Source: Corynebacterium sp. | GTDB taxonomy: Bacteria > Actinomycetota > Actinomycetes > Mycobacteriales > Mycobacteriaceae | Reading direction: 5' to 3' | DNA length: 64,000 bases | Assembly (NCBI RefSeq): GCF_030532965.1 | Contig: NZ_JAUNKC010000011.1 | Location: 21,977-85,976, forward strand | Shown here: positions 1 through 64,000 of the stretch, piece by piece | Layout: each line of letters opens with the position of its first letter | How positions within the stretch are numbered: position 1 is the stretch's first letter | Notes under the pieces: generated by a model | The model's database searches: none | Seen by the model: the letters and a program-made list of their open reading frames with translations, nothing else | What the model was told of the DNA's origin: nothing | Made by a program: the position numbers and the translations under genes

Positions 1-1
1 G

Positions 2-562
2 GCGGAGTGGGCTGTTAGCCAATTAAAGCGCCGATATAGGGGCGAACCGTTGGTTGTGGTTGATATGTGCACCGGCTCCGGGGCCATCGCGGCGTATATC
101 GCGACCGAGCTTTTCGACGCCAACCTGCCCGCGGCAATCCACGCCGTCGAGATATCGCCAGAGGCGGCGGCTTATGCGAAAACCAATCTGGAACGATGGC
201 AGGTTGAGGTGATTATCGGTGATGCCGGTGACATCGCGACCTATCCGCCTGAGCTGATTGGTCAGGCGGATTTGGTGATCAGCAACCCGCCATACGTTCC
301 GGAAACTTTGGAACTCGACCCGGAGGTGTATCACGATCCACATATGGCCGTGTTCGCCGGAACGACCGGGATGACGGTGATTCCCCGCCTGGCGGGGGTC
401 GTCGACAAGCTATGTGCCCCGGGTGGGTTGACCGCAATTGAACACGATGACACCACGCAGCCCGCCGTTATTGATTGCCTGGCGGAATACGGGTTTGCAC
501 AGGTTGTTGGCCATAATGACTTCGCTGGGCGACCCCGATTTGTCACAGCGACTAAGCTATAA
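2..562 (+). CDS. prmC: peptide chain release factor N5-glutamine methyltransferase, 5' truncated
   Basis: C-terminal part of the enzyme that methylates the glutamine of the GGQ motif in release factors RF1 and RF2 using S-adenosylmethionine. The frame is open from base 2, so the N-terminal helical domain and start lie outside the window. Visible are SAM-binding motif I (VVVDMCTGSGAIA) and the catalytic NPPY motif at bases 284-295, followed by the conserved YVPETLELDPEV region. The next gene, a tRNA threonylcarbamoyladenosine enzyme, follows after a 44-base gap; this pairing is common in bacteria. One copy of the dispersed motif described elsewhere lies inside the gene at 109-119 (minus orientation), where it encodes LFDA. 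Confidence 0.95.
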   Translation, partial: AEWAVSQLKRRYRGEPLVVVDMCTGSGAIAAYIATELFDANLPAAIHAVEISPEAAAYAKTNLERWQVEVIIGDAGDIATYPPELIGQADLVISNPPYVPETLELDPEVYHDPHMAVFAGTTGMTVIPRLAGVVDKLCAPGGLTAIEHDDTTQPAVIDCLAEYGFAQVVGHNDFAGRPRFVTATKL

Positions 563-606
563 CCGCATCTCGCAATAATCGCGACCACATGGAGGAAGAT
601 TAAACC

Positions 607-1257
607 GTGAGCAGAATCTACGACTGCGCCAACGCTGACACTCGTGCTGCCGGAATTAAACAAGCCGTTTCGGCGGTCACATCTGGTCGTCTGGTCGTTC
701 TGCCAACCGATACCCTTTACGGACTCGGCTGCGATGCTTTCGACAACGACGCGGTGAATCGACTGTTAAATACCAAACAACGTGGACCGGACATGCCAGT
801 GCCTGTCCTGGTCGGAAGCTGGGAGACCGCACGCGGTCTTGTTCATTCCTATGACCAGCAACTTCGTACTCTCATTGAGGCGTTTTGGCCTGGCGCACTC
901 AGCATCGTGGTGCCGCAAGCACCATCGCTGATGTGGAATCTCGGCGATACCAATGGCACTGTCATGCTGCGGATGCCGCTGCATCCGGTCGCCATCGAAC
1001 TCCTACGGGAGACTGGCCCTATGGCCGTGTCGAGTGCCAATATCTCGGGCCAACCACCAGCAACGACCGCGGCGATGGCGAAACAACAGTTAGGAACTGC
1101 AGTCAACGTCTACCTTGATGGCGGCGAATGCGCAGAAGGAGTCGCCTCGTCAATCATCGACCTTTCGGGGCCTCAGCCTCGACTGCTGCGGGAGGGAGCT
1201 ATCTCCGCAGATCGTATCGCTAGTGTGTTGAAGGTAACCCCAGAAAGCCTGAAATAA
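607..1257 (+). CDS. L-threonylcarbamoyladenylate synthase (Sua5/YrdC/YwlC family)
   Basis: Makes threonylcarbamoyl-AMP from threonine, bicarbonate and ATP, the first step of the t6A37 modification of ANN-decoding tRNAs; cytosolic. The 216-residue protein is a single YrdC domain without the extra C-terminal Sua5 domain. Family signatures seen are PTDTLYGLGCDA near residue 34, the KQRG loop, and SANISGQPP near residue 142. The GTG start at 607 is preceded by GGAGGA at 591-596. The stop codon directly abuts the ATG of the next gene, so the two are probably one transcript. Confidence 0.94.
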   Translation: MSRIYDCANADTRAAGIKQAVSAVTSGRLVVLPTDTLYGLGCDAFDNDAVNRLLNTKQRGPDMPVPVLVGSWETARGLVHSYDQQLRTLIEAFWPGALSIVVPQAPSLMWNLGDTNGTVMLRMPLHPVAIELLRETGPMAVSSANISGQPPATTAAMAKQQLGTAVNVYLDGGECAEGVASSIIDLSGPQPRLLREGAISADRIASVLKVTPESLK

Positions 1258-2457
1258 ATGGGCACGGGGGTTGCGGGCGTCCCGCTGCGCGAATTAGGAC
1301 TTATAGTTCTGGTCGCTGCTGCGCTAACCTACCTCACCACTGGACTCGTGCGACACAGCATGGTTCGGTCTGGTCAGGTCGGAGAAATTCGGGAACGAGA
1401 CGTCCACTCGATTCCGAAACCACGGCTGGGTGGAGTCGCCATGTTTTCCGGCTTTGTCGGCGCAGTCTTTCTTGCCGACCAGCTTCCAGCCTTGACTCGG
1501 GGGTTTCAGCCGATAACGCCTGAGATGAATGCGGTGCTGTGGGGTGGTTTCGTCATTGTCATCGTCGGCGTTCTTGATGATCTTCTTGAGTTGGATGCGT
1601 TGACCAAAATAATCGGCCAAGTCCTCGGCGCTGTAGTCATGAGTTTATTGGGCCTTAATTGGACCCTGTTGTTCGTGCCCTTTGGCGGCGGAACCACGTT
1701 ATTGCTCGACCAATTCTGGTCGGTACTAATCACGGTGTTTTTCACGGTCACCTTGATTAACGCCATTAACTTCGTTGATGGGCTCGATGGCTTGGCCTCC
1801 GGGTTGGGAATGATCGCCGGTGGAGCAATTCTCATCTTCTCACTCACCATTTTGCACGACCAAGGCGGAATGGTTTCTGCCTATCCACCGGCAATCATCG
1901 CCGCCGCTTTGGTGGGGATTTGTGCGGGATTTTTACCCCATAACTTTGAGCCAGCTCGTATCTTCATGGGGGATTCTGGTTCGATGCTAATCGGCCTGCT
2001 TCTGGCGGCGGCATCTACATCCGCGAGCGGAAAGATCAATATGGGCTTATACGGTGCAGTGGATATGGTGGCGTTGATGTCGCCCATCATCGTTGTTTTT
2101 GCCGCCGTGTTTGTTCCATTGCTTGATCTATTCCTAGCCGTGGTGCGTCGATTAAAGAACGGTAAATCGCCGTTTAGCCCGGACAAGATGCATCTACATC
2201 ATAGGTTGCTGTCGTTGGGGCACACTCACCGGCGAGTGGTGCTCGTTTTGTACCTGTGGGTTTCGGTAGTGGCGTTCGGCGCGGTGAGCTTTTCTATCAT
2301 TCCGCCGACAGTGGCAACCGTAAGCTTTATCATCGCCATCGTCGTGGCGACCATCGTTACGAGCGGTCCGGTTCGACGCGCACGGGTAGAAAACCCGCCG
2401 CCGACGATGAAGGTGGTGCGGCACCGGCCGCCGCGAACGTCGAAAAGCGAATCGTAA
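1258..2457 (+). CDS. wecA: polyprenyl-phosphate GlcNAc-1-phosphate transferase (WecA/Rfe/MraY family)
   Basis: Integral membrane glycosyl-phosphate transferase. In Corynebacterineae this position carries the enzyme that transfers GlcNAc-1-phosphate to decaprenyl phosphate to start the arabinogalactan linker; that assignment is from family knowledge. The 399-residue protein has about eleven hydrophobic segments. Family motifs seen are the Asp-Asp pair in VGVLDDLLELD, NAINFVDGLDGLASG, FMGDSGSM and the HLHHRL histidine motif near residue 310. It starts immediately after the upstream stop codon. The tail is basic and ends in SKSES, where the dispersed motif CGTCGAAAAGC (2438-2448) is read as codons. 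Confidence 0.93.
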   Translation: MGTGVAGVPLRELGLIVLVAAALTYLTTGLVRHSMVRSGQVGEIRERDVHSIPKPRLGGVAMFSGFVGAVFLADQLPALTRGFQPITPEMNAVLWGGFVIVIVGVLDDLLELDALTKIIGQVLGAVVMSLLGLNWTLLFVPFGGGTTLLLDQFWSVLITVFFTVTLINAINFVDGLDGLASGLGMIAGGAILIFSLTILHDQGGMVSAYPPAIIAAALVGICAGFLPHNFEPARIFMGDSGSMLIGLLLAAASTSASGKINMGLYGAVDMVALMSPIIVVFAAVFVPLLDLFLAVVRRLKNGKSPFSPDKMHLHHRLLSLGHTHRRVVLVLYLWVSVVAFGAVSFSIIPPTVATVSFIIAIVVATIVTSGPVRRARVENPPPTMKVVRHRPPRTSKSES

Positions 2458-2504
2458 CTATAAGGTTTAGCCAAAGCTTTGGGGGTTGGGTAGAATCGCC
2501 CGGT

Positions 2505-2966
2505 GTGACTAGCAGCAACAACAATTCCGATCACGACGTTTTATCAACCACCGATTCGGACTCGCCATACGACGATCAACGGCGTCCGCTTTTCCGAGCC
2601 CTGAAATTTGGCTCGGTAGCGTTGGTCATTATCACCATCATCTCTCTCGCCATTTGGGGCTCGATCCGGGATTTACCAGGAATTTTAGGAGTGCTCGTCG
2701 GGGCGGCGATCGGCGGTGGTTTCGTACTTTTGACCGTCGTTAACGTCCTGATTACCGCTAAGACGAATGCCTCTGTAACTGGTGCGGTGGTGTTGGGCGG
2801 CTGGTTGTTGAAGATTGTTGTTGTCTTTATCGTTCTGTATTTCCTTAAAGACAAAACCTTCTATGACCCAATTGCATTGTTTGTCACGGTCGTTGTTTCG
2901 CTGGTCGTGGTGTTGGGGACCGAGGTTTACGGAGTTATCACCTCGAAGGTCACATATATTAGTTAA
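2505..2966 (+). CDS. AtpI-like small membrane protein
   Basis: A 153-residue protein with a polar N-terminus of about 40 residues (Ser, Asp and Asn rich) and four hydrophobic segments, lying just before the F-type ATP synthase operon. Position and topology fit the poorly conserved AtpI family, proposed to help c-ring assembly or carry magnesium; sequence signatures are weak, so the name rests on context. The frame is open further upstream, but that part overlaps wecA, and GTG at 2505 begins the first stretch with plausible composition. No strong ribosome binding site is seen; GGGGGTTGGG lies at 2480-2489. Confidence 0.75.
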   Translation: MTSSNNNSDHDVLSTTDSDSPYDDQRRPLFRALKFGSVALVIITIISLAIWGSIRDLPGILGVLVGAAIGGGFVLLTVVNVLITAKTNASVTGAVVLGGWLLKIVVVFIVLYFLKDKTFYDPIALFVTVVVSLVVVLGTEVYGVITSKVTYIS

Positions 2967-3514
2967 CTGACATCCTATTTACTGGTTAAATCCCACCCAT
3001 ATAAAGCTTGCAATGTGTAGCTGTGCGGTGGGAATTTTTTCTTTCATGCCCCCAACAGGGGAGAGTCGGGCAGGGGTGGGAAATCTGGTTGGGACGGAAG
3101 GTTCGCAGATAGTGATACCTTTTAATGGGGTTGATCAATCAGGACGATGCGCGCGGCAAGCGCCGCGAAAACATAAAAACGGGAGTTTTAGGGGTAATAA
3201 AACTACCCCCGCGGGATTTTGTGATAAAGCTTACAATTAGACGTTCTTCCCTGTTCAGTGGGGGTTGATTGAGATGCTGATTATCGGGGGTGAATTACCC
3301 CTAGAAACATGTGGGAAATATTGGGTTTAGGCTGCTAGTCTAATCGGTGGGTTTATTTGGAATATTCGCAGCCTTGTGGGATATTCCGACAATTGTCCCC
3401 TGTGATCGCCATGCTGATGTGCGACGGAGTCCGTGGTGGTCGCAGAGAGTTTATAGACGTCCATCGCACCGTGGCTTTTGACTTAAAGTCGCGGCCCGAA
3501 CACGGGAGAGAACG
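2967..3514. other. leader region upstream of the atp operon with GC-rich inverted repeats
   Basis: About 550 bases without a convincing gene. Three short perfect inverted repeats are visible: CGCGGC/GCCGCG at 3152-3167, GGGGTA/TACCCC at 3191-3209, and GGGGT/ACCCC at 3287-3301. The last two share nearly the same arms. They could be operator sites or mRNA hairpins in a long 5' untranslated region of atpB. No promoter can be assigned with confidence. Confidence 0.5.
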
Positions 3515-3529
3515 CTGAGCGTTACAACT

Positions 3530-4321
3530 TTGTCCTTCAAGGGTGAGTTCCACGCACCCTCGCTCGGACACGAATTTTTCCCGGATGCCCTGTGGTTCGC
3601 CGATGTGGCGAATGGCTGGTTCACAATCGACCGTCTGATGTTCGTCCGCCTGTTAATGGCAGCGATTCTAGCTATTTTCTTCCTCGTTGCAATGCGGAAC
3701 CCGAAGCTGGTTCCTTCAGGCTTGCAAAACGTTGGCGAAATCATGCTGGATTTCGTTCGAATTCACATTGCTGAAGAAATCCTCGGCAAAAAGGAAGGTC
3801 GCCGATTCCTGCCGGTTTTGGCAACCATCTTCTTTGTCGTGTTGTTCATGAATGTGCCTTCGATTATTCCGTTTCTCAATATCTCGCCGAACGCACGAAT
3901 TGGTATGCCATTAGTGCTGGCGCTGGTCGGATATATCGCCTTCATTTACGCAGGTGCTAAGCGTTATGGCTTTTTCAAGTACGTGAAGAGCTCCGTGGTT
4001 GTTCCAAATATCAACCCGCTTCTTCACATCTTGGTCATTCCGCTGGAGTTCCTCTCCACGTTCATCTTGCGTCCTGCCACGTTGACCGTGCGTCTCATGG
4101 CAAACATGCTTGTTGGACACATCATCTTGGTACTGCTGTTTTCTGCTACAAACTTCTTCTTCTGGCAGCTCAACGGTTGGACCTCGATGTCCGCTATCAC
4201 AATCATTGCGGGCATTGCGTTCACACTCTTCGAAATGCTGGTTATCTTCCTGCAGGCGTACATCTTCGCCCTGCTGGTAGCCGTCTATATCGAATTGTCC
4301 CTGCACGCAGACGAACACTGA
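3530..4321 (+). CDS. atpB: F-type ATP synthase subunit a
   Basis: Membrane subunit a of Fo, forming the two proton half-channels against the c-ring. The 263-residue protein has five or six hydrophobic helices. The essential arginine lies in the TVRLMANMLVGH segment (about residue 187), and the last helix contains QAYIFALLVAVYIELS. The start is uncertain. No ATG or GTG exists in frame after the upstream stop at 3479. TTG at 3530 is used here, but the only good Shine-Dalgarno (GGGAGAG, 3504-3510) fits a CTG at 3515 better. It is the first gene of the operon after a 550-base leader. Confidence 0.95.
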   Translation: MSFKGEFHAPSLGHEFFPDALWFADVANGWFTIDRLMFVRLLMAAILAIFFLVAMRNPKLVPSGLQNVGEIMLDFVRIHIAEEILGKKEGRRFLPVLATIFFVVLFMNVPSIIPFLNISPNARIGMPLVLALVGYIAFIYAGAKRYGFFKYVKSSVVVPNINPLLHILVIPLEFLSTFILRPATLTVRLMANMLVGHIILVLLFSATNFFFWQLNGWTSMSAITIIAGIAFTLFEMLVIFLQAYIFALLVAVYIELSLHADEH

Positions 4322-4398
4322 CCTAAGTGCATCCAATCGGATCACCAAGTCTTACACAAACCAAAACTCATAGCTCAACACATGCGTTGGGCAACTAG

Positions 4399-4662
<264 letters not shown>

Positions 4663-4692
4663 TACCCAACGACACACGAAAGCAAGAGATTC

Positions 4693-5262
4693 ATGACGAA
4701 CGTCATCAACATTATGGCAGCCGGAGGCGAATCCCTCCCGCTGGAAGAGCAGCCAAATGTTCTTCTGCCAGCTGCATACGACATCGTCTGGTCCCTCGTT
4801 GTGCTCGTTGTTATTGGGCTTCTTTTCTGGAAGCTCGTTCTCCCGAAGTTCCAGGAAGTCCTGACCGAGCGTGAGGACCGGATCAAGGGCGGCATCCAAC
4901 GCGCCGAAGCTGCACAAGCTGAAGCAAAGGCAGCCCTTGAGAAGTACAATGCTCAGCTCGCTGAAGCCCGCGCTGAAGCAGCAGAGATCCGCGAGGAAGC
5001 ACGCCAAAAAGGCAAGCAGATTGAAGCTGACTTGAAGGCGAAGGCTACCGAGGAGAGCGCCCGCATCATCGAGTCCGGTGAGAAGCAATTGGCAGCACAA
5101 CGTGAGCTGGTTGTCGAAGAGCTTCGCCGCGAGATGGGACAGAACGCTATCAATTTGGCTGAACGCCTCATGGGCGAGCAGCTGTCAGAGGACGTCAAAC
5201 GTTCCGGCACTATTGATCGCTTCTTGGCCGAACTCGACACCGTAGCCCCAGCAGGAAAGTAG
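4693..5262 (+). CDS. atpF: F-type ATP synthase subunit b
   Basis: Peripheral stalk subunit b, 189 residues. One transmembrane helix at about residues 28-52 is followed by a long charged coiled coil rich in Ala, Glu and Lys (about 55-160) that reaches up to F1. The start is ATG at 4693, 30 bases after atpE. The operon supplies a separate b and delta rather than the b-delta fusion known in mycobacteria. Confidence 0.96.
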
Positions 5263-5267
5263 GCACC

Positions 5268-6086
5268 ATGCACGCAGCAAGCCGCGACGCATTGGCGTAT
5301 GTATCTGAATACCTCGACAAGTCACTGTACGAGTCAGGTAACGCCGTAGCTGTTGCCGCCCAGACTGGCAGCGAACTGTTCAGCATCGTGGACACTCTCG
5401 ACGGTGACCGCACCTTGCGGATCGCAGTCGCAGATTCCGCGCTTAAATCCGAACAACGTTCCGGTCTGGTTTCTGCTGTGTTCGCCGGTAAGGTTTCCCA
5501 ATTCACTCTCGAGTTGCTTATCGTTGCAGCTCGTCAAGTGTGGTCCACCCCACGGGAATTCCGTGCAGGTTTAGTGGAATTGGGACGCCGCGCACTCCTG
5601 CGGTCCGCAGACAAACAAGGTCAACTCATGCAGGTAGAGGAAGAACTCTTCCGGCTATCTCGGCTCCTAGACAAGGAACCACAATTGACTTTGCGTCTCG
5701 ACGACCGCAGTGCGGATCGTGCCGCTAAGCGCGACCTGTTGGCGAAGGTGCTGTACGGCAAGGTCACTGCGGTGACAGAAGCCCTCGCACTTCAAGTTAT
5801 TGGCCGCCCAGAAAACAACGCAATAGACGACATTGACGCACTGTCGCAGTTCGCAGCATCCTTGCGGGACTGTGAAGTCGCCTACGTTGTCTCTGCAGCG
5901 CCGCTCAATGACACACAGAACCAGGCACTGGCAACGAAGCTAGAGCGCATCTATGGTCGTGCGATGTCCATCCACTCTGAGGTTGATCCCAGCCTCCTCG
6001 GTGGCATGGTTATCCGCGTTGGCGACGAATTGATTGACGGCAGCACCTCGGGCAAACTCGAGCGGCTGCGCGCTAACCTCGTCTAA
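5268..6086 (+). CDS. atpH: F-type ATP synthase subunit delta
   Basis: Delta subunit linking the b stalk to the top of F1, 272 residues, longer than the roughly 180 residues of the E. coli protein, as is usual in corynebacteria. The C-terminal part carries the recognisable family region, with DPSLLGGMVIRVGDELIDGS near the end. It begins five bases after the atpF stop, so translation is probably coupled. Confidence 0.94.
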   Translation: MHAASRDALAYVSEYLDKSLYESGNAVAVAAQTGSELFSIVDTLDGDRTLRIAVADSALKSEQRSGLVSAVFAGKVSQFTLELLIVAARQVWSTPREFRAGLVELGRRALLRSADKQGQLMQVEEELFRLSRLLDKEPQLTLRLDDRSADRAAKRDLLAKVLYGKVTAVTEALALQVIGRPENNAIDDIDALSQFAASLRDCEVAYVVSAAPLNDTQNQALATKLERIYGRAMSIHSEVDPSLLGGMVIRVGDELIDGSTSGKLERLRANLV

Positions 6087-6147
6087 GACACGACTTTTTA
6101 AATAAACGAAGTAATTGCTGGAATAAACTACCGAGAGCAGGAAGAAC

Positions 6148-7776
6148 ATGGCGGAGCTTACGATCTCCTCCGATGAGATCCGTAGCGCGATTGCGAACTA
6201 CACCTCGAGCTACTCCGCGGAGGCCTCCCGTGAGGAGGTCGGCGTGGTCATTTCCACCGCTGATGGTATTGCCCAGGTATCTGGTCTTCCATCTGTAATG
6301 GCAAATGAGCTGCTCGAGTTCCCAGGCGGCGTTATCGGCGTCGCACAGAACCTTGACACCGACCGCGTCGGCGTCGTGGTCCTGGGTAACTACGAGACAC
6401 TTAAAGAAGGCGATGAAGTAAAGAGGACTGGCGACGTTCTCTCCATCCCGGTCGGCGACAAGTTCCTCGGCCGCGTCATCAACCCACTGGGTCAGCCTAT
6501 CGACGGCCTGGGTGCCATCGAAGCTGAAGAGGACCGTGTCCTCGAACTGCAGGCACCTTCCGTTCTGCAGCGCCAGCCAGTTGGTGAGCCAATGCAGACC
6601 GGCATCAAGGCTATTGACGCCATGACCCCAATTGGTCGTGGTCAGCGTCAGTTGATCATTGGTGACCGCAAGACCGGTAAGACCGCTGTCTGCATCGACA
6701 CCATCTTGAACCAAAAGGCAAACTGGGAAACCGGCGATAAGACCAAGCAGGTGCGCTGCATCTACGTGGCTATCGGCCAGAAGGGTTCCACCATTGCCGC
6801 AGTGCGTAAGACTTTAGAAGAGCACGGCGCGCTGGAATACACCACCATCGTTGCAGCTCCTGCATCCGATTCCGCTGGCTTCAAGTGGCTGGCACCGTTT
6901 GCCGGTGCAGCTTTGGGTCAGCACTGGATGTACCAGGGCTACCACGTGCTGGTGATTTACGATGATCTGACCAAGCAGGCTGAAGCTTACCGTGCTATCT
7001 CCCTGTTGCTGCGTCGTCCACCGGGCCGCGAGGCTTACCCAGGTGACGTCTTCTACCTGCATTCCCGCTTGTTGGAGCGTGCTGCAAAGCTTTCCGACGA
7101 CATGGGCGCAGGTTCCATGACCGCACTGCCGATCATCGAAACCAAGGCAAACGACGTTTCCGCCTTCATTCCTACCAACGTGATTTCTATTACCGATGGT
7201 CAGGTGTTCTTGGAGTCCGACCTGTTCAACCAGGGTGTCCGCCCAGCTATCAACGTTGGTGTATCGGTGTCCCGTGTTGGTGGTGCAGCTCAGACCAAGG
7301 GCATGAAGAAGGTTTCTGGTTCCTTGCGTTTGGATCTTGCTGCTTACCGCGACTTGGAAGCATTCGCAACGTTCGCTTCCGACCTCGACCCAGCCTCCAA
7401 GGCACAGCTCGACCGCGGCGCTCGCCTGGTCGAACTGCTCAAGCAGGCTGAAAACTCACCACAATCCGTCGAACACCAGATCATTTCCATCTGGCTTGCG
7501 GGTGAGGGCGAATTCGACAACGTTCCCGTCGAAGACATTCGCCGCTTCGAGGCAGAGCTGCACGACCACCTGCACTCATCTGCCCCAGAGGTGTATGAGC
7601 AAATCGCCGGTGGCGCCCAGCTCTCGGAAGAATCACAGAACACACTCATCGCTCAGACCGATGCTTTCAAGCGGTCCTTCCAGACCACCGATGGCACCCC
7701 GGTTATCAATGAGGCTGAGGTAGATGCCTTGCCTGCTGAGCAGGTCAAGAAACAAACGCTGACGGTCAAGAAGTAA
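6148..7776 (+). CDS. atpA: F-type ATP synthase subunit alpha
   Basis: Non-catalytic nucleotide-binding subunit of F1, 542 residues. The Walker A motif GDRKTGKT is at residues 172-179, with the conserved QMTPIG-like segment [10 protein letters not shown] before it and [14 protein letters not shown] further on. ATG at 6148 is preceded by GGAAGAAC. The C-terminus extends beyond the E. coli protein by about 25 residues, ending in a lysine-rich tail, as in other actinobacteria. Confidence 0.98.
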
Positions 7777-7830
7777 CGAATGGTTCTTACTAAGATGACC
7801 CATCAAACGAAAGGAAGGAGGCGTTAAGAT

Positions 7831-8808
7831 ATGGCTAGTCTTCGCGAACTACGTAACCGTATTCGTTCGGTCAATTCGACGAAGAAGATCACAAAGGCTC
7901 AGGAGCTGATCGCAACTTCGCGCATCACCAAGGCCCAGGCCCGCGTGGAAGCTTCTGAACCCTACGCCACCGAAATCCACAAGGTGATGGAACGTCTGGC
8001 CTCAGCAAGTTCACTCGACCACCCGATGTTGCGCGAACGCGACAACGCCAAGCGCGCAGCTATCTTGGTTGTCTCCAGTGACCGTGGCATGTGTGGCGGC
8101 TACAACTACAACGTTTTCAAGAAGGCAGCTGAATTAGAAAAGCTCCTTACCGAAAAAGGTTACGAAGTAGTTCGCTACATTACGGGCAACAAGGGCGTTG
8201 GCTACTACAACTTCCGTGGCGGCAACTACGCAGGTGCATGGACCGGATTTTCCCAAGATCCAACATGGGCTGGTACTCACGCAGTTCGTCGGCACCTCAT
8301 TGATGGCTTCCTGGCTGGTTCTGATGGCACCGCGAAGTATCGCGAGGGTCTCAATTCTGAGGAAGGCGAATCAGTTCAAGGTTTCGATTCTGTACACATC
8401 GTGTACACCGAATTCGAATCTATGCTGACCCAAACCCCACGTGCTCACCAGCTTCTGCCAATCGTGCCGGTTGTGGAGATCGAGGAAATCCCGCAAGGCG
8501 AAGGCATTTTGGATAATGTCGGCGAGCCTGAGCCAGATTATGAGTTTGAACCAGATGCAGACACCTTGATGGAAACATTGCTTCCGCAGTATGTGTCGCG
8601 CACCTTGTTCGCAATGTTCCTTGAAGCTTCGGCTTCGGAATCGGCTTCTCGTCGTAACGCGATGAAGTCTGCTACTGACAACGCTACTGAATTGGTCAAG
8701 GACTTAAGTCGTGTGGCTAACCAGGCGCGTCAGGCACAGATCACCCAGGAAATCACAGAGATCGTCGGTGGCGCTGGTGCGCTCGCCGAAAGCGGAGAAA
8801 GTGACTAG
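7831..8808 (+). CDS. atpG: F-type ATP synthase subunit gamma
   Basis: Central rotor shaft of F1, 325 residues. The N-terminal helix starts with the family pattern RELRNRIRSVNSTKKITKA, and the C-terminal helix with SESASRRNAMKSATDNA. An acidic insertion with several Glu and Asp residues at about 215-245 sits between the two. The ribosome binding site AAGGAGG is strong. The stop codon is three bases before the atpD start. Confidence 0.97.
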   Translation: MASLRELRNRIRSVNSTKKITKAQELIATSRITKAQARVEASEPYATEIHKVMERLASASSLDHPMLRERDNAKRAAILVVSSDRGMCGGYNYNVFKKAAELEKLLTEKGYEVVRYITGNKGVGYYNFRGGNYAGAWTGFSQDPTWAGTHAVRRHLIDGFLAGSDGTAKYREGLNSEEGESVQGFDSVHIVYTEFESMLTQTPRAHQLLPIVPVVEIEEIPQGEGILDNVGEPEPDYEFEPDADTLMETLLPQYVSRTLFAMFLEASASESASRRNAMKSATDNATELVKDLSRVANQARQAQITQEITEIVGGAGALAESGESD

Positions 8809-10254
<1,446 letters not shown>

Positions 10255-10267
10255 GGGAGGCGAGCAC

Positions 10268-10639
10268 ATGGCTGACGTCACCGTTGAACTGGTTTCGGTG
10301 GAGCGTATGTTGTGGTCGGGTAAGGCCACGATCGTTACCGCACAAACCACCGAAGGTGAGATCGGTGTGCTGCCTGGCCATGAGCCATTGCTCGGTAAAC
10401 TTGTCGAGAATGGCGTCGTGACTATTCGCCCGACCGAAGGTGACAAGCTGGTTGCCGCAGTGCAAGGCGGGTATCTCTCCGTCGATAAGGAAAAAGTCAC
10501 TATCCTGGCGGATTACGCGATCTGGGCTGATGAGGTTGATGCCTCGCAGGCTGAGTCGCTGCTGCAGGATAGCGATGAGGATATCCGAGCACGTGCTGAG
10601 GCTGAGCTAAAGGCAGTCCGCAGGAGCGCGGAGTCTTAA
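10268..10639 (+). CDS. atpC: F-type ATP synthase subunit epsilon
   Basis: Epsilon subunit of F1, 123 residues, coupling rotation and regulating ATP hydrolysis. The N-terminal beta sandwich contains [15 protein letters not shown], and the short C-terminal helices end in [23 protein letters not shown] lies eight bases before the ATG. It is the last gene of the operon; its stop codon overlaps the first arm of a hairpin. Confidence 0.96.
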
Positions 10640-10661
10640 AGTCTCATTTCCTTGAGACTTT
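10638..10661 (+). terminator. hairpin at the end of atpC
   Basis: Perfect nine-base arms, AAAGTCTCA at 10638-10646 and TGAGACTTT at 10653-10661, with a six-base loop. The left arm overlaps the atpC stop codon. There is no T-run, so it may stabilise the mRNA 3' end rather than terminate by itself. Confidence 0.6.
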
Positions 10662-10684
10662 GAACTTCGGCCAGCGGTTTAGAT

Positions 10685-10732
10685 TGACCCCCATTTCCAC
10701 ACAACCCTAACGGGTGGTGGAAATGGGGGTCA
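10685..10732. terminator. long hairpin closing the atp operon
   Basis: Sixteen-base perfect arms, TGACCCCCATTTCCAC (10685-10700) and its complement (10717-10732), with a 16-base loop that itself contains an ACCC/GGGT pair. It lies 45 bases after atpC and is followed by TTCCTTTG. It is the strongest hairpin of the region and probably ends the operon transcript. Confidence 0.8.
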
Positions 10733-10898
10733 TTCCTTTGACGGATATTGGGCTATCAATATAATCGGGATTTTTCGTGCAATTGATTTGCGGAGTAAAC
10801 TTTGCGGATATACGAGCAACCTTAAAAACTCCAGTCTCGTTTTGTGTAAAAGCGTGTGAGTGGGCGACAAAAATCCAGCGGTGTGAGGGGTGTAGTGA

Positions 10899-11375
10899 AT
10901 GTCAACCGTCATGTGGGTTACAGCAGCGTATTGGGGGTTGACTGCGGTTTTGCTCGTCGTCGTGGGGTTGGGGGCTTATCGGTTTTTTCGAATTCGCTCA
11001 AGCGGAATTCCGGTGATTATGCGTCGCATGCCAGCCGAAGGCAATCATGGTTGGCGCAATGGATTATTGCGCTATGCCGGTAAAGAAGTGAAGTTTTATC
11101 AGATTAGGTCCTTAAGCCCAGCCGCCGACGCAGTTTTCGACCGTTATGAGGTTGAACTGAATGGTCAACGAGACTTAAAAGAACACGAAGCCCCCTTTGT
11201 ACCGTTTGATACCCCTATCACCATGTTTAGTCACAACGGGGTGGAGTACGAAGCACAAATGTCCACCCACGGCCGTATGGCTTTTGTCTCATGGGTGGAG
11301 GCGGCACCGGATTCACGCACCGATAAGATCAGCCCGAGCGAGTTAAAACGCCGAATGCGTCACAAGAATCACTAA
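10899..11375 (+). CDS. DUF2550 family membrane-anchored protein
   Basis: A 158-residue protein with one N-terminal hydrophobic segment (about residues 5-27) and a soluble domain. The length, the position between atpC and nucS and the general sequence fit the actinobacterial DUF2550 family of unknown function. The start ATG lies within a GAGGGGTGTAGTGAATG context. It is separated from atpC by the operon terminator, so it has its own promoter. Confidence 0.8.
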
Positions 11376-11407
11376 CACTGGTTGTAATTCGACTACGCTT
11401 GTTCAGC

Positions 11408-12103
11408 ATGCGCCTTGTTATTGCTAGATGTTCCGTTGATTACGTGGGTCGCCTGGAAGCGCACCTGCCGTCGGCCGATCGGTTATTGATGGTGAAAGCG
11501 GATGGCTCAGTGTCCATCCACGCCGATGATCGTGCCTATAAGCCGTTGAATTGGATGACGCCGCCGTGCACGTTGACGGAGCTTGATCGTCCAGAGAATT
11601 CAGGCGGTTCGGAAGAAATGGCTGCCTTTTGGATAGTTGAGAATAAGAAAGGCGAGCAGTTACGGATAACTCTGGAAGCCATCCATTCCGATCTATCCTA
11701 TGATCTGGGCGAAGACCCTGGTCTGGTCAAGGACGGCGTAGAGGCACATCTTCAAGAACTCTTGGCGGAGCATATTGAAACGCTCGGTGAAGGATATGAC
11801 CTGATTAGACGCGAGTACCCGACTCCAATCGGACCGGTGGACATTCTTTGTCGTGATGGTGGGGGTGGCACCATTGCCGTCGAGGTCAAGCGGCGAGGTG
11901 GGATAGATGGCGTCGAGCAATTGAGTCGGTATCTGGAATTGTTAAATCGCGATCTTCTCCTGGCTCCGGTGGAGGGGATTTTCGCTGCCCAGGAGATTAA
12001 ACCTCAAGCACGCACATTGGCGGAGGACCGTGGTATCCGTTGCGTTGTCTTGGATTACGATTCGCTGCGGGGAATCGAGTCGACGGAATTGCGGTTGTTT
12101 TAG
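11408..12103 (+). CDS. nucS: endonuclease NucS
   Basis: Mismatch-specific endonuclease of actinobacteria and archaea (EndoMS), which cuts mispaired DNA in organisms lacking MutS/MutL and works with the beta clamp. The 231-residue protein starts [12 protein letters not shown], the usual N-terminus, at ATG 11408; an in-frame TTG nine bases upstream is less likely. The nuclease core is visible as GPVDILCRD followed by [20 protein letters not shown], where the Asp and Glu-X-Lys residues form the catalytic set. The next gene abuts its stop codon. Confidence 0.94.
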
Positions 12104-12388
12104 ATGGCGCGAAAGAATCGACGTCGGGAAGAGACCGCACGGACATTACCAGCAGATGGTGCCAGCTACCTAGGGGTTCGTGAGGTGATTGGTCCGAGCT
12201 GGACGAATGGCGCTACGTTCTTAGTCCGGCGGATTGGCAGCCATGCTGCGGTGAAATTTTACGTGTGCCCGGGGTGCAACCAGAATATTCCGCCGGGGAT
12301 TGCTCATGTGGTGGCTTGGCCGAAGGATTATGGCCGCGGTGCTGAGGACCGGAGGCATTGGCATTCGCCGTGTTGGGAGCGTCGATAA
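12104..12388 (+). CDS. small zinc-type protein coupled to nucS
   Basis: A 94-residue basic protein that begins directly after the nucS stop codon. The N-terminus is arginine rich (MARKNRRREE). The C-terminal half contains CPGCNQNIPPG and a His-Trp-His-X-X-Cys end, giving a CxxC plus later His and Cys that could bind zinc in a degenerate HNH-like arrangement. The family accompanies nucS in actinobacteria from memory; its function is not known to me. The T form of the dispersed motif (CGTCGATAAGC, 12380-12390) covers its stop codon. Confidence 0.8.
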   Translation: MARKNRRREETARTLPADGASYLGVREVIGPSWTNGATFLVRRIGSHAAVKFYVCPGCNQNIPPGIAHVVAWPKDYGRGAEDRRHWHSPCWERR

Positions 12389-12396
12389 GCACAACA

Positions 12397-12439
12397 AAAA
12401 GTTCCTTGGAATTCTTCCGAAGAAGCCCAAGGAACTTTT
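12397..12439. terminator. bidirectional terminator
   Basis: Thirteen-base perfect arms AAAAGTTCCTTGG (12397-12409) and CCAAGGAACTTTT (12427-12439) between convergent genes. A-run on one side and T-run on the other make it usable on both strands. Confidence 0.9.
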
Positions 12440-12446
12440 CTAACTA

Positions 12447-12914
12447 TTAGGCGACAGGTTGGGTGATTTCGAGAAGCACGCCGCCTGCATCTTTAGGATG
12501 TACAAAGTTGATCTTTGCTCCGCCGGTACCGACCTTTGGTGCTGGGTAGAGCAGTCGAACGCCTTGTTCTTTCAAGTGCTCGGACAGTGCGTCAATATCA
12601 GAGGTGCGCAGGCACATTTGCTGCAGGCCTGGGCCCTTCTTCTCGATGAACTTAGCGATGGTTGATTCTTCATTTAGGGGTGCTAGCAGCTGAATCATGC
12701 CGTCCGTGGTGCCGAGGTTTTTCGGCCCGATCATCGCTTCAACCACGCCTTGTTCCTCGTTGGTTTCTTGGTGGTGGTTGACCCAACCAAAAGCGGAGCG
12801 GTAGAACTCGATCGCAGCATCAAGATCAGGGACGGCGATACCGACGTGATCTAAACAAATGACAAGTTCGTGGGGGATTTCAATTGCAGAAATGTCATGA
12901 CTCATAATCGCCAT
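12447..12914 (-). CDS. mce: methylmalonyl-CoA epimerase
   Basis: Vicinal-oxygen-chelate enzyme that interconverts the R and S epimers of methylmalonyl-CoA in propionate metabolism. The 155-residue protein has both glyoxalase-type modules: LDHVGIAVPDLDAAIEFY at the N-terminus and KINFVHPKDAGGVLLEI at the C-terminus, with metal-binding His in DHVG and Glu in LLEIT. The glyoxalase and epimerase families look alike; the FVHPKDAGGVLLE ending favours the epimerase. It converges with the nucS partner gene across a shared terminator. Confidence 0.85.
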   Translation of the reverse strand: MAIMSHDISAIEIPHELVICLDHVGIAVPDLDAAIEFYRSAFGWVNHHQETNEEQGVVEAMIGPKNLGTTDGMIQLLAPLNEESTIAKFIEKKGPGLQQMCLRTSDIDALSEHLKEQGVRLLYPAPKVGTGGAKINFVHPKDAGGVLLEITQPVA

Positions 12915-13057
12915 AGTAGTAGTGCGCAGGCGGATATGCTTACCGTAGAGCTGTGAAAAATCTCAAATATTCATAGCTGCCGAATTATCGAGATAAAAAG
13001 CTTGGTATTCCTTACCCCAGAACGCACCATGGGCAGAACCAGATACAATCAAAAACC

Positions 13058-13369
13058 ATGATCGTTGCTTTTTCCGTCGCCCCCACAGAAGTTCCCAATG
13101 CCGAAGCCGAAATGAGCGAGGCCGTCGCCGCTGCAGTGAAAATTGTGCGTGAGTCTGGTCTACCCAATGAGACTAATGCGATGTTTACCCTGATTGAAGG
13201 GGAGTGGGACGAAGTTATGGCGGTGGTAAAGGCTGCTACGGAGGCGGTACTGGCGGTGTCACCGCGGGTGGGGTTAGTCCTTAAAGCGGATATTCGCCCT
13301 GGCGTTTCGGGGCAATTACGCGGCAAAGTGGAATCCGTGGAGCGCCACCTTTCTGGTTTCGAGAAATAA
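13058..13369 (+). CDS. MTH1187/thiamine-binding family protein
   Basis: A 103-residue protein of the MTH1187/YkoF-like small-domain family (UPF0045), some members of which bind thiamine. Visible features are the N-terminal strand MIVAFSVAPT and the C-terminal strand LVLKADIRPG followed by a KVESVERHL helix. It is a single-gene unit about 140 bases after the divergent epimerase gene. Function in this organism is unknown. Confidence 0.72.
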   Translation: MIVAFSVAPTEVPNAEAEMSEAVAAAVKIVRESGLPNETNAMFTLIEGEWDEVMAVVKAATEAVLAVSPRVGLVLKADIRPGVSGQLRGKVESVERHLSGFEK

Positions 13370-13459
13370 ATAGTGTAGTGGCGCTTGGTTTTGGGTATTC
13401 TGCCACTATAGAAAACTTCTTTCCCGCACGTAATAGTTCGATTGATAAAAGGATCGTTT

Positions 13460-14407
13460 GTGACTCTTCCTAATTCCACCCCTAACCGTTTCGTCGCTGG
13501 TGCCATCGATTTGGGAGAAGTAAAAGCCCGGGCAGAGGCGCGTGCCCAGGCAGAAGCGCAGGCCGCAGCGAAGAGCAGCGGTGCCGCTGGGGGTGGGGTA
13601 GAGCTCGTAGCAACATTAACGATGGAAAACGTCGAGGACGAGCTAATCAAACGTTCTGCCCAAGTGCCTGTCATTGTGTTGATTGGCACCCCGCGCAGCC
13701 CAGATTCAGAGCAATTACAAGCGGATTTTAGTGTATTGGCGAACAATGCTGGTGGTGCGTTCGTGTTTCGCTATATCGACGCCGATGCGACGCCGCAGGT
13801 AGCGCAGATGTTCGGAATATCAGGGCTGCCAACCGTTGTGGCTTTGGCGGCGGGACAACCGATCGCAAATTTTGAAGGCGGGCAACCGACAGCCGCGTTG
13901 CAGCAATGGACTGATGCCGTTGTTGCTGCCGTTGCTGGTCAGCTTCCGGGACTGCCCGCAGCAGCTGAGCCTTCCGACGGTTCGGAATCACCGGAGGATC
14001 CGCGTTTCGCTCCAGCGACGGAGATGCTAGGCGCTGGTGATTTTGCGGGAGCGATTGAGGTATACGAGTCGATCCTTGCACATGAACCGAAAAATGCCGA
14101 GGCACAAGCTGCGCGCGATAACGCCCGATTGCTATTGCGGCTGCAGCAGGCCGATCGCGATACCGATCCGATCGCAGCAGCGGATGCAGAACCGCACAAT
14201 ATCGAGCGGGTTTTCGCAGCAGCTGACGCCTTGATCGCAATGGGGGATGCGGAAGGAGCATTCGGGTGGCTGATTACAGCACTGACCCAGATTCCTGAGG
14301 AGAAGGCGCGCATTCGCGATAGATTATTGGAACTATTTGCGCTTTTCGACGCCGCCGACGCCCGCGTTCTCAAGGCCCGCGCGCAAATGGCAAACGCGCT
14401 GTTTTAG
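13460..14407 (+). CDS. CnoX/YbbN-like thioredoxin-fold protein with TPR region
   Basis: A 315-residue protein: an Ala/Glu-rich N-terminal helix, a thioredoxin-like domain (about residues 45-165) and a C-terminal tetratricopeptide-like region (about 175-315) beginning LGAGDFAGAIEVYESILAHEP. The architecture matches CnoX/YbbN, a chaperone partner of Hsp60 and elongation factors. The active-site position reads TPRSPDSE, so both redox cysteines are absent and it should not be an oxidoreductase. GTG at 13460 with AAAAGGA seven bases upstream is a better start than the TTG 18 bases earlier. The dispersed motif lies at 14341-14351. Confidence 0.85.
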   Translation: MTLPNSTPNRFVAGAIDLGEVKARAEARAQAEAQAAAKSSGAAGGGVELVATLTMENVEDELIKRSAQVPVIVLIGTPRSPDSEQLQADFSVLANNAGGAFVFRYIDADATPQVAQMFGISGLPTVVALAAGQPIANFEGGQPTAALQQWTDAVVAAVAGQLPGLPAAAEPSDGSESPEDPRFAPATEMLGAGDFAGAIEVYESILAHEPKNAEAQAARDNARLLLRLQQADRDTDPIAAADAEPHNIERVFAAADALIAMGDAEGAFGWLITALTQIPEEKARIRDRLLELFALFDAADARVLKARAQMANALF

Positions 14408-14418
14408 CTTGGTGAACC

Positions 14419-16008
14419 ATGCGTAAGTATTTACAGACTGTAGCGGTAGTAACCGCAGTTGCAACAAGTGCTTCGTTATTGACTGCCTGCTCGGTGTTTG
14501 AACCGGACATTGATCCGTGTGTTGTCCAGGTTAATGGTGAAGAACCGGAGGCGCGCGTTACGCCAGGAATGACTCGTGATGCGGCGGGCTTCCGAATTTT
14601 GAAGATGATCTCTTCCGGCTTGGTGCATTTAGACACCGATAATAATGTCGCTATGGATCTGGCTAAATCGATCGAAAAGACGTCACCAACGACATATGTC
14701 GTTGAGCTACGACCAGGTTTAAAGTTCTCTGACGGTTCTCGCATTACTTCCCGTAGCTTCGTCGATTCGTGGAATTTTATTGTCGCTACTGACGAATTGA
14801 ATGCGGAGTTTTTCCAGCCTATCGCAGGCTTTGCGGAAAAAACGCCGTCGATGCGGGGGTTGACCGTAACGAGCGACACTCGTTTCACGATCGAATTGTC
14901 ACAGCCCACACCGGATTTCCTGATGCAATTAAGCCACCCGGTTTTTGCCGCGCAGCCAGCATCTGCGCTTTCGGCGGATCAGAAATTCACTCTCACTCCG
15001 GTTAGTAGTGGGCCTTACGTGGTCGAGACATGGGTGCGCAATCAATCGCTTAAACTGCGAGTGAATCCGGAGTATACCGGCCCCCGTAAGCCCGAGAACG
15101 ATGGGGTGACAATGAGTTTCTTCATCGGTCGAAAACTACCGTTCGAAGAATTGCAACGCGGCACCCTCGATGTTTTCGATAGCGTCAATGGTTCTGATAT
15201 CAAACAAGCGCACAAGGAGTTTGAATTCTATAACAAGCCTGGCGCTGCTGTTTTGGAGCTCAGCATTCATTCCGAAACTCCGCATTTTCAGGGGACGGAA
15301 GGAAAATTGCGTCGTGAAGCGATTTCCTTGAGCATCGATCGGGACAAGATTGCCAAAGAAACATTGAAAGGTACGTTCGTGCCTGCGTATTCATTCGTGC
15401 CCCCGGGAATCCCAGGTGTGGACGAATCGATCGGGGTGAAAAGTTACGACCCGGAGCGCGCCCGTGAACTGTGGGCACAAGCGGATTTGATAAATCCCTT
15501 TGATTTCGAAGTTCCGGTGCATTACAACTGGGATTCTGGGGACAATCGTGCATGGGGGCCGGAGGTTGCGCAGCAACTCAAGAAAACCTTGGGCATTAAT
15601 GCGTTCCCGGAACCGGGTTCGGACCATGCCAGGTTCAGGTATGACTACCATGACGTCCGGTTTAATGGCGTATATCGCACCGGTTGGCGTGCTGATTTCC
15701 CATCCATTCGTAATTATTTGGAAAATAACTACGCTTCTGATGGGGTATCGAACGACACCAAGTATTCGAACCCGCACGTTGATGAACTGCTTAAACAAGC
15801 TGATGCTGCGCAGTCTGAAGAAGAAGCGATGGCTTTGTACAACAAGGCGCACGAGCTTATTGTCGCTGACCTCCCGGCCATTCCGTTCTTATATCCGGCA
15901 GTCACTGCCGCTTGGACTTCCAGAGTCTCCGATGTCGGTTTTGGCTTTGACACTTTGCCGGAATACCACCACATTAAAATCGATGATAATCGATGTAAGA
16001 AATCGTAG
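14419..16008 (+). CDS. peptide/nickel-type ABC transporter substrate-binding lipoprotein
   Basis: A 529-residue extracytoplasmic solute-binding protein of family 5 (DppA/OppA-like). It has a lipoprotein signal with lipobox LTAC (Cys at about residue 23) and the family pattern ADL..KTSPTTYVVELRPGLKFSDGS, then RREAISLSIDRDKIA. Permease and ATPase genes are not adjacent, so it is either an orphan or served by a distant transporter. The start is 11 bases after the CnoX-like gene, so they may be co-transcribed. Substrate is unknown. Confidence 0.88.
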   Translation: MRKYLQTVAVVTAVATSASLLTACSVFEPDIDPCVVQVNGEEPEARVTPGMTRDAAGFRILKMISSGLVHLDTDNNVAMDLAKSIEKTSPTTYVVELRPGLKFSDGSRITSRSFVDSWNFIVATDELNAEFFQPIAGFAEKTPSMRGLTVTSDTRFTIELSQPTPDFLMQLSHPVFAAQPASALSADQKFTLTPVSSGPYVVETWVRNQSLKLRVNPEYTGPRKPENDGVTMSFFIGRKLPFEELQRGTLDVFDSVNGSDIKQAHKEFEFYNKPGAAVLELSIHSETPHFQGTEGKLRREAISLSIDRDKIAKETLKGTFVPAYSFVPPGIPGVDESIGVKSYDPERARELWAQADLINPFDFEVPVHYNWDSGDNRAWGPEVAQQLKKTLGINAFPEPGSDHARFRYDYHDVRFNGVYRTGWRADFPSIRNYLENNYASDGVSNDTKYSNPHVDELLKQADAAQSEEEAMALYNKAHELIVADLPAIPFLYPAVTAAWTSRVSDVGFGFDTLPEYHHIKIDDNRCKKS

Positions 16009-16608
16009 ATCTTTTGCTTTTAAAATATTTAGCAGATCGATTAAAATGAATCGTGAATTAAATATAGACGGCAATAGATGTTAAAAGTGTAAATATGACC
16101 TAATTTATAGCTTTTCTTTAAATGAGGACATTTTCCGGCTATAACTTGGCTGAATGCTTAGGTTTCTTTCAGCCGCTAGTTTTCATTATTTGGCAATCGG
16201 GAATATTGCCGTTAAACATTTCTCCAGTTCATGGTAGCTTTACGGCTGTTTAATGGTGGGGTACGTTCGGAAATCGGGAAGTGTGGATGGTTAAATGTGG
16301 ATCCGCTAAGTGAAATTCCCTAATTAATTTTAGTAAAAATTAAGTCAGCACATTATTTTCCCCCGAAGTGAGGTGGCCGCCGGATCGCTGCATTTATGCT
16401 ATCTGTGCAGGTTGTTTGCATTATTGCTGGTTGAAGTTTTATGAATGCCAGGGGGTAAAATTTTAATATAATTTAAAGGTTTTGCTCGTGTTTTTAGCTG
16501 ATGGACAGAACTCTAGGATGAGAACTGAAATATGCCGGTTTTGTATCTAAATAGGCATTAATTTCTTTTTAAATCAATGAGGAAATCAGTTAAGGAGGGA
16601 GTCCGGGC
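16009..16608. other. AT-rich regulatory gap before the adhesin gene
   Basis: Six hundred bases clearly richer in A and T than the flanks, without a supported gene. A TATAAT box occurs at 16467-16472, but no -35 element sits at a proper distance. Long AT-rich leaders often precede regulated surface-protein genes; nothing else can be supported. Confidence 0.4.
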
Positions 16609-18384
16609 ATGTTCCAACGGGCATCCTTAGGAAAAGCGATGGTGGTTCTGCTGTCCGCAATCGCTGTTATTTTTGCGGGTTTTACGGTTCCCCGCGCCAC
16701 CGCACAGGATAATTTCGCCAATATCGTCGTCGATAAGGTGACTGTGGAGAAATCACAGCAACAAGGGAACGAAGTGCCCGAAATCCGTCGGTGGGAGTTC
16801 GCTAAGTTCAATATCGAATGGAGCGCTCCGACCGGTGTTAAAGAGAAGCAAAAATTCACCGTCAGCTATCCTGCTGGATTCCACGTCTATTTGGCTGAAA
16901 GCTTCCCACTAGTTGATAAAGACAATGTCCGCGGCGGCACCTGCGACGTCAATGCCGATGCTGGGCAGATCACCTGTACGTTCGACAAGGCATTTGTCGA
17001 TCGGGAAAACGTTAAAGGGACGCTGACCACCGAGGTGCAAGCCCGCGAGGTTAAAAACACCGATCACGTAGAAGCTACTTTGAATGCTGGTACCAAGATC
17101 AAGATCGATCTTCCGGGTACAAAGGGAATCATCGAGCCGAATCTACGCATGCGGCGTGAGTTCTACAAGCAGGGTTGGTACGAGGATGATTTCACCAAAG
17201 CCCGGTGGACCATTAACTTCCCTGGAGAAATCGCACCAGATAACAACATCGATTTCCATGACACCCTGGGGGGTGCAGTTCAGCACTCCTTCTTCGACCC
17301 GACCGTGAAGGGTTCGGACCAGTCACTGCGGGTATTGGAATACACCTGCCAAGCTGACAGCGACGACAAAATCTGCGTGATTCAAGAGGAAGACACCCCT
17401 GGTGCGCAGATCACCGACATCACCGACCGGGTACGTAACCCACGGATCGAAGCTGATGGCTCCTTAAAGTTCGAGATTGAAAAGCCAGCAGGTGGTTGGA
17501 AAGCCGATCACTACTACCGGATCATGTACTATTCCCAAACCGCAACGGGACAGCCTGCTCCGATCGGCAGTGATGACACCAATATCACGACAAACTCCGT
17601 TTCTTCGTATGTGTTTGGTAAGAACGCTGATCAGCATATTTACCGCACCCAGCGTTCCTCCGGCACCATCAGTGGCGTCATCGTGCACAAGGGCAGCTTC
17701 CAGCTGACCAAGAAGGCAGCACCGGGGTTGACCGTTCCAGCTGGCACCATGTTTGAGGTTAAGGCGACTTATTCCAATCCTGCTCGTAAGATCAATGAGT
17801 CCGAGGTTGTCAAAGTCGCAGTTGATGGCACGGTCTCTGGCTCGAAGGAACTTCCAGCCGGTACCATCGTCACCCTAGAGGAAATCAACCTCGACAAGAT
17901 TCCAGGTGTTAGCTTCGCTGATCCAGTGTTCGCGTCGACGAACCCAGCTGACAACGTTGAGATTCTGGATAACGGCAAGAAGGCACGGTTTGCAATCAAA
18001 GGTGAAACCAACGTAGCTATCAACTTGGTGAACTCCCCGGCGATCACTCAAACCCCAAGCACGTCGCCTTCGACGACTCCGTCGACCACGCCACCAGCGC
18101 CAACCATCCCACCGGTACCGACTGTTCCACCAGTACCTTCCGAATCGACCACGCCGTCGACTCCAGAATCGACGACTCCGTCGACCACCCCGAACCAGCC
18201 GCCAGCGGCTGAAGGTTCGTCCAACCGGAACCTGTGGTGGATCGCGCTTGTGGTCCCGATCGTTGCTGGTCTGGTCTACGTTATCTACAACGTGATCAAG
18301 AGGACGATCCCTGGTGCCCCAGCTGCTCCTCTGGGTCAGGAACCAGTTGCTCCGGCAAACCCGAAGGCAATTCCTAAGAAGTAA
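16609..18384 (+). CDS. large secreted, membrane-anchored surface adhesin
   Basis: A 591-residue surface protein. It has a Sec signal peptide ending at about residue 33 (TAQD), an adhesin-like N-terminal half (about 35-340) resembling the Ig-fold SDR/fibrinogen-binding adhesins of Gram-positives, and a DUF5979-like beta domain (about 365-465, starting SFQLTKKAAPG). A Pro/Ser/Thr stalk with TTPST and VPPVP repeats (about 475-540), one transmembrane helix (about 545-568) and a basic, proline-rich tail follow. No LPXTG motif is present, so it is membrane rather than sortase anchored. AAGGAGGGAG before ATG is a strong ribosome binding site. The stalk reuses CGACGACTCCGTCGACC-type codons. Confidence 0.85.
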   Translation: MFQRASLGKAMVVLLSAIAVIFAGFTVPRATAQDNFANIVVDKVTVEKSQQQGNEVPEIRRWEFAKFNIEWSAPTGVKEKQKFTVSYPAGFHVYLAESFPLVDKDNVRGGTCDVNADAGQITCTFDKAFVDRENVKGTLTTEVQAREVKNTDHVEATLNAGTKIKIDLPGTKGIIEPNLRMRREFYKQGWYEDDFTKARWTINFPGEIAPDNNIDFHDTLGGAVQHSFFDPTVKGSDQSLRVLEYTCQADSDDKICVIQEEDTPGAQITDITDRVRNPRIEADGSLKFEIEKPAGGWKADHYYRIMYYSQTATGQPAPIGSDDTNITTNSVSSYVFGKNADQHIYRTQRSSGTISGVIVHKGSFQLTKKAAPGLTVPAGTMFEVKATYSNPARKINESEVVKVAVDGTVSGSKELPAGTIVTLEEINLDKIPGVSFADPVFASTNPADNVEILDNGKKARFAIKGETNVAINLVNSPAITQTPSTSPSTTPSTTPPAPTIPPVPTVPPVPSESTTPSTPESTTPSTTPNQPPAAEGSSNRNLWWIALVVPIVAGLVYVIYNVIKRTIPGAPAAPLGQEPVAPANPKAIPKK

Positions 18385-18395
18385 AGCCTTGGTAG

Positions 18396-18433
18396 AGCGG
18401 CGGTGATGCTATTAGTAGCCACCGCCGCTTTTG
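18396..18433 (+). terminator. terminator of the adhesin gene
   Basis: Ten-base arms AGCGGCGGTG (18396-18405) and CACCGCCGCT (18420-18429) followed by TTTT. One copy of the dispersed motif begins two bases later. Confidence 0.9.
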
Positions 18434-18434
18434 G

Positions 18435-18445
18435 CGTCGACAAGC
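18435..18445 (+). repeat. dispersed 11-mer, copy between two terminators
   Basis: CGTCGACAAGC, C form, extended match GGCGTCGACAAGCAAAA. It lies exactly between the adhesin terminator and the glgB terminator, outside any coding frame. Confidence 0.8.
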
Positions 18446-18483
18446 AAAAAATAACCGGCAACCGCTTGCCACGGTTGCCGGTT
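18446..18483 (-). terminator. terminator of glgB
   Basis: Twelve-base perfect arms AACCGGCAACCG (18453-18464) and CGGTTGCCGGTT (18472-18483). On the minus strand they are followed by a T-rich run (A-run at 18446-18451 on the plus strand). Confidence 0.9.
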
Positions 18484-18495
18484 TCGTCAGCTAGT

Positions 18496-20700
18496 TTAGC
18501 CTTCCCAGCGGTAGAACTGGGCGCTCATAGCCGGGATGTGTAGGGTGATGGAATGCTGGTATCCATCCCAACCAGTATCCCACGCGGCGACTTCTTGTTC
18601 TAACAGGTTATTGGCACCTTCGTAGACGCCGGCGTCGGTGTTGAGAATGCACTTCCACATGCCAGACTCTGGAACGCCGAACTTGTAGTTCGGGTGGCTT
18701 GATCCACCGAAGTTAAATACACACAGGATCTTGGAATCGTCGGAACCGTAGCGGACGAAAGACAAGACGTTGTTTTCCGCATCGTCGGACTTGGTCCAGC
18801 TGAAACCCTCTGGGTTATTGTCGATGGTGTAGAGCGCAGGTGACTGGGCGTACAGCGCATTGAGGTCCTTGACCAGTTGCGAGATACCGACGTGGTATTC
18901 ACCTTCCCAGCCGACCATATCGTCCCAGTCGATGCTGCGGGCCTCGCTCCATTCCATGATCTGGCCGAACTCCTGACCTTGGAATAGCAACTTCTTGCCG
19001 GGGTGGGCGTACATGTAGGCGTAGAGGGCACGCAGGCCCGCGGCCTTGTTCCACACATCGCCAGGCATCCGATCCCACAAGGAACCCTTACCGTGAACCA
19101 CTTCGTCGTGGCTAAACGGCAAGCAGTAGTTCTCGGAATAGGCGTACACCATCGAGAACGTGATGTCGTTGTGGTGGTAGCACCGGTGAATCGGGTCTTT
19201 GGAGAAGTACACCAGGGTGTCGTTCATCCACCCCATATTCCATTTCAGATTGAATCCCAAGCCATTGAAATCGGTGGGGCTGGTAACACCCGGCCAAGAG
19301 GTCGATTCCTCGGCGATGGTGAGCACACCCTGGTGCAGTTTGTGTACCGTGGCGTTCATCTCCTGGAGGAACTGCACAGCCTCCAGGTTTTCCCGGCCGC
19401 CGTATTGGTTTGGCAGCCATTCGCCTTCCTTGCGGGAATAGTCCAGATACAGCATGGACGCTACTGCGTCGACGCGAAGGCCGTCGATGTGGAACTCCTC
19501 CAGCCAATACAACGCGTTTGCCACGAGGAAATTGCGTACTTCGTTGCGACCGAAGTCAAAGACGTAGGTACCCCAGTCCATCTGCTCGCCGCGACGCCAA
19601 TCCGGGTGTTCGTACACGGCTTGGCCGTCGAAGCGGCCAAGGGCGAAGTCGTCCTTGGGGAAGTGGGCGGGAACCCAGTCCATGATGACGCCGATGCCTT
19701 CGGCGTGGAAGGCGTCGATAAGCTGGCGCAGTTCGTCGGGGCTGCCCCACCTTGCAGTGGGGGCGTAGTAGCCCGATACTTGGTAACCCCACGATCCACC
19801 GAAGGGGTGCTCGGCAATCGGCATGAACTCCACGTGGGTGTAGCCCATGTCCTTGACGTATGCGACCAATTCGGTCGCGAGTTCTTTGTAACCTAGCCCT
19901 TGACGCCAGGAACCCAAATGCACTTCGTAGATGCTGATCGGCTTGCTTAGATGATCGGTTTCGGCGCGAGTTGCCAACCACTGGTTGTCGTTCCATTCGT
20001 AGGTGGAGGTGGTGACGATGGAGCCGGTTCGTGGTGGCTCTTCGGTGCGGCGGGCCATCGGGTCGGCCTTGTCTAAGCGCCAGCCTTCTTGGGTGTGGAT
20101 GGCGAATTTATAAACGTCACCATCGCCAACACCCGGGATGAAGATTTCCCAGACCCCGGATTCGCCGAGGCTGCGCATCGGGTATTGGTTGGGGTTCCAG
20201 CCGCAGAAGTCGCCGATAACGGCAACACCCGCCGCGTTAGGTGCCCAGACGGCGAAACTTGTTCCGGAAACCGGGCCGAAGTTTTCGGTTTCGATCTCGC
20301 GAACGTGTGCGCCAAGCACTTCCCACAGTCGTTCGTGGCGACCTTCCCGGATCAGGTGAATATCAAGTTCACCGAGCGTAGGTAGGAAGAAATAAGGATC
20401 GAAGGTGTCAGTAACTGCATCGTTGTCCCAGGTGATGCGGAGACCGTAGCCGCCGCCCGAGCCGCCTTTTTTGATGTACAACCCAAAAATATCATCGCCC
20501 AACGGCTCCATCTCCCGGGTTTTACCGCATTTGGCCACCAATTCGACTTTCTTGGCACCGATCTGGCGGGTGCGAACTATCGCGTCGCCGTTGTCGAGCG
20601 GGTGCCATCCGTAGACGGAATGGGGGTCGTGGTGGCGGCATTGGGTGAGCAGCGTGCGGTCGTGATTGTCGATGTGCAGTGTTTCTGATGAGCTGGACAT
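18496..20700 (-). CDS. glgB: 1,4-alpha-glucan branching enzyme
   Basis: Introduces alpha-1,6 branches in glycogen or in the alpha-glucan of the GlgE pathway; cytosolic. The 734-residue GH13 enzyme has an N-terminal carbohydrate-binding module (residues 100-200, with [22 protein letters not shown]) and the catalytic barrel: nucleophile Asp in [11 protein letters not shown], acid Glu in [12 protein letters not shown], transition-state Asp in [16 protein letters not shown] precedes the ATG. It follows glgE on the same strand after about 220 bases, so both act on the same polymer. Confidence 0.97.
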
Positions 20701-20923
20701 ATCTGTAGTTTCCTTACACTTTTAGTCGGTAACCATCCGGCGACGTTTGTGGTGCGAAATACACCGACATTTCTCACATTTCACGCTACCGGAGGGGGAG
20801 GGGCTGAACGAATACATATATGTCGACCTTAGGGCGTTTGTGCTTGTCGACGCCCCACGGTGTGACATATAAGACGTTTGTGTTGGTTTTCGGCGGTGCT
20901 GTGTTATGGAGCAACCACAGACC
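20701..20923 (-). other. glgE-glgB spacer with short repeats
   Basis: The spacer carries three copies of a GTTTGTG element: GACGTTTGTG at 20742-20751, GGCGTTTGTG at 20833-20842 and GACGTTTGTG at 20873-20882. A dispersed motif copy (20842-20852) touches the middle one. The length allows a separate glgB promoter, but none is clear. Confidence 0.45.
20842..20852 (-). repeat. dispersed 11-mer in the glgE-glgB spacer
   Basis: CGTCGACAAGC on the minus strand, C form, with flanking GGGG before and ACAAA after. Confidence 0.75.
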
Positions 20924-22957
20924 CTAGGCTCGGTAATCGCGTGCGTCCCGCTCTCGGATCTTTGCCAACGCCTCACCAGCGACCCGCGGCAGCGTCAGAA
21001 TATGCGCGACATCCCGATTGGGATCAAGCCGAACGAAAGTCTTCTCCGACCAATTGAAATCTTGATCGGTGATGAGGTCATGGGCAATAAACTGCGCGCC
21101 GTAATCCTGCCCAACTGCCGCCATGTTCAATTCGACGGTGGTTTCCTGGGCGTGGTTTGGATCAAGGTTGATAACCACCAGAACCGCGTCACCGGTGACC
21201 GGATCAACCTTGGAATAGGCCAAGATCTGATCGTTTGCGGTGTGATGGAATTGGATTTGCCGCAATTGCTGCAGCGCAGGTTGCTTGCGGCGAATCGAAT
21301 TGAGCAATGTGATATACGGTTCCAGCGAATCGCCGCTTTCGACTGCAGCTGCGAAATCCCGGGGCCGCAGTTCGTATTTCTCGGAATCGAGGTATTCTTC
21401 GCTGCCGGGCGCCACAGCTTGGTGTTCGTACAGTTCGTAGCCGGAATACACTCCCCAAACCGGCGACAGGGTGGCGGCTAGCGCGGCGCGGATGGCAAAC
21501 ATCGCACGGCCGCCGTATTGAAGCGATTCGTGCAAGATGTCCGGGGTGTTGACAAAGAGGTTTGGTCGGCAGACGTCCGCCATGGCTGCGAGCTCTAAGG
21601 CGAATTCCCGCAGCTCGTCCTTGGAGGTTTTCCAGGTGAAGTACGTGTACGACTGGGAGAATCCAACTTTCGCCAGGCCGTATAGGCGGGCAGGCCGGGT
21701 GAAGGCTTCGGCGAGGAATATAACTTCCGGATGGGTCTGGTGGACTTTGGTAATCAGCCAGTTCCAGAAGTTGGTGGGTTTGGTGTGCGGGTTGTCCACC
21801 CGGAATGTGGTGACTCCAAGCTCCACCCAGAACATGACCACGCGGTAAATCTCGGCGTAGATGGTTTGCGGGTCGTTGTCGAAGTTAAGCGGGTAGATGT
21901 CCTGGTATTTCTTCGGCGGATTTTCCGCATAGGCGATGGTGCCGTCGGCAAGCACCGTGAAAAACTCGGTGTGCTCTTCAGCCCACGGGTGATCCGGTGC
22001 GGCTTGGAGTGCCAGGTCAAGCGCGATTTCGAGGTTGAGCTCTTTGGCGTGGGCGAGAAGTTTGACAAAATCGTCAATCGTGCCGAGATCGGGGTGAACT
22101 GCGTCGTGCCCACCAGCGCGTGATCCGATTGCCCAGGGGGATCCGACATCTTCAGGTTCCGGGGTGAGGGTGTTATTGCGGCCCTTGCGGTTTATTTCAC
22201 CGATGGGGTGGATCGGTGGGAAGTACACGGTGTCGAATCCCATGCGGGCTACCCGGTCGAGGGCTGCGGCGGTGGTAGCGAAGGTGCCGTGGGCGGGAAG
22301 CCCCCGGTCGTCCCAGCCGCCGGTAGAGCGGGGGAAGAGTTCGTACCAGGAATTGACCAGTGCTTCTCGACGCTCCACGCTGACGGTGTGCTCAAGCCCG
22401 TTGGTCAGCAATTCCCGCAACGGGTGCTCGGAAAGGATCTCCAGCACCTCAACCGATAAGCCGGGGGCGACGCGGGTTCTCAGCGGGGCGTCGCTGCGTA
22501 GTTCCTCTGCCACGGCAAGAAGCGCTTGTTGCTGGATCTCCTCGGTAACTTGCGCGGCGGCCTTTTCAAAAAGAACGGCGCCGTGTTCAAGATCGTTCGC
22601 TAATTCTTCGGCGGACTGGCCCGCTTCAATTTTCTTGGTGACTGCGTTTCGCCAGGTCTGCATGGGATCACTCCACGCGTCAACATGGAATGTCCAGGTG
22701 CCGGGCACGTCTGGGACAAAGAAAGCGTGCACGAGATCCTGGTTGTCAGAGTCTTGGTGCATGGTGATTCTGAGCGGATAGGCCGAAATCTGGGAGTTTT
22801 TAGGCCCGTTGATGGTCAAGGTTGCGGCGATGGCGTCGTGGCCTTCTCGCCATACTTGTGCGCTGATGGGGATGAGTTCGCCAACGACTGCTTTCGATGG
22901 GTACAGGCGGCCGGAGATTTGGGGGCGAACATCTTCGATGGCGAGTCTTCCAGTCAC
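20924..22957 (-). CDS. glgE: alpha-1,4-glucan:maltose-1-phosphate maltosyltransferase
   Basis: Adds maltose from maltose-1-phosphate to alpha-glucan chains, linking trehalose metabolism to glucan synthesis. The GH13_3 barrel shows the nucleophile Asp in TFRVDNPHTKP, acid Glu in FLAEAFTRP, and the ETKQ-like phosphate region GEINRKGRNN. The reading frame is open to 23005, but the protein from GTG at 22957 (VTGRLAIEDVRPQI) matches the usual N-terminus and has AGAAAGAGA upstream, giving 677 residues. It is the upstream partner of glgB and divergent from an ABC ATPase gene. Confidence 0.95.
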   Translation of the reverse strand: MTGRLAIEDVRPQISGRLYPSKAVVGELIPISAQVWREGHDAIAATLTINGPKNSQISAYPLRITMHQDSDNQDLVHAFFVPDVPGTWTFHVDAWSDPMQTWRNAVTKKIEAGQSAEELANDLEHGAVLFEKAAAQVTEEIQQQALLAVAEELRSDAPLRTRVAPGLSVEVLEILSEHPLRELLTNGLEHTVSVERREALVNSWYELFPRSTGGWDDRGLPAHGTFATTAAALDRVARMGFDTVYFPPIHPIGEINRKGRNNTLTPEPEDVGSPWAIGSRAGGHDAVHPDLGTIDDFVKLLAHAKELNLEIALDLALQAAPDHPWAEEHTEFFTVLADGTIAYAENPPKKYQDIYPLNFDNDPQTIYAEIYRVVMFWVELGVTTFRVDNPHTKPTNFWNWLITKVHQTHPEVIFLAEAFTRPARLYGLAKVGFSQSYTYFTWKTSKDELREFALELAAMADVCRPNLFVNTPDILHESLQYGGRAMFAIRAALAATLSPVWGVYSGYELYEHQAVAPGSEEYLDSEKYELRPRDFAAAVESGDSLEPYITLLNSIRRKQPALQQLRQIQFHHTANDQILAYSKVDPVTGDAVLVVINLDPNHAQETTVELNMAAVGQDYGAQFIAHDLITDQDFNWSEKTFVRLDPNRDVAHILTLPRVAGEALAKIRERDARDYRA

Positions 22958-23262
22958 TGCTGTTTCTCTTTCTATCCGGGGTAGACGCGGTTGCCGTAAC
23001 TCCACCTCGGGCCGACATCTGCGTCTTAACGTGTCCTCTATGGTTCCAGTATGCTCTTGTGCCTGGATTACTGCACCAATTTCGGTTTTATTCGTGGCAG
23101 GGGGCTGGCAGATAGCGGCAAACTAAGTCACGGTTGCCGACAAGTTGCGGCGGGATGAGTAAGACCCGTATTCGGCGCGGGGGTGGGCTGTTAACGTGCT
23201 ACTTTGCTCTTGGGGTGATTTACCTGTGTCCGATTAACCGCAGCAGGTAAATTTGGGTAATT

Positions 23263-24129
23263 ATGGTACCTATGAGTAGTGCGATGCTTCCCCCCGTTTT
23301 TGGTGATAACCAGCGTGATCCCGATACCCTCATCGACTTTGAAGACGTCACCTTCATCCGTGACGGGCGCACCTTGTTGGCGCCGGTGACATGGAAGGTG
23401 GAATTGGACGAACGGTGGGTGATTATCGGGCCAAACGGCGCGGGTAAAACAACACTGATTCGCCTAGCAGGCGCGGAGGAATTCCCCTCCGGTGGCAAAG
23501 CGTGGATCATGGGGGAGCGGGTCGGTAAGACAGATATGCGGGATCTACGGTCGATGATCGGGGTGTCCTCATCAGCACTAGGAAATCGCATACCCGACGG
23601 GGAAAAGATCGAAGACCTGGTCGTGTCGGCTGGCTATGCCATTTTGGGACGGTGGCGGGAAGAATACGAATCCTTAGACCTCGACCGGGCGAACGACATC
23701 TTGGAACAAGTTGGAGCGATGCACTTGGCGGATCGCACCTGGGGCACGCTCAGTGAAGGTGAACGCAAGCGCGTCCTGGTGGCACGGGCGTTGATGGCCA
23801 ATCCAGAGTTATTGCTTCTCGACGAGCCCAGCGCGGGCATGGACCTAGGCGGTCGCGAAGATCTGGTCGGTTACTTGGGCCAATTAGCTCTCGACCCGGA
23901 TGCCCCGGCAATCGTGATGATCACCCATCACGTCGAAGAAATCCCGTACGGTTTTACCCACGCGATGCTGCTCGACGAAGGCGAAGTGATCGCACAGGGG
24001 CTTATCGACGACGTCTTAACCTCCGACAACCTCACCCGCACCTTCCACCAGGCAATTCAGGTGGATAAAATCGACGGCCGGTTCTTCGCCCGCAGACTCC
24101 GCAGCGGTGGGGTCCACCGTAAGAAGTAA
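23263..24129 (+). CDS. orphan ABC transporter ATP-binding protein
   Basis: A 288-residue ATPase with Walker A GPNGAGKTT, signature LSEGERKR, Walker B ELLLLDEPSAG and a H-loop in MITHHVEEIP. The protein resembles the single-domain ATPases of the YlmA/ModF type that lack an adjacent permease, so its partner is unknown; a transport or a translation-linked role is possible. The start can be ATG 23263 or 23272. It is divergent from glgE. Confidence 0.85.
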   Translation: MVPMSSAMLPPVFGDNQRDPDTLIDFEDVTFIRDGRTLLAPVTWKVELDERWVIIGPNGAGKTTLIRLAGAEEFPSGGKAWIMGERVGKTDMRDLRSMIGVSSSALGNRIPDGEKIEDLVVSAGYAILGRWREEYESLDLDRANDILEQVGAMHLADRTWGTLSEGERKRVLVARALMANPELLLLDEPSAGMDLGGREDLVGYLGQLALDPDAPAIVMITHHVEEIPYGFTHAMLLDEGEVIAQGLIDDVLTSDNLTRTFHQAIQVDKIDGRFFARRLRSGGVHRKK

Positions 24130-24159
24130 CAACACCCGGCGCTAACGGATACCTGGCGG

Positions 24160-24170
24160 CGTCGAAAAGC
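24160..24170 (+). repeat. dispersed 11-mer after the orphan ABC gene
   Basis: CGTCGAAAAGC, A form, preceded by GGCGG, 30 bases after the stop codon of the ABC ATPase and outside any supported gene. Confidence 0.75.
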
Positions 24171-24319
24171 AACCTGAGAATCTCCGGCGGGTGGTTGCAC
24201 AACCCACATCTTTGCCTTGGGTATGCTGTGATGAAGACACTGACCACACTGCGGCTGACACACGTCCGTTGCACTCGGTTATACGCAAACATCAGGCAAC
24301 AGGAGGTGACGAAACCACC

Positions 24320-25156
24320 GTGGCGGTGAAAGTGGAAGGTTATGGCGGCGCAAAGCTAGCGGTCACGGTGGTTCTCGTGCGCGACGGCGCAACCGGCATC
24401 GAAGTATATGTGCAAGAGCGCGTTTCCTCCATGCCCACATTTCCCAACGCCACCGTATTCCCCGGCGGCGGGGTAGACCCCCGCGACTTCGAGCTCGACG
24501 TGAGCGTACCCACCGATGCCATCGGTGCGGACTCAAGCCCCCGAATCCCCGATGCCACCTGGCACGGCCCAGACCTCGACGAATGGGCACGTCGCCTGCG
24601 CACAAACCGATCAAAAGCTAGGGCACTCGTCATGGCTGCCTGTCGGGAACTATTTGAAGAATCCGGCACCTTGCTTGCCTCCTACGAAGACGGCCGACTC
24701 ATCACCGACGCCACCCCGTTCCACCCCCAACGGCTGGCCTTAGAATCCCACCGATTGTCGTTTTCCCAAGTACTAGAACGCAATGAACTAATGGTACGCA
24801 CCGACTTACTGCGGCCCTGCTCGCGGTGGGTAAGCCCACAGACCGACACACACCAATTCGACATGTTCTCCTTCGTTGCGGTTCCGCCCTTCGGACAAGA
24901 ACCCGACGGGCAAACCCGCGAAGCTGCCTCCACCGGCTGGTTTTCGCCATCGTTGATCCTTGATGGTTGGCGCGCCGGGTTGCTGCAGTTGGTCATCCCT
25001 ACCTGGGCGCACATGCTGCTGCTGAGTGAGCACGATTCGGTGTCGTCGCTGATGAAAACCATCGAAAATCCCACGATGGAGCCGATTATTGGTGACCCGG
25101 TTGATGATCCCCGGTATGCTGAATTTTTCAGCTTCACCCCACCCAGACGCTTTTGA
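24320..25156 (+). CDS. Nudix hydrolase of the NUDT19/long-insertion type
   Basis: Hydrolyses a nucleoside diphosphate linked to another group; the substrate may be a CoA ester or similar, by family analogy. The Nudix box is split: FPGGGVDPRD at about residue 50 is separated by about 45 residues from the RELFEESGTLL helix that holds the catalytic glutamates. This long insertion is typical of NUDT7/NUDT19-like enzymes. GTG at 24320 with AGGAGGTGA at 24301-24309 is taken as the start rather than the earlier in-frame ATG at 24191, giving 278 residues. Confidence 0.85.
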   Translation: MAVKVEGYGGAKLAVTVVLVRDGATGIEVYVQERVSSMPTFPNATVFPGGGVDPRDFELDVSVPTDAIGADSSPRIPDATWHGPDLDEWARRLRTNRSKARALVMAACRELFEESGTLLASYEDGRLITDATPFHPQRLALESHRLSFSQVLERNELMVRTDLLRPCSRWVSPQTDTHQFDMFSFVAVPPFGQEPDGQTREAASTGWFSPSLILDGWRAGLLQLVIPTWAHMLLLSEHDSVSSLMKTIENPTMEPIIGDPVDDPRYAEFFSFTPPRRF

Positions 25157-25284
25157 TAATGCGGCGGCAACGCAGCACTATCATGTAAAAGTGGCCGCTT
25201 AGGCAGGTTTACATACAAACCGTAAGTTGTGCACCACGGCAAGTTCTAATCGATCACTGTGTAGAGAAAGCGGTAGCCGACACC

Positions 25285-26475
25285 ATGAGTTTCACTCCCA
25301 CCGAAGTGGACTATTTGCGCGCCCACGCCACTGAAATCGCAGCCACACTTTCCCAACGACGGTTATCGAAAGAAATCGCCGTGGCCGACGCCGATTTCTT
25401 CCGGAACCAGCACGGGGATTATGGGCGTGCTGTGCTGGAATTGGCAACCGCGCGCAGCAAAAGTGCAGGAAAACTTCCGGCCGATTGGTTGATGTGCAAC
25501 GAATCCGCCCAGCAAGCAACCCCGTTACTCGTGGCGGATATACGCGCCGACCGCATCCATGCGGTTATGCCGGACGCGCTTGTCCACGACGTCACCTGTT
25601 CCATCGGTACCGAAGGCGCGGCTATCCGTTCCTACGGCATGGACTACCTTGGCAGCGACATTGATCTTTCCCGGTTGAAAATGGCGAAATACAACCTGGA
25701 GCTTTTAGATAATCGGGCCACGATTAATCAGCTTGGTTGGTGTGGGATCGTCGCATCTGACGCGCTTAACCCCGGTGTGGCGGACGCCGCGGGGGTGGTT
25801 ATCGCGGACCCGGCGCGGCGGTCGGGTGGTCGGAGAATAGTCAAACCGGAAGATCTGATTCCGCCGTTGCCGACGCTTATTTCCGCCTATCCGTATCCGG
25901 AACTTGCCATCAAGTGTGCGCCTGGTCTGGATTTCAGTTCCTGGGACGGTCTGGTCAGCGTGGTTAGTCTCAATGGCGGTGTGAAAGAAGCATGCCTGTA
26001 CACTCCGGGTCTTTCCCTTGGGGTGCGCCGTGAAGCCGTGATTATTCGCGGTGCCCGTGCGGAATGCGACATTATCGACGACACTCACCCTGATGAGGTG
26101 GTGGTTTCTGCGCCCGGAAAATTCATCATTGACCCCGATGGTGCGATTGTGCGGGCGGGCTTGGTGCGCCACTATGCCAACCGGGAAGGGCTTTGGATGC
26201 TTGATGAGCGCATCGCCTATCTCACCGGTGACGTCATTCCTGCCGGTACCAGCGGTTTTGAGTACATGGAGACGGTGTCTCTGAAGAAACTGAAGTCGGT
26301 TTTGCACTCCTATGATTGCGGGTCGGTGGAGATTTTGGTGCGCGGACTTGATATTGATCCGGACGCATTGCGCAAGAAGCTTAAATTAACGGGCAGCGCG
26401 AAACTGGCTGTTGTTCTCACCCGAATTGGGAGCGCGGGTGTGGCGTTGGTGTGCAAGGCCAGGCAGTGGGCCTGA
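25285..26475 (+). CDS. class I SAM-dependent methyltransferase with THUMP-like domain
   Basis: A 396-residue protein. The middle part has a Rossmann methyltransferase core: DVTCSIGTEGAAIRS as motif I, YLGSDIDLSRL as the acidic motif II, and the catalytic-type VVIADPARRSGGRR. The C-terminal region (about 310-396) fits the THUMP-like fold found in actinobacterial and Bacteroides relatives. The substrate is probably RNA by analogy with the DPxR motif, but this is not established. It is a single-gene unit between the Nudix gene and the etf genes. Confidence 0.82.
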   Translation: MSFTPTEVDYLRAHATEIAATLSQRRLSKEIAVADADFFRNQHGDYGRAVLELATARSKSAGKLPADWLMCNESAQQATPLLVADIRADRIHAVMPDALVHDVTCSIGTEGAAIRSYGMDYLGSDIDLSRLKMAKYNLELLDNRATINQLGWCGIVASDALNPGVADAAGVVIADPARRSGGRRIVKPEDLIPPLPTLISAYPYPELAIKCAPGLDFSSWDGLVSVVSLNGGVKEACLYTPGLSLGVRREAVIIRGARAECDIIDDTHPDEVVVSAPGKFIIDPDGAIVRAGLVRHYANREGLWMLDERIAYLTGDVIPAGTSGFEYMETVSLKKLKSVLHSYDCGSVEILVRGLDIDPDALRKKLKLTGSAKLAVVLTRIGSAGVALVCKARQWA

Positions 26476-26717
26476 CCGTAGGTTTTTCGCTACACCGACT
26501 ATCGGGTGTGGTGGTTCGCCGGGATTTTATTAGGCTACACTGTCGATTGGTAGTTTTCGCCGTGCCGCTGTCACACCGTATTGCTGGTGAATAAAACGGG
26601 AAACAATCTGTCGGTATATCCGTTACATTACTGAAGCGCGACAAGTAAACGTGCTGGTATGGCCTCGGTGATTAGCCAACGGCGATGAGAAAAATTATGA
26701 AAGGTGAGTGACTGCCC

Positions 26718-27512
26718 ATGCCCGCGATTGTGGTGTTGGTGAAAAATGTGCCAGATACCTGGTCGGTTCGAACGCTAGATTCGGACTTCACCCTGAACCG
26801 GGAGGGGGTGGACAACGTACTGGATGAAATTAACGAATTTGCTGTTGAACAGGCCCTTCGGCTGCGTGATGATAACGCTGATGCTGGCTTTGAGGTGGTT
26901 GCGTTGTCGGCTGGCCCGGGTGGTTCAGAAGAAGCACTGCGTAAGGCCTTAGCCATGGGGGCGGATCGGGCCGTGTTATTGGCCGATCCGGCGTTAGCAG
27001 GTTCCGATGTCATCGGTACTGCCTGGGCGCTGACCAATGCGATTAACCAGATTCCTGACGTTGCGCTTGTTGTAGCGGGCAATGCTTCCTCGGATGGGGC
27101 GATGGGGGCGCTTCCGGGAATCCTCGCGGAATACCGGAACCAGCCTGCATTGACGTCGTGTAAGTCTGTGCAGTTGTCCGGCAATGTTGTCCGGGGAGTC
27201 CGGGAAACCCATGATGGTGATTACGATATTGAGGCACCACTGCCTGCTATCGTGACGGTTACCGACAAGGCAGATAAGCCCAGGTTCCCGAATTTCAAGG
27301 GCATTATGGCTGCAAAGAAAGCAGAAATTGCGTCGTTGAGTCTCGCCGAGATTGGGGTGGCGGCCGAACAGGTCGGCTTGGGGCACGCGTCTACCGCCGT
27401 TACTGCCGCGCAGGCTCGGCCCGCCCGGAGCCAGGGTGATGTAATTCGCGATGATGCAGCGACAGCTGCGCAGAAGATTGTTGACTTCCTAGCAGCAGAG
27501 AACCTGCTGTAA
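26718..27512 (+). CDS. etfB: electron transfer flavoprotein subunit beta
   Basis: Beta subunit of the ETF heterodimer that passes electrons from acyl-CoA dehydrogenases to the quinone pool; it binds AMP. The 264-residue protein has the family start IVVLVKNVPDT, the ALAMGADRAVLL segment, and the ETF beta signature region IVTVTDKADKPRFPNFKGIM. GAAAGGTGAG precedes the ATG. It is followed 38 bases later by etfA. Confidence 0.95.
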   Translation: MPAIVVLVKNVPDTWSVRTLDSDFTLNREGVDNVLDEINEFAVEQALRLRDDNADAGFEVVALSAGPGGSEEALRKALAMGADRAVLLADPALAGSDVIGTAWALTNAINQIPDVALVVAGNASSDGAMGALPGILAEYRNQPALTSCKSVQLSGNVVRGVRETHDGDYDIEAPLPAIVTVTDKADKPRFPNFKGIMAAKKAEIASLSLAEIGVAAEQVGLGHASTAVTAAQARPARSQGDVIRDDAATAAQKIVDFLAAENLL

Positions 27513-27550
27513 CCCGATACGATCAGAAACGACTTTGAGGAGAATTATTC

Positions 27551-28510
27551 ATGTCTAATGCTTATGTTCTGGTCGAGTATTCCGGCGATCAGGTGCTGGG
27601 TACCACAGCGGATCTCATCGCCGCCGCTAAGGTTTTCGGCGCAGTGACTGCAGTTATCGTCTCGGCTCCTGGCGCCCACACTGGTCTTCACGACCAGTTG
27701 CGCGCCATGGGGGCTGATGCGATTGTTGCGGCGGAAGCCGCCGACCTTGATACGCGCATTGTTCTACCGGCGGTTGACGCGTTGAGTATGTTGGCTGCGG
27801 GCGCGCCCGCCCCGATCGTGCTGGACGCCGGTGCGCACGGCAATGAAATCGCTGGCCGCTTGGCCGCTAGGCTTGCTTCGGGTGTGTTGTGTGACGTCGT
27901 CGGTATTAACGCCGACCGGACTGCCGCAATGAGTATTTTTGGTGATTCGATTGAAGTCACCGCAGCGGTAGGCGGCACCAGCCCGATCTACACCGTTCGC
28001 CCCGGTGCGATCACAGCTACTGTAGGTGCCGCTGGTGCGGGCACATTCAGTAGCTTTGCGCTGCCTGCCGCGACGGTTAAAGATGTCACAGTTACCAATT
28101 TCGTTCCGGCTGCCAAGGGTGACCGCCCGGAGCTTACTGCCGCCAAGGTTGTCGTGGCTGGCGGTCGGGGCGTGGAATCAGCGGAGAATTTCCACTCCGT
28201 CGTGGAGCCGCTTGCCGACGCCTTGGGTGGCGCTGTCGGTGCTACCCGCGACGCGGTCGACCTGGGGTGGTACCCACCGCAATTCCAGGTGGGGCAGACC
28301 GGTGTGACCGTTTCCCCGGATGTGTACATCGGCTTGGGTGTCTCCGGGGCGATTCAGCACACCTCGGGCATGCAAACCGCCAATAAGATCATCGTGGTGA
28401 ATAACGATGAGGATGCGCCGTTCTTCCAGATCGCCGATCTTGGCGTTGTGGGTGATCTGCACGAGATCGTTCCGGAAGTAGTGGCGGAAATAGCCCGGCG
28501 ACGCGGATAA
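27551..28510 (+). CDS. etfA: electron transfer flavoprotein subunit alpha
   Basis: FAD-binding alpha subunit of ETF, 319 residues. The C-terminal FAD domain shows VVVAGGRGVES, VGATRDAVDLGWYP and the signature VYIGLGVSGAIQHTSGM, then IIVVNNDEDAPFF. GAGGAG precedes the ATG. It probably shares a transcript with etfB upstream and the cysteine desulfurase downstream, the same order as in other Mycobacteriales. Confidence 0.96.
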   Translation: MSNAYVLVEYSGDQVLGTTADLIAAAKVFGAVTAVIVSAPGAHTGLHDQLRAMGADAIVAAEAADLDTRIVLPAVDALSMLAAGAPAPIVLDAGAHGNEIAGRLAARLASGVLCDVVGINADRTAAMSIFGDSIEVTAAVGGTSPIYTVRPGAITATVGAAGAGTFSSFALPAATVKDVTVTNFVPAAKGDRPELTAAKVVVAGGRGVESAENFHSVVEPLADALGGAVGATRDAVDLGWYPPQFQVGQTGVTVSPDVYIGLGVSGAIQHTSGMQTANKIIVVNNDEDAPFFQIADLGVVGDLHEIVPEVVAEIARRRG

Positions 28511-28543
28511 CCGGCGAGCCGGGGCGCGAGGAGAAAACGAGGA

Positions 28544-29689
28544 TTGTTGACAATACCGATGCGATACTTCGATCACGCGGCTACTACCGTCATGCGCGAG
28601 TCCGCCCGGGAGGCCTGGTATAAGGCGAGCTACGAATTCAACCCGGCTGGTCAATACCAATTGGCTAGGCGGGCGCGTAGCGTGCTGGAGGACGCTAGGG
28701 AACAAGTCGCGGCGCTTATTGGATGCGAACCAATCGAGGTTATTTTTACCGCCTCGGGAACGGAAGCGGACAATATCGCGCTTAAAGGCCTATGGCGGGC
28801 TCGAAACTTAATTTCACCTCGGGTGATTAGCACCGAGATTGAGCACTCCGCAGTGTTTGAAACCGCCCGATATTTAGAATCCCTCGGCGCTGAATTGGAG
28901 TTATTGCCGGTTGATTCGTCTGGTTTCGTTTACGACCCGGCGGATGTTTTGGACACGCCAGCGGCGGTGGCCACCTGCATGTGGGCCAATAACGAAACCG
29001 GTGCTATTCAAGATGTGGCGCAGATAGGTGAAAAGCTGGCCGCTACCGGAACGCCGTTTCATATCGATGCGGTTCAGGTTTTGGGAAAACTCCCCATCAA
29101 GTTTGATAGCCTCAATGCCACCACGTTGGCTGGAAGTGGCCATAAATTTGGCGGCCCGCGCGGAGTGGGCATTTTGGTGGCCAGGCGGTCACCCGCCCCG
29201 GAGCCGTTGTTTCACGGCGGCGGGCAGGAACGCGGCATTCGTTCCGGAACCGTCGATGTGGCTGGTGCTGCGGGGCTTGCCGCAGCTTTGCAGGAGGCCT
29301 GCGATGAGATGGACAGCCATGAGCAGCGGCTCCACAGGCTTAAATGCACGCTTATCGACGCCATCCAGGCGGCGATTCCCGACGCGCGCTTAAACACCCC
29401 CGAGCATTCGCTTGCCACCCATATCAATATCAGCATCCCGGGCACGGAAGGCGATAGCCTGATTATGCTCTTGGATTCCCACGGCATTGCGGCTAGCACC
29501 GGATCGGCTTGCGCCAACGGGGTTAACCGTGCGTCGCGGGTTCTGCTGGCCCAGGGGCTTTCCGAAAGTCTCGCACGTGGCACTCTTCGGCTGAGCATGG
29601 GCTACACCACCACCGATGAGGATGTCGCGTACCTTATTGAACATTTGCCGAAAGTTATCGCGCAGGCGAAAGCTGCGGGAATGGCGTAG
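28544..29689 (+). CDS. cysteine desulfurase (NifS/IscS family)
   Basis: PLP enzyme that removes sulfur from cysteine for tRNA thiolation or Fe-S clusters. The 381-residue protein has the N-terminal YFDHAATT motif, PLP lysine K201 in GSGHKFGGPRG, and the catalytic cysteine C323 in STGSACAN. The position, two genes upstream of mnmA, suggests sulfur supply to tRNA 2-thiouridine. The start may be TTG at 28544 (used here, GAGGAG upstream) or ATG at 28559. An overlapping terminator separates it from the convergent mycolyltransferase gene. Confidence 0.94.
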   Translation: MLTIPMRYFDHAATTVMRESAREAWYKASYEFNPAGQYQLARRARSVLEDAREQVAALIGCEPIEVIFTASGTEADNIALKGLWRARNLISPRVISTEIEHSAVFETARYLESLGAELELLPVDSSGFVYDPADVLDTPAAVATCMWANNETGAIQDVAQIGEKLAATGTPFHIDAVQVLGKLPIKFDSLNATTLAGSGHKFGGPRGVGILVARRSPAPEPLFHGGGQERGIRSGTVDVAGAAGLAAALQEACDEMDSHEQRLHRLKCTLIDAIQAAIPDARLNTPEHSLATHINISIPGTEGDSLIMLLDSHGIAASTGSACANGVNRASRVLLAQGLSESLARGTLRLSMGYTTTDEDVAYLIEHLPKVIAQAKAAGMA

Positions 29690-29703
29690 CAGCCCCACTA
29701 AAA

Positions 29704-29741
29704 AGCCGCTGTAATCGAAGTTTTCTCCGATTACAGCGGCT
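29704..29741. terminator. bidirectional terminator
   Basis: Fourteen-base perfect arms AGCCGCTGTAATCG (29704-29717) and CGATTACAGCGGCT (29728-29741) between convergent genes. A-run before it and a moderate T content after. Confidence 0.85.
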
Positions 29742-29769
29742 CTTGTAGTAGCTTAACCCTTTTTAGGGA

Positions 29770-31125
29770 TTATTCGCCTTCGATGCCGAACCCACGGGCA
29801 AAGGTCGGCCAGGAATCCTTCATGTCGTTGACCCAGTAGTACCAGGTGTGGACACCGACGTTGCGGAACTTAAAGTCCGCCGGAATATCCAATCGATTCA
29901 ATTTCACCCGCAGATCGTGGGTACAAGCATTGGTGCCAGCCTCAATGAGGCCGCCGACCACGGCGATGTCCGAGGACGTGGTGAACGCAGCCAACGATGC
30001 TTCTTCCGCCTGGTTCTTAATCAGGCCATTGAGGGTCTCCCGGTCGGAGATCAAACCGGAACCATTCGAAACATAGATCTGGGATCCACGAAGCCCCTCC
30101 GCCTGGATCAGCGCGTCGTGTTCAATGGCGCGCTGGCTGCCCTTCGGTCCGAAGACCTGTTGCGGGCTAATCCCGTCCCGGTCAAGCGTGAACTTGGTAA
30201 ACAACGACGGCAAGGTCTTCGAGGTTGCTGCACAACCCGAGAACGACCCAACAGCGTCGTAGAAACCTGGATTGCGGGCAGCCAACAGCAGCGAGGATGT
30301 TGCTGACATCGACAGGCCAGCGATACCGCGCTTGTCGTTGGCTTGGATAAGCTCGTGGCTTTCCAGCGGCTTCGGCAGTTCCTGGGTGAGGAAGGTTTCC
30401 CAGCGCTGCGGGCCACGAATGTATTCGGTGCCATCGACATCTTCGGCCCAGTCCACGTAGTACGAGAACGCGCCGCGCATCGGGATGACCACGTTGATGT
30501 TCTTATCAAGGTAGAAGTCAATGGTCTCGTTGTAACTCAACCACGTGGTGGACTGTTCGCCACCACCGGCACCATTGAGCAGATACAGGATCGGACGATT
30601 CGGGTCTTTAGCCCGTATAACCGCTAACGGAATGCTGCGATTATTCATCGAAGGAGACGTCGCAGAAAACTCCATCACCCGGGGGCGACCCTGGCTATCA
30701 GTGGATCGCGAATAGCTCTTGATCTTATCGCGCCACTTTTCGTCGTTGAATTCATGAACGAGCGGCGCAGCAGGATTAGCGGTAAGCACCGACGGCTGGG
30801 CGGTGGCTGCTGCTGCGCGCATCCGGTCGGCCAGCGGGGTGCTGTCGACCGTGGCGTCACCGGTAGCGGCCTCAGGATCGGTTGCACCGTCTGGTTGGGT
30901 TTTCGGTTTATCTTCCGAGGACAAGCTGCCATCGGAAAGCTCTGACCCACTGTTTGCTTCTTCCTGAGGTGCCGGTTGGGTACCAGCTTCCGATTCCTGC
31001 GTCGTATCCTCCACCGGCGTCACCACCGAGGGGGCGGTGGATTCTTGCGCCGAAACCACTGGCACAGTTCCAGCAGCCATCGCAATGCACGCTGTAAGTG
31101 CTGTGCCAAGAGCCAGTTTCCGCAT
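29770..31125 (-). CDS. secreted corynomycolyl transferase (Ag85-like)
   Basis: Transfers corynomycolic acid between trehalose and cell wall acceptors in the outer membrane layer. The 451-residue protein has a signal peptide (about 1-26, ending SAQE), a Pro/Glu/Ser-rich linker (27-100), and an alpha/beta hydrolase. The nucleophile Ser272 sits in GIAGLSMSATSS, comparable to the Ag85 serine, and the catalytic His lies in VGVHTWYYW near the end. No C-terminal LGFP repeats are present, unlike Cop1. It marks the organism as a mycolic-acid producer. Confidence 0.92.
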   Translation of the reverse strand: MRKLALGTALTACIAMAAGTVPVVSAQESTAPSVVTPVEDTTQESEAGTQPAPQEEANSGSELSDGSLSSEDKPKTQPDGATDPEAATGDATVDSTPLADRMRAAAATAQPSVLTANPAAPLVHEFNDEKWRDKIKSYSRSTDSQGRPRVMEFSATSPSMNNRSIPLAVIRAKDPNRPILYLLNGAGGGEQSTTWLSYNETIDFYLDKNINVVIPMRGAFSYYVDWAEDVDGTEYIRGPQRWETFLTQELPKPLESHELIQANDKRGIAGLSMSATSSLLLAARNPGFYDAVGSFSGCAATSKTLPSLFTKFTLDRDGISPQQVFGPKGSQRAIEHDALIQAEGLRGSQIYVSNGSGLISDRETLNGLIKNQAEEASLAAFTTSSDIAVVGGLIEAGTNACTHDLRVKLNRLDIPADFKFRNVGVHTWYYWVNDMKDSWPTFARGFGIEGE

Positions 31126-31259
31126 GGGATTCCTTTCCGATGAGAAAATTTTTCTAATCAGTCTAAAGACACTACCAAAGTTCTACATAGCCTATCGCCA
31201 AACATGGAGGAAAGATTACGCTGCGTTAAAAATAATTCTCGGATTCGCCGCGCGCGCCG

Positions 31260-32141
31260 TTAATCGTCGACAAGCAAACTGCCGCCCCGCATGAACTCCC
31301 GCACCCCGGCCTCATCCTTATAATGAGCAGGCACCCCACCACCAAGCAACTGCCGGGTCATCGCGGCTGCCGTAGCATCACCAGCGATCGGAAACGGAAG
31401 ATGGGAGCCGAACAAAATAATATTGCCGTAGCGGCGTCCCTTAAACATCGGTGGGTCTGCAATCGCAGCAACATGCGGAAAAACCTCCGCCAACGTCACC
31501 AATTCCGACCGCGCCACCGTTAAATCCTTATGGTCGCCGCAATTGGCCGCATACAACCCATCGGGCGCTAACGCCCGAGCGGCCAGCCGTGCGAACTGAA
31601 CGGTTGTTAGATTATGTGGGGTTGTCGCGCCAGAAAACACATCCCGAATAATCACATCCCTGCTGTTTGGCTGCACCGATTCCACCACCGTGCGGGCATC
31701 CCCAACCCGAATCTTCACCCGAGGTGCTGCTGGAATCGGAAACCAACTGCGCACCAACTCCGTCAGTTTTGCGTCTAACTCCACCACCGTATTCCGTGAT
31801 TTCGGATACCGGTCGGCAAAATGCCAGGCCAATGTGCACGCACCGCCGCCGAGATGGGTAATCCGCAGTCGGTCTGCGTCAAGGTGGGCATCGATAAACG
31901 CAGACGTGCCGATCGAAATCCACCGCATGTACTCATATTCCAAACTTGCTGGATCATCCGAAATATGGCTCGACGGCACCCCGTTAACCAAAATTTCCCA
32001 CGCCCCAGAGCGGTAGGCATCCGGGCGCAGCTCCACCGTACCCGTCGACGTTTCGTAAATCCCGGCGATAGGTTCCACCTTGGACTTGTCCCGCCCGCTT
32101 GTCGACGCCGAACGTCGCTGGTTACCACGCTTTCTACCCAT
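31260..32141 (-). CDS. spermidine-synthase-like methyltransferase-fold protein
   Basis: A 293-residue protein with a polar basic N-terminus and a Rossmann core: ITHLGGGACTLAWH (motif I), TVVELDAKL, RVGDARTVV, and DVIIRDVFSGATTP. The polyamine synthase family reads similarly, but the Asp-for-Tyr residues of true SpeE are not obvious, so the substrate is uncertain. The dispersed motif occurs at both ends: 31265-31275 covers the last codons (Leu-Val-Asp-Asp) and 32097-32107 lies near the start. It is divergent from mnmA. Confidence 0.82.
   Translation of the reverse strand: MGRKRGNQRRSASTSGRDKSKVEPIAGIYETSTGTVELRPDAYRSGAWEILVNGVPSSHISDDPASLEYEYMRWISIGTSAFIDAHLDADRLRITHLGGGACTLAWHFADRYPKSRNTVVELDAKLTELVRSWFPIPAAPRVKIRVGDARTVVESVQPNSRDVIIRDVFSGATTPHNLTTVQFARLAARALAPDGLYAANCGDHKDLTVARSELVTLAEVFPHVAAIADPPMFKGRRYGNIILFGSHLPFPIAGDATAAAMTRQLLGGGVPAHYKDEAGVREFMRGGSLLVDD
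31265..31275 (+). repeat. dispersed 11-mer at the 3' end of a gene
   Basis: CGTCGACAAGC, C form, reads across the last codons of the minus-strand spermidine-synthase-like gene. It is followed by AAAC. Confidence 0.75.
32097..32107 (-). repeat. dispersed 11-mer at the 5' end of a gene
   Basis: CGTCGACAAGC on the minus strand, about 35 bases inside the start of the same spermidine-synthase-like gene. The two copies thus bracket the gene in opposite orientations. Confidence 0.7.
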
Positions 32142-32266
32142 GATCGCTTATGGTAACCCGTCAACCGCCACCACGGCTAACCACAAACCTCAATTGCAAA
32201 ACCCGACACTTATCACAAATAATGAAACAACCATTCCCACATTAATAAAACAGATAAGGAGAACTC

Positions 32267-33397
32267 ATGCGAGTGCTCGCAGCCATGAGCGGCGGCGTAG
32301 ATTCAGCAGTAGCTGCGGCCCGCGCAGTCCAAGCAGGCCACGACGTTGTCGGCGTACACCTAGCCTTAAGCCAAGACCCCCAAGCCGTCCGCGAATCCTC
32401 CAGGGGGTGCTGTTCCCTGGAAGACTCCGCAGACGCGCGCCGAGTATGCGACAAACTAGGCATTCCGTTTTATGTGTGGGATTTCTCGGACCGATTCAAA
32501 GCGGATGTGATTGATGATTTCGTCGAATCCTACGAACGCGGCGAAACCCCGAACCCGTGTTTGCGATGCAACGAGAAGATCAAATTCGCGGCACTTTTGG
32601 AACGCGGCATCGCCTTAGGCTTCGATGCCGTGGTCACCGGGCACTACGCGCGGTTAACCCAGCCGGTTGACGGTGGGGACGGCTATCTGCGGCGCGGAGT
32701 TGATCCGGAAAAGGATCAATCCTACGTGCTGGGCGTACTAGGAAGCCACGAAATTGCGCACTGCATGTTCCCGGTCGGGGATACGCTCAAACCAGATATT
32801 CGGAAGGAAGCTGCTGAATTAGGGTTCTCGGTGGCCAGCAAGCCGGATTCCTACGACATCTGTTTTATCCCCGATGGCAATACCCAAGTGTTTCTGGGCA
32901 ACCGGATCGGCATTCGCCGGGGCGTCATCGTCGATACCGCCGGTAACACCCTAAAAGAACACGATGGTGCCTGGAATTTCACCATCGGTCAACGCAAGGG
33001 CCTTGATATTAAGCAGCCTGCTGTGGATGGCAAACCCCGCTACGTCACCGATATTGACGCCGAAACTGGCACCGTGACCGTTGGCTCCCGCGAGGATCTG
33101 GCCGTGGGGATCATCCACGCCGACCGGTTGAAATACCTACACCCCAAGATGCGCGGCAGCTTTGCCTGCGAGGTGCAAGTACGCGCCCACGGCTCCGTCG
33201 TGCCATGCCAGGCCGACGTGGATACCGAAGCCGACCGCATGACGCTGCGCCTACACAAACCACTCTCCGGGGTGGCGCGTGGCCAAGCCGCCGTTTTATA
33301 CCTACCCGATGAACACGGCGACATTGTTTTAGGCTCCGGCACCATCTGCGGGACAGTCTCCACCACAGCACTGGACGATGAGCCCGTAGCCGAATAA
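32267..33397 (+). CDS. mnmA: tRNA-specific 2-thiouridylase
   Basis: Inserts sulfur at U34 of Glu, Gln and Lys tRNAs using ATP and a persulfide. The 376-residue protein has the PP-loop MSGGVDSAV (7-15), the first catalytic cysteine in [12 protein letters not shown], and the second in [10 protein letters not shown]; the central motif HYARL is also present. AAGGAG precedes ATG. It pairs functionally with the cysteine desulfurase 2.5 kb upstream. The MetE-like gene starts three bases after its stop. Confidence 0.97.
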
Positions 33398-33399
33398 CC

Positions 33400-34407
33400 A
33401 TGAGTATTGTCGCATATAACCTCGGGCCAATGCCGGGAAAGACAACCGCCGATCTCATCGCCGCCGCAGATGTCATCGCCGGTGAAACCGGGAACCTGCG
33501 CACCTTTCCCCGGCTACCAAACCGGGGACTAGGCGCGGACCTCGTCGGTGCCACCTGCGCACTTGCACCGGATCTACCCGTGGAACCTGGACCGCGCGGC
33601 TGGCGGCTGAGCACCCGACCGCAGTTGGTCACCCGTAGGCTATGGGACAACATCCAACGCGACGGCGACATCGTGGAAGAACAATGGGCCAGCTCAACCG
33701 CACCGGTGCAACTGGAAGTGCTCGGCCCGTGGGCGTTGGCCACCGCAGTCGAACTGCCCAATGGGCACCGAGCAGTCACAGACACTGGTGCACTACGCGA
33801 CATCACTGAGGTACTCAGTCACGGAATTACCAAACACGCCGCCCAACTCAACCGCAGGTTCGGCGGCATGGTCGACGTGTTGCTGGTGGAATCGTGCCTT
33901 CACGCGCTTGAAACGGGAACGGTACCCGGAACCTCCGACTTCGATACGATCGCCCCAATCCACACCAAAGAGCTTGGGCAACGGCTATTCGAGGTGTGCT
34001 CAACACTGAAGAATGAGACGATCCGATCTGTGCGAATTTCCCAAATTGGTGCAACCCCAGTCCTCGATATCGCACAGCTAGCCAGACCCGACGCTATGGT
34101 GCTGGGGCTTCAGGCCATTCGTGGTACCGAGACGTTGGATAGCGTCGGGGAATTCCTCACCGCCGGCATTTCACTCAGCCTCGGATGCGTGTCACCCGGC
34201 GCCCGCCCGGAATCCGCACGGAAAGTAGCGCAGAAGATTGCCTCGCTTTTCGACGAATTATCCTTCGACCGCACCGCCATCACCGAACAAGCGGAACTCA
34301 CCACCGCCGCATTTGTAGATTCCTTAGCACTTTTCGACGCCGCCCACACGCTGCAAACCGTGCGGCTAGCGGCCGAAATCCTAGGCCGCGACGCCGGGAA
34401 CCTTTAA
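33400..34407 (+). CDS. MetE-like (cobalamin-independent methionine synthase C-domain) protein
   Basis: A 335-residue protein resembling the catalytic half of MetE but shorter. Visible are the beta-barrel start GPMPGKTTAD, VQLEVLGPWALA, and the late LSLGCVSPGARPES. It follows mnmA with a 2-base gap, as in mycobacteria (homologous position before ligA), and the exact function of this orphan family is unknown. Cys residues likely to bind zinc are few (SLGCV and ESCLHA), so methionine synthase activity is doubtful. The dispersed motif occurs at 34245-34255. Confidence 0.8.
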   Translation: MSIVAYNLGPMPGKTTADLIAAADVIAGETGNLRTFPRLPNRGLGADLVGATCALAPDLPVEPGPRGWRLSTRPQLVTRRLWDNIQRDGDIVEEQWASSTAPVQLEVLGPWALATAVELPNGHRAVTDTGALRDITEVLSHGITKHAAQLNRRFGGMVDVLLVESCLHALETGTVPGTSDFDTIAPIHTKELGQRLFEVCSTLKNETIRSVRISQIGATPVLDIAQLARPDAMVLGLQAIRGTETLDSVGEFLTAGISLSLGCVSPGARPESARKVAQKIASLFDELSFDRTAITEQAELTTAAFVDSLALFDAAHTLQTVRLAAEILGRDAGNL

Positions 34408-34414
34408 CCACCAC

Positions 34415-35125
34415 CTAGTCCGCATTCTGCATCGGCCACGCGGTATTAACATCAGAGGCATCCCGCCCCCGACTTTCCAAATACTTCTTCAAATCCGTTT
34501 GGGAGTTGTAATACCCAACCGCCTGAAACTCCATGAGCTCTTCCAACGTGAGATCCTTAATCCGCGCCGCAAACCGCCGTTTCGCCTGAACCCACGCAAT
34601 CCGCGCGGCAGCCAACGCGTCACTGGTCGCCTCATGGGCATTATCCAACCGGACGTTGTACTCCTCACATAAATCTGTCAACGTGCGCTTACCCTTGCGA
34701 TACGGATCAAGCACCTTGTCCACAACAAACGGATCATAAACCGGGCCGGTAACCACAAACGACGGATCAAGCGAATGCAAAACCGTAAGATCATAGGCCG
34801 CGTTATACACAATCAACGTGTATCCATCAGCCCACGCCTGCGTAATTTTCTCAAGGGTTTCCGCCAACACATCAGCGTGCGGACGACCATGCTGCTGCGC
34901 ATACTCAGTGGTGATTCCATGCACATTTGCGGCGGCCTCCGGGATCGGAATTCCAGGATCAGCCAACATCTCGTACGGGTGGGCTCCCTCAGAATCGACT
35001 CGAATTAACGCCGACGTAACAATCCGGGCTTCAAACGGATTAGCCGACGTAGTTTCTAAATCGAAACTCAACACCTTCATCGGATCAAACTGCGTGCGCA
35101 ACAGTTCAGTGGGGATGTTCATCAT
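34415..35125 (-). CDS. DEDDh 3'-5' exonuclease (DnaQ-like)
   Basis: A 236-residue exonuclease domain. Motif I is SFDLETT, motif II NAAYDLTVL, and motif III AHEATSDALAA with the catalytic His, the arrangement of the DEDDh group. It acts on DNA or RNA 3' ends; the exact substrate cannot be told. GGAAG precedes ATG. It converges with the MetE-like gene with seven bases between stops and diverges from the RDD gene. Confidence 0.9.
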   Translation of the reverse strand: MMNIPTELLRTQFDPMKVLSFDLETTSANPFEARIVTSALIRVDSEGAHPYEMLADPGIPIPEAAANVHGITTEYAQQHGRPHADVLAETLEKITQAWADGYTLIVYNAAYDLTVLHSLDPSFVVTGPVYDPFVVDKVLDPYRKGKRTLTDLCEEYNVRLDNAHEATSDALAAARIAWVQAKRRFAARIKDLTLEELMEFQAVGYYNSQTDLKKYLESRGRDASDVNTAWPMQNAD

Positions 35126-35299
35126 TGCTTCCTTGACCTAACAATCAACTACCAGAGCGAATGGGGGATGGTTCCACCATAAAACACAACCCCAACATGG
35201 GGCGAAAGCCGGTAAAAATCCCGAAAAACCAACCGGGTATATTAACCTGGCACTCAACCATTGCGACCAAGATTAAAAAACAAAAGGGGGAGAACACTC

Positions 35300-35878
35300 A
35301 TGAATTCTGATGCCGACCCCTCACAACACCCCCATCAGCCTCAACCAGTTCACGATTCCACGACCAGGCGGCAATCAACACGCCCATGGGTACGCGCACT
35401 CGGATCAACCCCAGCGCTGGTGACGCGCCGGGCCGCGGCGCTGATCATTGATCTCGTAATCGTGGCTACGGCAACGGCGTTGGTGGAAAATATGTGGCGG
35501 TACATGATGGGGTGGCAAGCGCCAGCGAACATCGCGTTGGTTATTTTCGCCATGCTTGGCCTCTATAAAGCAGCTGGTGAAGGCCTGTTTGGCGTCAGTG
35601 TGGGGAAGAAGATCACGGGAATTGACGTTGACTTCGGTGCACAAAGTTCCGGCACGCTTAATCTGGTGAAGGCCGGTGTGCGAAACGCGTGGTGGGGAAG
35701 CGCCTTCGCGTTGGAACCGATTACCGACTGGGCAGCCCCTATCTTCAGTTTGATCTTTTGGTTAAGCCTGCTGGCCGTCGTGCTCGATAAAGATCGGCTG
35801 AGCCCGATGGATCTTATCACTCGAACCCTTGTGGTGCGAAGCGATTATCCTGTGGAAGATGGTGACCACGATCAGTGA
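35300..35878 (+). CDS. RDD family membrane protein
   Basis: A 192-residue protein with a polar N-terminus, the RDD signature (TRRAAALIIDLVIVA) and three hydrophobic segments, ending in MDLITRTLVV. GGGGGAG lies before ATG at 35300; the reading frame opens earlier at 35261, but that start lacks a ribosome binding site. Function of the family is not settled; some members are ion antiporters. Confidence 0.85.
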   Translation: MNSDADPSQHPHQPQPVHDSTTRRQSTRPWVRALGSTPALVTRRAAALIIDLVIVATATALVENMWRYMMGWQAPANIALVIFAMLGLYKAAGEGLFGVSVGKKITGIDVDFGAQSSGTLNLVKAGVRNAWWGSAFALEPITDWAAPIFSLIFWLSLLAVVLDKDRLSPMDLITRTLVVRSDYPVEDGDHDQ

Positions 35879-35946
35879 TAAAACCGCAGTGTAACGCGTA
35901 GTTTTTTCAAAGTGGGCTGTCATGTCGGGGTCGAAGTCTAAACTAA

Positions 35947-37983
<2,037 letters not shown>

Positions 37984-37988
37984 GAACG

Positions 37989-38021
37989 CTAACGGCCGTG
38001 GTGAATCACCACGGCCGTTAG
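37989..38021. terminator. bidirectional terminator between ligA and the ACT gene
   Basis: Sixteen-base perfect arms CTAACGGCCGTGGTGA (37989-38004) and complement (38006-38021) with a minimal loop. It overlaps no codon of ligA and reaches the last codon of the convergent gene. Confidence 0.85.
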
Positions 38022-38022
38022 G

Positions 38023-38688
38023 TTATCTGCGTAACATTCGCGACAGGATGGTGCCCACGTAGCCGATGTGTTCGACTTCGGAAGGCAAAAAGTCTGGGCC
38101 GCCTACTCGGCCGATTATCAACACCAACCCGGATTTTCCTAGTGGGGCGGCAGCAAGCGAGGAATCTAATAGCGACCAGGATTCTGGAATCCAAAAGTCT
38201 ACCTCGGGGTTGAGGATTCGGGCTGAGGTGATATTGATGAGATCCGGGGCGGAGCCGTCGTCTTCCGGCGCGCCTTCGGAGGCGGTGATGCGTTTAACGG
38301 GAGTGCCGTCTTCAAGCAAAATTGCCCACGAAGAGGTAAGCGCTTGCGGGATGTCGTCGATAAGCTGCGCGATAGTATTGGAATGACTGGAGGCACCGGC
38401 GACATTCGCCAACATCTTGATCTGTCCTCGGCGATCCACGGTGCCGGAAAACGGGCGGATGGAATCAACCTCCACTCCGTCTACGCCGTGGGCTGCGGAA
38501 ATAAGAACATCCGCCATGACCCCTGCGGGCAGGTTCACTACCATGTCATCCATGACTGTTCCGTCAGGAAAAGCTTGGACGACATCAACACTTTTGATGT
38601 CGCCGCCAGCAGCGCCGATGGCGTTTGCTAACACTCCGAGGCTGCCTGGGGCGTCGGGGAGCAGTACACGGATGAGGTACGTCGTCAC
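38023..38688 (-). CDS. ACT domain protein
   Basis: A 221-residue protein with an N-terminal ACT domain (LIRVLLPDAPGSLGVLANAIGAAG) and a C-terminal GAF-like region, the layout of the orphan actinobacterial proteins next to ligA and gatC. It probably senses an amino acid. The start is GTG at 38688 (VTTYLIRV), preceded by GAAAGGTGGG; two upstream in-frame starts (TTG 38709, GTG 38700) are possible. Confidence 0.83.
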   Translation of the reverse strand: MTTYLIRVLLPDAPGSLGVLANAIGAAGGDIKSVDVVQAFPDGTVMDDMVVNLPAGVMADVLISAAHGVDGVEVDSIRPFSGTVDRRGQIKMLANVAGASSHSNTIAQLIDDIPQALTSSWAILLEDGTPVKRITASEGAPEDDGSAPDLINITSARILNPEVDFWIPESWSLLDSSLAAAPLGKSGLVLIIGRVGGPDFLPSEVEHIGYVGTILSRMLRR

Positions 38689-38709
38689 CGAAAATCCCAC
38701 CTTTCTCAA

Positions 38710-39075
38710 GCGAATAATCGAGAAGCTTTCCGGTTATTCTCTTCGTAAAAATAACAGTTGACCCACCGTGTGCGGCGGCGGTAACCGTTGCACAAGATGA
38801 ATCAAGACTTACCTGCCATATTGTACGAACAATTAGCCGATTTCGGGGCAGGACGTATACAAGTTATCCAATTTGTCACCTATTGCCAGCAGGTGTAGTG
38901 CAGTAATCGGAAATGGGATGAATAAAACCTAACCCCACACCAGGTGCCCGAAATACTACGAACGGGCGGGTGTTGAGTACTATGTCTTAGTAGCTTTGCC
39001 ACTGGTTGTTAATCGCATCCGTTAGTGGCCGGTACAAGTAGACATACACCGACGTTAAGTTAAGGATAATCCCAC
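38710..39075. other. intergenic region before gatC
   Basis: About 370 bases between divergent genes without a supported gene, hairpin or known RNA. AAGGA at 39062-39066 is the gatC ribosome binding site. No promoter can be named with confidence. Confidence 0.4.
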
Positions 39076-39369
39076 GTGCCTGAGATCTCGCGCGATGAAG
39101 TCGCCCACTTGGCTAAATTGTCTCGACTGGCGTTGAGCGATGAAGAATTGGATCGGTTTGCTGAGCAAATCGACGGAATCATCGGCAACGTTTCCGCAGT
39201 GCAGCAGGTAGCCGCGGAAGGGGTGGAGCCCATGAGCCACCCGCATTCGATTCGCACCACCATGCGGGAAGATGTAGTTGAAAAAACGTTGACAGGCGAG
39301 CAGGCGCTGGACCAAGCGCCAGAAGTAGCTGAGCAGCGCTTCGTCGTTCCACAGATTTTGGGGGAGTAG
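39076..39369 (+). CDS. gatC: aspartyl/glutamyl-tRNA amidotransferase subunit C
   Basis: Small scaffold subunit of the GatCAB amidotransferase, 97 residues. Family pattern EISRDEVAHLAKLSRLALS at the N-terminus and VEPMSHPHSIRTTMREDV later. GTG start with AAGGA upstream; gatA follows after six bases. Together with GatA and GatB it makes Gln-tRNA or Asn-tRNA. No gatB is in the window. Confidence 0.96.
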   Translation: MPEISRDEVAHLAKLSRLALSDEELDRFAEQIDGIIGNVSAVQQVAAEGVEPMSHPHSIRTTMREDVVEKTLTGEQALDQAPEVAEQRFVVPQILGE

Positions 39370-39375
39370 GGTTCC

Positions 39376-40872
39376 ATGACTAATAAATATCTCGTAGGTG
39401 CAGCTGGTTCCTCCGAACTGACTAGCATGACCGCGGCGGAACTGGCCGCGAAGATTCATAGCCGCGAAGTAAGCTCGGTTGAGGTAACTCAGGCTCACTT
39501 AGACCGGATCGGTGAGATTGACGGGGACATTCATGCGTTCCTCCATGTGGGTGCGGAAGAAGCACTGGTCGCCGCAGCCGAGGTTGATAAGCGCCTCGAT
39601 GCAGGCGCGGCACCTGCTTCGCCGCTGGCCGGTGTGCCGCTTGCGCTCAAGGATGTTTTCACAACCACCGACGCACCGACCACGTGTGCATCAAAAATGT
39701 TGGAAGGCTATATCGCGCCTTACGACGCAACGGTGACCAAGAAGATCCGGGAAGCCGGCATCCCGATTCTCGGTAAAACCAACATGGATGAATTCGCCAT
39801 GGGTTCATCCACTGAAAACTCTGCGTTCGGTCCTACCCACAATCCGTGGGACCTGGAGCGCACCGCTGGTGGTTCCGGTGGCGGCTCCTCGGCGGCATTG
39901 GCATCCGGTCAGGCGCCGCTTGCGATCGGAACGGACACTGGCGGCTCCATTCGCCAGCCTGCCGCGCTCACCAATACCGTTGGTGTGAAGCCTACCTATG
40001 GCACTGTGTCCCGCTATGGTTTGGTTGCTTGTGCGTCCTCCCTGGATCAGGGCGGCCCGACTGCACGCACCGTGCTGGATACCGCTTTGTTGCACGAAGT
40101 GATCGCAGGCCACGACCGCTTTGATGCGACCAGCGTTGACCGGCCTGTAGCCCCGGTTGTTGAAGCTGCTCGGGAAGGTGCGCATGGTGACTTGAGTGGG
40201 GTCCGAGTTGGCGTCGTAAAGCAATTCGACCGGGAGGGCTACCAGCCGGGTGTGCTGGAGCAATTCCACAAAGCCGTGGCTCAATTGGAATCCCAGGGCG
40301 CAACCGTGGTGGAAGTGGATTGCCCGCACTTCGATGACGCGCTTGCCGCGTACTATTTGATTCTTCCGTGCGAAGTGTCCTCGAACCTCGCCCGCTTCGA
40401 CGGCATGCGTTACGGTCTGCGGGTTGGCGATGACGGCACCCGCTCCGCTGAGGAAGTCATGGCGCTGACCCGTGCCGCTGGTTTCGGCCCGGAAGTTAAA
40501 CGCCGCATAATTTTGGGTACCTATGCGCTGTCGGTGGGCTACTACGATGCCTACTACCTGCAAGCCCAGCGCGTGCGGACGTTGATCGCGCAAGATTTCG
40601 CAGCTGCTTACGAAAAGTGCGATGTTCTTGTCTCACCAACGACTCCGACCACGGCTTTCAAACTCGGGGAGAAAATTTCCGACCCGTTGGCGATGTACAA
40701 CTTCGACCTGTGCACCTTGCCGCTCAACCTCGCTGGTCTTTGCGGCATGTCTTTGCCTGCCGGATTGGCTTCTGACACGAACCTTCCGGTGGGGCTGCAG
40801 ATCATGGCTCCGGCATTCGCCGACGATCGGTTGTACAAGGTAGGCGCAGCTTTCGAAGCTGGCTTGGCCTAA
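39376..40872 (+). CDS. gatA: aspartyl/glutamyl-tRNA amidotransferase subunit A
   Basis: Amidase subunit releasing ammonia from glutamine, 498 residues. The Ser-cisSer-Lys triad is K92 (LALKD), S167 (GGSGGG) and S191 ([11 protein letters not shown]), the spacing of 75 and 24 residues agreeing with known GatA proteins. The amidase signature region [14 protein letters not shown] is complete. Its ribosome binding site overlaps the gatC end. Confidence 0.97.
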
Positions 40873-40885
40873 TTAATGAGTCAGT

Positions 40886-40927
40886 AACGCCGCCTTAAGA
40901 GAACAATTACTTTCTTAAGGCGGCGTT
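40886..40927. terminator. bidirectional terminator after gatA
   Basis: Fifteen-base perfect arms AACGCCGCCTTAAGA (40886-40900) and complement (40913-40927). It is followed by TTCG and, 14 bases on, by a dispersed motif copy. Confidence 0.9.
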
Positions 40928-40941
40928 TCGTTACGATTTTT

Positions 40942-40952
40942 GCTTTTCGACG
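40942..40952 (-). repeat. dispersed 11-mer after gatA
   Basis: CGTCGAAAAGC on the minus strand, A form, extended by AAAAA. It lies between the gatA terminator and the stop codon of the minus-strand SUKH gene, in noncoding DNA. Confidence 0.8.
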
Positions 40953-40964
40953 CTACCTGTGGCG

Positions 40965-41450
40965 CTAATCCAACCGGAAGTCGGTGGGACAGAAGCGAAG
41001 ATTGCTGATAAAACGCGTAAAGGACGGCGCGATGTAGCAGGTGTCGGCGGTGTCGCGGTCAAAATAGGCAATGCGATGATCTTGGACATCAATACAGAGA
41101 TAGTTGCCAAGCCAATCCATGCCGAACGGCAACAGGTTTCGGGGTACCTCGCCGGTTTCCCATTCTTCGGGCGCGCGTCCTTCTAACGTAAAATCCGGGT
41201 CGTCGCTAAATTCCTTGCTGTAGCGCAACGGAATGAAATCCTTGATTTCTATCTCAGGGATGTTCTCGCAGTGGTATTCCGGATCGATGACCACCAGCGA
41301 CAACGTTGGATAGCCGCCGTTCCACCGTTCAAAATGGTTGATGAAATCCTCTGGCAGGTCAACCCCCAATGTTTCGGCGATGGTACGGATTTCGTCCTGA
41401 GTTATCTGCTTTTCGGTCTTTTTAAATTCCAATGTCATGGCGCCATCCAT
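40965..41450 (-). CDS. SUKH (SMI1/KNR4) superfamily protein
   Basis: A 161-residue protein with the SUKH pattern: an N-terminal helix region (TIAETLGVDLPEDFINHFERWNGG), a beta core (EIEIKDFIPL), and a Trp-Asp-type later segment (NLLPFGMDWLGNYLCIDV). SUKH proteins often act as immunity proteins against polymorphic nuclease toxins, from family knowledge. It is the first gene of the accessory island and converges with gatA. Start ATG at 41450 or the later ATG 41438. Confidence 0.85.
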   Translation of the reverse strand: MDGAMTLEFKKTEKQITQDEIRTIAETLGVDLPEDFINHFERWNGGYPTLSLVVIDPEYHCENIPEIEIKDFIPLRYSKEFSDDPDFTLEGRAPEEWETGEVPRNLLPFGMDWLGNYLCIDVQDHRIAYFDRDTADTCYIAPSFTRFISNLRFCPTDFRLD

Positions 41451-41622
41451 AAAGTTTTTAGGTGAGCTCAGTAAAAAACACCCATAAGTCTACGTGGTCT
41501 TAGCTGGGTTTTCGTCAAAACTAAACCACGAACACCTGATCCTTTTCTCATCGCTCGATCTCATGTCAGGGTGGTAGGTTACACTCTGATTCGAAATGGA
41601 AAGCCCACGTGAAAGGTTGATT

Positions 41623-42144
41623 GTGTCTGATTCTTCTAATGCAACAACGTTGCCAGTATTCAAGTATTTCGCCGACCCCGTCGCGGCCAAAGTTTTCGAG
41701 GAAGACCCGACCGCAGTATGCCCGTGTTGTGAGAAACAAACTGGGTGGATCTACACGATGGAACCATATGGGGAAGACGAAATCGAGGACATTTGTCCGT
41801 GGTGCATCGCCGACGGAAGCGCTGCGGAAAAGTTCGACGTGGTTTTCAACGACACTCCCAGTGATGTCCCAGACGACGTTGCGTCCGAAATTGAGGAGCG
41901 TACCCCGGAATTCCCGTCGTGGCAGCAAGGCATGTGGTTAAGCCACTGCGATGATGCGTGCGTATTCGTCGGTTCACCCGATTGGGAGCAGCTGCAGCAG
42001 ATGCCGGATATTTGCCAAGAGTTGTTAGACATTGGGCATACAGAAGCCCAGCTTCGGATGCTAGGGGAGGACTCGCCCTGGTCAGCCTATGTTTTCAACT
42101 GCCTGCACTGCGGCGAGCAACTCGTATATTCTGATTCTGATTAA
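41623..42144 (+). CDS. CbrC/UPF0167 family protein
   Basis: A 173-residue protein of the CbrC family, whose E. coli member confers tolerance to colicin E2. Cysteine pairs CPCC and CPWC in the first half, together with CLHC at the end, suggest zinc binding. The family region PEFPSWQQGMWLSHCDDACVF is clear. GTG at 41623 with GAAAGG six bases upstream is the best start; the frame opens earlier at 41596. Followed 36 bases later by a second SUKH gene, in keeping with an immunity cluster. Confidence 0.88.
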   Translation: MSDSSNATTLPVFKYFADPVAAKVFEEDPTAVCPCCEKQTGWIYTMEPYGEDEIEDICPWCIADGSAAEKFDVVFNDTPSDVPDDVASEIEERTPEFPSWQQGMWLSHCDDACVFVGSPDWEQLQQMPDICQELLDIGHTEAQLRMLGEDSPWSAYVFNCLHCGEQLVYSDSD

Positions 42145-42180
42145 CTGATAGCCAACAAACACAAAATAGCGGAGAAACCG

Positions 42181-42939
42181 ATGCCTGTGGATCAAATCGC
42201 AACAGCCGTAGCGCGTGTGGAAACTGCACTTGGTTGCCCGTTGCCATCTGATTTTCGTGACTTTGTTTTAACGCCTGAACACGCCGATAGCGTTGAAACG
42301 GTCTCGTTTCTAGCTCAGGTCGATTCCGGGGTGTGGGATGAAGATTTCCCCTTCGAACCCCACCCGCATCGGTTTGATGTGGAAAGTGCAATCACAAAGA
42401 TCATAGAATCTGATGATATGGATGAGGGGTTCGCCCAGCTTAACGCGTTTTTGGACGAGTCTTTTGATAAGCCTGCCCGCCGGGGCGCCGTAGTGTTGGG
42501 GGAGGATTGCTGCACCGACGATCGCTATCTTTTAGTGCTGCGTGGTCCATCCCGTGGGCAGGTGTGGTTTGCCGCGATTAATTACAACGAGGTTCTGGTT
42601 ACCCCGGTACACCACCCCGTCACTGGCTCACCGTTAGGGTTTAGCCAATGGCATGAACTGTGGCTTAATCCCTACCGGCTCACGGCACAAAAGCCTAAGA
42701 GACTCAATGAAGCTGGCATTGCGCACGTCCGACTATTAGGCCCGGAGACACAAACCGCGTTGCAGTATCATGCCGCGCATGGTCAATTGCGCGGACTTAC
42801 CGAATCCGCGATCAGCCGGATCAGAAAGAAAACCGATGTGCCGGAATCCGCGGAATTCCTCGATCCATACTCGAATCAGTGGAAACCGGTACGCAAGGCT
42901 GTTGTTGCAGTATGGCTAGGCGGGCAGATACCGCAATGA
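42181..42939 (+). CDS. SUKH (SMI1/KNR4)-like protein
   Basis: A 252-residue protein. The N-terminal 190 residues show the SUKH pattern: VETALGCPLPSDFRDFVL at the start, VVLGEDCCTDDRYLLVLRG and VWFAAINYNEVLV in the core, and FSQWHELWL at the end. A C-terminal helical extension of about 60 residues follows (RLLGPETQTALQ). Its stop codon overlaps the ATG of the next gene in ATGA, so translation is coupled. Function is inferred from the family, an immunity-type role. Confidence 0.82.
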   Translation: MPVDQIATAVARVETALGCPLPSDFRDFVLTPEHADSVETVSFLAQVDSGVWDEDFPFEPHPHRFDVESAITKIIESDDMDEGFAQLNAFLDESFDKPARRGAVVLGEDCCTDDRYLLVLRGPSRGQVWFAAINYNEVLVTPVHHPVTGSPLGFSQWHELWLNPYRLTAQKPKRLNEAGIAHVRLLGPETQTALQYHAAHGQLRGLTESAISRIRKKTDVPESAEFLDPYSNQWKPVRKAVVAVWLGGQIPQ

Positions 42940-43682
42940 CTAATTCTGCTACACCACGCCCGACCTGCATCGCATCAGACATAGAACACTTCGCGTATTG
43001 GTGTTCTGAGGCAACGCGAGTTCGCGGGAGCGATCCAGCGGCGGAGCTGGAAGCGTTGTCACACGCCGTGGACTCGGGCGATCCGTGCCGAATTGATTGC
43101 GATTTTTTAGCGATATACACGCGGCTATCCCATCTTTTAAAAGAGTTTCCGCACCTAGCTCACCAATACCTCAGAACGGAACGTGATGAGTTAGAGTCCG
43201 CAGTGTCTCAGGCGGTCGCCGACCCGCACGTTCCCGCGGAAACGTTGCGTTCGCTATGGCGGAAACTGCGCCAAACGGGCAAGCCCTCTGATTCGCTTGA
43301 ATGCCATGTGACTGCGGCAATGGGGGATAACGCGGCACTCAACCAGCTCATGACGGAATTGCCCGCCTTCGAATCTGACACGTACTCTGCCCACCAGCAC
43401 TTTATGCGCGTTGCCGACTACTTGGATGCCTATGTGGATCAGCCACCTCAGGTAAGCGAGGTCGCAAAATTATTGCGGTTTGTGGGGCGTCGACAAGCAC
43501 TCCCGCCATATTACGGTTTCGCGCTTATTATCGAACTTTTAGCCGTTTTAGCAGCACAATTGCCGTGGCTTGTCATACATGTCTGCATTTCAGTCGTACA
43601 ATTCTTGAAGCTCACCAAGCCCCAGCCCTGGTATTTCTCGCTGCCGCAACTAACCATCAGCGGTCGTGTTTTCGCGAGGTGA
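42936..43682 (+). CDS. unknown alpha-helical protein
   Basis: A 248-residue, helix-rich protein with no recognised motif (AAELEALSHAVD, LAHQYLRTERDELESAVSQAV). It is coupled to the upstream SUKH gene by ATGA. The C-terminal 55 residues are hydrophobic and the codons there have the higher third-position GC typical of coding frames, so I keep the stop at 43682. The alternative is a frameshift near 43560 joining it to the next frame. GTG of the next frame overlaps its stop (GTGA). A dispersed motif copy is inside at 43488-43498. Confidence 0.55.
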   Translation: MTNSATPRPTCIASDIEHFAYWCSEATRVRGSDPAAELEALSHAVDSGDPCRIDCDFLAIYTRLSHLLKEFPHLAHQYLRTERDELESAVSQAVADPHVPAETLRSLWRKLRQTGKPSDSLECHVTAAMGDNAALNQLMTELPAFESDTYSAHQHFMRVADYLDAYVDQPPQVSEVAKLLRFVGRRQALPPYYGFALIIELLAVLAAQLPWLVIHVCISVVQFLKLTKPQPWYFSLPQLTISGRVFAR

Positions 43683-44602
43683 GCGTCCCAACCACAGCGG
43701 GTGTTATTCAGTGGGCCACGGAAATCGCTACCTACTGTGCTTCGCTTTTCGACGCCCGGCTAAGCCCCACCGCCACCGGGTTCCGCGACGTGGTGTCACG
43801 TCGGCTCGACCAACAACCGCCACAACCACCTAGTGTCGATACAGTTTTTCCGGCCCCTAATTCTGTCCCGGTAACAACCACCGATGATTATTTTTACCAA
43901 CTAAAACTTTCAATCTACGACCTCGAACGTGAGGTGACACAACGCCCCACATCTGAACGTCAATTGCGCCTTATAGAACTATATGACGACCTTGGGTGGC
44001 AGAGCGTGGCTGGCTGCGCGGTATTAGAACTGGCCAGAACAACCACCAATCCGATTGAGCAGTTTTCGCTTATGGAACGCGCCTATGGAATATTTTGATA
44101 ACGCGGAGCGACTCCAACCAGTAGGTCTTTCGGCCGAATTGGCGCGGCTCGGGCGTGAGATCGCCACCACCGGCGAATGCCGTTACCTGGCGTGTGCGTT
44201 GCTTACCCAAGCGTCATCATTGACCTATTACACGGACACTGAAATGCCAGCGATTATGGCAGTAATCGACGAAGCAGCTGCAGCTGCCGCCACTATCGAC
44301 GATGGTTCTTTTCCGCCAGAGCGATTTTTGCAGATGAAAGCATCCGTTGCACTTGCGTGTGACGCCCCACATCGGCTTTCCGATTCCATGACCACGCAAT
44401 CGCGGAACTGGCGGCGAAAGACCAGTGGGATGACGCGGTTGAATTAGCAATTCGGGTAGCGACTTCACGTGACATCGATGAACACAAAATCATCGCACTA
44501 TTAACCCACTTTCGCGATAATCCAGACCTGCCCGATATACGGTTATACGGCCGCCTCGCGGGTGCAATCGAGGATATAATTGCTGGTTATGGCGATACGT
44601 GA
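43679..44602 (+). pseudogene. frameshifted gene for an alpha-helical repeat protein
   Basis: Coding appears in three segments of alternating frame. The first runs from GTG 43679 to a stop at 44098, the second is open in another frame from about 44085 to 44447, and the third returns to the first frame from about 44363 to the stop at 44602. The junctions read smoothly: MERAYGIF joins DNAERLQPVG at a TTTT run (44092-44095), and DAPHRLSDS joins HDHAIAELAAK near 44385. The third segment has no start codon. It therefore looks like one decayed gene of about 300 codons, or two base-calling errors. A dispersed motif copy is inside at 43744-43754. Confidence 0.7.
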
Positions 44603-45494
44603 CGGCGACAAGAGCGGTGTAAAAGTTGCCGGTTTCGGGGAAGCGGAACCAGCCGGAACCACCAATCAAGATTCTTCGGCAGAACCACACCCCGATAGGC
44701 ACAACACCGCGTCTGAATATTCAGTTCCCAGCCAGCTTGAGAATGTTGAGGCCAATCTCGCGGCACTTCTTTCATGTGTGCAATTGCGCCCTGGAATGTA
44801 CATAGGAATCCATGACATACATGCACTAGCGGCTTTTATCTCCGGGTTTTCCATGGCGGAACTTTGTGGTGCAGCTGTGGATTGCTCTGTCCTTGAAAAT
44901 ATTCATGACTGGGCTGCTGCGAAATATGGCTTCCGGGAATCAACCGCCGGTGCTTACAACATCATCCATGGGTGCACCCCACACGGGGGCGATCCGTTGC
45001 ACAATTTCTTCCGTGATTTTGCGGAGTTCTTATTAACCGATGTGGAGCGAAGCACCACATGGGAACCGTCGTGGCGAAATGGCCCCAGTAAAGTCTCCGG
45101 TTCATCACGGGGAGAAGCGGATTTCGGTGTTTCCACCGCCCGCGAGATCGCCGCTGAGGTGGCGAAAACCCACAATGGAAAGCTGCTTACCCCCTATATG
45201 GTTGACCTAGCCGATTCTTGTAGGGTGACCATGTCCTACAGTTGCTTCCGCGCGAAGCCGCAATTAGACATCATCGCCCACATCGACATTCCTGCGGTAC
45301 CGGACGCATCAGAATCTGAGCCCTACACGGTGCGGTTAAGCGGTCGAAGCTTCCCGGAACTGAATTATCGGTTTGTGCAACCAGGAACACTCATCACAGT
45401 CCCAGCAGATCCCGATGATTGTGCTGTGATGAAACATGAAGCCTGCGATTTCATTGACAAACACATTATTCCGTTGTGCACACAAACGTCCTAG
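44589..45494 (+). CDS. unknown protein with RPGMYIG motif
   Basis: A 301-residue protein whose ATG lies inside the end of the preceding pseudogene (overlap 14 bases). Residues near 73-80 read LRPGMYIG, identical to the short signature at the start of the GyrB ATPase, but no other GHKL motif follows; the motif occurs in other unknown actinobacterial proteins too. The C-terminal region is rich in beta-type sequence with Asp and Pro. No function can be assigned. Its place in the SUKH/CbrC cluster suggests an immunity-type or toxin-type role. Confidence 0.6.
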   Translation: MAIRDGDKSGVKVAGFGEAEPAGTTNQDSSAEPHPDRHNTASEYSVPSQLENVEANLAALLSCVQLRPGMYIGIHDIHALAAFISGFSMAELCGAAVDCSVLENIHDWAAAKYGFRESTAGAYNIIHGCTPHGGDPLHNFFRDFAEFLLTDVERSTTWEPSWRNGPSKVSGSSRGEADFGVSTAREIAAEVAKTHNGKLLTPYMVDLADSCRVTMSYSCFRAKPQLDIIAHIDIPAVPDASESEPYTVRLSGRSFPELNYRFVQPGTLITVPADPDDCAVMKHEACDFIDKHIIPLCTQTS

Positions 45495-45643
45495 CAAAAG
45501 GCCGAAACGAGATAGCTGAGTTTTTGAAAACGTGGCACAAACTAATTCGAGCGGTGTAAATAGCGGGTAGCTAACCCGCATGATTCACGCTACGGCGGAG
45601 GATTTTCAGTTTCCTGTCGCGAAGGTGATTGAATCGTGCATAA

Positions 45644-45763
45644 CGTGCACAACGTACAAAGGCGTACACCGAGCTAGCGTCGTCTGATGCGGCGAAATCC
45701 CTGTGTCTTGATGCGATGCGAATTACTGGACTTGCCCTGCTTTTCGACGCCCATGTCGCGTAG
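45644..45763 (+). pseudogene. possible 3' gene relic ending in LLFDAHVA
   Basis: A 39-codon open stretch without a start, SSDAAKSLCLDAMRITGLALLFDAHVA, ends at a TAG at 45761. It reads as a helical protein terminus and may be the remnant of another gene of the helical family. The dispersed motif (45739-45749) lies in its last codons. The surrounding 45495-45764 otherwise holds nothing I can support. Confidence 0.3.
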
Positions 45764-45764
45764 A

Positions 45765-46265
45765 TCAAGCAAGGTTTGTCTGGGTGATCCATAGCCAGAG
45801 CAAAATTACCAGAGTAAATACAGCAATGAAGAGTGATAAGCCGCACCCGATGAAAAGTCTGGTTGGTTTCCTATTTTCTAATCTATTGTTTTCGGAATTA
45901 GGATATGGATTCTTCCCACTAATTTCTCGTAAAAATGGTAGAAAAGTTCCTGTTTTTAACGGCAAAGAATAACCATTAAATCTAAACCAATCCGCGATTA
46001 TAAGTCCGGAAACCGTAAAGAAAACTGCCGTTATTAATCGAGCTATTTTTTCTGCAGCTAGCCAAAAATCCGGGAAAAAGATTGCACTTAGCAATCCTCC
46101 TGGAATTAAGCCGACGGTGAAAGAAAGAGTGAGTTCAAAAATGAAATACCAACCACCAAATTGAAGGTTTTTTAGTTCTTCTTCTCTATGTTTTTGATAA
46201 TGGTGGATGTAGAAAAAAGACGGAATTATACCCAAAAATACGAAGGTGATGGGTAGGAAAGACAT
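45765..46265 (-). CDS. AT-rich four-helix membrane protein
   Basis: A 166-residue protein with four hydrophobic segments and a conserved-looking Asn/Pro/Arg loop. Its codons are AT rich in contrast to the neighbours, a sign of recent transfer. No family was recognised. Membrane proteins of this size are common partners in toxin-immunity loci; here that is only an inference from context. Confidence 0.65.
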   Translation of the reverse strand: MSFLPITFVFLGIIPSFFYIHHYQKHREEELKNLQFGGWYFIFELTLSFTVGLIPGGLLSAIFFPDFWLAAEKIARLITAVFFTVSGLIIADWFRFNGYSLPLKTGTFLPFLREISGKNPYPNSENNRLENRKPTRLFIGCGLSLFIAVFTLVILLWLWITQTNLA

Positions 46266-46356
46266 TTGGGCAGTTGTCCTTTTATTAGAAAGGTATATTT
46301 GGCTTTAGTTCGTGTTTTCTCTTTAGAAGCGATTGTGCGTTGTTTGCTCTCATTCG

Positions 46357-46464
46357 TCAATTTTTTACAATTGCGCGACCCGTATCGTCTAGTAGTTCCG
46401 TATCCACAAAACCGCCAATTACAGTTCCAAAAGGCGTGTTGAGGGTATGTAGACGGAATTCGCT
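46357..46464 (-). pseudogene. short gene fragment on the minus strand
   Basis: A 35-codon open stretch, LNTPFGTVIGGFVDTELLDD, bounded upstream by an in-frame stop and ending at TGA 46357. It has no start codon, but the composition is protein-like. It may be the C-terminus of a lost gene. Low confidence. Confidence 0.3.
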
Positions 46465-46566
46465 TCAGCCGCAGGTGAAGATGGTGCGAAGTTAGAATGT
46501 TTCTGTGATAGAAAACCGACGAGATGGGCGAACTGTCGGAAGTTAATGAGGTCCGTGTCTGTCTGA

Positions 46567-46695
46567 AAGGATGCAAGCTGGTTTCTTTGGACTGCGCTTG
46601 ATGCTCTCAGGCGGATTAATGATGGAAACTGCTACCACTGGAAGGTCGATTCTACGTACATCACAACTACTGCGGCAAAGGCAATTCATAAATGA
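46567..46695 (+). pseudogene. 3' relic of a toxin-type gene
   Basis: A 42-codon open stretch with no start, ALDALRRINDGNCYHWKVDS and onwards, ending at TGA 46693-46695. It reads like the C-terminal tip of a secreted toxin domain. Its stop codon overlaps the ATG of the next small gene in ATGA, the usual arrangement of a toxin followed by its immunity gene. Confidence 0.4.
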
Positions 46696-46907
46696 AATCT
46701 CTCCGATTTTTCTTGGTCCTGTTAATGATTTGGTTAGGAACCCAAATCATTGTGTGGGGCTTCTCAGAAATAGTCCTGCAAGGCAGCAATCTAGAGCGTT
46801 CACTAAAACTTGAAGACATGGAGCTCTACATCAAGGTTCTTGTCTATACGCTTTTCCCGTTGCCGCTTACTGTTGTGCTTGCCCGTCGCCTGGTTGAGAA
46901 AAAATAA
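46692..46907 (+). CDS. small two-helix membrane protein, possible immunity protein
   Basis: A 71-residue protein with two transmembrane segments (about 6-26 and 47-64) and a basic tail (VVLARRLVEKK). It starts with ATGA overlap with a coding relic upstream. AAAGG lies 13 bases before. Membrane immunity proteins against pore-forming or peptidase toxins have this shape, but no family was recognised. Confidence 0.55.
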   Translation: MKSLRFFLVLLMIWLGTQIIVWGFSEIVLQGSNLERSLKLEDMELYIKVLVYTLFPLPLTVVLARRLVEKK

Positions 46908-47036
46908 GACGTTGAATGTAGAGCATCCTGCACAGTTATAAGCGGCAAGGTTGCAGGCGGTAACAACGAGGGCGTTGTTATGGAATCAAGTGATTTTTTT
47001 ATGGCGCCAATCACATTGAAACCGCCAACGGTGTGC

Positions 47037-47047
47037 CGTCGAAAAGC
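47037..47047 (+). repeat. dispersed 11-mer before the TPR gene
   Basis: CGTCGAAAAGC, A form, in the 270-base noncoding stretch between the small membrane gene and the next gene; followed by AAAGG. This gap (46908-47178) also has an AACAAC/GTTGTT inverted repeat near 46960-46980. Confidence 0.75.
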
Positions 47048-47190
47048 AAAGGCTTAGGTAATCTCGGCAATGTCTGGGAACGTTTACGGGCGATGACGTT
47101 CAGGTGCGCGTCTTTTATATTGAAACGCTGACGTCGCGGTGGTTTAGGCATTAAGGTAAAAACGTCAATCGTCGGACAATGGAGCGGGTA

Positions 47191-48132
47191 ATGGCGTGGT
47201 TTAATTCGAAATTGGAAAATCAAGCATTAGAGGCCTTTGACCAGGGTAATCTTGAGTCGGCAAGTGAATTGTATCTGCAGGCAATAAAAGAAGAGCCGCT
47301 ACGGATCGATTTTTATTACATGGCTGGGTTGTGTTTTAAATATTTGCGGAAGTGGGAGGAATCCTTAACCTATAACCTTCAAGCGATTGAGCTGAACGAC
47401 GAAATCGATGAGGCCGCCCACTGGAACGCAGCGATTGCGGCGACTGCCTTGGGGAAATGGGATATTGCCCGCAAGGTGTGGAATGCGGTTGGTATGCCGA
47501 TCACCGAGGGCGAGGGGGAGATTGTTGAAAACTTTGGTTTCGCGGTTATCTATCTGAATCCGTGGGGTGCGGGCGAAACACTATTCGCGGAGCGTATCGA
47601 CCCGGTGCGGGCACGCATTGTCAATGTTCCGTTCCCTAAAAGCGGGCACCGGTACGGTGATATTGTTTTGCATGATGGTGCCCCGATTGGTCAGCGCGAA
47701 GCGCAAGGGCAGACGTTCACTATTTTCAATGAAATGCAAGTGCTAGAACGTTCACCGTATCTGACTTATAACGTCACAGTCACTGCTGAATCACCGGAGG
47801 ATAGCGCTGCGCTCACAGAGCTAGTGGAACCCACCGGGGGAATGGCGGAAGATTGGACCCGAACCACGTCTTATTTGTGTAAGAAGTGCAGTTATGGAGT
47901 GCCGCACGACGATGATGACCACGACCATGACTTGGCAGCGGAAGACCAGTGGGTTACAGAGCGCGAATTCGGCATTGGCATGGCAAGCCGCGAGAAACTC
48001 GACGAGATCCTTTTAGAGTGGGAAGCAAATGGCCCAGGCCGCCGCGTGATTGAGATTACGCTTGAGGAGTATCCGCTTCCGGAGCCGGAAGATGGGCAAA
48101 CCTGGTGGCTCGGGTTGGATGGGGAGCACTAA
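47191..48132 (+). CDS. TPR protein with metal-binding-like tail region
   Basis: A 313-residue protein. The N-terminal 110 residues form two or three tetratricopeptide repeats (LEAFDQGNLESASELYLQA, AGLCFKYLRKWEESL). The rest is a beta-type domain that includes CKKC and then a DDDDHDHD run at about residues 232-252, a possible metal site. ATG at 47191 has GGAGCGG upstream at good spacing; an ATG 12 bases earlier is in frame too. The immunity-type family seen with SUKH genes in other bacteria often contains TPR-type members, which is the reason to list it with the island. Confidence 0.65.
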   Translation: MAWFNSKLENQALEAFDQGNLESASELYLQAIKEEPLRIDFYYMAGLCFKYLRKWEESLTYNLQAIELNDEIDEAAHWNAAIAATALGKWDIARKVWNAVGMPITEGEGEIVENFGFAVIYLNPWGAGETLFAERIDPVRARIVNVPFPKSGHRYGDIVLHDGAPIGQREAQGQTFTIFNEMQVLERSPYLTYNVTVTAESPEDSAALTELVEPTGGMAEDWTRTTSYLCKKCSYGVPHDDDDHDHDLAAEDQWVTEREFGIGMASREKLDEILLEWEANGPGRRVIEITLEEYPLPEPEDGQTWWLGLDGEH

Positions 48133-48159
48133 AACATACCTTGTGGTATGTTTGGGGCC

Positions 48160-48585
48160 ATGGTTGAAAAGACGAGGCGAAACAATTTTTTCGCGGCAGC
48201 TGCGATTCTTAGCGCCATGACCTTGTTAATCCACATTTTTGTCGGCGGGCCTGAGACAATCGATCCGCTTTTTGCAAGCGGGGAGATACCCGAACAAGCG
48301 ATTTTTACTCTTTATTACGTCTGGCATTTAGCGTCGATACTCATCGGATTTCTGGTTATAGGATTTGCGCTAGTGTGGCGAAACCCCAGTAATTATCAAC
48401 TTGCTGGAGGACTGACGGGCATTGCTATCGCGGCTGCTGTTTGGGATTTGTTCATGGTGTCGATCTTTTCGTTGTCGCCAATCACCTACGGGCAGTGGAT
48501 CCTTTTCGCGGCTATTGCCGGATGTGCTTTACTTGGTGTGAAAACGACGAGGAAGATGTTTCATGGCACCAAAGAAGCGGTTTAG
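48160..48585 (+). CDS. small four-helix membrane protein
   Basis: A 141-residue protein with four hydrophobic segments, starting MVEKTRRNNFFAAA; an ATG 12 bases earlier (48148) is also in frame. It overlaps the TetR regulator gene by 23 bases, so the two are co-expressed and the regulator may control it. No family recognised. Confidence 0.7.
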   Translation: MVEKTRRNNFFAAAAILSAMTLLIHIFVGGPETIDPLFASGEIPEQAIFTLYYVWHLASILIGFLVIGFALVWRNPSNYQLAGGLTGIAIAAAVWDLFMVSIFSLSPITYGQWILFAAIAGCALLGVKTTRKMFHGTKEAV

Positions 48586-49153
48586 TAGGTCTGACTGGGT
48601 GCAACTAGGTCTTGAAAACCTTGCACACAGTGGCCCAAGTGGAATCACGATTGATGCGTTGTGCCGGAGTGTGGGCAAAACAAAGGGTTCTTTTTATTCG
48701 CATTTCACTGCAATTACAGATTTCAATGCGGCATTAGCGGAATTGTGGCAGCACGAAAACACCGCGTTAATCATTGATGCCGCTGCGCGGGTGCCAACCG
48801 GGAAGCGTCGACAAGCGTTAGACGCGTGGGCGCTTGAGTTAAACCACGACTTGGAACGCAACATGCGGCAATTAAGTTTTACGGATGCACATGTTGCAGC
48901 TGTGGTTACGGAGGTTGACGATCACAGAATTGCGTTGTTGGCCAAAAACTTCGTGGAAGTGGACCGGTTTTCCCAAGCAGACGCGTTAGCGCTAGCCCGC
49001 TTCGAGTACGGATTCTATGTTGCATATCAAGCTGGGTTGAGGCTGACACAGGACCAGTTCGACGACAGCTACCAGAGATTTCTTAAACTCGTCAAGTGCG
49101 GAAACGGCGAGATTGCAGGCAACGCGGCTACGTCGAAAAGCACAGAGATTTAA
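48563..49153 (+). CDS. TetR family transcriptional regulator
   Basis: A 196-residue regulator. The N-terminal helix-turn-helix is GITIDALCRSVGKTKGSFYSHF at about residues 28-48 and is typical of TetR. The C-terminal half is a ligand-binding helical bundle. Ligand unknown. It overlaps the membrane protein gene upstream, its probable target. Dispersed motif copies lie inside (48806-48816) and at the last codons (49131-49141). Confidence 0.88.
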   Translation: MAPKKRFSRSDWVQLGLENLAHSGPSGITIDALCRSVGKTKGSFYSHFTAITDFNAALAELWQHENTALIIDAAARVPTGKRRQALDAWALELNHDLERNMRQLSFTDAHVAAVVTEVDDHRIALLAKNFVEVDRFSQADALALARFEYGFYVAYQAGLRLTQDQFDDSYQRFLKLVKCGNGEIAGNAATSKSTEI

Positions 49154-49156
49154 AAA

Positions 49157-49184
49157 ACCGCACCGATTGGTGCATCGGTGCGGT
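49157..49184. terminator. bidirectional terminator
   Basis: Eleven-base perfect arms ACCGCACCGAT (49157-49167) and ATCGGTGCGGT (49174-49184), with an A-run before it, between the convergent TetR and rtcB genes. Confidence 0.85.
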
Positions 49185-49189
49185 AGGGG

Positions 49190-50422
49190 TTATGTACCTT
49201 TCACGTTGAGGATCTGCCGCAGCTTGTGCTTGATCTCAACGAGGTCGGCGGAATCCGCCATGACCTGGTCGATATCCTTATAAGCGTCCGGGATCTCGTC
49301 GACCCATGCGTCGCCGTGGCGATACACGATTCCCTTCATCCGGGATTCAAGATCATCCACGTTAAAGCGACGCCGCGCCTCCGTGCGGGAGAACCGGCGA
49401 CCCGCCCCGTGCGGTGCAGACCGCAGCGAACCGACATTTCCCTTGCCTTCCACAACGTAGGAGGCGGTTCCCATCGAACCGGGGATCAACGCATATCGGC
49501 CCTCATCGGCGCGAACTGCGCCTTTCCTCGTCAGCCACACCGTTCGGTTGCAGTGCTCTTCCCGTTCGGTGTAGTTGTGGTGGCAGTTGATCCGCTGAAT
49601 TTCCTCCACCTTTTCACCCATGAATTCAGACAGGCAGGTGTTAAACCGGTCCATCATTTCTTCGCGGTTTTCAAAGGCAAAACGCTGTGCCCAGTGCAGA
49701 TCCGTGATGTAGGAATCGAACTCGGGGGTGCCGGTGACGAAGTACGCCAAGTCGTTATTGGAAATCGGAATCCACCACTTAGCCATGAGTTCCTGAGCGA
49801 TCTCAATGTGCTTGCGGGCGATCTTATTTCCAACACCGCGGGAGCCGGAGTGCAGGAACATCCATACGTTATCCTCTTCGTCGAGGCACAACTCAATGAA
49901 GTGGTTACCGCCACCGAGCGAGCCCAGTTGCAGCCGCCACTTAGGGGAGTGGGACAGATCGACGCCGGTATCTTCGGCCAGTTTTGCCAGCTCGCGGCAC
50001 CGCTTCTCGGCGGATCCGCCCATCACCCAGCCGTTGTAGTTTCCAGGTGACAGTGGGATCGCCGCTTCGATCGCGTCGCGCAGCTTCACCAGGTCTTTGC
50101 CTTCTAAGTCGGCAGCGGTGAACTGGGTGCGTACCGCGATCATTCCGCATCCGATGTCCACACCCACAGCTGCGGGGATGACGGCGTCGATGGTGCCGAA
50201 GACGGTTCCCACCGAGGACCCCAAGCCGGTGTGTGCGTCCGGCATGAGTGCTACATGTGGGTAGACGAACGGCAGTTTTGCCAGTTCCTTTGCCTGCTCC
50301 ATGGTGGAGTCTTCGATTTCGGAAGCGAAACACACCACGTTAGCTGGGGTGTCCTTCAAGTGACGGTTCAAGTAATTGGCATTGGGGCGTTTTGCGCCCT
50401 TACCACGATATTTGCGTGCCAT
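49190..50422 (-). CDS. rtcB: RtcB-type RNA-splicing ligase
   Basis: RNA ligase joining 2',3'-cyclic phosphate and 5'-hydroxyl ends with GTP and Mn2+. The 410-residue protein has the metal-binding PDAHTG and VGVDIGCGM motifs, GGGNHFIEL, the HSGSRGVG motif and the guanylylation histidine in RSAPHGAGRRFSR. AAAGGAG precedes the ATG. No rtcA or archease-type gene is seen. A 41-codon gene with its own terminator precedes it on the same strand. Confidence 0.95.
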   Translation of the reverse strand: MARKYRGKGAKRPNANYLNRHLKDTPANVVCFASEIEDSTMEQAKELAKLPFVYPHVALMPDAHTGLGSSVGTVFGTIDAVIPAAVGVDIGCGMIAVRTQFTAADLEGKDLVKLRDAIEAAIPLSPGNYNGWVMGGSAEKRCRELAKLAEDTGVDLSHSPKWRLQLGSLGGGNHFIELCLDEEDNVWMFLHSGSRGVGNKIARKHIEIAQELMAKWWIPISNNDLAYFVTGTPEFDSYITDLHWAQRFAFENREEMMDRFNTCLSEFMGEKVEEIQRINCHHNYTEREEHCNRTVWLTRKGAVRADEGRYALIPGSMGTASYVVEGKGNVGSLRSAPHGAGRRFSRTEARRRFNVDDLESRMKGIVYRHGDAWVDEIPDAYKDIDQVMADSADLVEIKHKLRQILNVKGT

Positions 50423-50495
50423 TACACGCGTGCTCCTTTCAAGGAAAAAGTTTCAAGTTATCTGTCTGTCACGGCAAAGGCTTAAATAAGGCGTA

Positions 50496-50540
50496 CAAAA
50501 AATCGCCGCGGACTACAGACGATGTGCAGTGTGCGGCGAT
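50496..50540 (-). terminator. terminator between the small gene and rtcB
   Basis: Eight-base arms ATCGCCGC and GCGGCGAT (50502-50509 and 50533-50540) with a long loop. On the minus strand a run of T (A-run at 50496-50501) follows. It ends or attenuates the transcript between the small gene and rtcB. Confidence 0.75.
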
Positions 50541-50562
50541 AAATTCTTGCGCTTGACTGTGG

Positions 50563-50688
50563 CTAATGTGATTGATTCACCAAAGCTTTGGCAGCCACTT
50601 GCGGATTGGGTACACGCCGCGAGGGGGACGGGAGTGTCAACTGTCGTTGACTCAAATGCTCATTGAATAGCTGTTTATGGTCTAACAT
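50563..50688 (-). CDS. 41-residue small protein upstream of rtcB
   Basis: An ATG-initiated reading frame preceded by AAGGAAGGG at ideal distance and followed by an intrinsic terminator, encoding MLDHKQLFNEHLSQRQ and continuing with a Pro/Ser/Arg-rich centre (LPSPSRR) and a VAAKALVNQS ending. It is soluble, basic and without a recognised domain. It may be a stand-alone small protein or a leader peptide for rtcB, since the terminator lies between them; no run of codons for one amino acid supports ribosome-mediated attenuation. Confidence 0.6.
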   Translation of the reverse strand: MLDHKQLFNEHLSQRQLTLPSPSRRVPNPQVAAKALVNQSH

Positions 50689-50690
50689 GT

Positions 50691-51014
50691 CGTCCCTTCC
50701 TTTCTGGTTACTCGCGGGTTTAAAGTGTGCTCGATGCACAATTAAAAACTACTAGTGCAATATGGCAACAACGGCAAGGGCTTTACCCCCGGTGTGTGCC
50801 AGGTGTTTTTCGCTTGTCGACGCGCGCAACATGTGCGGCAACTGGGGATATGCGGCGAAAAACATGAATGTGAGGGAAGTGAAAATTTGGGGCGACAAGG
50901 GGTAATTTTTGCGGCCAGTTGGATGCTGAGGAAAGCATGACCAACTGCGGTGGCTAACCCCAAAAGGTGGTGTTGCGACCTGGGGCGGGTGGGGCGATGG
51001 TAATGTTTTTAACG
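50691..51014. other. noncoding region between the small gene and the riboswitch
   Basis: About 320 bases holding a dispersed motif copy at 50812-50822 but no supported gene. The promoters of the small gene (minus strand) and of the riboswitch transcript (plus strand) should lie here. Confidence 0.45.
50812..50822 (-). repeat. dispersed 11-mer upstream of the riboswitch
   Basis: CGTCGACAAGC on the minus strand, C form, flanked by CGCG and AAAAAC. It is in noncoding DNA. Confidence 0.8.
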
Positions 51015-51205
51015 CACTCAGAAGTGAGCTGGTGAAGCTGAATGTGTGTAAGGCTTCATGGGAATCCGGTGAAAAACCGGAACTGGCGCGCAGCGGTGAG
51101 TGGGGACCGCCCCATCCAAAGGCCACTGGCTTTTTACAAGCTGGGAAGGCGTTGGGGGATAAACGGGATGATCCACAAGTCCGAAGACCGACCAGCTCTG
51201 ACCAT
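51015..51205 (+). ncRNA. cobalamin riboswitch without an adjacent gene
   Basis: Adenosylcobalamin-sensing RNA element. Conserved blocks appear in order: GGGAATCCGGTGAAAAACCG at 51060-51079 with ACTGGCGCGCAGCGGTGA next, then GCCACTGGC and CTGGGAAGGCG, then GATGATCCACAAGTCCGAAG and GACCGACCAGC, which is the B12-box region. In the family this sits before cobalamin or cobalt transport and synthesis genes or B12-replaceable enzymes. Here no such gene follows: the plus strand downstream has only noncoding sequence up to a terminator at 51620-51694. Confidence 0.87.
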
Positions 51206-51619
51206 CTTGTGGCCCTCGCGTCTAGGAGCTACCTGATTCTCACGGTGTCGCCTTCACGGTGTCACGGTGAGGGGAGTGGGTCGAAGATCTTTCGCCCCGA
51301 CAAACTCCATGCATCAGCATAGGTCCATTGCATTAGGTGCCGCCTCGTGCGGTATCCGGTGTAGTGCTCCTGCGTGCTGCCCGTTCAAGTTGGGTGTTCA
51401 ACGAGTAGCACTCGTCACCGACTGTCAGCTGTGGCGATCGTCCCAGCACTCAACTTGTGGGTACCAGTGCGAATGCTTGCACCTAACCGGATTTCACGTC
51501 AGGTGAGGGCTTGCCGCCAGCAAACAAGAGTGCTTTTCCCACTCCCAGAGCATTCTTGTACGGCAGCGTTGCGTGGTGAGCTTGTGAAATTCCAGGGGAA
51601 GACTCGCATAATAGATGCG
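51206..51619 (+). other. noncoding or decayed region downstream of the riboswitch
   Basis: About 410 bases with no supported gene. Three copies of TCACGGTG occur at 51240-51247, 51254-51261 and 51262-51269, perhaps part of the expression platform. A weak reading frame from ATG 51309 begins MHQHRSIALGAAS, a possible lipoprotein signal-like start, but it soon becomes cysteine rich and unconvincing. It may be the remains of a B12-regulated gene. Confidence 0.45.
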
Positions 51620-51694
51620 CAATGCCCACCAAGGGTGCGGATCGTGGTGAATTGTGAGCGCCACGCGAAGCACACCAAGGTGGGCATTGTTTTT
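51620..51694 (+). terminator. terminator of the riboswitch transcript
   Basis: Eleven-base perfect arms CAATGCCCACC (51620-51630) and GGTGGGCATTG (51679-51689) followed by TTTTT. The 48-base loop contains one of two CACCAAGG copies. The minus-strand GNAT gene ends just beyond. Confidence 0.8.
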
Positions 51695-51710
51695 GTTGCC
51701 GAATTTTCGA

Positions 51711-52229
51711 CTACGCCGATAGATCAGATGGCGGCGTGAAATTGATAGCCAGGGTGTAGTAGCCAGTTTCGTTGTCGAAGCAGACTTCTTTAAACCCAAC
51801 CCGGTTATATAACCGGTGGGCGCGGGGATTGTCTTCGCCAACGCACAACGAAATGCCGCGCGCACCAAGCTCCCGGGCCAATTCGATGCTGGTTAGCAGC
51901 AGTTTCGTACCCAACCCTTGGTTTCTAAACCGTTCTTCCACGGCGATGCACAGCTCGGGAACACCCTCTAATACGTGGCCGTACCCATGATTGGTTGCAG
52001 TACCCCATCTAATCCACACGCCCCCAGCGGGGATTCGGGTGGTGTCATAGGCGACGAAGCCTCCGTTTTCCGGTTGCCACTCGTCGACATAATAACGGAC
52101 ATCGTCTAAGAAACCTTCGCAGACTTCAGCGGTTTCATCACCTCGTACGTCGGTGATGTAATTCAGCCGTGCGATGTAGGTTCGATCCGATTCAGTTGTT
52201 TCAACGATAGTGAAGTTTCTGCTGGTCAT
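51711..52229 (-). CDS. GNAT family N-acetyltransferase
   Basis: Acetyl-CoA dependent acetyltransferase, 172 residues. The pyrophosphate-binding motif A is visible as EERFRNQGLGTKLLLTSIEL, followed by ALR-type GISLCVGEDNPRAHRLYNRVGF, the standard motif B. Substrate unknown. ATG at 52229 with AGGTGA five bases upstream is preferred; the frame opens at 52235. It is divergent from the alcohol dehydrogenase gene. Confidence 0.9.
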   Translation of the reverse strand: MTSRNFTIVETTESDRTYIARLNYITDVRGDETAEVCEGFLDDVRYYVDEWQPENGGFVAYDTTRIPAGGVWIRWGTATNHGYGHVLEGVPELCIAVEERFRNQGLGTKLLLTSIELARELGARGISLCVGEDNPRAHRLYNRVGFKEVCFDNETGYYTLAINFTPPSDLSA

Positions 52230-52338
52230 AATCACCTAGGGTATCTTAAAAATTGTTAAGTATGCAGTTGGCATTTGTTCATAAATGAATGTCTGTAAAT
52301 ATATCCATTTCCCACGGTATTCAATAACACTTGCTGAT

Positions 52339-52367
52339 CGATACAATGGGGGTAACCGATTGTATCG
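52339..52367 (+). promoter_or_regulatory. inverted repeat upstream of the alcohol dehydrogenase gene
   Basis: Nine-base perfect arms CGATACAAT and ATTGTATCG with an 11-base spacer, 32 bases before the adhA start. Such dyads are operators for dimeric regulators. A second short palindrome TTCATAAATGAA lies near 52278. The regulator is not in the window. Confidence 0.55.
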
Positions 52368-52398
52368 GCTGGCTAATTTATTACATAAGGAGATCATA

Positions 52399-53460
52399 AT
52401 GCCGTTTCTCACAAAAGCGCTCCAGAAAACCAGTCCGGAAAGCCCATTCCATGTCGCTACCATCTCCCGGCGCGACCCGCGCCCAGACGATGTTGTCATC
52501 GACATTCGGGCAGCTGGTATCTGCCATTCGGATATTCATACGATTAGAAACGAGTGGGGTCCGGCTCATTTTCCGTTGACGGTTGGCCATGAGATCGCAG
52601 GCGTTGTTACTGCAGTAGGTGAGGACGTTACCCGCTGGTCGATTGGCGACCGGGTTGGGGTGGGGTGTCTGGTTAATTCCTGTGGTACCTGCGCGGAATG
52701 TGAGGCGGATCAGGAACAAAACTGCCTCAATGGTGCTGTTGGAACCTATAATTCCGAAGATGTTGATGGCACGATCACTCAAGGCGGTTACGCGCAGAGC
52801 ATCGTCGTGAATGAGAAGTTTGTGTGTAGGCTGCCGGATAATCTTGACTTTGATGTTGCTGCACCGTTGTTGTGCGCGGGTATTACCACGTATTCGCCGC
52901 TTGCTACGTGGGACATTAAGCCTGGCGATAAAGTCGCCATCGTCGGTTTGGGCGGATTGGGGCACATGGGGGTCAAGATCGCCAAGGCGCGTGGTGCGGA
53001 CGTGACGGTGTTGTCGCGGTCGTTGAAGAAAGCCGACGCCGCTGCGGCTCTTGGTGCTGATCGCATCTTGGCTACCAAGGAGGAAGGGTTCTTTAAAGCC
53101 CACCGTGGTGAATTCGATTTCATTCTGAATACGGTGAGTGCGAATTTGGACGTCAATGCCTATTTGGGGCTGCTGAAACCACGCGGGGTTATGGTGGTCG
53201 TCGGTCTGCCGCCGGAGAACCAGGAGCTGGGATTCTATGCTTTGATTATTGGCCGAAAAGTGCTGACGGGTTCGAACATCGGTGGTATTAAGGAAACCCA
53301 GGAAATGTTGGATTTCTGCGGTGAGCACGGGTTGGGTGCTGTGATCGAGAAGGTTGGTGTTACTGAGGTGGATGCCGCCTATGAGCGGGTTATCGCAGGT
53401 GATGTTCAATTCCGCTTTGTCATTGATACCAGCACTTTCGACGACGTTTCCGCCGAATAA
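52399..53460 (+). CDS. adhA: zinc-dependent alcohol dehydrogenase
   Basis: Oxidises primary alcohols or reduces aldehydes with NAD(P). The 353-residue protein has the catalytic zinc ligands in GICHSDIHT and GHEIAGVV, the structural zinc cysteines CGTCAECEADQEQNC (four cysteines), and the Rossmann motif GLGGLGHMGVKIAK. AAGGAGAT precedes the ATG at 52399; earlier in-frame starts are less likely. An inverted repeat in the promoter region suggests dedicated regulation. The sequence fits the cinnamyl/YahK-type NADP group as well as AdhA, so the symbol is tentative. Confidence 0.92.
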   Translation: MPFLTKALQKTSPESPFHVATISRRDPRPDDVVIDIRAAGICHSDIHTIRNEWGPAHFPLTVGHEIAGVVTAVGEDVTRWSIGDRVGVGCLVNSCGTCAECEADQEQNCLNGAVGTYNSEDVDGTITQGGYAQSIVVNEKFVCRLPDNLDFDVAAPLLCAGITTYSPLATWDIKPGDKVAIVGLGGLGHMGVKIAKARGADVTVLSRSLKKADAAAALGADRILATKEEGFFKAHRGEFDFILNTVSANLDVNAYLGLLKPRGVMVVVGLPPENQELGFYALIIGRKVLTGSNIGGIKETQEMLDFCGEHGLGAVIEKVGVTEVDAAYERVIAGDVQFRFVIDTSTFDDVSAE

Positions 53461-53472
53461 CGACGTGGCAAT

Positions 53473-53512
53473 ACCGCCTTAGCCGGGAAGTGATCCTGGC
53501 TAAGGCGGTTTT
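53473..53512 (+). terminator. terminator of adhA
   Basis: Twelve-base perfect arms ACCGCCTTAGCC (53473-53484) and GGCTAAGGCGGT (53498-53509), followed by TTT. Confidence 0.9.
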
Positions 53513-53563
53513 CTAGGTTTTCAGGCCGCCTTGGCAAATGATAGGAGTGGTCGCGGTGTCGTT

Positions 53564-53887
53564 TTATTCCTTATTGTCGCTTAACGCGGCAGCCGCGCCT
53601 GCGGCGGCAGCGGTGACGCCAAGGACGGCGGGCCAGGCACCAATCTTTTTGGCCAGCGGGTGGGACAGCCCAAAAGCCGCGACGTAGGCGGTGGATAGGG
53701 CAGCGGTTAGGGGGATGCCGCCTTTGGCGTACCAGGAACGCCCTGCCCATGCACCTGCGGCGGCGAGGACGACGCCGCCGAGTGGTCGAACTCCGGTTTC
53801 GCGTGCGCAGAGCCATCCGCCGATAAGGCCGGTTGCGACAACGGCTGAGGTGGTGACTTCTGTAGCTGGTTTCAGTTGAATGCTCAT
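53564..53887 (-). CDS. small Ala/Gly-rich membrane protein
   Basis: A 107-residue protein with about four hydrophobic helices rich in Ala and Gly (VVLAAAGAWAG, VTAAAAGAAAA). Small proteins like this are common in corynebacterial genomes; function unknown. It is divergent from the ABC importer operon. Confidence 0.75.
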   Translation of the reverse strand: MSIQLKPATEVTTSAVVATGLIGGWLCARETGVRPLGGVVLAAAGAWAGRSWYAKGGIPLTAALSTAYVAAFGLSHPLAKKIGAWPAVLGVTAAAAGAAAALSDNKE

Positions 53888-54014
53888 GTGATAAACCGTA
53901 CCGCGTTTATGGGGAGGCTAGGTGTCAGCGGGGGCAGGGGATGGGGCGTGCGGAAGTAGGACATGCCGAAATGAGATTGGGTTATTGAAAAACATTTGTT
54001 TAGGCTTGTAGGTG

Positions 54015-54073
54015 GGATGGGTTCAATAGTGCCCATCCTATAAGTTCGGTTAGCTAAAGACTTAAGGAGTGGT
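54015..54073 (+). promoter_or_regulatory. regulatory leader of the ABC importer operon
   Basis: Contains the inverted repeat GGATGGG (54015-54021) and CCCATCC (54032-54038), then a GGTTAGCTAAA element near 54048-54058 that loosely resembles half of a DtxR-type iron box (consensus TTAGGTTAGGCTAACCTAA). TAAGGAG precedes the GTG start. Iron regulation is an inference; only part of the consensus is present. Confidence 0.4.
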
Positions 54074-55120
54074 GTGAGCACACTAGGTCGCAAGCTTGCC
54101 GCCCCAGTGCTGTTTGTCGTGCTTCTTGCAGCAATTGCGGTGAGTTTTGTCATCTCCTTAACGTTTGGCTCAGTCGATTATTCCCGTGCGGCAGTTTGGG
54201 AAGTGGTGGTAGCGCACCTACAAGGTGGTAACGGGCCTGATCAGGCCGTTGATTCCATCGTGTGGGAATTGCGTGCACCGCGCGGGATTTTGGCGATTAT
54301 TGTTGGTGCGGGACTCGCGTTGGCGGGTGTCGCTATGCAAACACTGGTGCGTAACCCATTAGCGGATCCCTATTTATTAGGTGTTTCTTCGGGCGCATCG
54401 GTGGGCGCGACGGCAGTAATCACGTTCGGTATTTTCTCTTCCTTCGGCCTCTATTCGCTCTCTGTGGGCGCGTTAGTGGGCGCGTTGGTTGCCACCGCAA
54501 CCGTGTATGGAATCACTATGGCTCAAGGCGGACTCACACCGCTTCGGCTGATTCTTACCGGTGTGGTGCTATCGGCAGCTTTTTCAGCATTGGCTAGTTT
54601 CCTGGTATTCAAAGGCCCAGATGCCCGCGCCGCCCAAGGCGTGATGTTTTGGATGTTGGGTTCTGTAGCTGGTGGGCAATGGAACAAGGTGTTATTGCCC
54701 AGCATCGTCGTCGTGGTTGCGTTCGCAGCCTTGATGTTTTTATCCAATCACCTAGATGCCCTAGCCGCAGGGCCGGATACCGCTGCGGCGCTCGGCGTGC
54801 GGGTGGGGGTTTTACGCCAAGTCCTGTTCTTCATCCAGGCGCTCCTGGTGGGTGCGATGGTTGCAGTGGCAGGCGGCATCGGTTTTGTTGGTTTGGTGAT
54901 TCCGCACTTGGCTCGCATGATGGTGGGGTCGCTGCATAGGCGACTACTTCCGATTGCGATGGCAACGGGTTCACTGTTTTTGATCTGGGTTGATGTGATC
55001 GCCCGGATCGCTGCACCACCGCAAGAAATCCCGCTCGGTGTTGTCACCGGTGTGTTGGGTGCCCCGCTGTTTTTGCTGTTGATGGCTCGAGGCAAGTATT
55101 CATTTGGGGGAAATACATGA
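54074..55120 (+). CDS. FecCD-family ABC importer permease
   Basis: Inner membrane permease of a BtuC/FecCD/FhuB-type importer, 348 residues and about ten transmembrane helices. The signature WELRAPRGILAIIVGAGLALAG and the EAA-like GLVIPHLARMMVG near the C-terminus are visible. The family imports ferric siderophores, haem or cobalamin. GTG start with AAGGAG upstream. Its stop overlaps the ATPase ATG in ATGA. Confidence 0.94.
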   Translation: MSTLGRKLAAPVLFVVLLAAIAVSFVISLTFGSVDYSRAAVWEVVVAHLQGGNGPDQAVDSIVWELRAPRGILAIIVGAGLALAGVAMQTLVRNPLADPYLLGVSSGASVGATAVITFGIFSSFGLYSLSVGALVGALVATATVYGITMAQGGLTPLRLILTGVVLSAAFSALASFLVFKGPDARAAQGVMFWMLGSVAGGQWNKVLLPSIVVVVAFAALMFLSNHLDALAAGPDTAAALGVRVGVLRQVLFFIQALLVGAMVAVAGGIGFVGLVIPHLARMMVGSLHRRLLPIAMATGSLFLIWVDVIARIAAPPQEIPLGVVTGVLGAPLFLLLMARGKYSFGGNT

Positions 55121-55884
55121 GCCAACTGGAGATTACAGATGTGTCCGCTGGAATCGGGCACACAACTATCGTCCGTGACGTGAATTTTGAGGTTTCTCCC
55201 GGCACCATGACCGCCCTGGTGGGCATTAATGGTGCAGGTAAATCCACATTGTTGCGGGCGATTGCAGGGATCACTGCGCCGCATGGCGGCAGTGTGATGT
55301 TAGACGGCGTATCGGTTCATTCGATGCGGCCGCGCCACCGGGCTCAACAGTTAACGCTGGTTGGGCAAGAGGAAAGCCCTCCGGGTGATCTGACAGTTTC
55401 CGAAATGGTGGCTTTGGGTCGACTCCCGCACCTGAAATCTTGGGAGATCGGCGGTAAGAAAGAGCAGAAAATCGTCATGGAATCCTTGGCGTTAGTCGGT
55501 TTGACGGAGGTTGCTGATCGGCCATGCGATCAGCTTTCCGGTGGTCAACGTCGGCGCGCTCTTCTTGCCCGTGGTTTTGCTCAAGGCACCGACATGGTGT
55601 TGTTGGACGAACCTACAAATCATTTGGATGTGCACCATCAATTGCATCTGCTCAAGGTGCTGAAAGAATCTGGTCGCACGATCCTAGCCACAATTCACGA
55701 TTTGGACTTGGCGATGGCTCACTTTGATCAAGTGGTTGTTTTGCACGAGGGAACCATGCTTGCAGCAGGGGACCCTGAGGAAGTCCTTATCCCGGAAAAC
55801 CTGCGCAAAGTATTCAATGTGCAGGCGTTTTGTGCGAGGTTGCCTGAAATGACCAACCCGCACCTGATTATCGATTCACTGTAG
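55117..55884 (+). CDS. FecE/BtuD-family ABC importer ATPase
   Basis: A 255-residue ATPase: Walker A GINGAGKST, Q-loop LVGQEESP, signature LSGGQRRRA, Walker B MVLLDEPTNHLD, and H-loop ATIHDLDLA. It belongs to the same importer as the permease and the binding lipoprotein that follows. The protein ends at 55884, 48 bases before the lipoprotein start. Confidence 0.95.
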   Translation: MSQLEITDVSAGIGHTTIVRDVNFEVSPGTMTALVGINGAGKSTLLRAIAGITAPHGGSVMLDGVSVHSMRPRHRAQQLTLVGQEESPPGDLTVSEMVALGRLPHLKSWEIGGKKEQKIVMESLALVGLTEVADRPCDQLSGGQRRRALLARGFAQGTDMVLLDEPTNHLDVHHQLHLLKVLKESGRTILATIHDLDLAMAHFDQVVVLHEGTMLAAGDPEEVLIPENLRKVFNVQAFCARLPEMTNPHLIIDSL

Positions 55885-55932
55885 TTGTGCCCACCATGGT
55901 GCAGAACTACACGATTGCAAGGAGAACACATA

Positions 55933-57009
55933 ATGCGTATGAAAAAGGCAGTAGCCGCTATCGCGTTATCATCAGTTGTACTTTCCGCTTGCTCCGACAA
56001 TGGCAGCTCTACCGCTACCTCCGCTAGTGGCGAGGCCGGTGCCGCAGGTGGCATCACCATTGAAAACTGCGGGCAAGAAGTAACCTATGAGGCCACCGAC
56101 GACTTGTTCGTCAACGATGGCAATATCATTTCCATCGCGCTGGCTGCCGGTGCCAAGGACAATATCAAGTACGTGTCCTCGGTTCAGCGCGACATGGATA
56201 TTCTCAAGGCGAAGTACGGCGCGGACGTCGAAAAGCTTAACGACGTCGCCAAAGAATACCCATCGCTGGAAGAAGTCGTATCCAAGCAACCCGATGTCTT
56301 CGTCGCTGGCTGGAACTACGGTTTCAACGAGGGTAAGAACCTCACCCCGGACACCTTGAAGGAACAAGGAATCGGTTCTTACATTCTCACCGAGTCGTGC
56401 CGCCAGGAAGGCACCGACAAGCGGGGAATCGTCGACCCATGGGAAGCCGTAGAGATCGACGTGAATAACCTCGGCACCATGACCGGCAACGAGGACACCG
56501 CCCAGAAAGTTGTTGCGGATCAGCAGGCACGTCTGGCCAAGCTCAAGGAAGCGCAACAGCCGGAGAAAGCCCCAGTCGCCTTCGTCTTCGACTCCGCCTC
56601 TGACACCATTTTCACCTCGGGTAGCTTTGGCGCACCGGAGGCAATCATCACGGCCGCCGGTGCCAAGAACGCCGCAAGCGACATCAAAGACACCTGGACC
56701 ACCGTTGGTTGGGAACACCTGACGGCGAACACCCCGGATGTTTTCGTGTTCGTGGAATACCCCGGCCAGGAGTTTGATGAAAAGGTGAAGATTCTCAAGG
56801 AACACCCAACCACCAAGGATCTGCCAGCGGTCAAGGAAAACCGGTTCATCAACCTGCCATACGCTATGTGGACCTCCGGGCCGCTGAACATTGACGCCGC
56901 TGAGCACGTGCGTAAAGGTTTGGAGAAGTTCGGTTTGGCACCAGAATCGGATATCAAACCGCAGCTGGAATTGCCGGAATCCGTTCCTGGCAAAGAGTAT
57001 TTCCAGTAA
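55933..57009 (+). CDS. iron/siderophore-type substrate-binding lipoprotein
   Basis: A 358-residue periplasmic-binding (TroA-like helical backbone) lipoprotein with lipobox LSACS (Cys at about 20). The family motif EYPSLEEVVSKQPDVFVAG is clear, followed by GSFGAPEAIITAAGAKN. Cargo is a siderophore, haem or a corrinoid, not resolved by sequence. AAGGAG precedes ATG 55933; the frame opens earlier at 55885. It completes a three-gene importer. Confidence 0.92.
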   Translation: MRMKKAVAAIALSSVVLSACSDNGSSTATSASGEAGAAGGITIENCGQEVTYEATDDLFVNDGNIISIALAAGAKDNIKYVSSVQRDMDILKAKYGADVEKLNDVAKEYPSLEEVVSKQPDVFVAGWNYGFNEGKNLTPDTLKEQGIGSYILTESCRQEGTDKRGIVDPWEAVEIDVNNLGTMTGNEDTAQKVVADQQARLAKLKEAQQPEKAPVAFVFDSASDTIFTSGSFGAPEAIITAAGAKNAASDIKDTWTTVGWEHLTANTPDVFVFVEYPGQEFDEKVKILKEHPTTKDLPAVKENRFINLPYAMWTSGPLNIDAAEHVRKGLEKFGLAPESDIKPQLELPESVPGKEYFQ

Positions 57010-57035
57010 CCATCACTTCAAGTACCTAACACACT

Positions 57036-57059
57036 AGCCGGTCCCAACTGGGACCGGCT
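57036..57059 (+). terminator. hairpin after the binding lipoprotein gene
   Basis: Ten-base perfect arms AGCCGGTCCC (57036-57045) and GGGACCGGCT (57050-57059) with a four-base loop. There is no T-run, so termination may be incomplete. Confidence 0.65.
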
Positions 57060-57230
57060 GTACCATTGCGCGCCTAGGCGGGGAAGATTGCCACTGGAAA
57101 CCCCGATCGTCTTTGCTGGTACTTTGGTATTGTCGCAGCGTCATCGGCGCATCCAATTACGCATTCTTTCGTGGCGTGTCATAGCGACGATTTTCATTAG
57201 GAAAACATCTTTTAACAAAAAGGCCTTATC

Positions 57231-58472
57231 ATGACCGCATCGTCATCATCCCGTCAGCGCCCGATCGCGGCGTGGTTTTATCTTGGATCGGCGCTGAGTT
57301 CGTCGTTAGGCAATTCGGTGGCCAATATTGTGTGGCCGTGGTTGGTTTTGCAACGCACCGGTGATCCGGCTGCCGCCGGTTTGGTCGCCACCATCATCTT
57401 TATCCCTTCGATAGTGTTCGCCCTGGTCGGTGGGCACCTCATTGATACCATCGGCCGCAAGCCCATGAGCATTATTTCGGATACGATTTCCGCCGCGTCG
57501 GTGGTGGGACTGATCCTGGTGGATTGGTATCTCGGCCTTAACCTCTGGTGGTTTATCATCATCGGAATCATCGGTGCGGTGGGGGATATCCCCGGTGCCG
57601 CCGCTCGGAACGCCCTGGTCGGTGAAGTCTCGGCGACCTCGGGCAAATCTTTGGACTGGCTGGCAGGTGTGAACCAGGGATTGATGGGGATTAGCTTCTT
57701 CATTGGGCCAGCCGCCGCCGGAATCCTATTGACCGTGTTGCCAGTGTCGAGCATTCTGTGGATCACCGCTGGCTGTTCCGGGTTGGCCGCAGTACTCACC
57801 ATTCTTATTCGCCTGAATGCGGTACCAAATACAGATAGAAGCCAAGAAAACGTTTTTCAAGGCTGGCGTGCGTGGCTGACCATTATCGCCGACGCGCCGA
57901 TCCGATTGCTGGCGATTTCCGGCGGTATCGCACAGATTCTGGTGATGCCGTACTTGATGGTGCTGTTGCCTGCCCATTTCGAAAGCATTGATGCGCCAGC
58001 CTCAATGGGATTTGCGTTCTCCGCGTACGCGGTGGGCATGGTGATTGGTGGGGTGTGTATTGCACGCGTAGGGACAGCACGACGCCGCTTCCTATGGACG
58101 ATAAGCATGGTGCTATACACAATATCTTTCGTGCTGATGGCATGGCTGCACAATTCCTATGCAGTGATTGCGGGAATGGCGATTGCTGGCCTTGGCAGTG
58201 GCTTCCAGGGTCCACTGATCACGGTGCTGGTCACCGAGTACGTCGTAGAATCGCTGCGGGGGCGTGCATTTTCGCTATTTACTGCGATTAGCCTCTTCGC
58301 GGCACCTATTGGCTTGAGCATCACCACCGTTGCACTCGGTTTTGTGGATATCTACGCGGTGGCAATTGGCTGTGCCATACTGTGGGCGATAGCTGCGGTC
58401 TGGTTCATCGCGGAAGGTATGCGCGTTATCGCCGATCCCGACCGTACATCCGAAACGGTATCTGAGCACTAG
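57231..58472 (+). CDS. MFS transporter, first of a tandem pair
   Basis: A 413-residue major facilitator with about 12 transmembrane helices; the cytoplasmic loop 2-3 motif is HLIDTIGRKPMSIISD. It shares most of its sequence with the next gene, including RTGDPAAAGLVAT, LNLWWFIIIGIIGAVGDIP and SSILWITAGCS. Family members are drug or siderophore exporters; the neighbouring importer suggests a linked role in metal acquisition, but this is inference. AAAAAGG precedes the ATG. Confidence 0.88.
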   Translation: MTASSSSRQRPIAAWFYLGSALSSSLGNSVANIVWPWLVLQRTGDPAAAGLVATIIFIPSIVFALVGGHLIDTIGRKPMSIISDTISAASVVGLILVDWYLGLNLWWFIIIGIIGAVGDIPGAAARNALVGEVSATSGKSLDWLAGVNQGLMGISFFIGPAAAGILLTVLPVSSILWITAGCSGLAAVLTILIRLNAVPNTDRSQENVFQGWRAWLTIIADAPIRLLAISGGIAQILVMPYLMVLLPAHFESIDAPASMGFAFSAYAVGMVIGGVCIARVGTARRRFLWTISMVLYTISFVLMAWLHNSYAVIAGMAIAGLGSGFQGPLITVLVTEYVVESLRGRAFSLFTAISLFAAPIGLSITTVALGFVDIYAVAIGCAILWAIAAVWFIAEGMRVIADPDRTSETVSEH

Positions 58473-58563
58473 TCACATGCGGCACGTCATTCCCCGGCGA
58501 CGGCAAAAACACAAGTGTTAGGGTTGATGTGTGAGTTAAAAAATCAACGCCAAAGGTTGGATC

Positions 58564-59805
58564 ATGACCGTTCCTGCATCAACCGCCCATCGGCCCGCCG
58601 TTGCTTGGCTGTATCTGTTATCGGCGTTGAGCTCGGGACTTGGAAACGCCGTATCGAATATCGTGTGGCCGTGGTTGGTTCTCCAGCGTACCGGTGACCC
58701 GGCTGCCGCCGGTTTGGTAGCTACCTGTATTTTTGTTCCCTCAATTGGGTTCGCAATCGCTGGCGGCAATTTCATTGACCGTTTCGGCCGGAAACCCATG
58801 AGCATTATTTCCGATACGATCTCGGCGTTATCGGTGGTGGGCTTGATCGTGGTGGACGTGTATCTCGGTTTGAACCTTACGTGGTTTATCATCATCGGGA
58901 TCATCGGCGCAGTGGGGGACATTCCCGGTATGGCGGCCCGCACAGCGCTTGCTGGCGACGTGTCTGTGGCGTCCGGCAAAGAATTGGACTGGTTGGCCGG
59001 AGCTAACCAGGCGATCCTGGGTATCAGTCTGTTCGTCGGCCCAGCGGTGGCGGGTGTATTGCTCACCGCCATGCCGATATCAAGTATTCTGTGGATCACC
59101 GCTGGTTGTTCCGCGTTTGCGGCGCTGCTTACCGTGTTTATTCGGCTTCACCCAGGTGCGTCCGATGTGCAGACTGAAGCCCAAGAAAATGTTTTCCGCG
59201 GTTGGAAATCGTGGTTTCGCATCGTCGCCGACGCCCGGGTGCGGTTGCTTGCCATCTGCGGCTGGCTCTTTAACATCCTCGCCATGCCGTTTTTGATGGT
59301 TCTTCTGCCGGGGCATTTTGAACGGGTCAATGAACCGATTCCGATGGGCTTGGCGTTATCGAGCTATGCGGTGGGCATGGTGATCGGTGGCGGCATAGTG
59401 GCGAAAGTGGGAACTGATAATCGTCGTCGACTATGGACTATCTCCATGTTGCTGACAACCGTGGGGTTCTGCTTGTTAGGGTGGCTGAGCAACTCCTACG
59501 CCGTGATCGCGGGAATGGCGATCGCCGGAGTTGGTTCCGGGCTGCAAGGCCCGCTGGTAACGGTGATCGTGACCGAGAACATTTCAGAAGCACTTCGCGG
59601 GCGGGCATTTTCGCTGTTCAATGCCATAAACTTGGTGGCAGCGCCGCTGGGATTATCCATCACCACCATCGTGTTGCGGTTTACCGATATTTACCCAACC
59701 GCCATCGGTTTCGCCGGAATATGGGCCGTTAGTGTCGTCTGGTTCATCGCCGAGGGACTGCGCGTTATGGGTACCAAACAACTACAAGAAGAAGCGACAG
59801 TGTGA
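58564..59805 (+). CDS. MFS transporter, second of a tandem pair
   Basis: Same length as the first copy (413 residues), with the same motif pattern (FIDRFGRKPMSIISD) and about two thirds of residues identical by eye in the N-terminal half. Duplication with divergence is likely. The tail overlaps the next gene by four bases (GTGA), joining the transporter to the helical-repeat gene cluster. AAAGG precedes the ATG. Confidence 0.88.
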   Translation: MTVPASTAHRPAVAWLYLLSALSSGLGNAVSNIVWPWLVLQRTGDPAAAGLVATCIFVPSIGFAIAGGNFIDRFGRKPMSIISDTISALSVVGLIVVDVYLGLNLTWFIIIGIIGAVGDIPGMAARTALAGDVSVASGKELDWLAGANQAILGISLFVGPAVAGVLLTAMPISSILWITAGCSAFAALLTVFIRLHPGASDVQTEAQENVFRGWKSWFRIVADARVRLLAICGWLFNILAMPFLMVLLPGHFERVNEPIPMGLALSSYAVGMVIGGGIVAKVGTDNRRRLWTISMLLTTVGFCLLGWLSNSYAVIAGMAIAGVGSGLQGPLVTVIVTENISEALRGRAFSLFNAINLVAAPLGLSITTIVLRFTDIYPTAIGFAGIWAVSVVWFIAEGLRVMGTKQLQEEATV

Positions 59806-60971
59806 GCGTCGACAAGCGAAAACTACCAGCACTAGAACAACTGCGCAAGGGGGAGCGGCTGCTTATCGACGCCCCCACCATGCCCGAAACCACGCCCGCG
59901 CGACAGGCTCTCGCTGCTGCGTTTGACTTGTGGGGACGATGCGAAAACACCGCTGCGCTGGAAACTACCGCTAAGGCCGCACGCCTTGCAGAAGACGACC
60001 CGGCGGCAAAAATGCAGGCAGCGCTGCTGCGGGCGTTGATTACATTCGACGATGACCTTACTGCCTGTGCGGCTGCCGCCGATGAATGCTTCGACCTGGC
60101 AGAGGCGCATGATCTGCCGCAGGTGCAAGCCCAGGCACAATACGTCAGCGCCAGGGTGCACCGGTTCGCAGGCCAACGTACAGGCGCCCCGGAACTTGTG
60201 TGCGAGGCGATCACCATCTGCGAGGAGGCGCTGGAAACACTTAGGGGGAAAACGGATTGCTTCGACCTGGAAGCAGAATTCATTGAGGCCTATCAAGACA
60301 TAGACCCACACGCTGCCGCAACGTATGCCACCACACTTGCCGAGACGGCAACAACGAATGAGCACAAACAGCGCGCCTTCTTCCTAGCAAGCTGGGCATT
60401 TCTTGCGGCAGGGGACGCGCAACGTGCCTTAGGTGCTGCGGATGAACTCGCTGCCGTGGCCCGCACTAGCCTTTATACAGCGCCGCTAGACCGGCAACGC
60501 GAAGCCGCCGAAGAACTGTATTCCTGCCTTGAACACGCAGCGACCATGCGGCGATTCCTCCCCGCGCCCATTGCCGATGCGGAGTTTCACACGGCCATGC
60601 GGCTTATCGATGAAGCCGAAACCATAACCCAGAGCTACCTCATTGACGAGGATTTCTCCGCAACACACTGGCAGCGAACCACCGCCACCACGCGGGGCGA
60701 TCTCAGTTGTCGACTGGGTCGTTACGACGAAGGCATGGCCATGCTTGCCGACGCCGAAGCCGCCGCGATCGCCGCCGACTGCTACCAAGAAGCCAGCCGA
60801 ATCAACACCATCATGCGTGATTACGCGAAATTACACGACAAACCGGCAACAGTACGAGCACTGGCGAAACGAACATTAAACTACATGTGCCATGGGGGCG
60901 AATGCCACGATGACGCATTTTGGGAAACCACCCAGGCGGAAGCCGCCGCTGATTTATCATGGTCTGCGTGA
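59802..60971 (+). CDS. helical-repeat protein, first of a cluster
   Basis: A 389-residue, alpha-helical protein with many Ala/Glu/Asp residues and TPR-like spacing (LAAAFDLWGRCENTAALETTAK; FLASWAFLAAGDAQRALGAAD). No catalytic motif is seen. It starts with GTG overlapping the MFS stop. Its opening codons overlay a dispersed motif copy (59807-59817). The C-terminal 13 bases overlap the next gene. Protein-protein scaffold or sensor roles are possible; none is established. Confidence 0.7.
   Translation: MSVDKRKLPALEQLRKGERLLIDAPTMPETTPARQALAAAFDLWGRCENTAALETTAKAARLAEDDPAAKMQAALLRALITFDDDLTACAAAADECFDLAEAHDLPQVQAQAQYVSARVHRFAGQRTGAPELVCEAITICEEALETLRGKTDCFDLEAEFIEAYQDIDPHAAATYATTLAETATTNEHKQRAFFLASWAFLAAGDAQRALGAADELAAVARTSLYTAPLDRQREAAEELYSCLEHAATMRRFLPAPIADAEFHTAMRLIDEAETITQSYLIDEDFSATHWQRTTATTRGDLSCRLGRYDEGMAMLADAEAAAIAADCYQEASRINTIMRDYAKLHDKPATVRALAKRTLNYMCHGGECHDDAFWETTQAEAAADLSWSA
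59807..59817 (+). repeat. dispersed 11-mer at the start of the helical-repeat cluster
   Basis: CGTCGACAAGC, C form, sits at codons 2-6 of the first helical-repeat gene, four bases after the MFS stop; flanked by AGCG and GAAAA. Confidence 0.7.
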
Positions 60972-62287
60972 CCGATGCGATAAGTGGTAGTGAACTGCGG
61001 TGCGACCCGACAGAATCCCTTCCCACTTCAACGCAATTGCGCGCCGGGATGGATACCTACGACCACCGCGGCGAAGCTGTCGGTACGGATGCCGGACGTC
61101 AAGCGGCGTATCAATTATGGTCGGTCAGCGAAAAAGTGACGGAGTGGCAGGAGATCGAATCGCTGATAAACCGAACACTAGCGTGCGAAACCACCGACCC
61201 GTTGGGGGTTCAAGCCCACTGTTTCGACATTGCGCTATCAACAACCGGCGATACTGACGATTACTACCAGTGGTGGGATACACACAACCGCAACTGCATT
61301 GATTTTGCCCGCAACCACCAGTTGTGGCGGCTGTATTGCCAGGCCGTGGCGAAGCGGATCGAACGCGAAAATGATCGCATCTACCGCTATGCCACCGGCA
61401 GTACCAGCATTGATCGTGAGGAAATCTTCGCCCGTCAACGCGACATAATAGACTTCGGTGAGGCGGCATTAGCAACCGCTCCAAGCAATGCTGGATACAT
61501 TTTTCATTCACTCATTGGGGTCTACCAGTCCTTTGGTGGTAAGCCTGCGCAACGTGCAATCATTGATCGGTGGATTGCTACGGCGAGTGATTCACGGGAG
61601 CTTTACGAGGCCTATTTTTGGGGATTTCTCCACACTGAACCAGATGCGTGTTGGCCATACGCACGTCACGCGGTTGAAATTGCGGAACAGATCGTGCACA
61701 CCGCTAAACCCGATGACCTTCACGACGCCGCGATGATGCTGTGGGATTGCCACCGGGAAGTGGCAACCAAGAATTGGTTCAACGCTCAGCTACCGGAAAA
61801 TATGGTGCAAAAATCACTTAGACATTTCGATAAATCAATTACGGTGATTACCACTTATCTCGCCAGTTCAGAAGGGCACCTGAGTATGCTGGTGGGCTCT
61901 TATATAGAGCGTGGGGATTTCTGTAAGCAGCATCACCGATACAGTGCCGCGCGGCGAAATTACCGTACAGCGGTGCGGCTTTCGGAAGAGTACGCCCAGG
62001 TCATGGCTGGAAACGCTTTAGATGAACACGAATCGTTGAACCTCATAGACGCGTGGCTAAAAATCGCTTACATTGACAAACACCGGAACAAACCACAGCT
62101 CGTGGCCCACACCCGCGACGTTGTTGACGCACTCATCAACACACTACCTATAGATGAAGAACTACTACCGTTCTACCGTGACAAGCTTGAAGAACTATCG
62201 CAATGGTGCGACCAGCACCAATACCCGGCCAAGCGGCCGCGACCACGACAACCACGGCGCACGAAACACCGGAAAACGAAGAGATAA
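60959..62287 (+). CDS. helical-repeat protein, second of the cluster
   Basis: A 442-residue protein. Its N-terminal region TQLRAGMDTYDHRGEAVGTD is matched closely by the last gene of the window, EQLRAGLELFDQRGEAVGSD, showing paralogy. The middle and C-terminus are alpha-helical, with TPR-like stretches (RRNYRTAVRLSEEYAQVMAG) and a basic end RRTKHRKTKR. It overlaps the preceding gene by 13 bases. Function unknown. Confidence 0.72.
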   Translation: MVCVTDAISGSELRCDPTESLPTSTQLRAGMDTYDHRGEAVGTDAGRQAAYQLWSVSEKVTEWQEIESLINRTLACETTDPLGVQAHCFDIALSTTGDTDDYYQWWDTHNRNCIDFARNHQLWRLYCQAVAKRIERENDRIYRYATGSTSIDREEIFARQRDIIDFGEAALATAPSNAGYIFHSLIGVYQSFGGKPAQRAIIDRWIATASDSRELYEAYFWGFLHTEPDACWPYARHAVEIAEQIVHTAKPDDLHDAAMMLWDCHREVATKNWFNAQLPENMVQKSLRHFDKSITVITTYLASSEGHLSMLVGSYIERGDFCKQHHRYSAARRNYRTAVRLSEEYAQVMAGNALDEHESLNLIDAWLKIAYIDKHRNKPQLVAHTRDVVDALINTLPIDEELLPFYRDKLEELSQWCDQHQYPAKRPRPRQPRRTKHRKTKR

Positions 62288-62301
62288 GAAAGGCTAAGTG
62301 C

Positions 62302-63519
62302 ATGGGAATCCCGTCCAGCGCGGCGCTAGCAGCCGGTGTGCAGCTTTTCGACGAACACGCCGTATCAGTCATCACCGATATACCTGCCACGAACCTGGCA
62401 CAGATACACGCCGCAGGCGCAGATGTCAGCGACGACTGGTCCGAACTGGCAGGGACTTACGCACACAAGACTAACGATCCAACGTCGATTTATCTGCACT
62501 GGTTACTTGTGGTTTTCTCATCCCGCCACGCCGACCGGGTGTTCGACACACCTGAAGAAGTAGCAACCGAATTAGTGCGAATCGCGCGGGACGAGTCGCT
62601 GCCGCACATCAGTGTTCAGCTGGCGGTGGCGTATACCAAAGACGCAATTAGCCTGCTAGGCCGCAATACAAAAACCTGGTTGAGCGACGTGCTTTGGTGG
62701 GGCGACGCAATTTCGCAGGCGCTTTCCCCATACGCCGATATAACCGCAGTGCAGGTTAACCTCATGGAAACCCGGTGGCGAGTAGCATCCATGGAACCGA
62801 ATCCGAAACCGTACATCATGACGTGCCTGTCGGATTTAAGGGATTTCGCCAGAAAAATAACCGATATACAGCAACAATTCGAAGCCTACAAAACACTGGC
62901 TATCCTCGCCGACATGGAAAAGCGAACTCGACTGAGCCAGACAAGCGCCAACGCCGCGTTCGGGATAGCATTTAACCTGTATAACCGGAGTGAAAGCGAT
63001 ACAGACAAAGCAAAAGCCGCCGAAGTAGTGTGGGATTACGCACGCGAATACCTAGACATGCGTTGTTTCCAACCGCTAACCCCTTCCGCCACTTTCGATC
63101 ACACCACGCACATATTCCGTAAAGCATACGAAACAGCGTTACGCCATCTCGTGCCCGCGACATACTCCGCAACCGAACTTCAGGCACACTATGCCAACGA
63201 CATGGCAAGCTTCCATGCCAGCCACCGCCGGTGGACATCCGCCGCCCGTTGGTATAAAACCGCCGCACAACTATTTGCCGCCTGCGGCGATACGCGTGGA
63301 ATCGCCCGTGCGAAAACCGAGCTCATGCTCATCAAACGCAAAGATGGCATCGTAGCTGAAGCGGAAAAACTAGCCGCCGAAGTGCTGGAGATCCTCACAA
63401 TCAGAAACAACCAACGCCACTGGGGCTATGATCTGGCCATAACAACGCAAGCCTGGTGCCGCACAAAGCGGCGGAAGAAACGGGCGGCGAGTGGGCGTCG
63501 AAAAGCAAAGTCCTATTAA
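62302..63519 (+). CDS. helical-repeat protein, third of the cluster
   Basis: A 405-residue protein, alpha-helical, with TPR-like segments (HYANDMASFHASHRRWTSAA; WYKTAAQLFAACGDTRGIA). ATG 62302 with GAAAGG upstream is chosen; the frame opens at 62203 inside the previous gene. The basic tail RRKKRAASGRRKAKSY ends with a dispersed motif copy (63496-63506), and another lies near codons 14-17 (62343-62353). Function unknown. Confidence 0.7.
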   Translation: MGIPSSAALAAGVQLFDEHAVSVITDIPATNLAQIHAAGADVSDDWSELAGTYAHKTNDPTSIYLHWLLVVFSSRHADRVFDTPEEVATELVRIARDESLPHISVQLAVAYTKDAISLLGRNTKTWLSDVLWWGDAISQALSPYADITAVQVNLMETRWRVASMEPNPKPYIMTCLSDLRDFARKITDIQQQFEAYKTLAILADMEKRTRLSQTSANAAFGIAFNLYNRSESDTDKAKAAEVVWDYAREYLDMRCFQPLTPSATFDHTTHIFRKAYETALRHLVPATYSATELQAHYANDMASFHASHRRWTSAARWYKTAAQLFAACGDTRGIARAKTELMLIKRKDGIVAEAEKLAAEVLEILTIRNNQRHWGYDLAITTQAWCRTKRRKKRAASGRRKAKSY

Positions 63520-63541
63520 GCGGCAGACACTAGGGGGTTCC

Positions 63542-63979
63542 ATGACGCAGGAAGAAACGATGAACGAAACCACGTTAAACGCCGAGTATATGCAGCTTAT
63601 GCCGCACATTACCGCAGATCACCATGCGCCGTTACCCACCACCGAACAACTTCGCGCCGGGTTGGAACTATTTGACCAACGCGGCGAGGCGGTGGGTAGT
63701 GATGCGGGGCGGCTGATGATTCGCGGGTTATTCCACATCCAATCCGACGCAGTGCGGGAGAATTTTGAACCGGCCCTGGAAACGGCGTTGGCGGCACCGA
63801 CACATGACCCACTTAGTGTCCGGCTGCACGCACTCTATCTCCTGGCCGAATATTGGTCCTTCAATTTTGCCCACCATTATGCCGAAGACGACCGACAGAC
63901 ATTTTCACTGGCTAATCCGCCCTATTGCTACGTGAAGGAATGCTATGTTCCGGACGAGCTTTTCGTAGCGGTGTGGTAA
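63542..63979 (+). CDS. short paralog of the second helical-repeat gene
   Basis: A 145-residue protein beginning MTQEETMNETTLNAEYMQ, with the shared block LPTTEQLRAGLELFDQRG at about residues 32-49. The second gene of the cluster continues for another 300 residues, while this one stops at TAA after YVPDELFVAVW, so it is truncated. Other frames show stops too within the few bases left, so a simple frameshift cannot be demonstrated before the window ends. Start may be ATG 63542 or 63560. Confidence 0.65.
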   Translation: MTQEETMNETTLNAEYMQLMPHITADHHAPLPTTEQLRAGLELFDQRGEAVGSDAGRLMIRGLFHIQSDAVRENFEPALETALAAPTHDPLSVRLHALYLLAEYWSFNFAHHYAEDDRQTFSLANPPYCYVKECYVPDELFVAVW

Positions 63980-64000
63980 CGATCGTGTAGCGCCAGAGTG

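Follow-up and report, generated by a model that had tools for sequence, protein, structure and literature searches.

Tags by which cells recognise their own DNA for uptake are on record for two Gram-negative families. The DUS of the Neisseriaceae, GCCGTCTGAA, contains an essential CTG core. It is a short, non-palindromic word with the receptor ComP, it occurs in very many copies with a conserved core and in dialects along the phylogeny (PMC3630211), and a type IV-filament transformation system is found alongside it (PMC3630211; PMC6370729). For the USS of the Pasteurellaceae, AAGTGCGGT, about 1,300 (PMC5217627) or 1,471 copies (PMC1939737) are reported. In Haemophilus influenzae 65% of the copies are located in ORFs and about 10% form inverted repeats, with no orientation bias (PMC5217627; PMC1939737). 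Transformation of Micrococcus luteus needs Tad, ComEA/ComEC and a prepilin peptidase encoded outside the tad loci (PMC4322843); the main text of that paper mentions neither "uptake sequence" nor "Corynebacterium".

Here we analysed a dispersed motif in a 64-kb stretch of Corynebacterium DNA (the window), and in related genomes. The motif is probably a DNA-uptake sequence, a tag of self-DNA for transformation by a Tad pilus with ComEA and ComEC. Our best reading is that it is analogous to the Neisseria DUS and the Haemophilus USS, and the profile of known uptake sequences given in PMC1939737 is similar to its own. The likeness to the DUS extends to the short non-palindromic word, the conserved core, the very many copies, the dialects and the accompanying type IV-filament system. 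However, CRTCGNNAAGC is unrelated in sequence and has no CTG, the putative tag belongs to another phylum, and the pilus is of the Tad/Flp and not of the type IVa kind. Copy number, even spacing (in the window's genome) and the lack of orientation bias are shared with the USS, whereas sequence, phylum and pilus are different, and the upstream flanks are G-biased in place of the AT-rich tracts that flank the USS. Among the papers listed by text searches of the literature there was no report of an uptake tag from this phylum, nor of the Corynebacterium motif, and none on natural transformation in Corynebacterium stood out. Matches to the sequence string, among those listed, look like chance primer matches by title and abstract start and were discarded.

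The element and its abundance

The window contains 22 copies of CGTCGA(A/C)AAGC, where about 0.2 would be expected. All 21 copies given in the initial annotation (11 plus, 10 minus) are present where it placed them, and with one more at position 400 the plus strand has 12 and the minus strand 10. Under an order-3 Markov model of the window, ~0.09 copies are predicted for the A form and as many for the C form; the observed numbers are 13 and 9. Of all 11-mers that occur four times or more in the window, CGTCGAAAAGC (counted on both strands) deviates most. Adding the T and G forms gives a window total of 30 for CGTCGANAAGC, and the totals for CGTCGNNAAGC and CATCGNNAAGC are 37 vs 2. Genes were called with a simple caller, and the precise gene starts are uncertain; the caller places 9 of the 22 copies between genes, compared with the seven first counted as noncoding. 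The copies and variants are:

109..119, minus, CGTCGAAAAGC copy
400..410, plus, CGTCGACAAGC copy, absent from the earlier list
2438..2448, plus, CGTCGAAAAGC copy, gene end 19 bp further on
7089..7099, minus, CGTCGGAAAGC variant with G at base 6, of a kind that exceeds the codon null
12380..12390, plus, CGTCGATAAGC copy, intergenic
14341..14351, minus, CGTCGAAAAGC copy
15310..15320, plus, CGTCGTGAAGC variant
18435..18445, plus, CGTCGACAAGC copy, intergenic
19713..19723, plus, CGTCGATAAGC copy
20842..20852, minus, CGTCGACAAGC copy, intergenic
21943..21953, plus, CGTCGGCAAGC variant
22362..22372, minus, CGTCGAGAAGC copy
23814..23824, minus, CGTCGAGAAGC copy
24000..24010, minus, CGTCGATAAGC copy
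24160..24170, plus, CGTCGAAAAGC copy, intergenic
28210..28220, minus, CGTCGGCAAGC variant
29350..29360, minus, CGTCGATAAGC copy
31265..31275, plus, CGTCGACAAGC copy, at a gene end
32097..32107, minus, CGTCGACAAGC copy, intergenic by the simple caller, within a longer ORF in another ORF reading
34245..34255, minus, CGTCGAAAAGC copy
38355..38365, plus, CGTCGATAAGC copy
40212..40222, plus, CGTCGTAAAGC variant
40942..40952, minus, CGTCGAAAAGC copy, intergenic
43488..43498, plus, CGTCGACAAGC copy
43744..43754, minus, CGTCGAAAAGC copy, intergenic by the simple caller
45739..45749, minus, CGTCGAAAAGC copy, intergenic
47037..47047, plus, CGTCGAAAAGC copy, intergenic
48806..48816, plus, CGTCGACAAGC copy
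49131..49141, plus, CGTCGAAAAGC copy, gene end 22 bp further on
50812..50822, minus, CGTCGACAAGC copy, intergenic by the simple caller, within a short ORF in another ORF reading
56226..56236, plus, CGTCGAAAAGC copy, overlapping the inverted variant at 56235
56235..56245, minus, CGTCGTTAAGC variant, inverted, overlapping the copy at 56226
59807..59817, plus, CGTCGACAAGC copy, at a gene end, inverted pair with 59861
59861..59871, minus, CGTCGATAAGC copy, inverted pair with 59807
60743..60753, minus, CGTCGGCAAGC variant
62343..62353, minus, CGTCGAAAAGC copy
63496..63506, plus, CGTCGAAAAGC copy, gene end 23 bp further on

The fuller element is CRTCG-NN-AAGC, or (G..GG)CRTCG-NN-AAGC when written with its G-biased flanks. 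The wider form first suggested was only partly right, the flank biases being G at -5, -2 and -1, and not-C at +11. The element had also been drawn too narrowly: bases six and seven are loose, base two sets the dialect, and the sixth base, given as A, may also be T or G, with CGTCG..AAGC as the fixed part. Tolerance is sharp. In the sample of the window's genome (G000), single-base changes at nine of the ten fixed positions are represented by 0–10 copies, against 176 core copies, and base 6 alone tolerates change (T 37, G 29 copies, same core of 176). The element is bipartite and non-palindromic.

The whole of G000 holds 1,351 copies of CGTCGANAAGC vs 30 of a reversed control, and the richest Corynebacterium genomes have about 1,500 copies. 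The concern that genome-wide counts might lie near expectation is therefore not borne out. It has also been considered that the motif is a by-product of codon and peptide usage, through recurrent L-[FLIV]-D and V-[DE]-K. In support of this, genic copies favour one antisense frame (59/125 in G000, 90/130 in G009), which reads L-[FLIV]-D. However, codon-preserving shuffles predict only 6.1 +/- 2.4 of the 125 genic copies in G000, 14 of 130 in G009 and 2.7 of 44 in the A dialect; furthermore, 50 of the 176 copies in the G000 sample are intergenic, and 67 of 242 congeners have fewer than 60 copies. Since synonymous shuffling leaves most copies unexplained, a codon artefact has next to no probability and was rejected. 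Copy numbers in the hundreds to thousands that greatly exceed a codon-aware expectation are typical of uptake sequences.

Dialects, strand symmetry and mobile DNA

At least 60 copies of CGTCGANAAGC were found in 175 of 242 Corynebacterium genomes, and 307–754 copies of CATCGNCAAGC in 14 of the 80 searched for that form. Several Corynebacterium lineages are at background level, and a sample of 246 genomes from the order's other genera contained no genome of comparable richness. As a rule a Corynebacterium genome carries one form to the near-exclusion of the other, and the flanks are common to both; the switch consists of the second base, G or A, held over hundreds of places. Exceptions holding both forms are G024 (117 and 487) and sp. 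ACRPO (270 and 58). In trees the dialects follow phylogeny, but two G-dialect genomes are nested among A-dialect ones and there are several losses. Mutually exclusive dialects along a phylogeny are, with these exceptions, what an uptake sequence would show.

Chi and KOPS are words of 5–8 bp that are biased towards the leading strand. A Chi-like recombination hotspot or a polar sequence of the KOPS/FtsK type would agree with the high count and short length of the motif, as a short frequent chromosomal word. The replication orientation bias is missing, however: forward/reverse counts are 42/40 for one half of a complete chromosome and 58/52 for the other (Fisher p = 0.88), and comparisons of strand relative to GC skew gave 93/80 in the window's genome and 45/47 in a second case. 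The Chi-like and KOPS-like readings fail because the motif is strand-symmetric; they were rejected as extremely unlikely. Equal orientations without replication-strand bias, seen here in samples of two genomes, are typical of uptake sequences.

The motif is scarce in recently acquired mobile DNA, again as in uptake sequences. Nine prophage regions hold 10 copies vs 52.4 expected, three whole phages have 2 copies in 156.7 kb, and one transposase-rich stretch has 0. Any signal that builds up slowly in a host genome should, however, show such depletion. The same contrast of self and foreign, with prophage and phage DNA depleted, would suit another mark of transfer or defence, either the signal by which a gene-transfer agent or vesicle packages DNA, or a protection by which a nuclease spares self-DNA. 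We regard this as very unlikely, as a search short of genome-wide found no candidate gene and the genes of an uptake route are present instead.

Transformation genes and a proposed route of uptake

Species of Corynebacterium possess a mycolate outer membrane. ComEC was found in 241 of 242 Corynebacterium genomes, a Tad-type T2SSE ATPase in 80/80, a ComEA-type HHH_3 domain in 76/76 and a prepilin peptidase in 75/76. The exception is G129, rich in the A form: of the 76 it alone lacks a peptidase match, and its single HHH_3 match lies in a long LigA-like frame. Judged by homology alone the hosts have a transformation machine, and signal-less genomes are equally equipped. Genomes with and without the signal cannot be told apart by the com and tad genes, which are near-universal, and these genes were rejected as a predictor. 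The gene set is comparable to that of M. luteus, where two tad loci are needed (PMC4322843), whereas among the matches listed each Corynebacterium genome has one T2SSE match over the cut-off.

According to the mechanism we propose, double-stranded DNA carrying (G..GG)CRTCG-NN-AAGC would be bound in preference to other DNA by a receptor on the cell surface; the likeliest candidates are the minor pilins and other extracellular components of the Tad/Flp pilus. Pilus retraction and ComEA/ComEC would import the tagged DNA, and homologous recombination would insert it. As tagged DNA would be imported preferentially, tagged alleles would replace untagged ones, and the tag would build up genome-wide in recombining DNA and not in phages or IS islands. 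A shift in receptor preference at the second base, from G to A, would give a new dialect. Uptake itself, the receptor and active competence in these species are what we infer from this reading.

It seems fairly likely that tagged self-DNA uptake had an independent origin outside the known Gram-negative families, with a Tad-pilus machine as the reader of (G..GG)CRTCG-NN-AAGC, the G and A dialects acting as a mating barrier, and most Corynebacterium species naturally transformable, or recently so. If this is true, the recognition of self in transformation has arisen at least one more time, and with another kind of pilus; natural transformation would be predicted for many Corynebacterium species, harmless ones among them, and the tag would tell native from imported DNA in their genomes. 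Genomes of either dialect and their relatives without the signal offer a natural comparison for finding the receptor.

No protein tree was found that tracks dialect better than ordinary genes. Alignments and trees of the Tad minor pilins gave no dialect-specific candidate beyond phylogeny, and since dialect-linked residue differences in them are confounded with phylogeny, none is claimed. In five genomes without the signal, reading of the tad loci showed a TadA that matches T2SSE more weakly and over a shorter stretch, alongside only one TadB/C-like gene. The signal-bearing G129 and G027 also have one TadB/C-like gene in the gene calls, and the five all belong to one signal-less LigA clade, so that phylogeny alone can explain the link. 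A conflict between the LigA and TadA trees in G107 first looked supportive of horizontal co-transfer of tad with dialect. In a tree of aroC, aroE, aroK and mltG (named by eye), G107 and the A-dialect genomes are separated from G054 and the G-dialect genomes with 100% ultrafast bootstrap; adding LigA instead groups G107 with G054 against the rest at a support of 56. LigA is thus the odd one out, and co-transfer was dropped.

Placement of the copies

Copies in G000 are spaced more evenly than random (CV 0.73 vs 0.97, fraction as low 0.0015), with a mean of 7.7 and a variance of 2.4 over 18 segments of 20 kb, and strand alternates between neighbours. Density is about one copy per 2–2.5 kb. Even spacing, alternating orientation and the lack of strand bias would all suit a chromosome-organising or nucleoid-protein site, at which an intracellular protein compacts, spaces or segregates the chromosome. 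Karlin et al. (cited in PMC1939737) reported that the uptake sequences of H. influenzae are evenly spaced too, so spacing does not decide for such a site; PMC1939737 describes these sequences as less even than compaction signals should be. Spacing is over-dispersed in G009, and alternation is absent in the A-dialect sample (20/40). Further points against an organising site are its bipartite, non-palindromic form with a one-base dialect switch at hundreds of places, the lineages at background level and the lack of a rich genome among those sampled outside the genus. We consider it unlikely. Of the three readings initially offered, uptake fits most tests run, the Chi-like one falls for want of skew, and the chromosome-organising one fits less well.

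Copies in G000 favour gene ends, and convergent intergenes carry 2.06 copies/kb vs 0.5–0.6 in other intergenes. Intergenic enrichment was not seen in G009 (13/144, expectation about 21) or in the A-dialect sample (4/48, expectation about 8). Inverted pairs near gene ends likewise occur in G000 and not in the G009 or A-dialect samples. Under 100 bp, G000 has seven inverted pairs and zero same-strand pairs. With 71% of copies genic and 14 of 176 in inverted pairs, G000 resembles H. influenzae, where the corresponding values are 65% and about 10% (PMC5217627; PMC1939737).

Abundance and sequence of the element

All 21 copies of CGTCGA[AC]AAGC that the initial annotation had located in the window are exact, and its list was incomplete by a further copy at position 400 on the forward strand. 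The over-representation it had reported was borne out, with 13 copies of the A form and 9 of the C form against approximately 0.09 expected for each when the window is modelled as an order-3 Markov chain. The narrower G form of the element, CGTCGANAAGC (hereafter the first form), occurs 30 times in the window, the general G form, CGTCGNNAAGC, 37 times and the general A form, CATCGNNAAGC, twice. The abundance extends to the whole genome containing the window (G000, an assembly of 3.21 Mb in 59 contigs), where 707 forward and 644 reverse copies of CGTCGANAAGC were counted, far above the 13 and 17 obtained with the pattern read backwards as control.

A 442 kb sample of G000, consisting of the window and 20 further stretches, holds 176 copies. 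Any single-base change leaves only 0–10 copies at all but one of the ten fixed positions. The exception is base 6, which is variable (A 176, T 37, G 29, C 6); base 7 is unconstrained but favours A. The core is nearly identical in G009, another Corynebacterium genome with a complete chromosome of 2.28 Mb, where base 7 prefers T and bases 8 and 9 are slightly more tolerant (variants of up to 19 copies vs 144). Since several species place no constraint on bases 6 and 7, the general G form was taken to be CGTCG-NN-AAGC. The flanks are biased alike in three samples, with G at −5 and −2 and avoidance of C at +11, and G is also frequent at −1, except in G009.

The abundance of the element is not an effect of codon usage. 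Synonymous codons were shuffled while keeping the amino acid, the first base of the codon and the first base of the next codon, upon which the 125 genic copies in G000 fell to 6.1 ± 2.4, so that the explanation by recurrent codons considered in the initial annotation fails in this genome. Genic copies likewise exceeded this null in G009 (130 observed vs 14.1) and in a sample of the A dialect described below (44 vs 2.7), as did the looser forms CGTCGG (28 vs 2.6) and CGTCGT (32 vs 2.1) in G000.

Two dialects within Corynebacterium

The first form reaches at least 60 copies in 175 of 242 Corynebacterium genomes and at least 150 in 160 of them, with a maximum of 1,533; the other 67 genomes contain fewer than 60, and the backwards control ranged from 3 to 36. 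An order-wide survey covered 249 genomes from 68 genera, including three Corynebacterium genomes, and none of the 246 genomes outside Corynebacterium was comparably rich, the highest count being 150 copies in a 7.4-Mb genome whose control gave 35.

The element exists in two forms, the G and A dialects, named by base 2. The narrower A form, CATCGNCAAGC, was found 307–754 times in 14 of 80 Corynebacterium genomes (controls 0–11), 57–115 times in four and 9–44 times in the remaining 62. Thirteen of the 14 rich genomes have fewer than 60 copies of CGTCGANAAGC, the exception being G024 with 117. Counts of CGTCGNNAAGC and CATCGNNAAGC were 211/5 and 200/10 in samples of the G-dialect genomes G000 and G009, and 0/30, 3/24 and 0/21 in those of the A-dialect genomes G107, G001 and G097. 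Changing base 2 of the A form to G left a single copy, against 68 unchanged.

Copies of CGTCGANAAGC/CATCGNCAAGC in genomes of named records, from 20 counted with both forms, many of which probably duplicate genomes given a G-number here
C. haemomassiliense: 791/19
C. pilosum: 879/44
C. bouchesdurhonense: 805/9
C. urinipleomorphum: 826/14
C. lemuris: 621/33
C. aurimucosum DE0410: 532/36
C. alimapuense: 311/17
C. pseudodiphtheriticum: 303/21
C. mastitidis: 104/23
C. phoceense: 21/330
sp. KPL1814: 30/600
sp. J010B-136: 40/558
sp. ACRPO: 270/58
sp. zg-331: 59/15

The dialects follow phylogeny in part. On a LigA tree of 40 genomes, each labelled G, A or none, the labels changed 10 times compared to 18.7 times when shuffled; six genomes without the signal form a well-supported clade, and others without it lie elsewhere. 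The LigA tree pairs the A-dialect G107 with G054, whereas a tree of aroC, aroE, aroK and mltG from 12 genomes places G107 and the other A genomes apart from G054 and the G genomes with 100% ultrafast bootstrap. G028, in which the A form occurs only 57 times, falls on the G side of the latter. A TadA tree agrees with the four-gene tree on the placement of G107. In another TadA tree two G-dialect genomes, sp. ACRPO and C. aurimucosum, branch within the A genomes, so the switch of dialect was repeated or reversed.

Other enriched words were also encountered. G012, which has neither dialect, contains TGACGNCGCG 26 times in 40 kb versus 1.6 expected (loci L073 and L074), possibly a third, unrelated tag. 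Words resembling GTACGNCGA, CGTACGCCG and TCGGCGTAC are repeatedly enriched in tad loci of 15–21 kb from Marmoricola, Nocardioides and other actinobacteria (L192, L195, L199, L204 and L206), and are perhaps a separate signal of Nocardioidaceae and relatives. The long words GGAGCACCCGG in G018 (L051 and L052) and AGGTGACNNTCA in G029 (L075 and L076) are probably local repeats and not genome-wide signals.

Strand, spacing and genomic context

Replication-strand skew, raised in the initial annotation, was absent from G009: CGTCG[ATG]NAAGC, counted in 20 stretches of 20 kb, gave forward/reverse values of 42/40 and 58/52 on the two halves of the chromosome (p = 0.88). Relative to GC skew, with stretches of skew <0.01 excluded, the copies divide 93/80 in G000 (173 of 176 copies, p = 0.36) and 45/47 in G009 (92 of 144). 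Of 155 pairs of neighbouring copies in G000, 96 face opposite ways (p = 0.002), as do 74 of 126 pairs in G009 (p = 0.03); the A-dialect sample showed no such alternation (20 of 40).

Spacing in G000 is more even than random, with a gap CV of 0.73 vs 0.97 in three contiguous blocks (fraction as low, 0.0015) and a mean of 7.7 and variance of 2.4 copies per 20 kb in 18 full stretches (p = 0.003). The copies in G009 are over-dispersed, with a mean of 7.2 and a variance of 18.4. Of the 20 stretches sampled there, two lack CGTCGANAAGC, and one of these has many genes judged by eye to be transposase- or integrase-like. Intergenic copies make up 50 of 176 in G000, where 28 are expected by area with a simple gene caller (p = 2e-5), with densities of 2.06 copies per kb between convergent genes, 0.51 between divergent genes and 0.57 between tandem genes. 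No intergenic excess was seen in G009 (13 of 144) or the A-dialect sample (4 of 48). Pairs closer than 100 bp comprise seven inverted and no same-strand pairs in G000, one of each in G009 and one same-strand pair in the A-dialect sample.

Copies are scarce around phage genes. Of 71 genomes with abundant CGTCGANAAGC, nine gave a phage portal match, eight of them above the cut-off, and the nine surrounding regions, each set at 19 kb around the portal gene and not by prophage borders, contain 10 copies in total where host density predicts 52.4 (Poisson 9e-13). Three C. glutamicum phages (156.7 kb in total) contain two copies, of a form that may not be the dialect of C. glutamicum.

According to the available text of PMC1939737, known uptake sequences are non-palindromic and without orientation bias, approximately 10% lie in inverted repeats, and they occupy noncoding DNA above expectation, 65% of those of H. 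influenzae being inside ORFs. The element in G000 resembles this profile, and those of G009 and the A-dialect sample do so in part. The same text cites Karlin et al. for even spacing of uptake sequences, and elsewhere describes them as less even than expected of compaction signals. A role of the element as a chromosome-organising site is the alternative here, and we consider it rather unlikely. Its odds are slightly raised, and those of an uptake sequence slightly lowered, by G024 and ACRPO, in which the two dialects are mixed, and by G129, which has no match to the prepilin peptidase or, among the matches listed, of ComEA type.

Putative uptake machinery

The element is probably a DNA-uptake sequence of Corynebacterium, for which we infer the receptor and the steps from binding to import. 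A receptor associated with the Tad pilus would prefer tagged double-stranded DNA, and uptake bias together with recombination would have built up the tag. No paper on an uptake sequence or on this element in Corynebacterium was found among the matches listed for open-licence PMC papers, judged by titles and the beginnings of abstracts; in the available text of PMC5217627, a survey of spaced motifs covering Corynebacterium gave CRISPR-related pairs there.

ComEC is present in 241 of 242 Corynebacterium genomes, the T2SSE ATPase in 80 of 80, and HHH_3 in 76 of 76. The prepilin peptidase was matched in 75 of 76, and G129 is the sole miss. The best HHH_3 matches are mostly in a reading frame as long as that of LigA. 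In all five genomes compared (G001, G004, G009, G043 and G059) a second match, of ComEA type, is no more than 2 kb from comEC; in G022 the distance is approximately 8 kb. The tad gene order is largely conserved across the loci of 20 genomes. In G000 the encoded proteins match an Ssd/CpaE-type protein, TadA, two T2SSF proteins and a Flp-like DUF4244 protein, as well as the Rv3654c-type TadE-like family and, with a score under the curated cut-off, TadE. Transformation of Micrococcus luteus needs a gene set (available text of PMC4322843) comparable to the com/tad set of Corynebacterium, which is known here by homology only. The com/tad genes equally occur in genomes without the signal, and the machinery thus makes uptake possible without proving it.

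Five of the genomes without the signal (loci L091, L092, L100, L103 and L106) have a single TadB/C-like gene of approximately 360–380 aa and a shorter, weaker T2SSE match in TadA; signal-bearing genomes mostly have two TadB/C-like genes of approximately 150–295 aa. The A-rich G129 lacks a Peptidase_A24 match, and its HHH_3 matches, among those listed, are of LigA length only; some of its competence machinery may have been lost recently, with the tag persisting. Genes named by eye as helicase-like (approximately 780 aa), cold-shock-like and topA-like adjoin tad in most of the 20 loci, including that of G000 (contig C31, locus L087), and the helicase-like neighbour may be part of an uptake or repair module.
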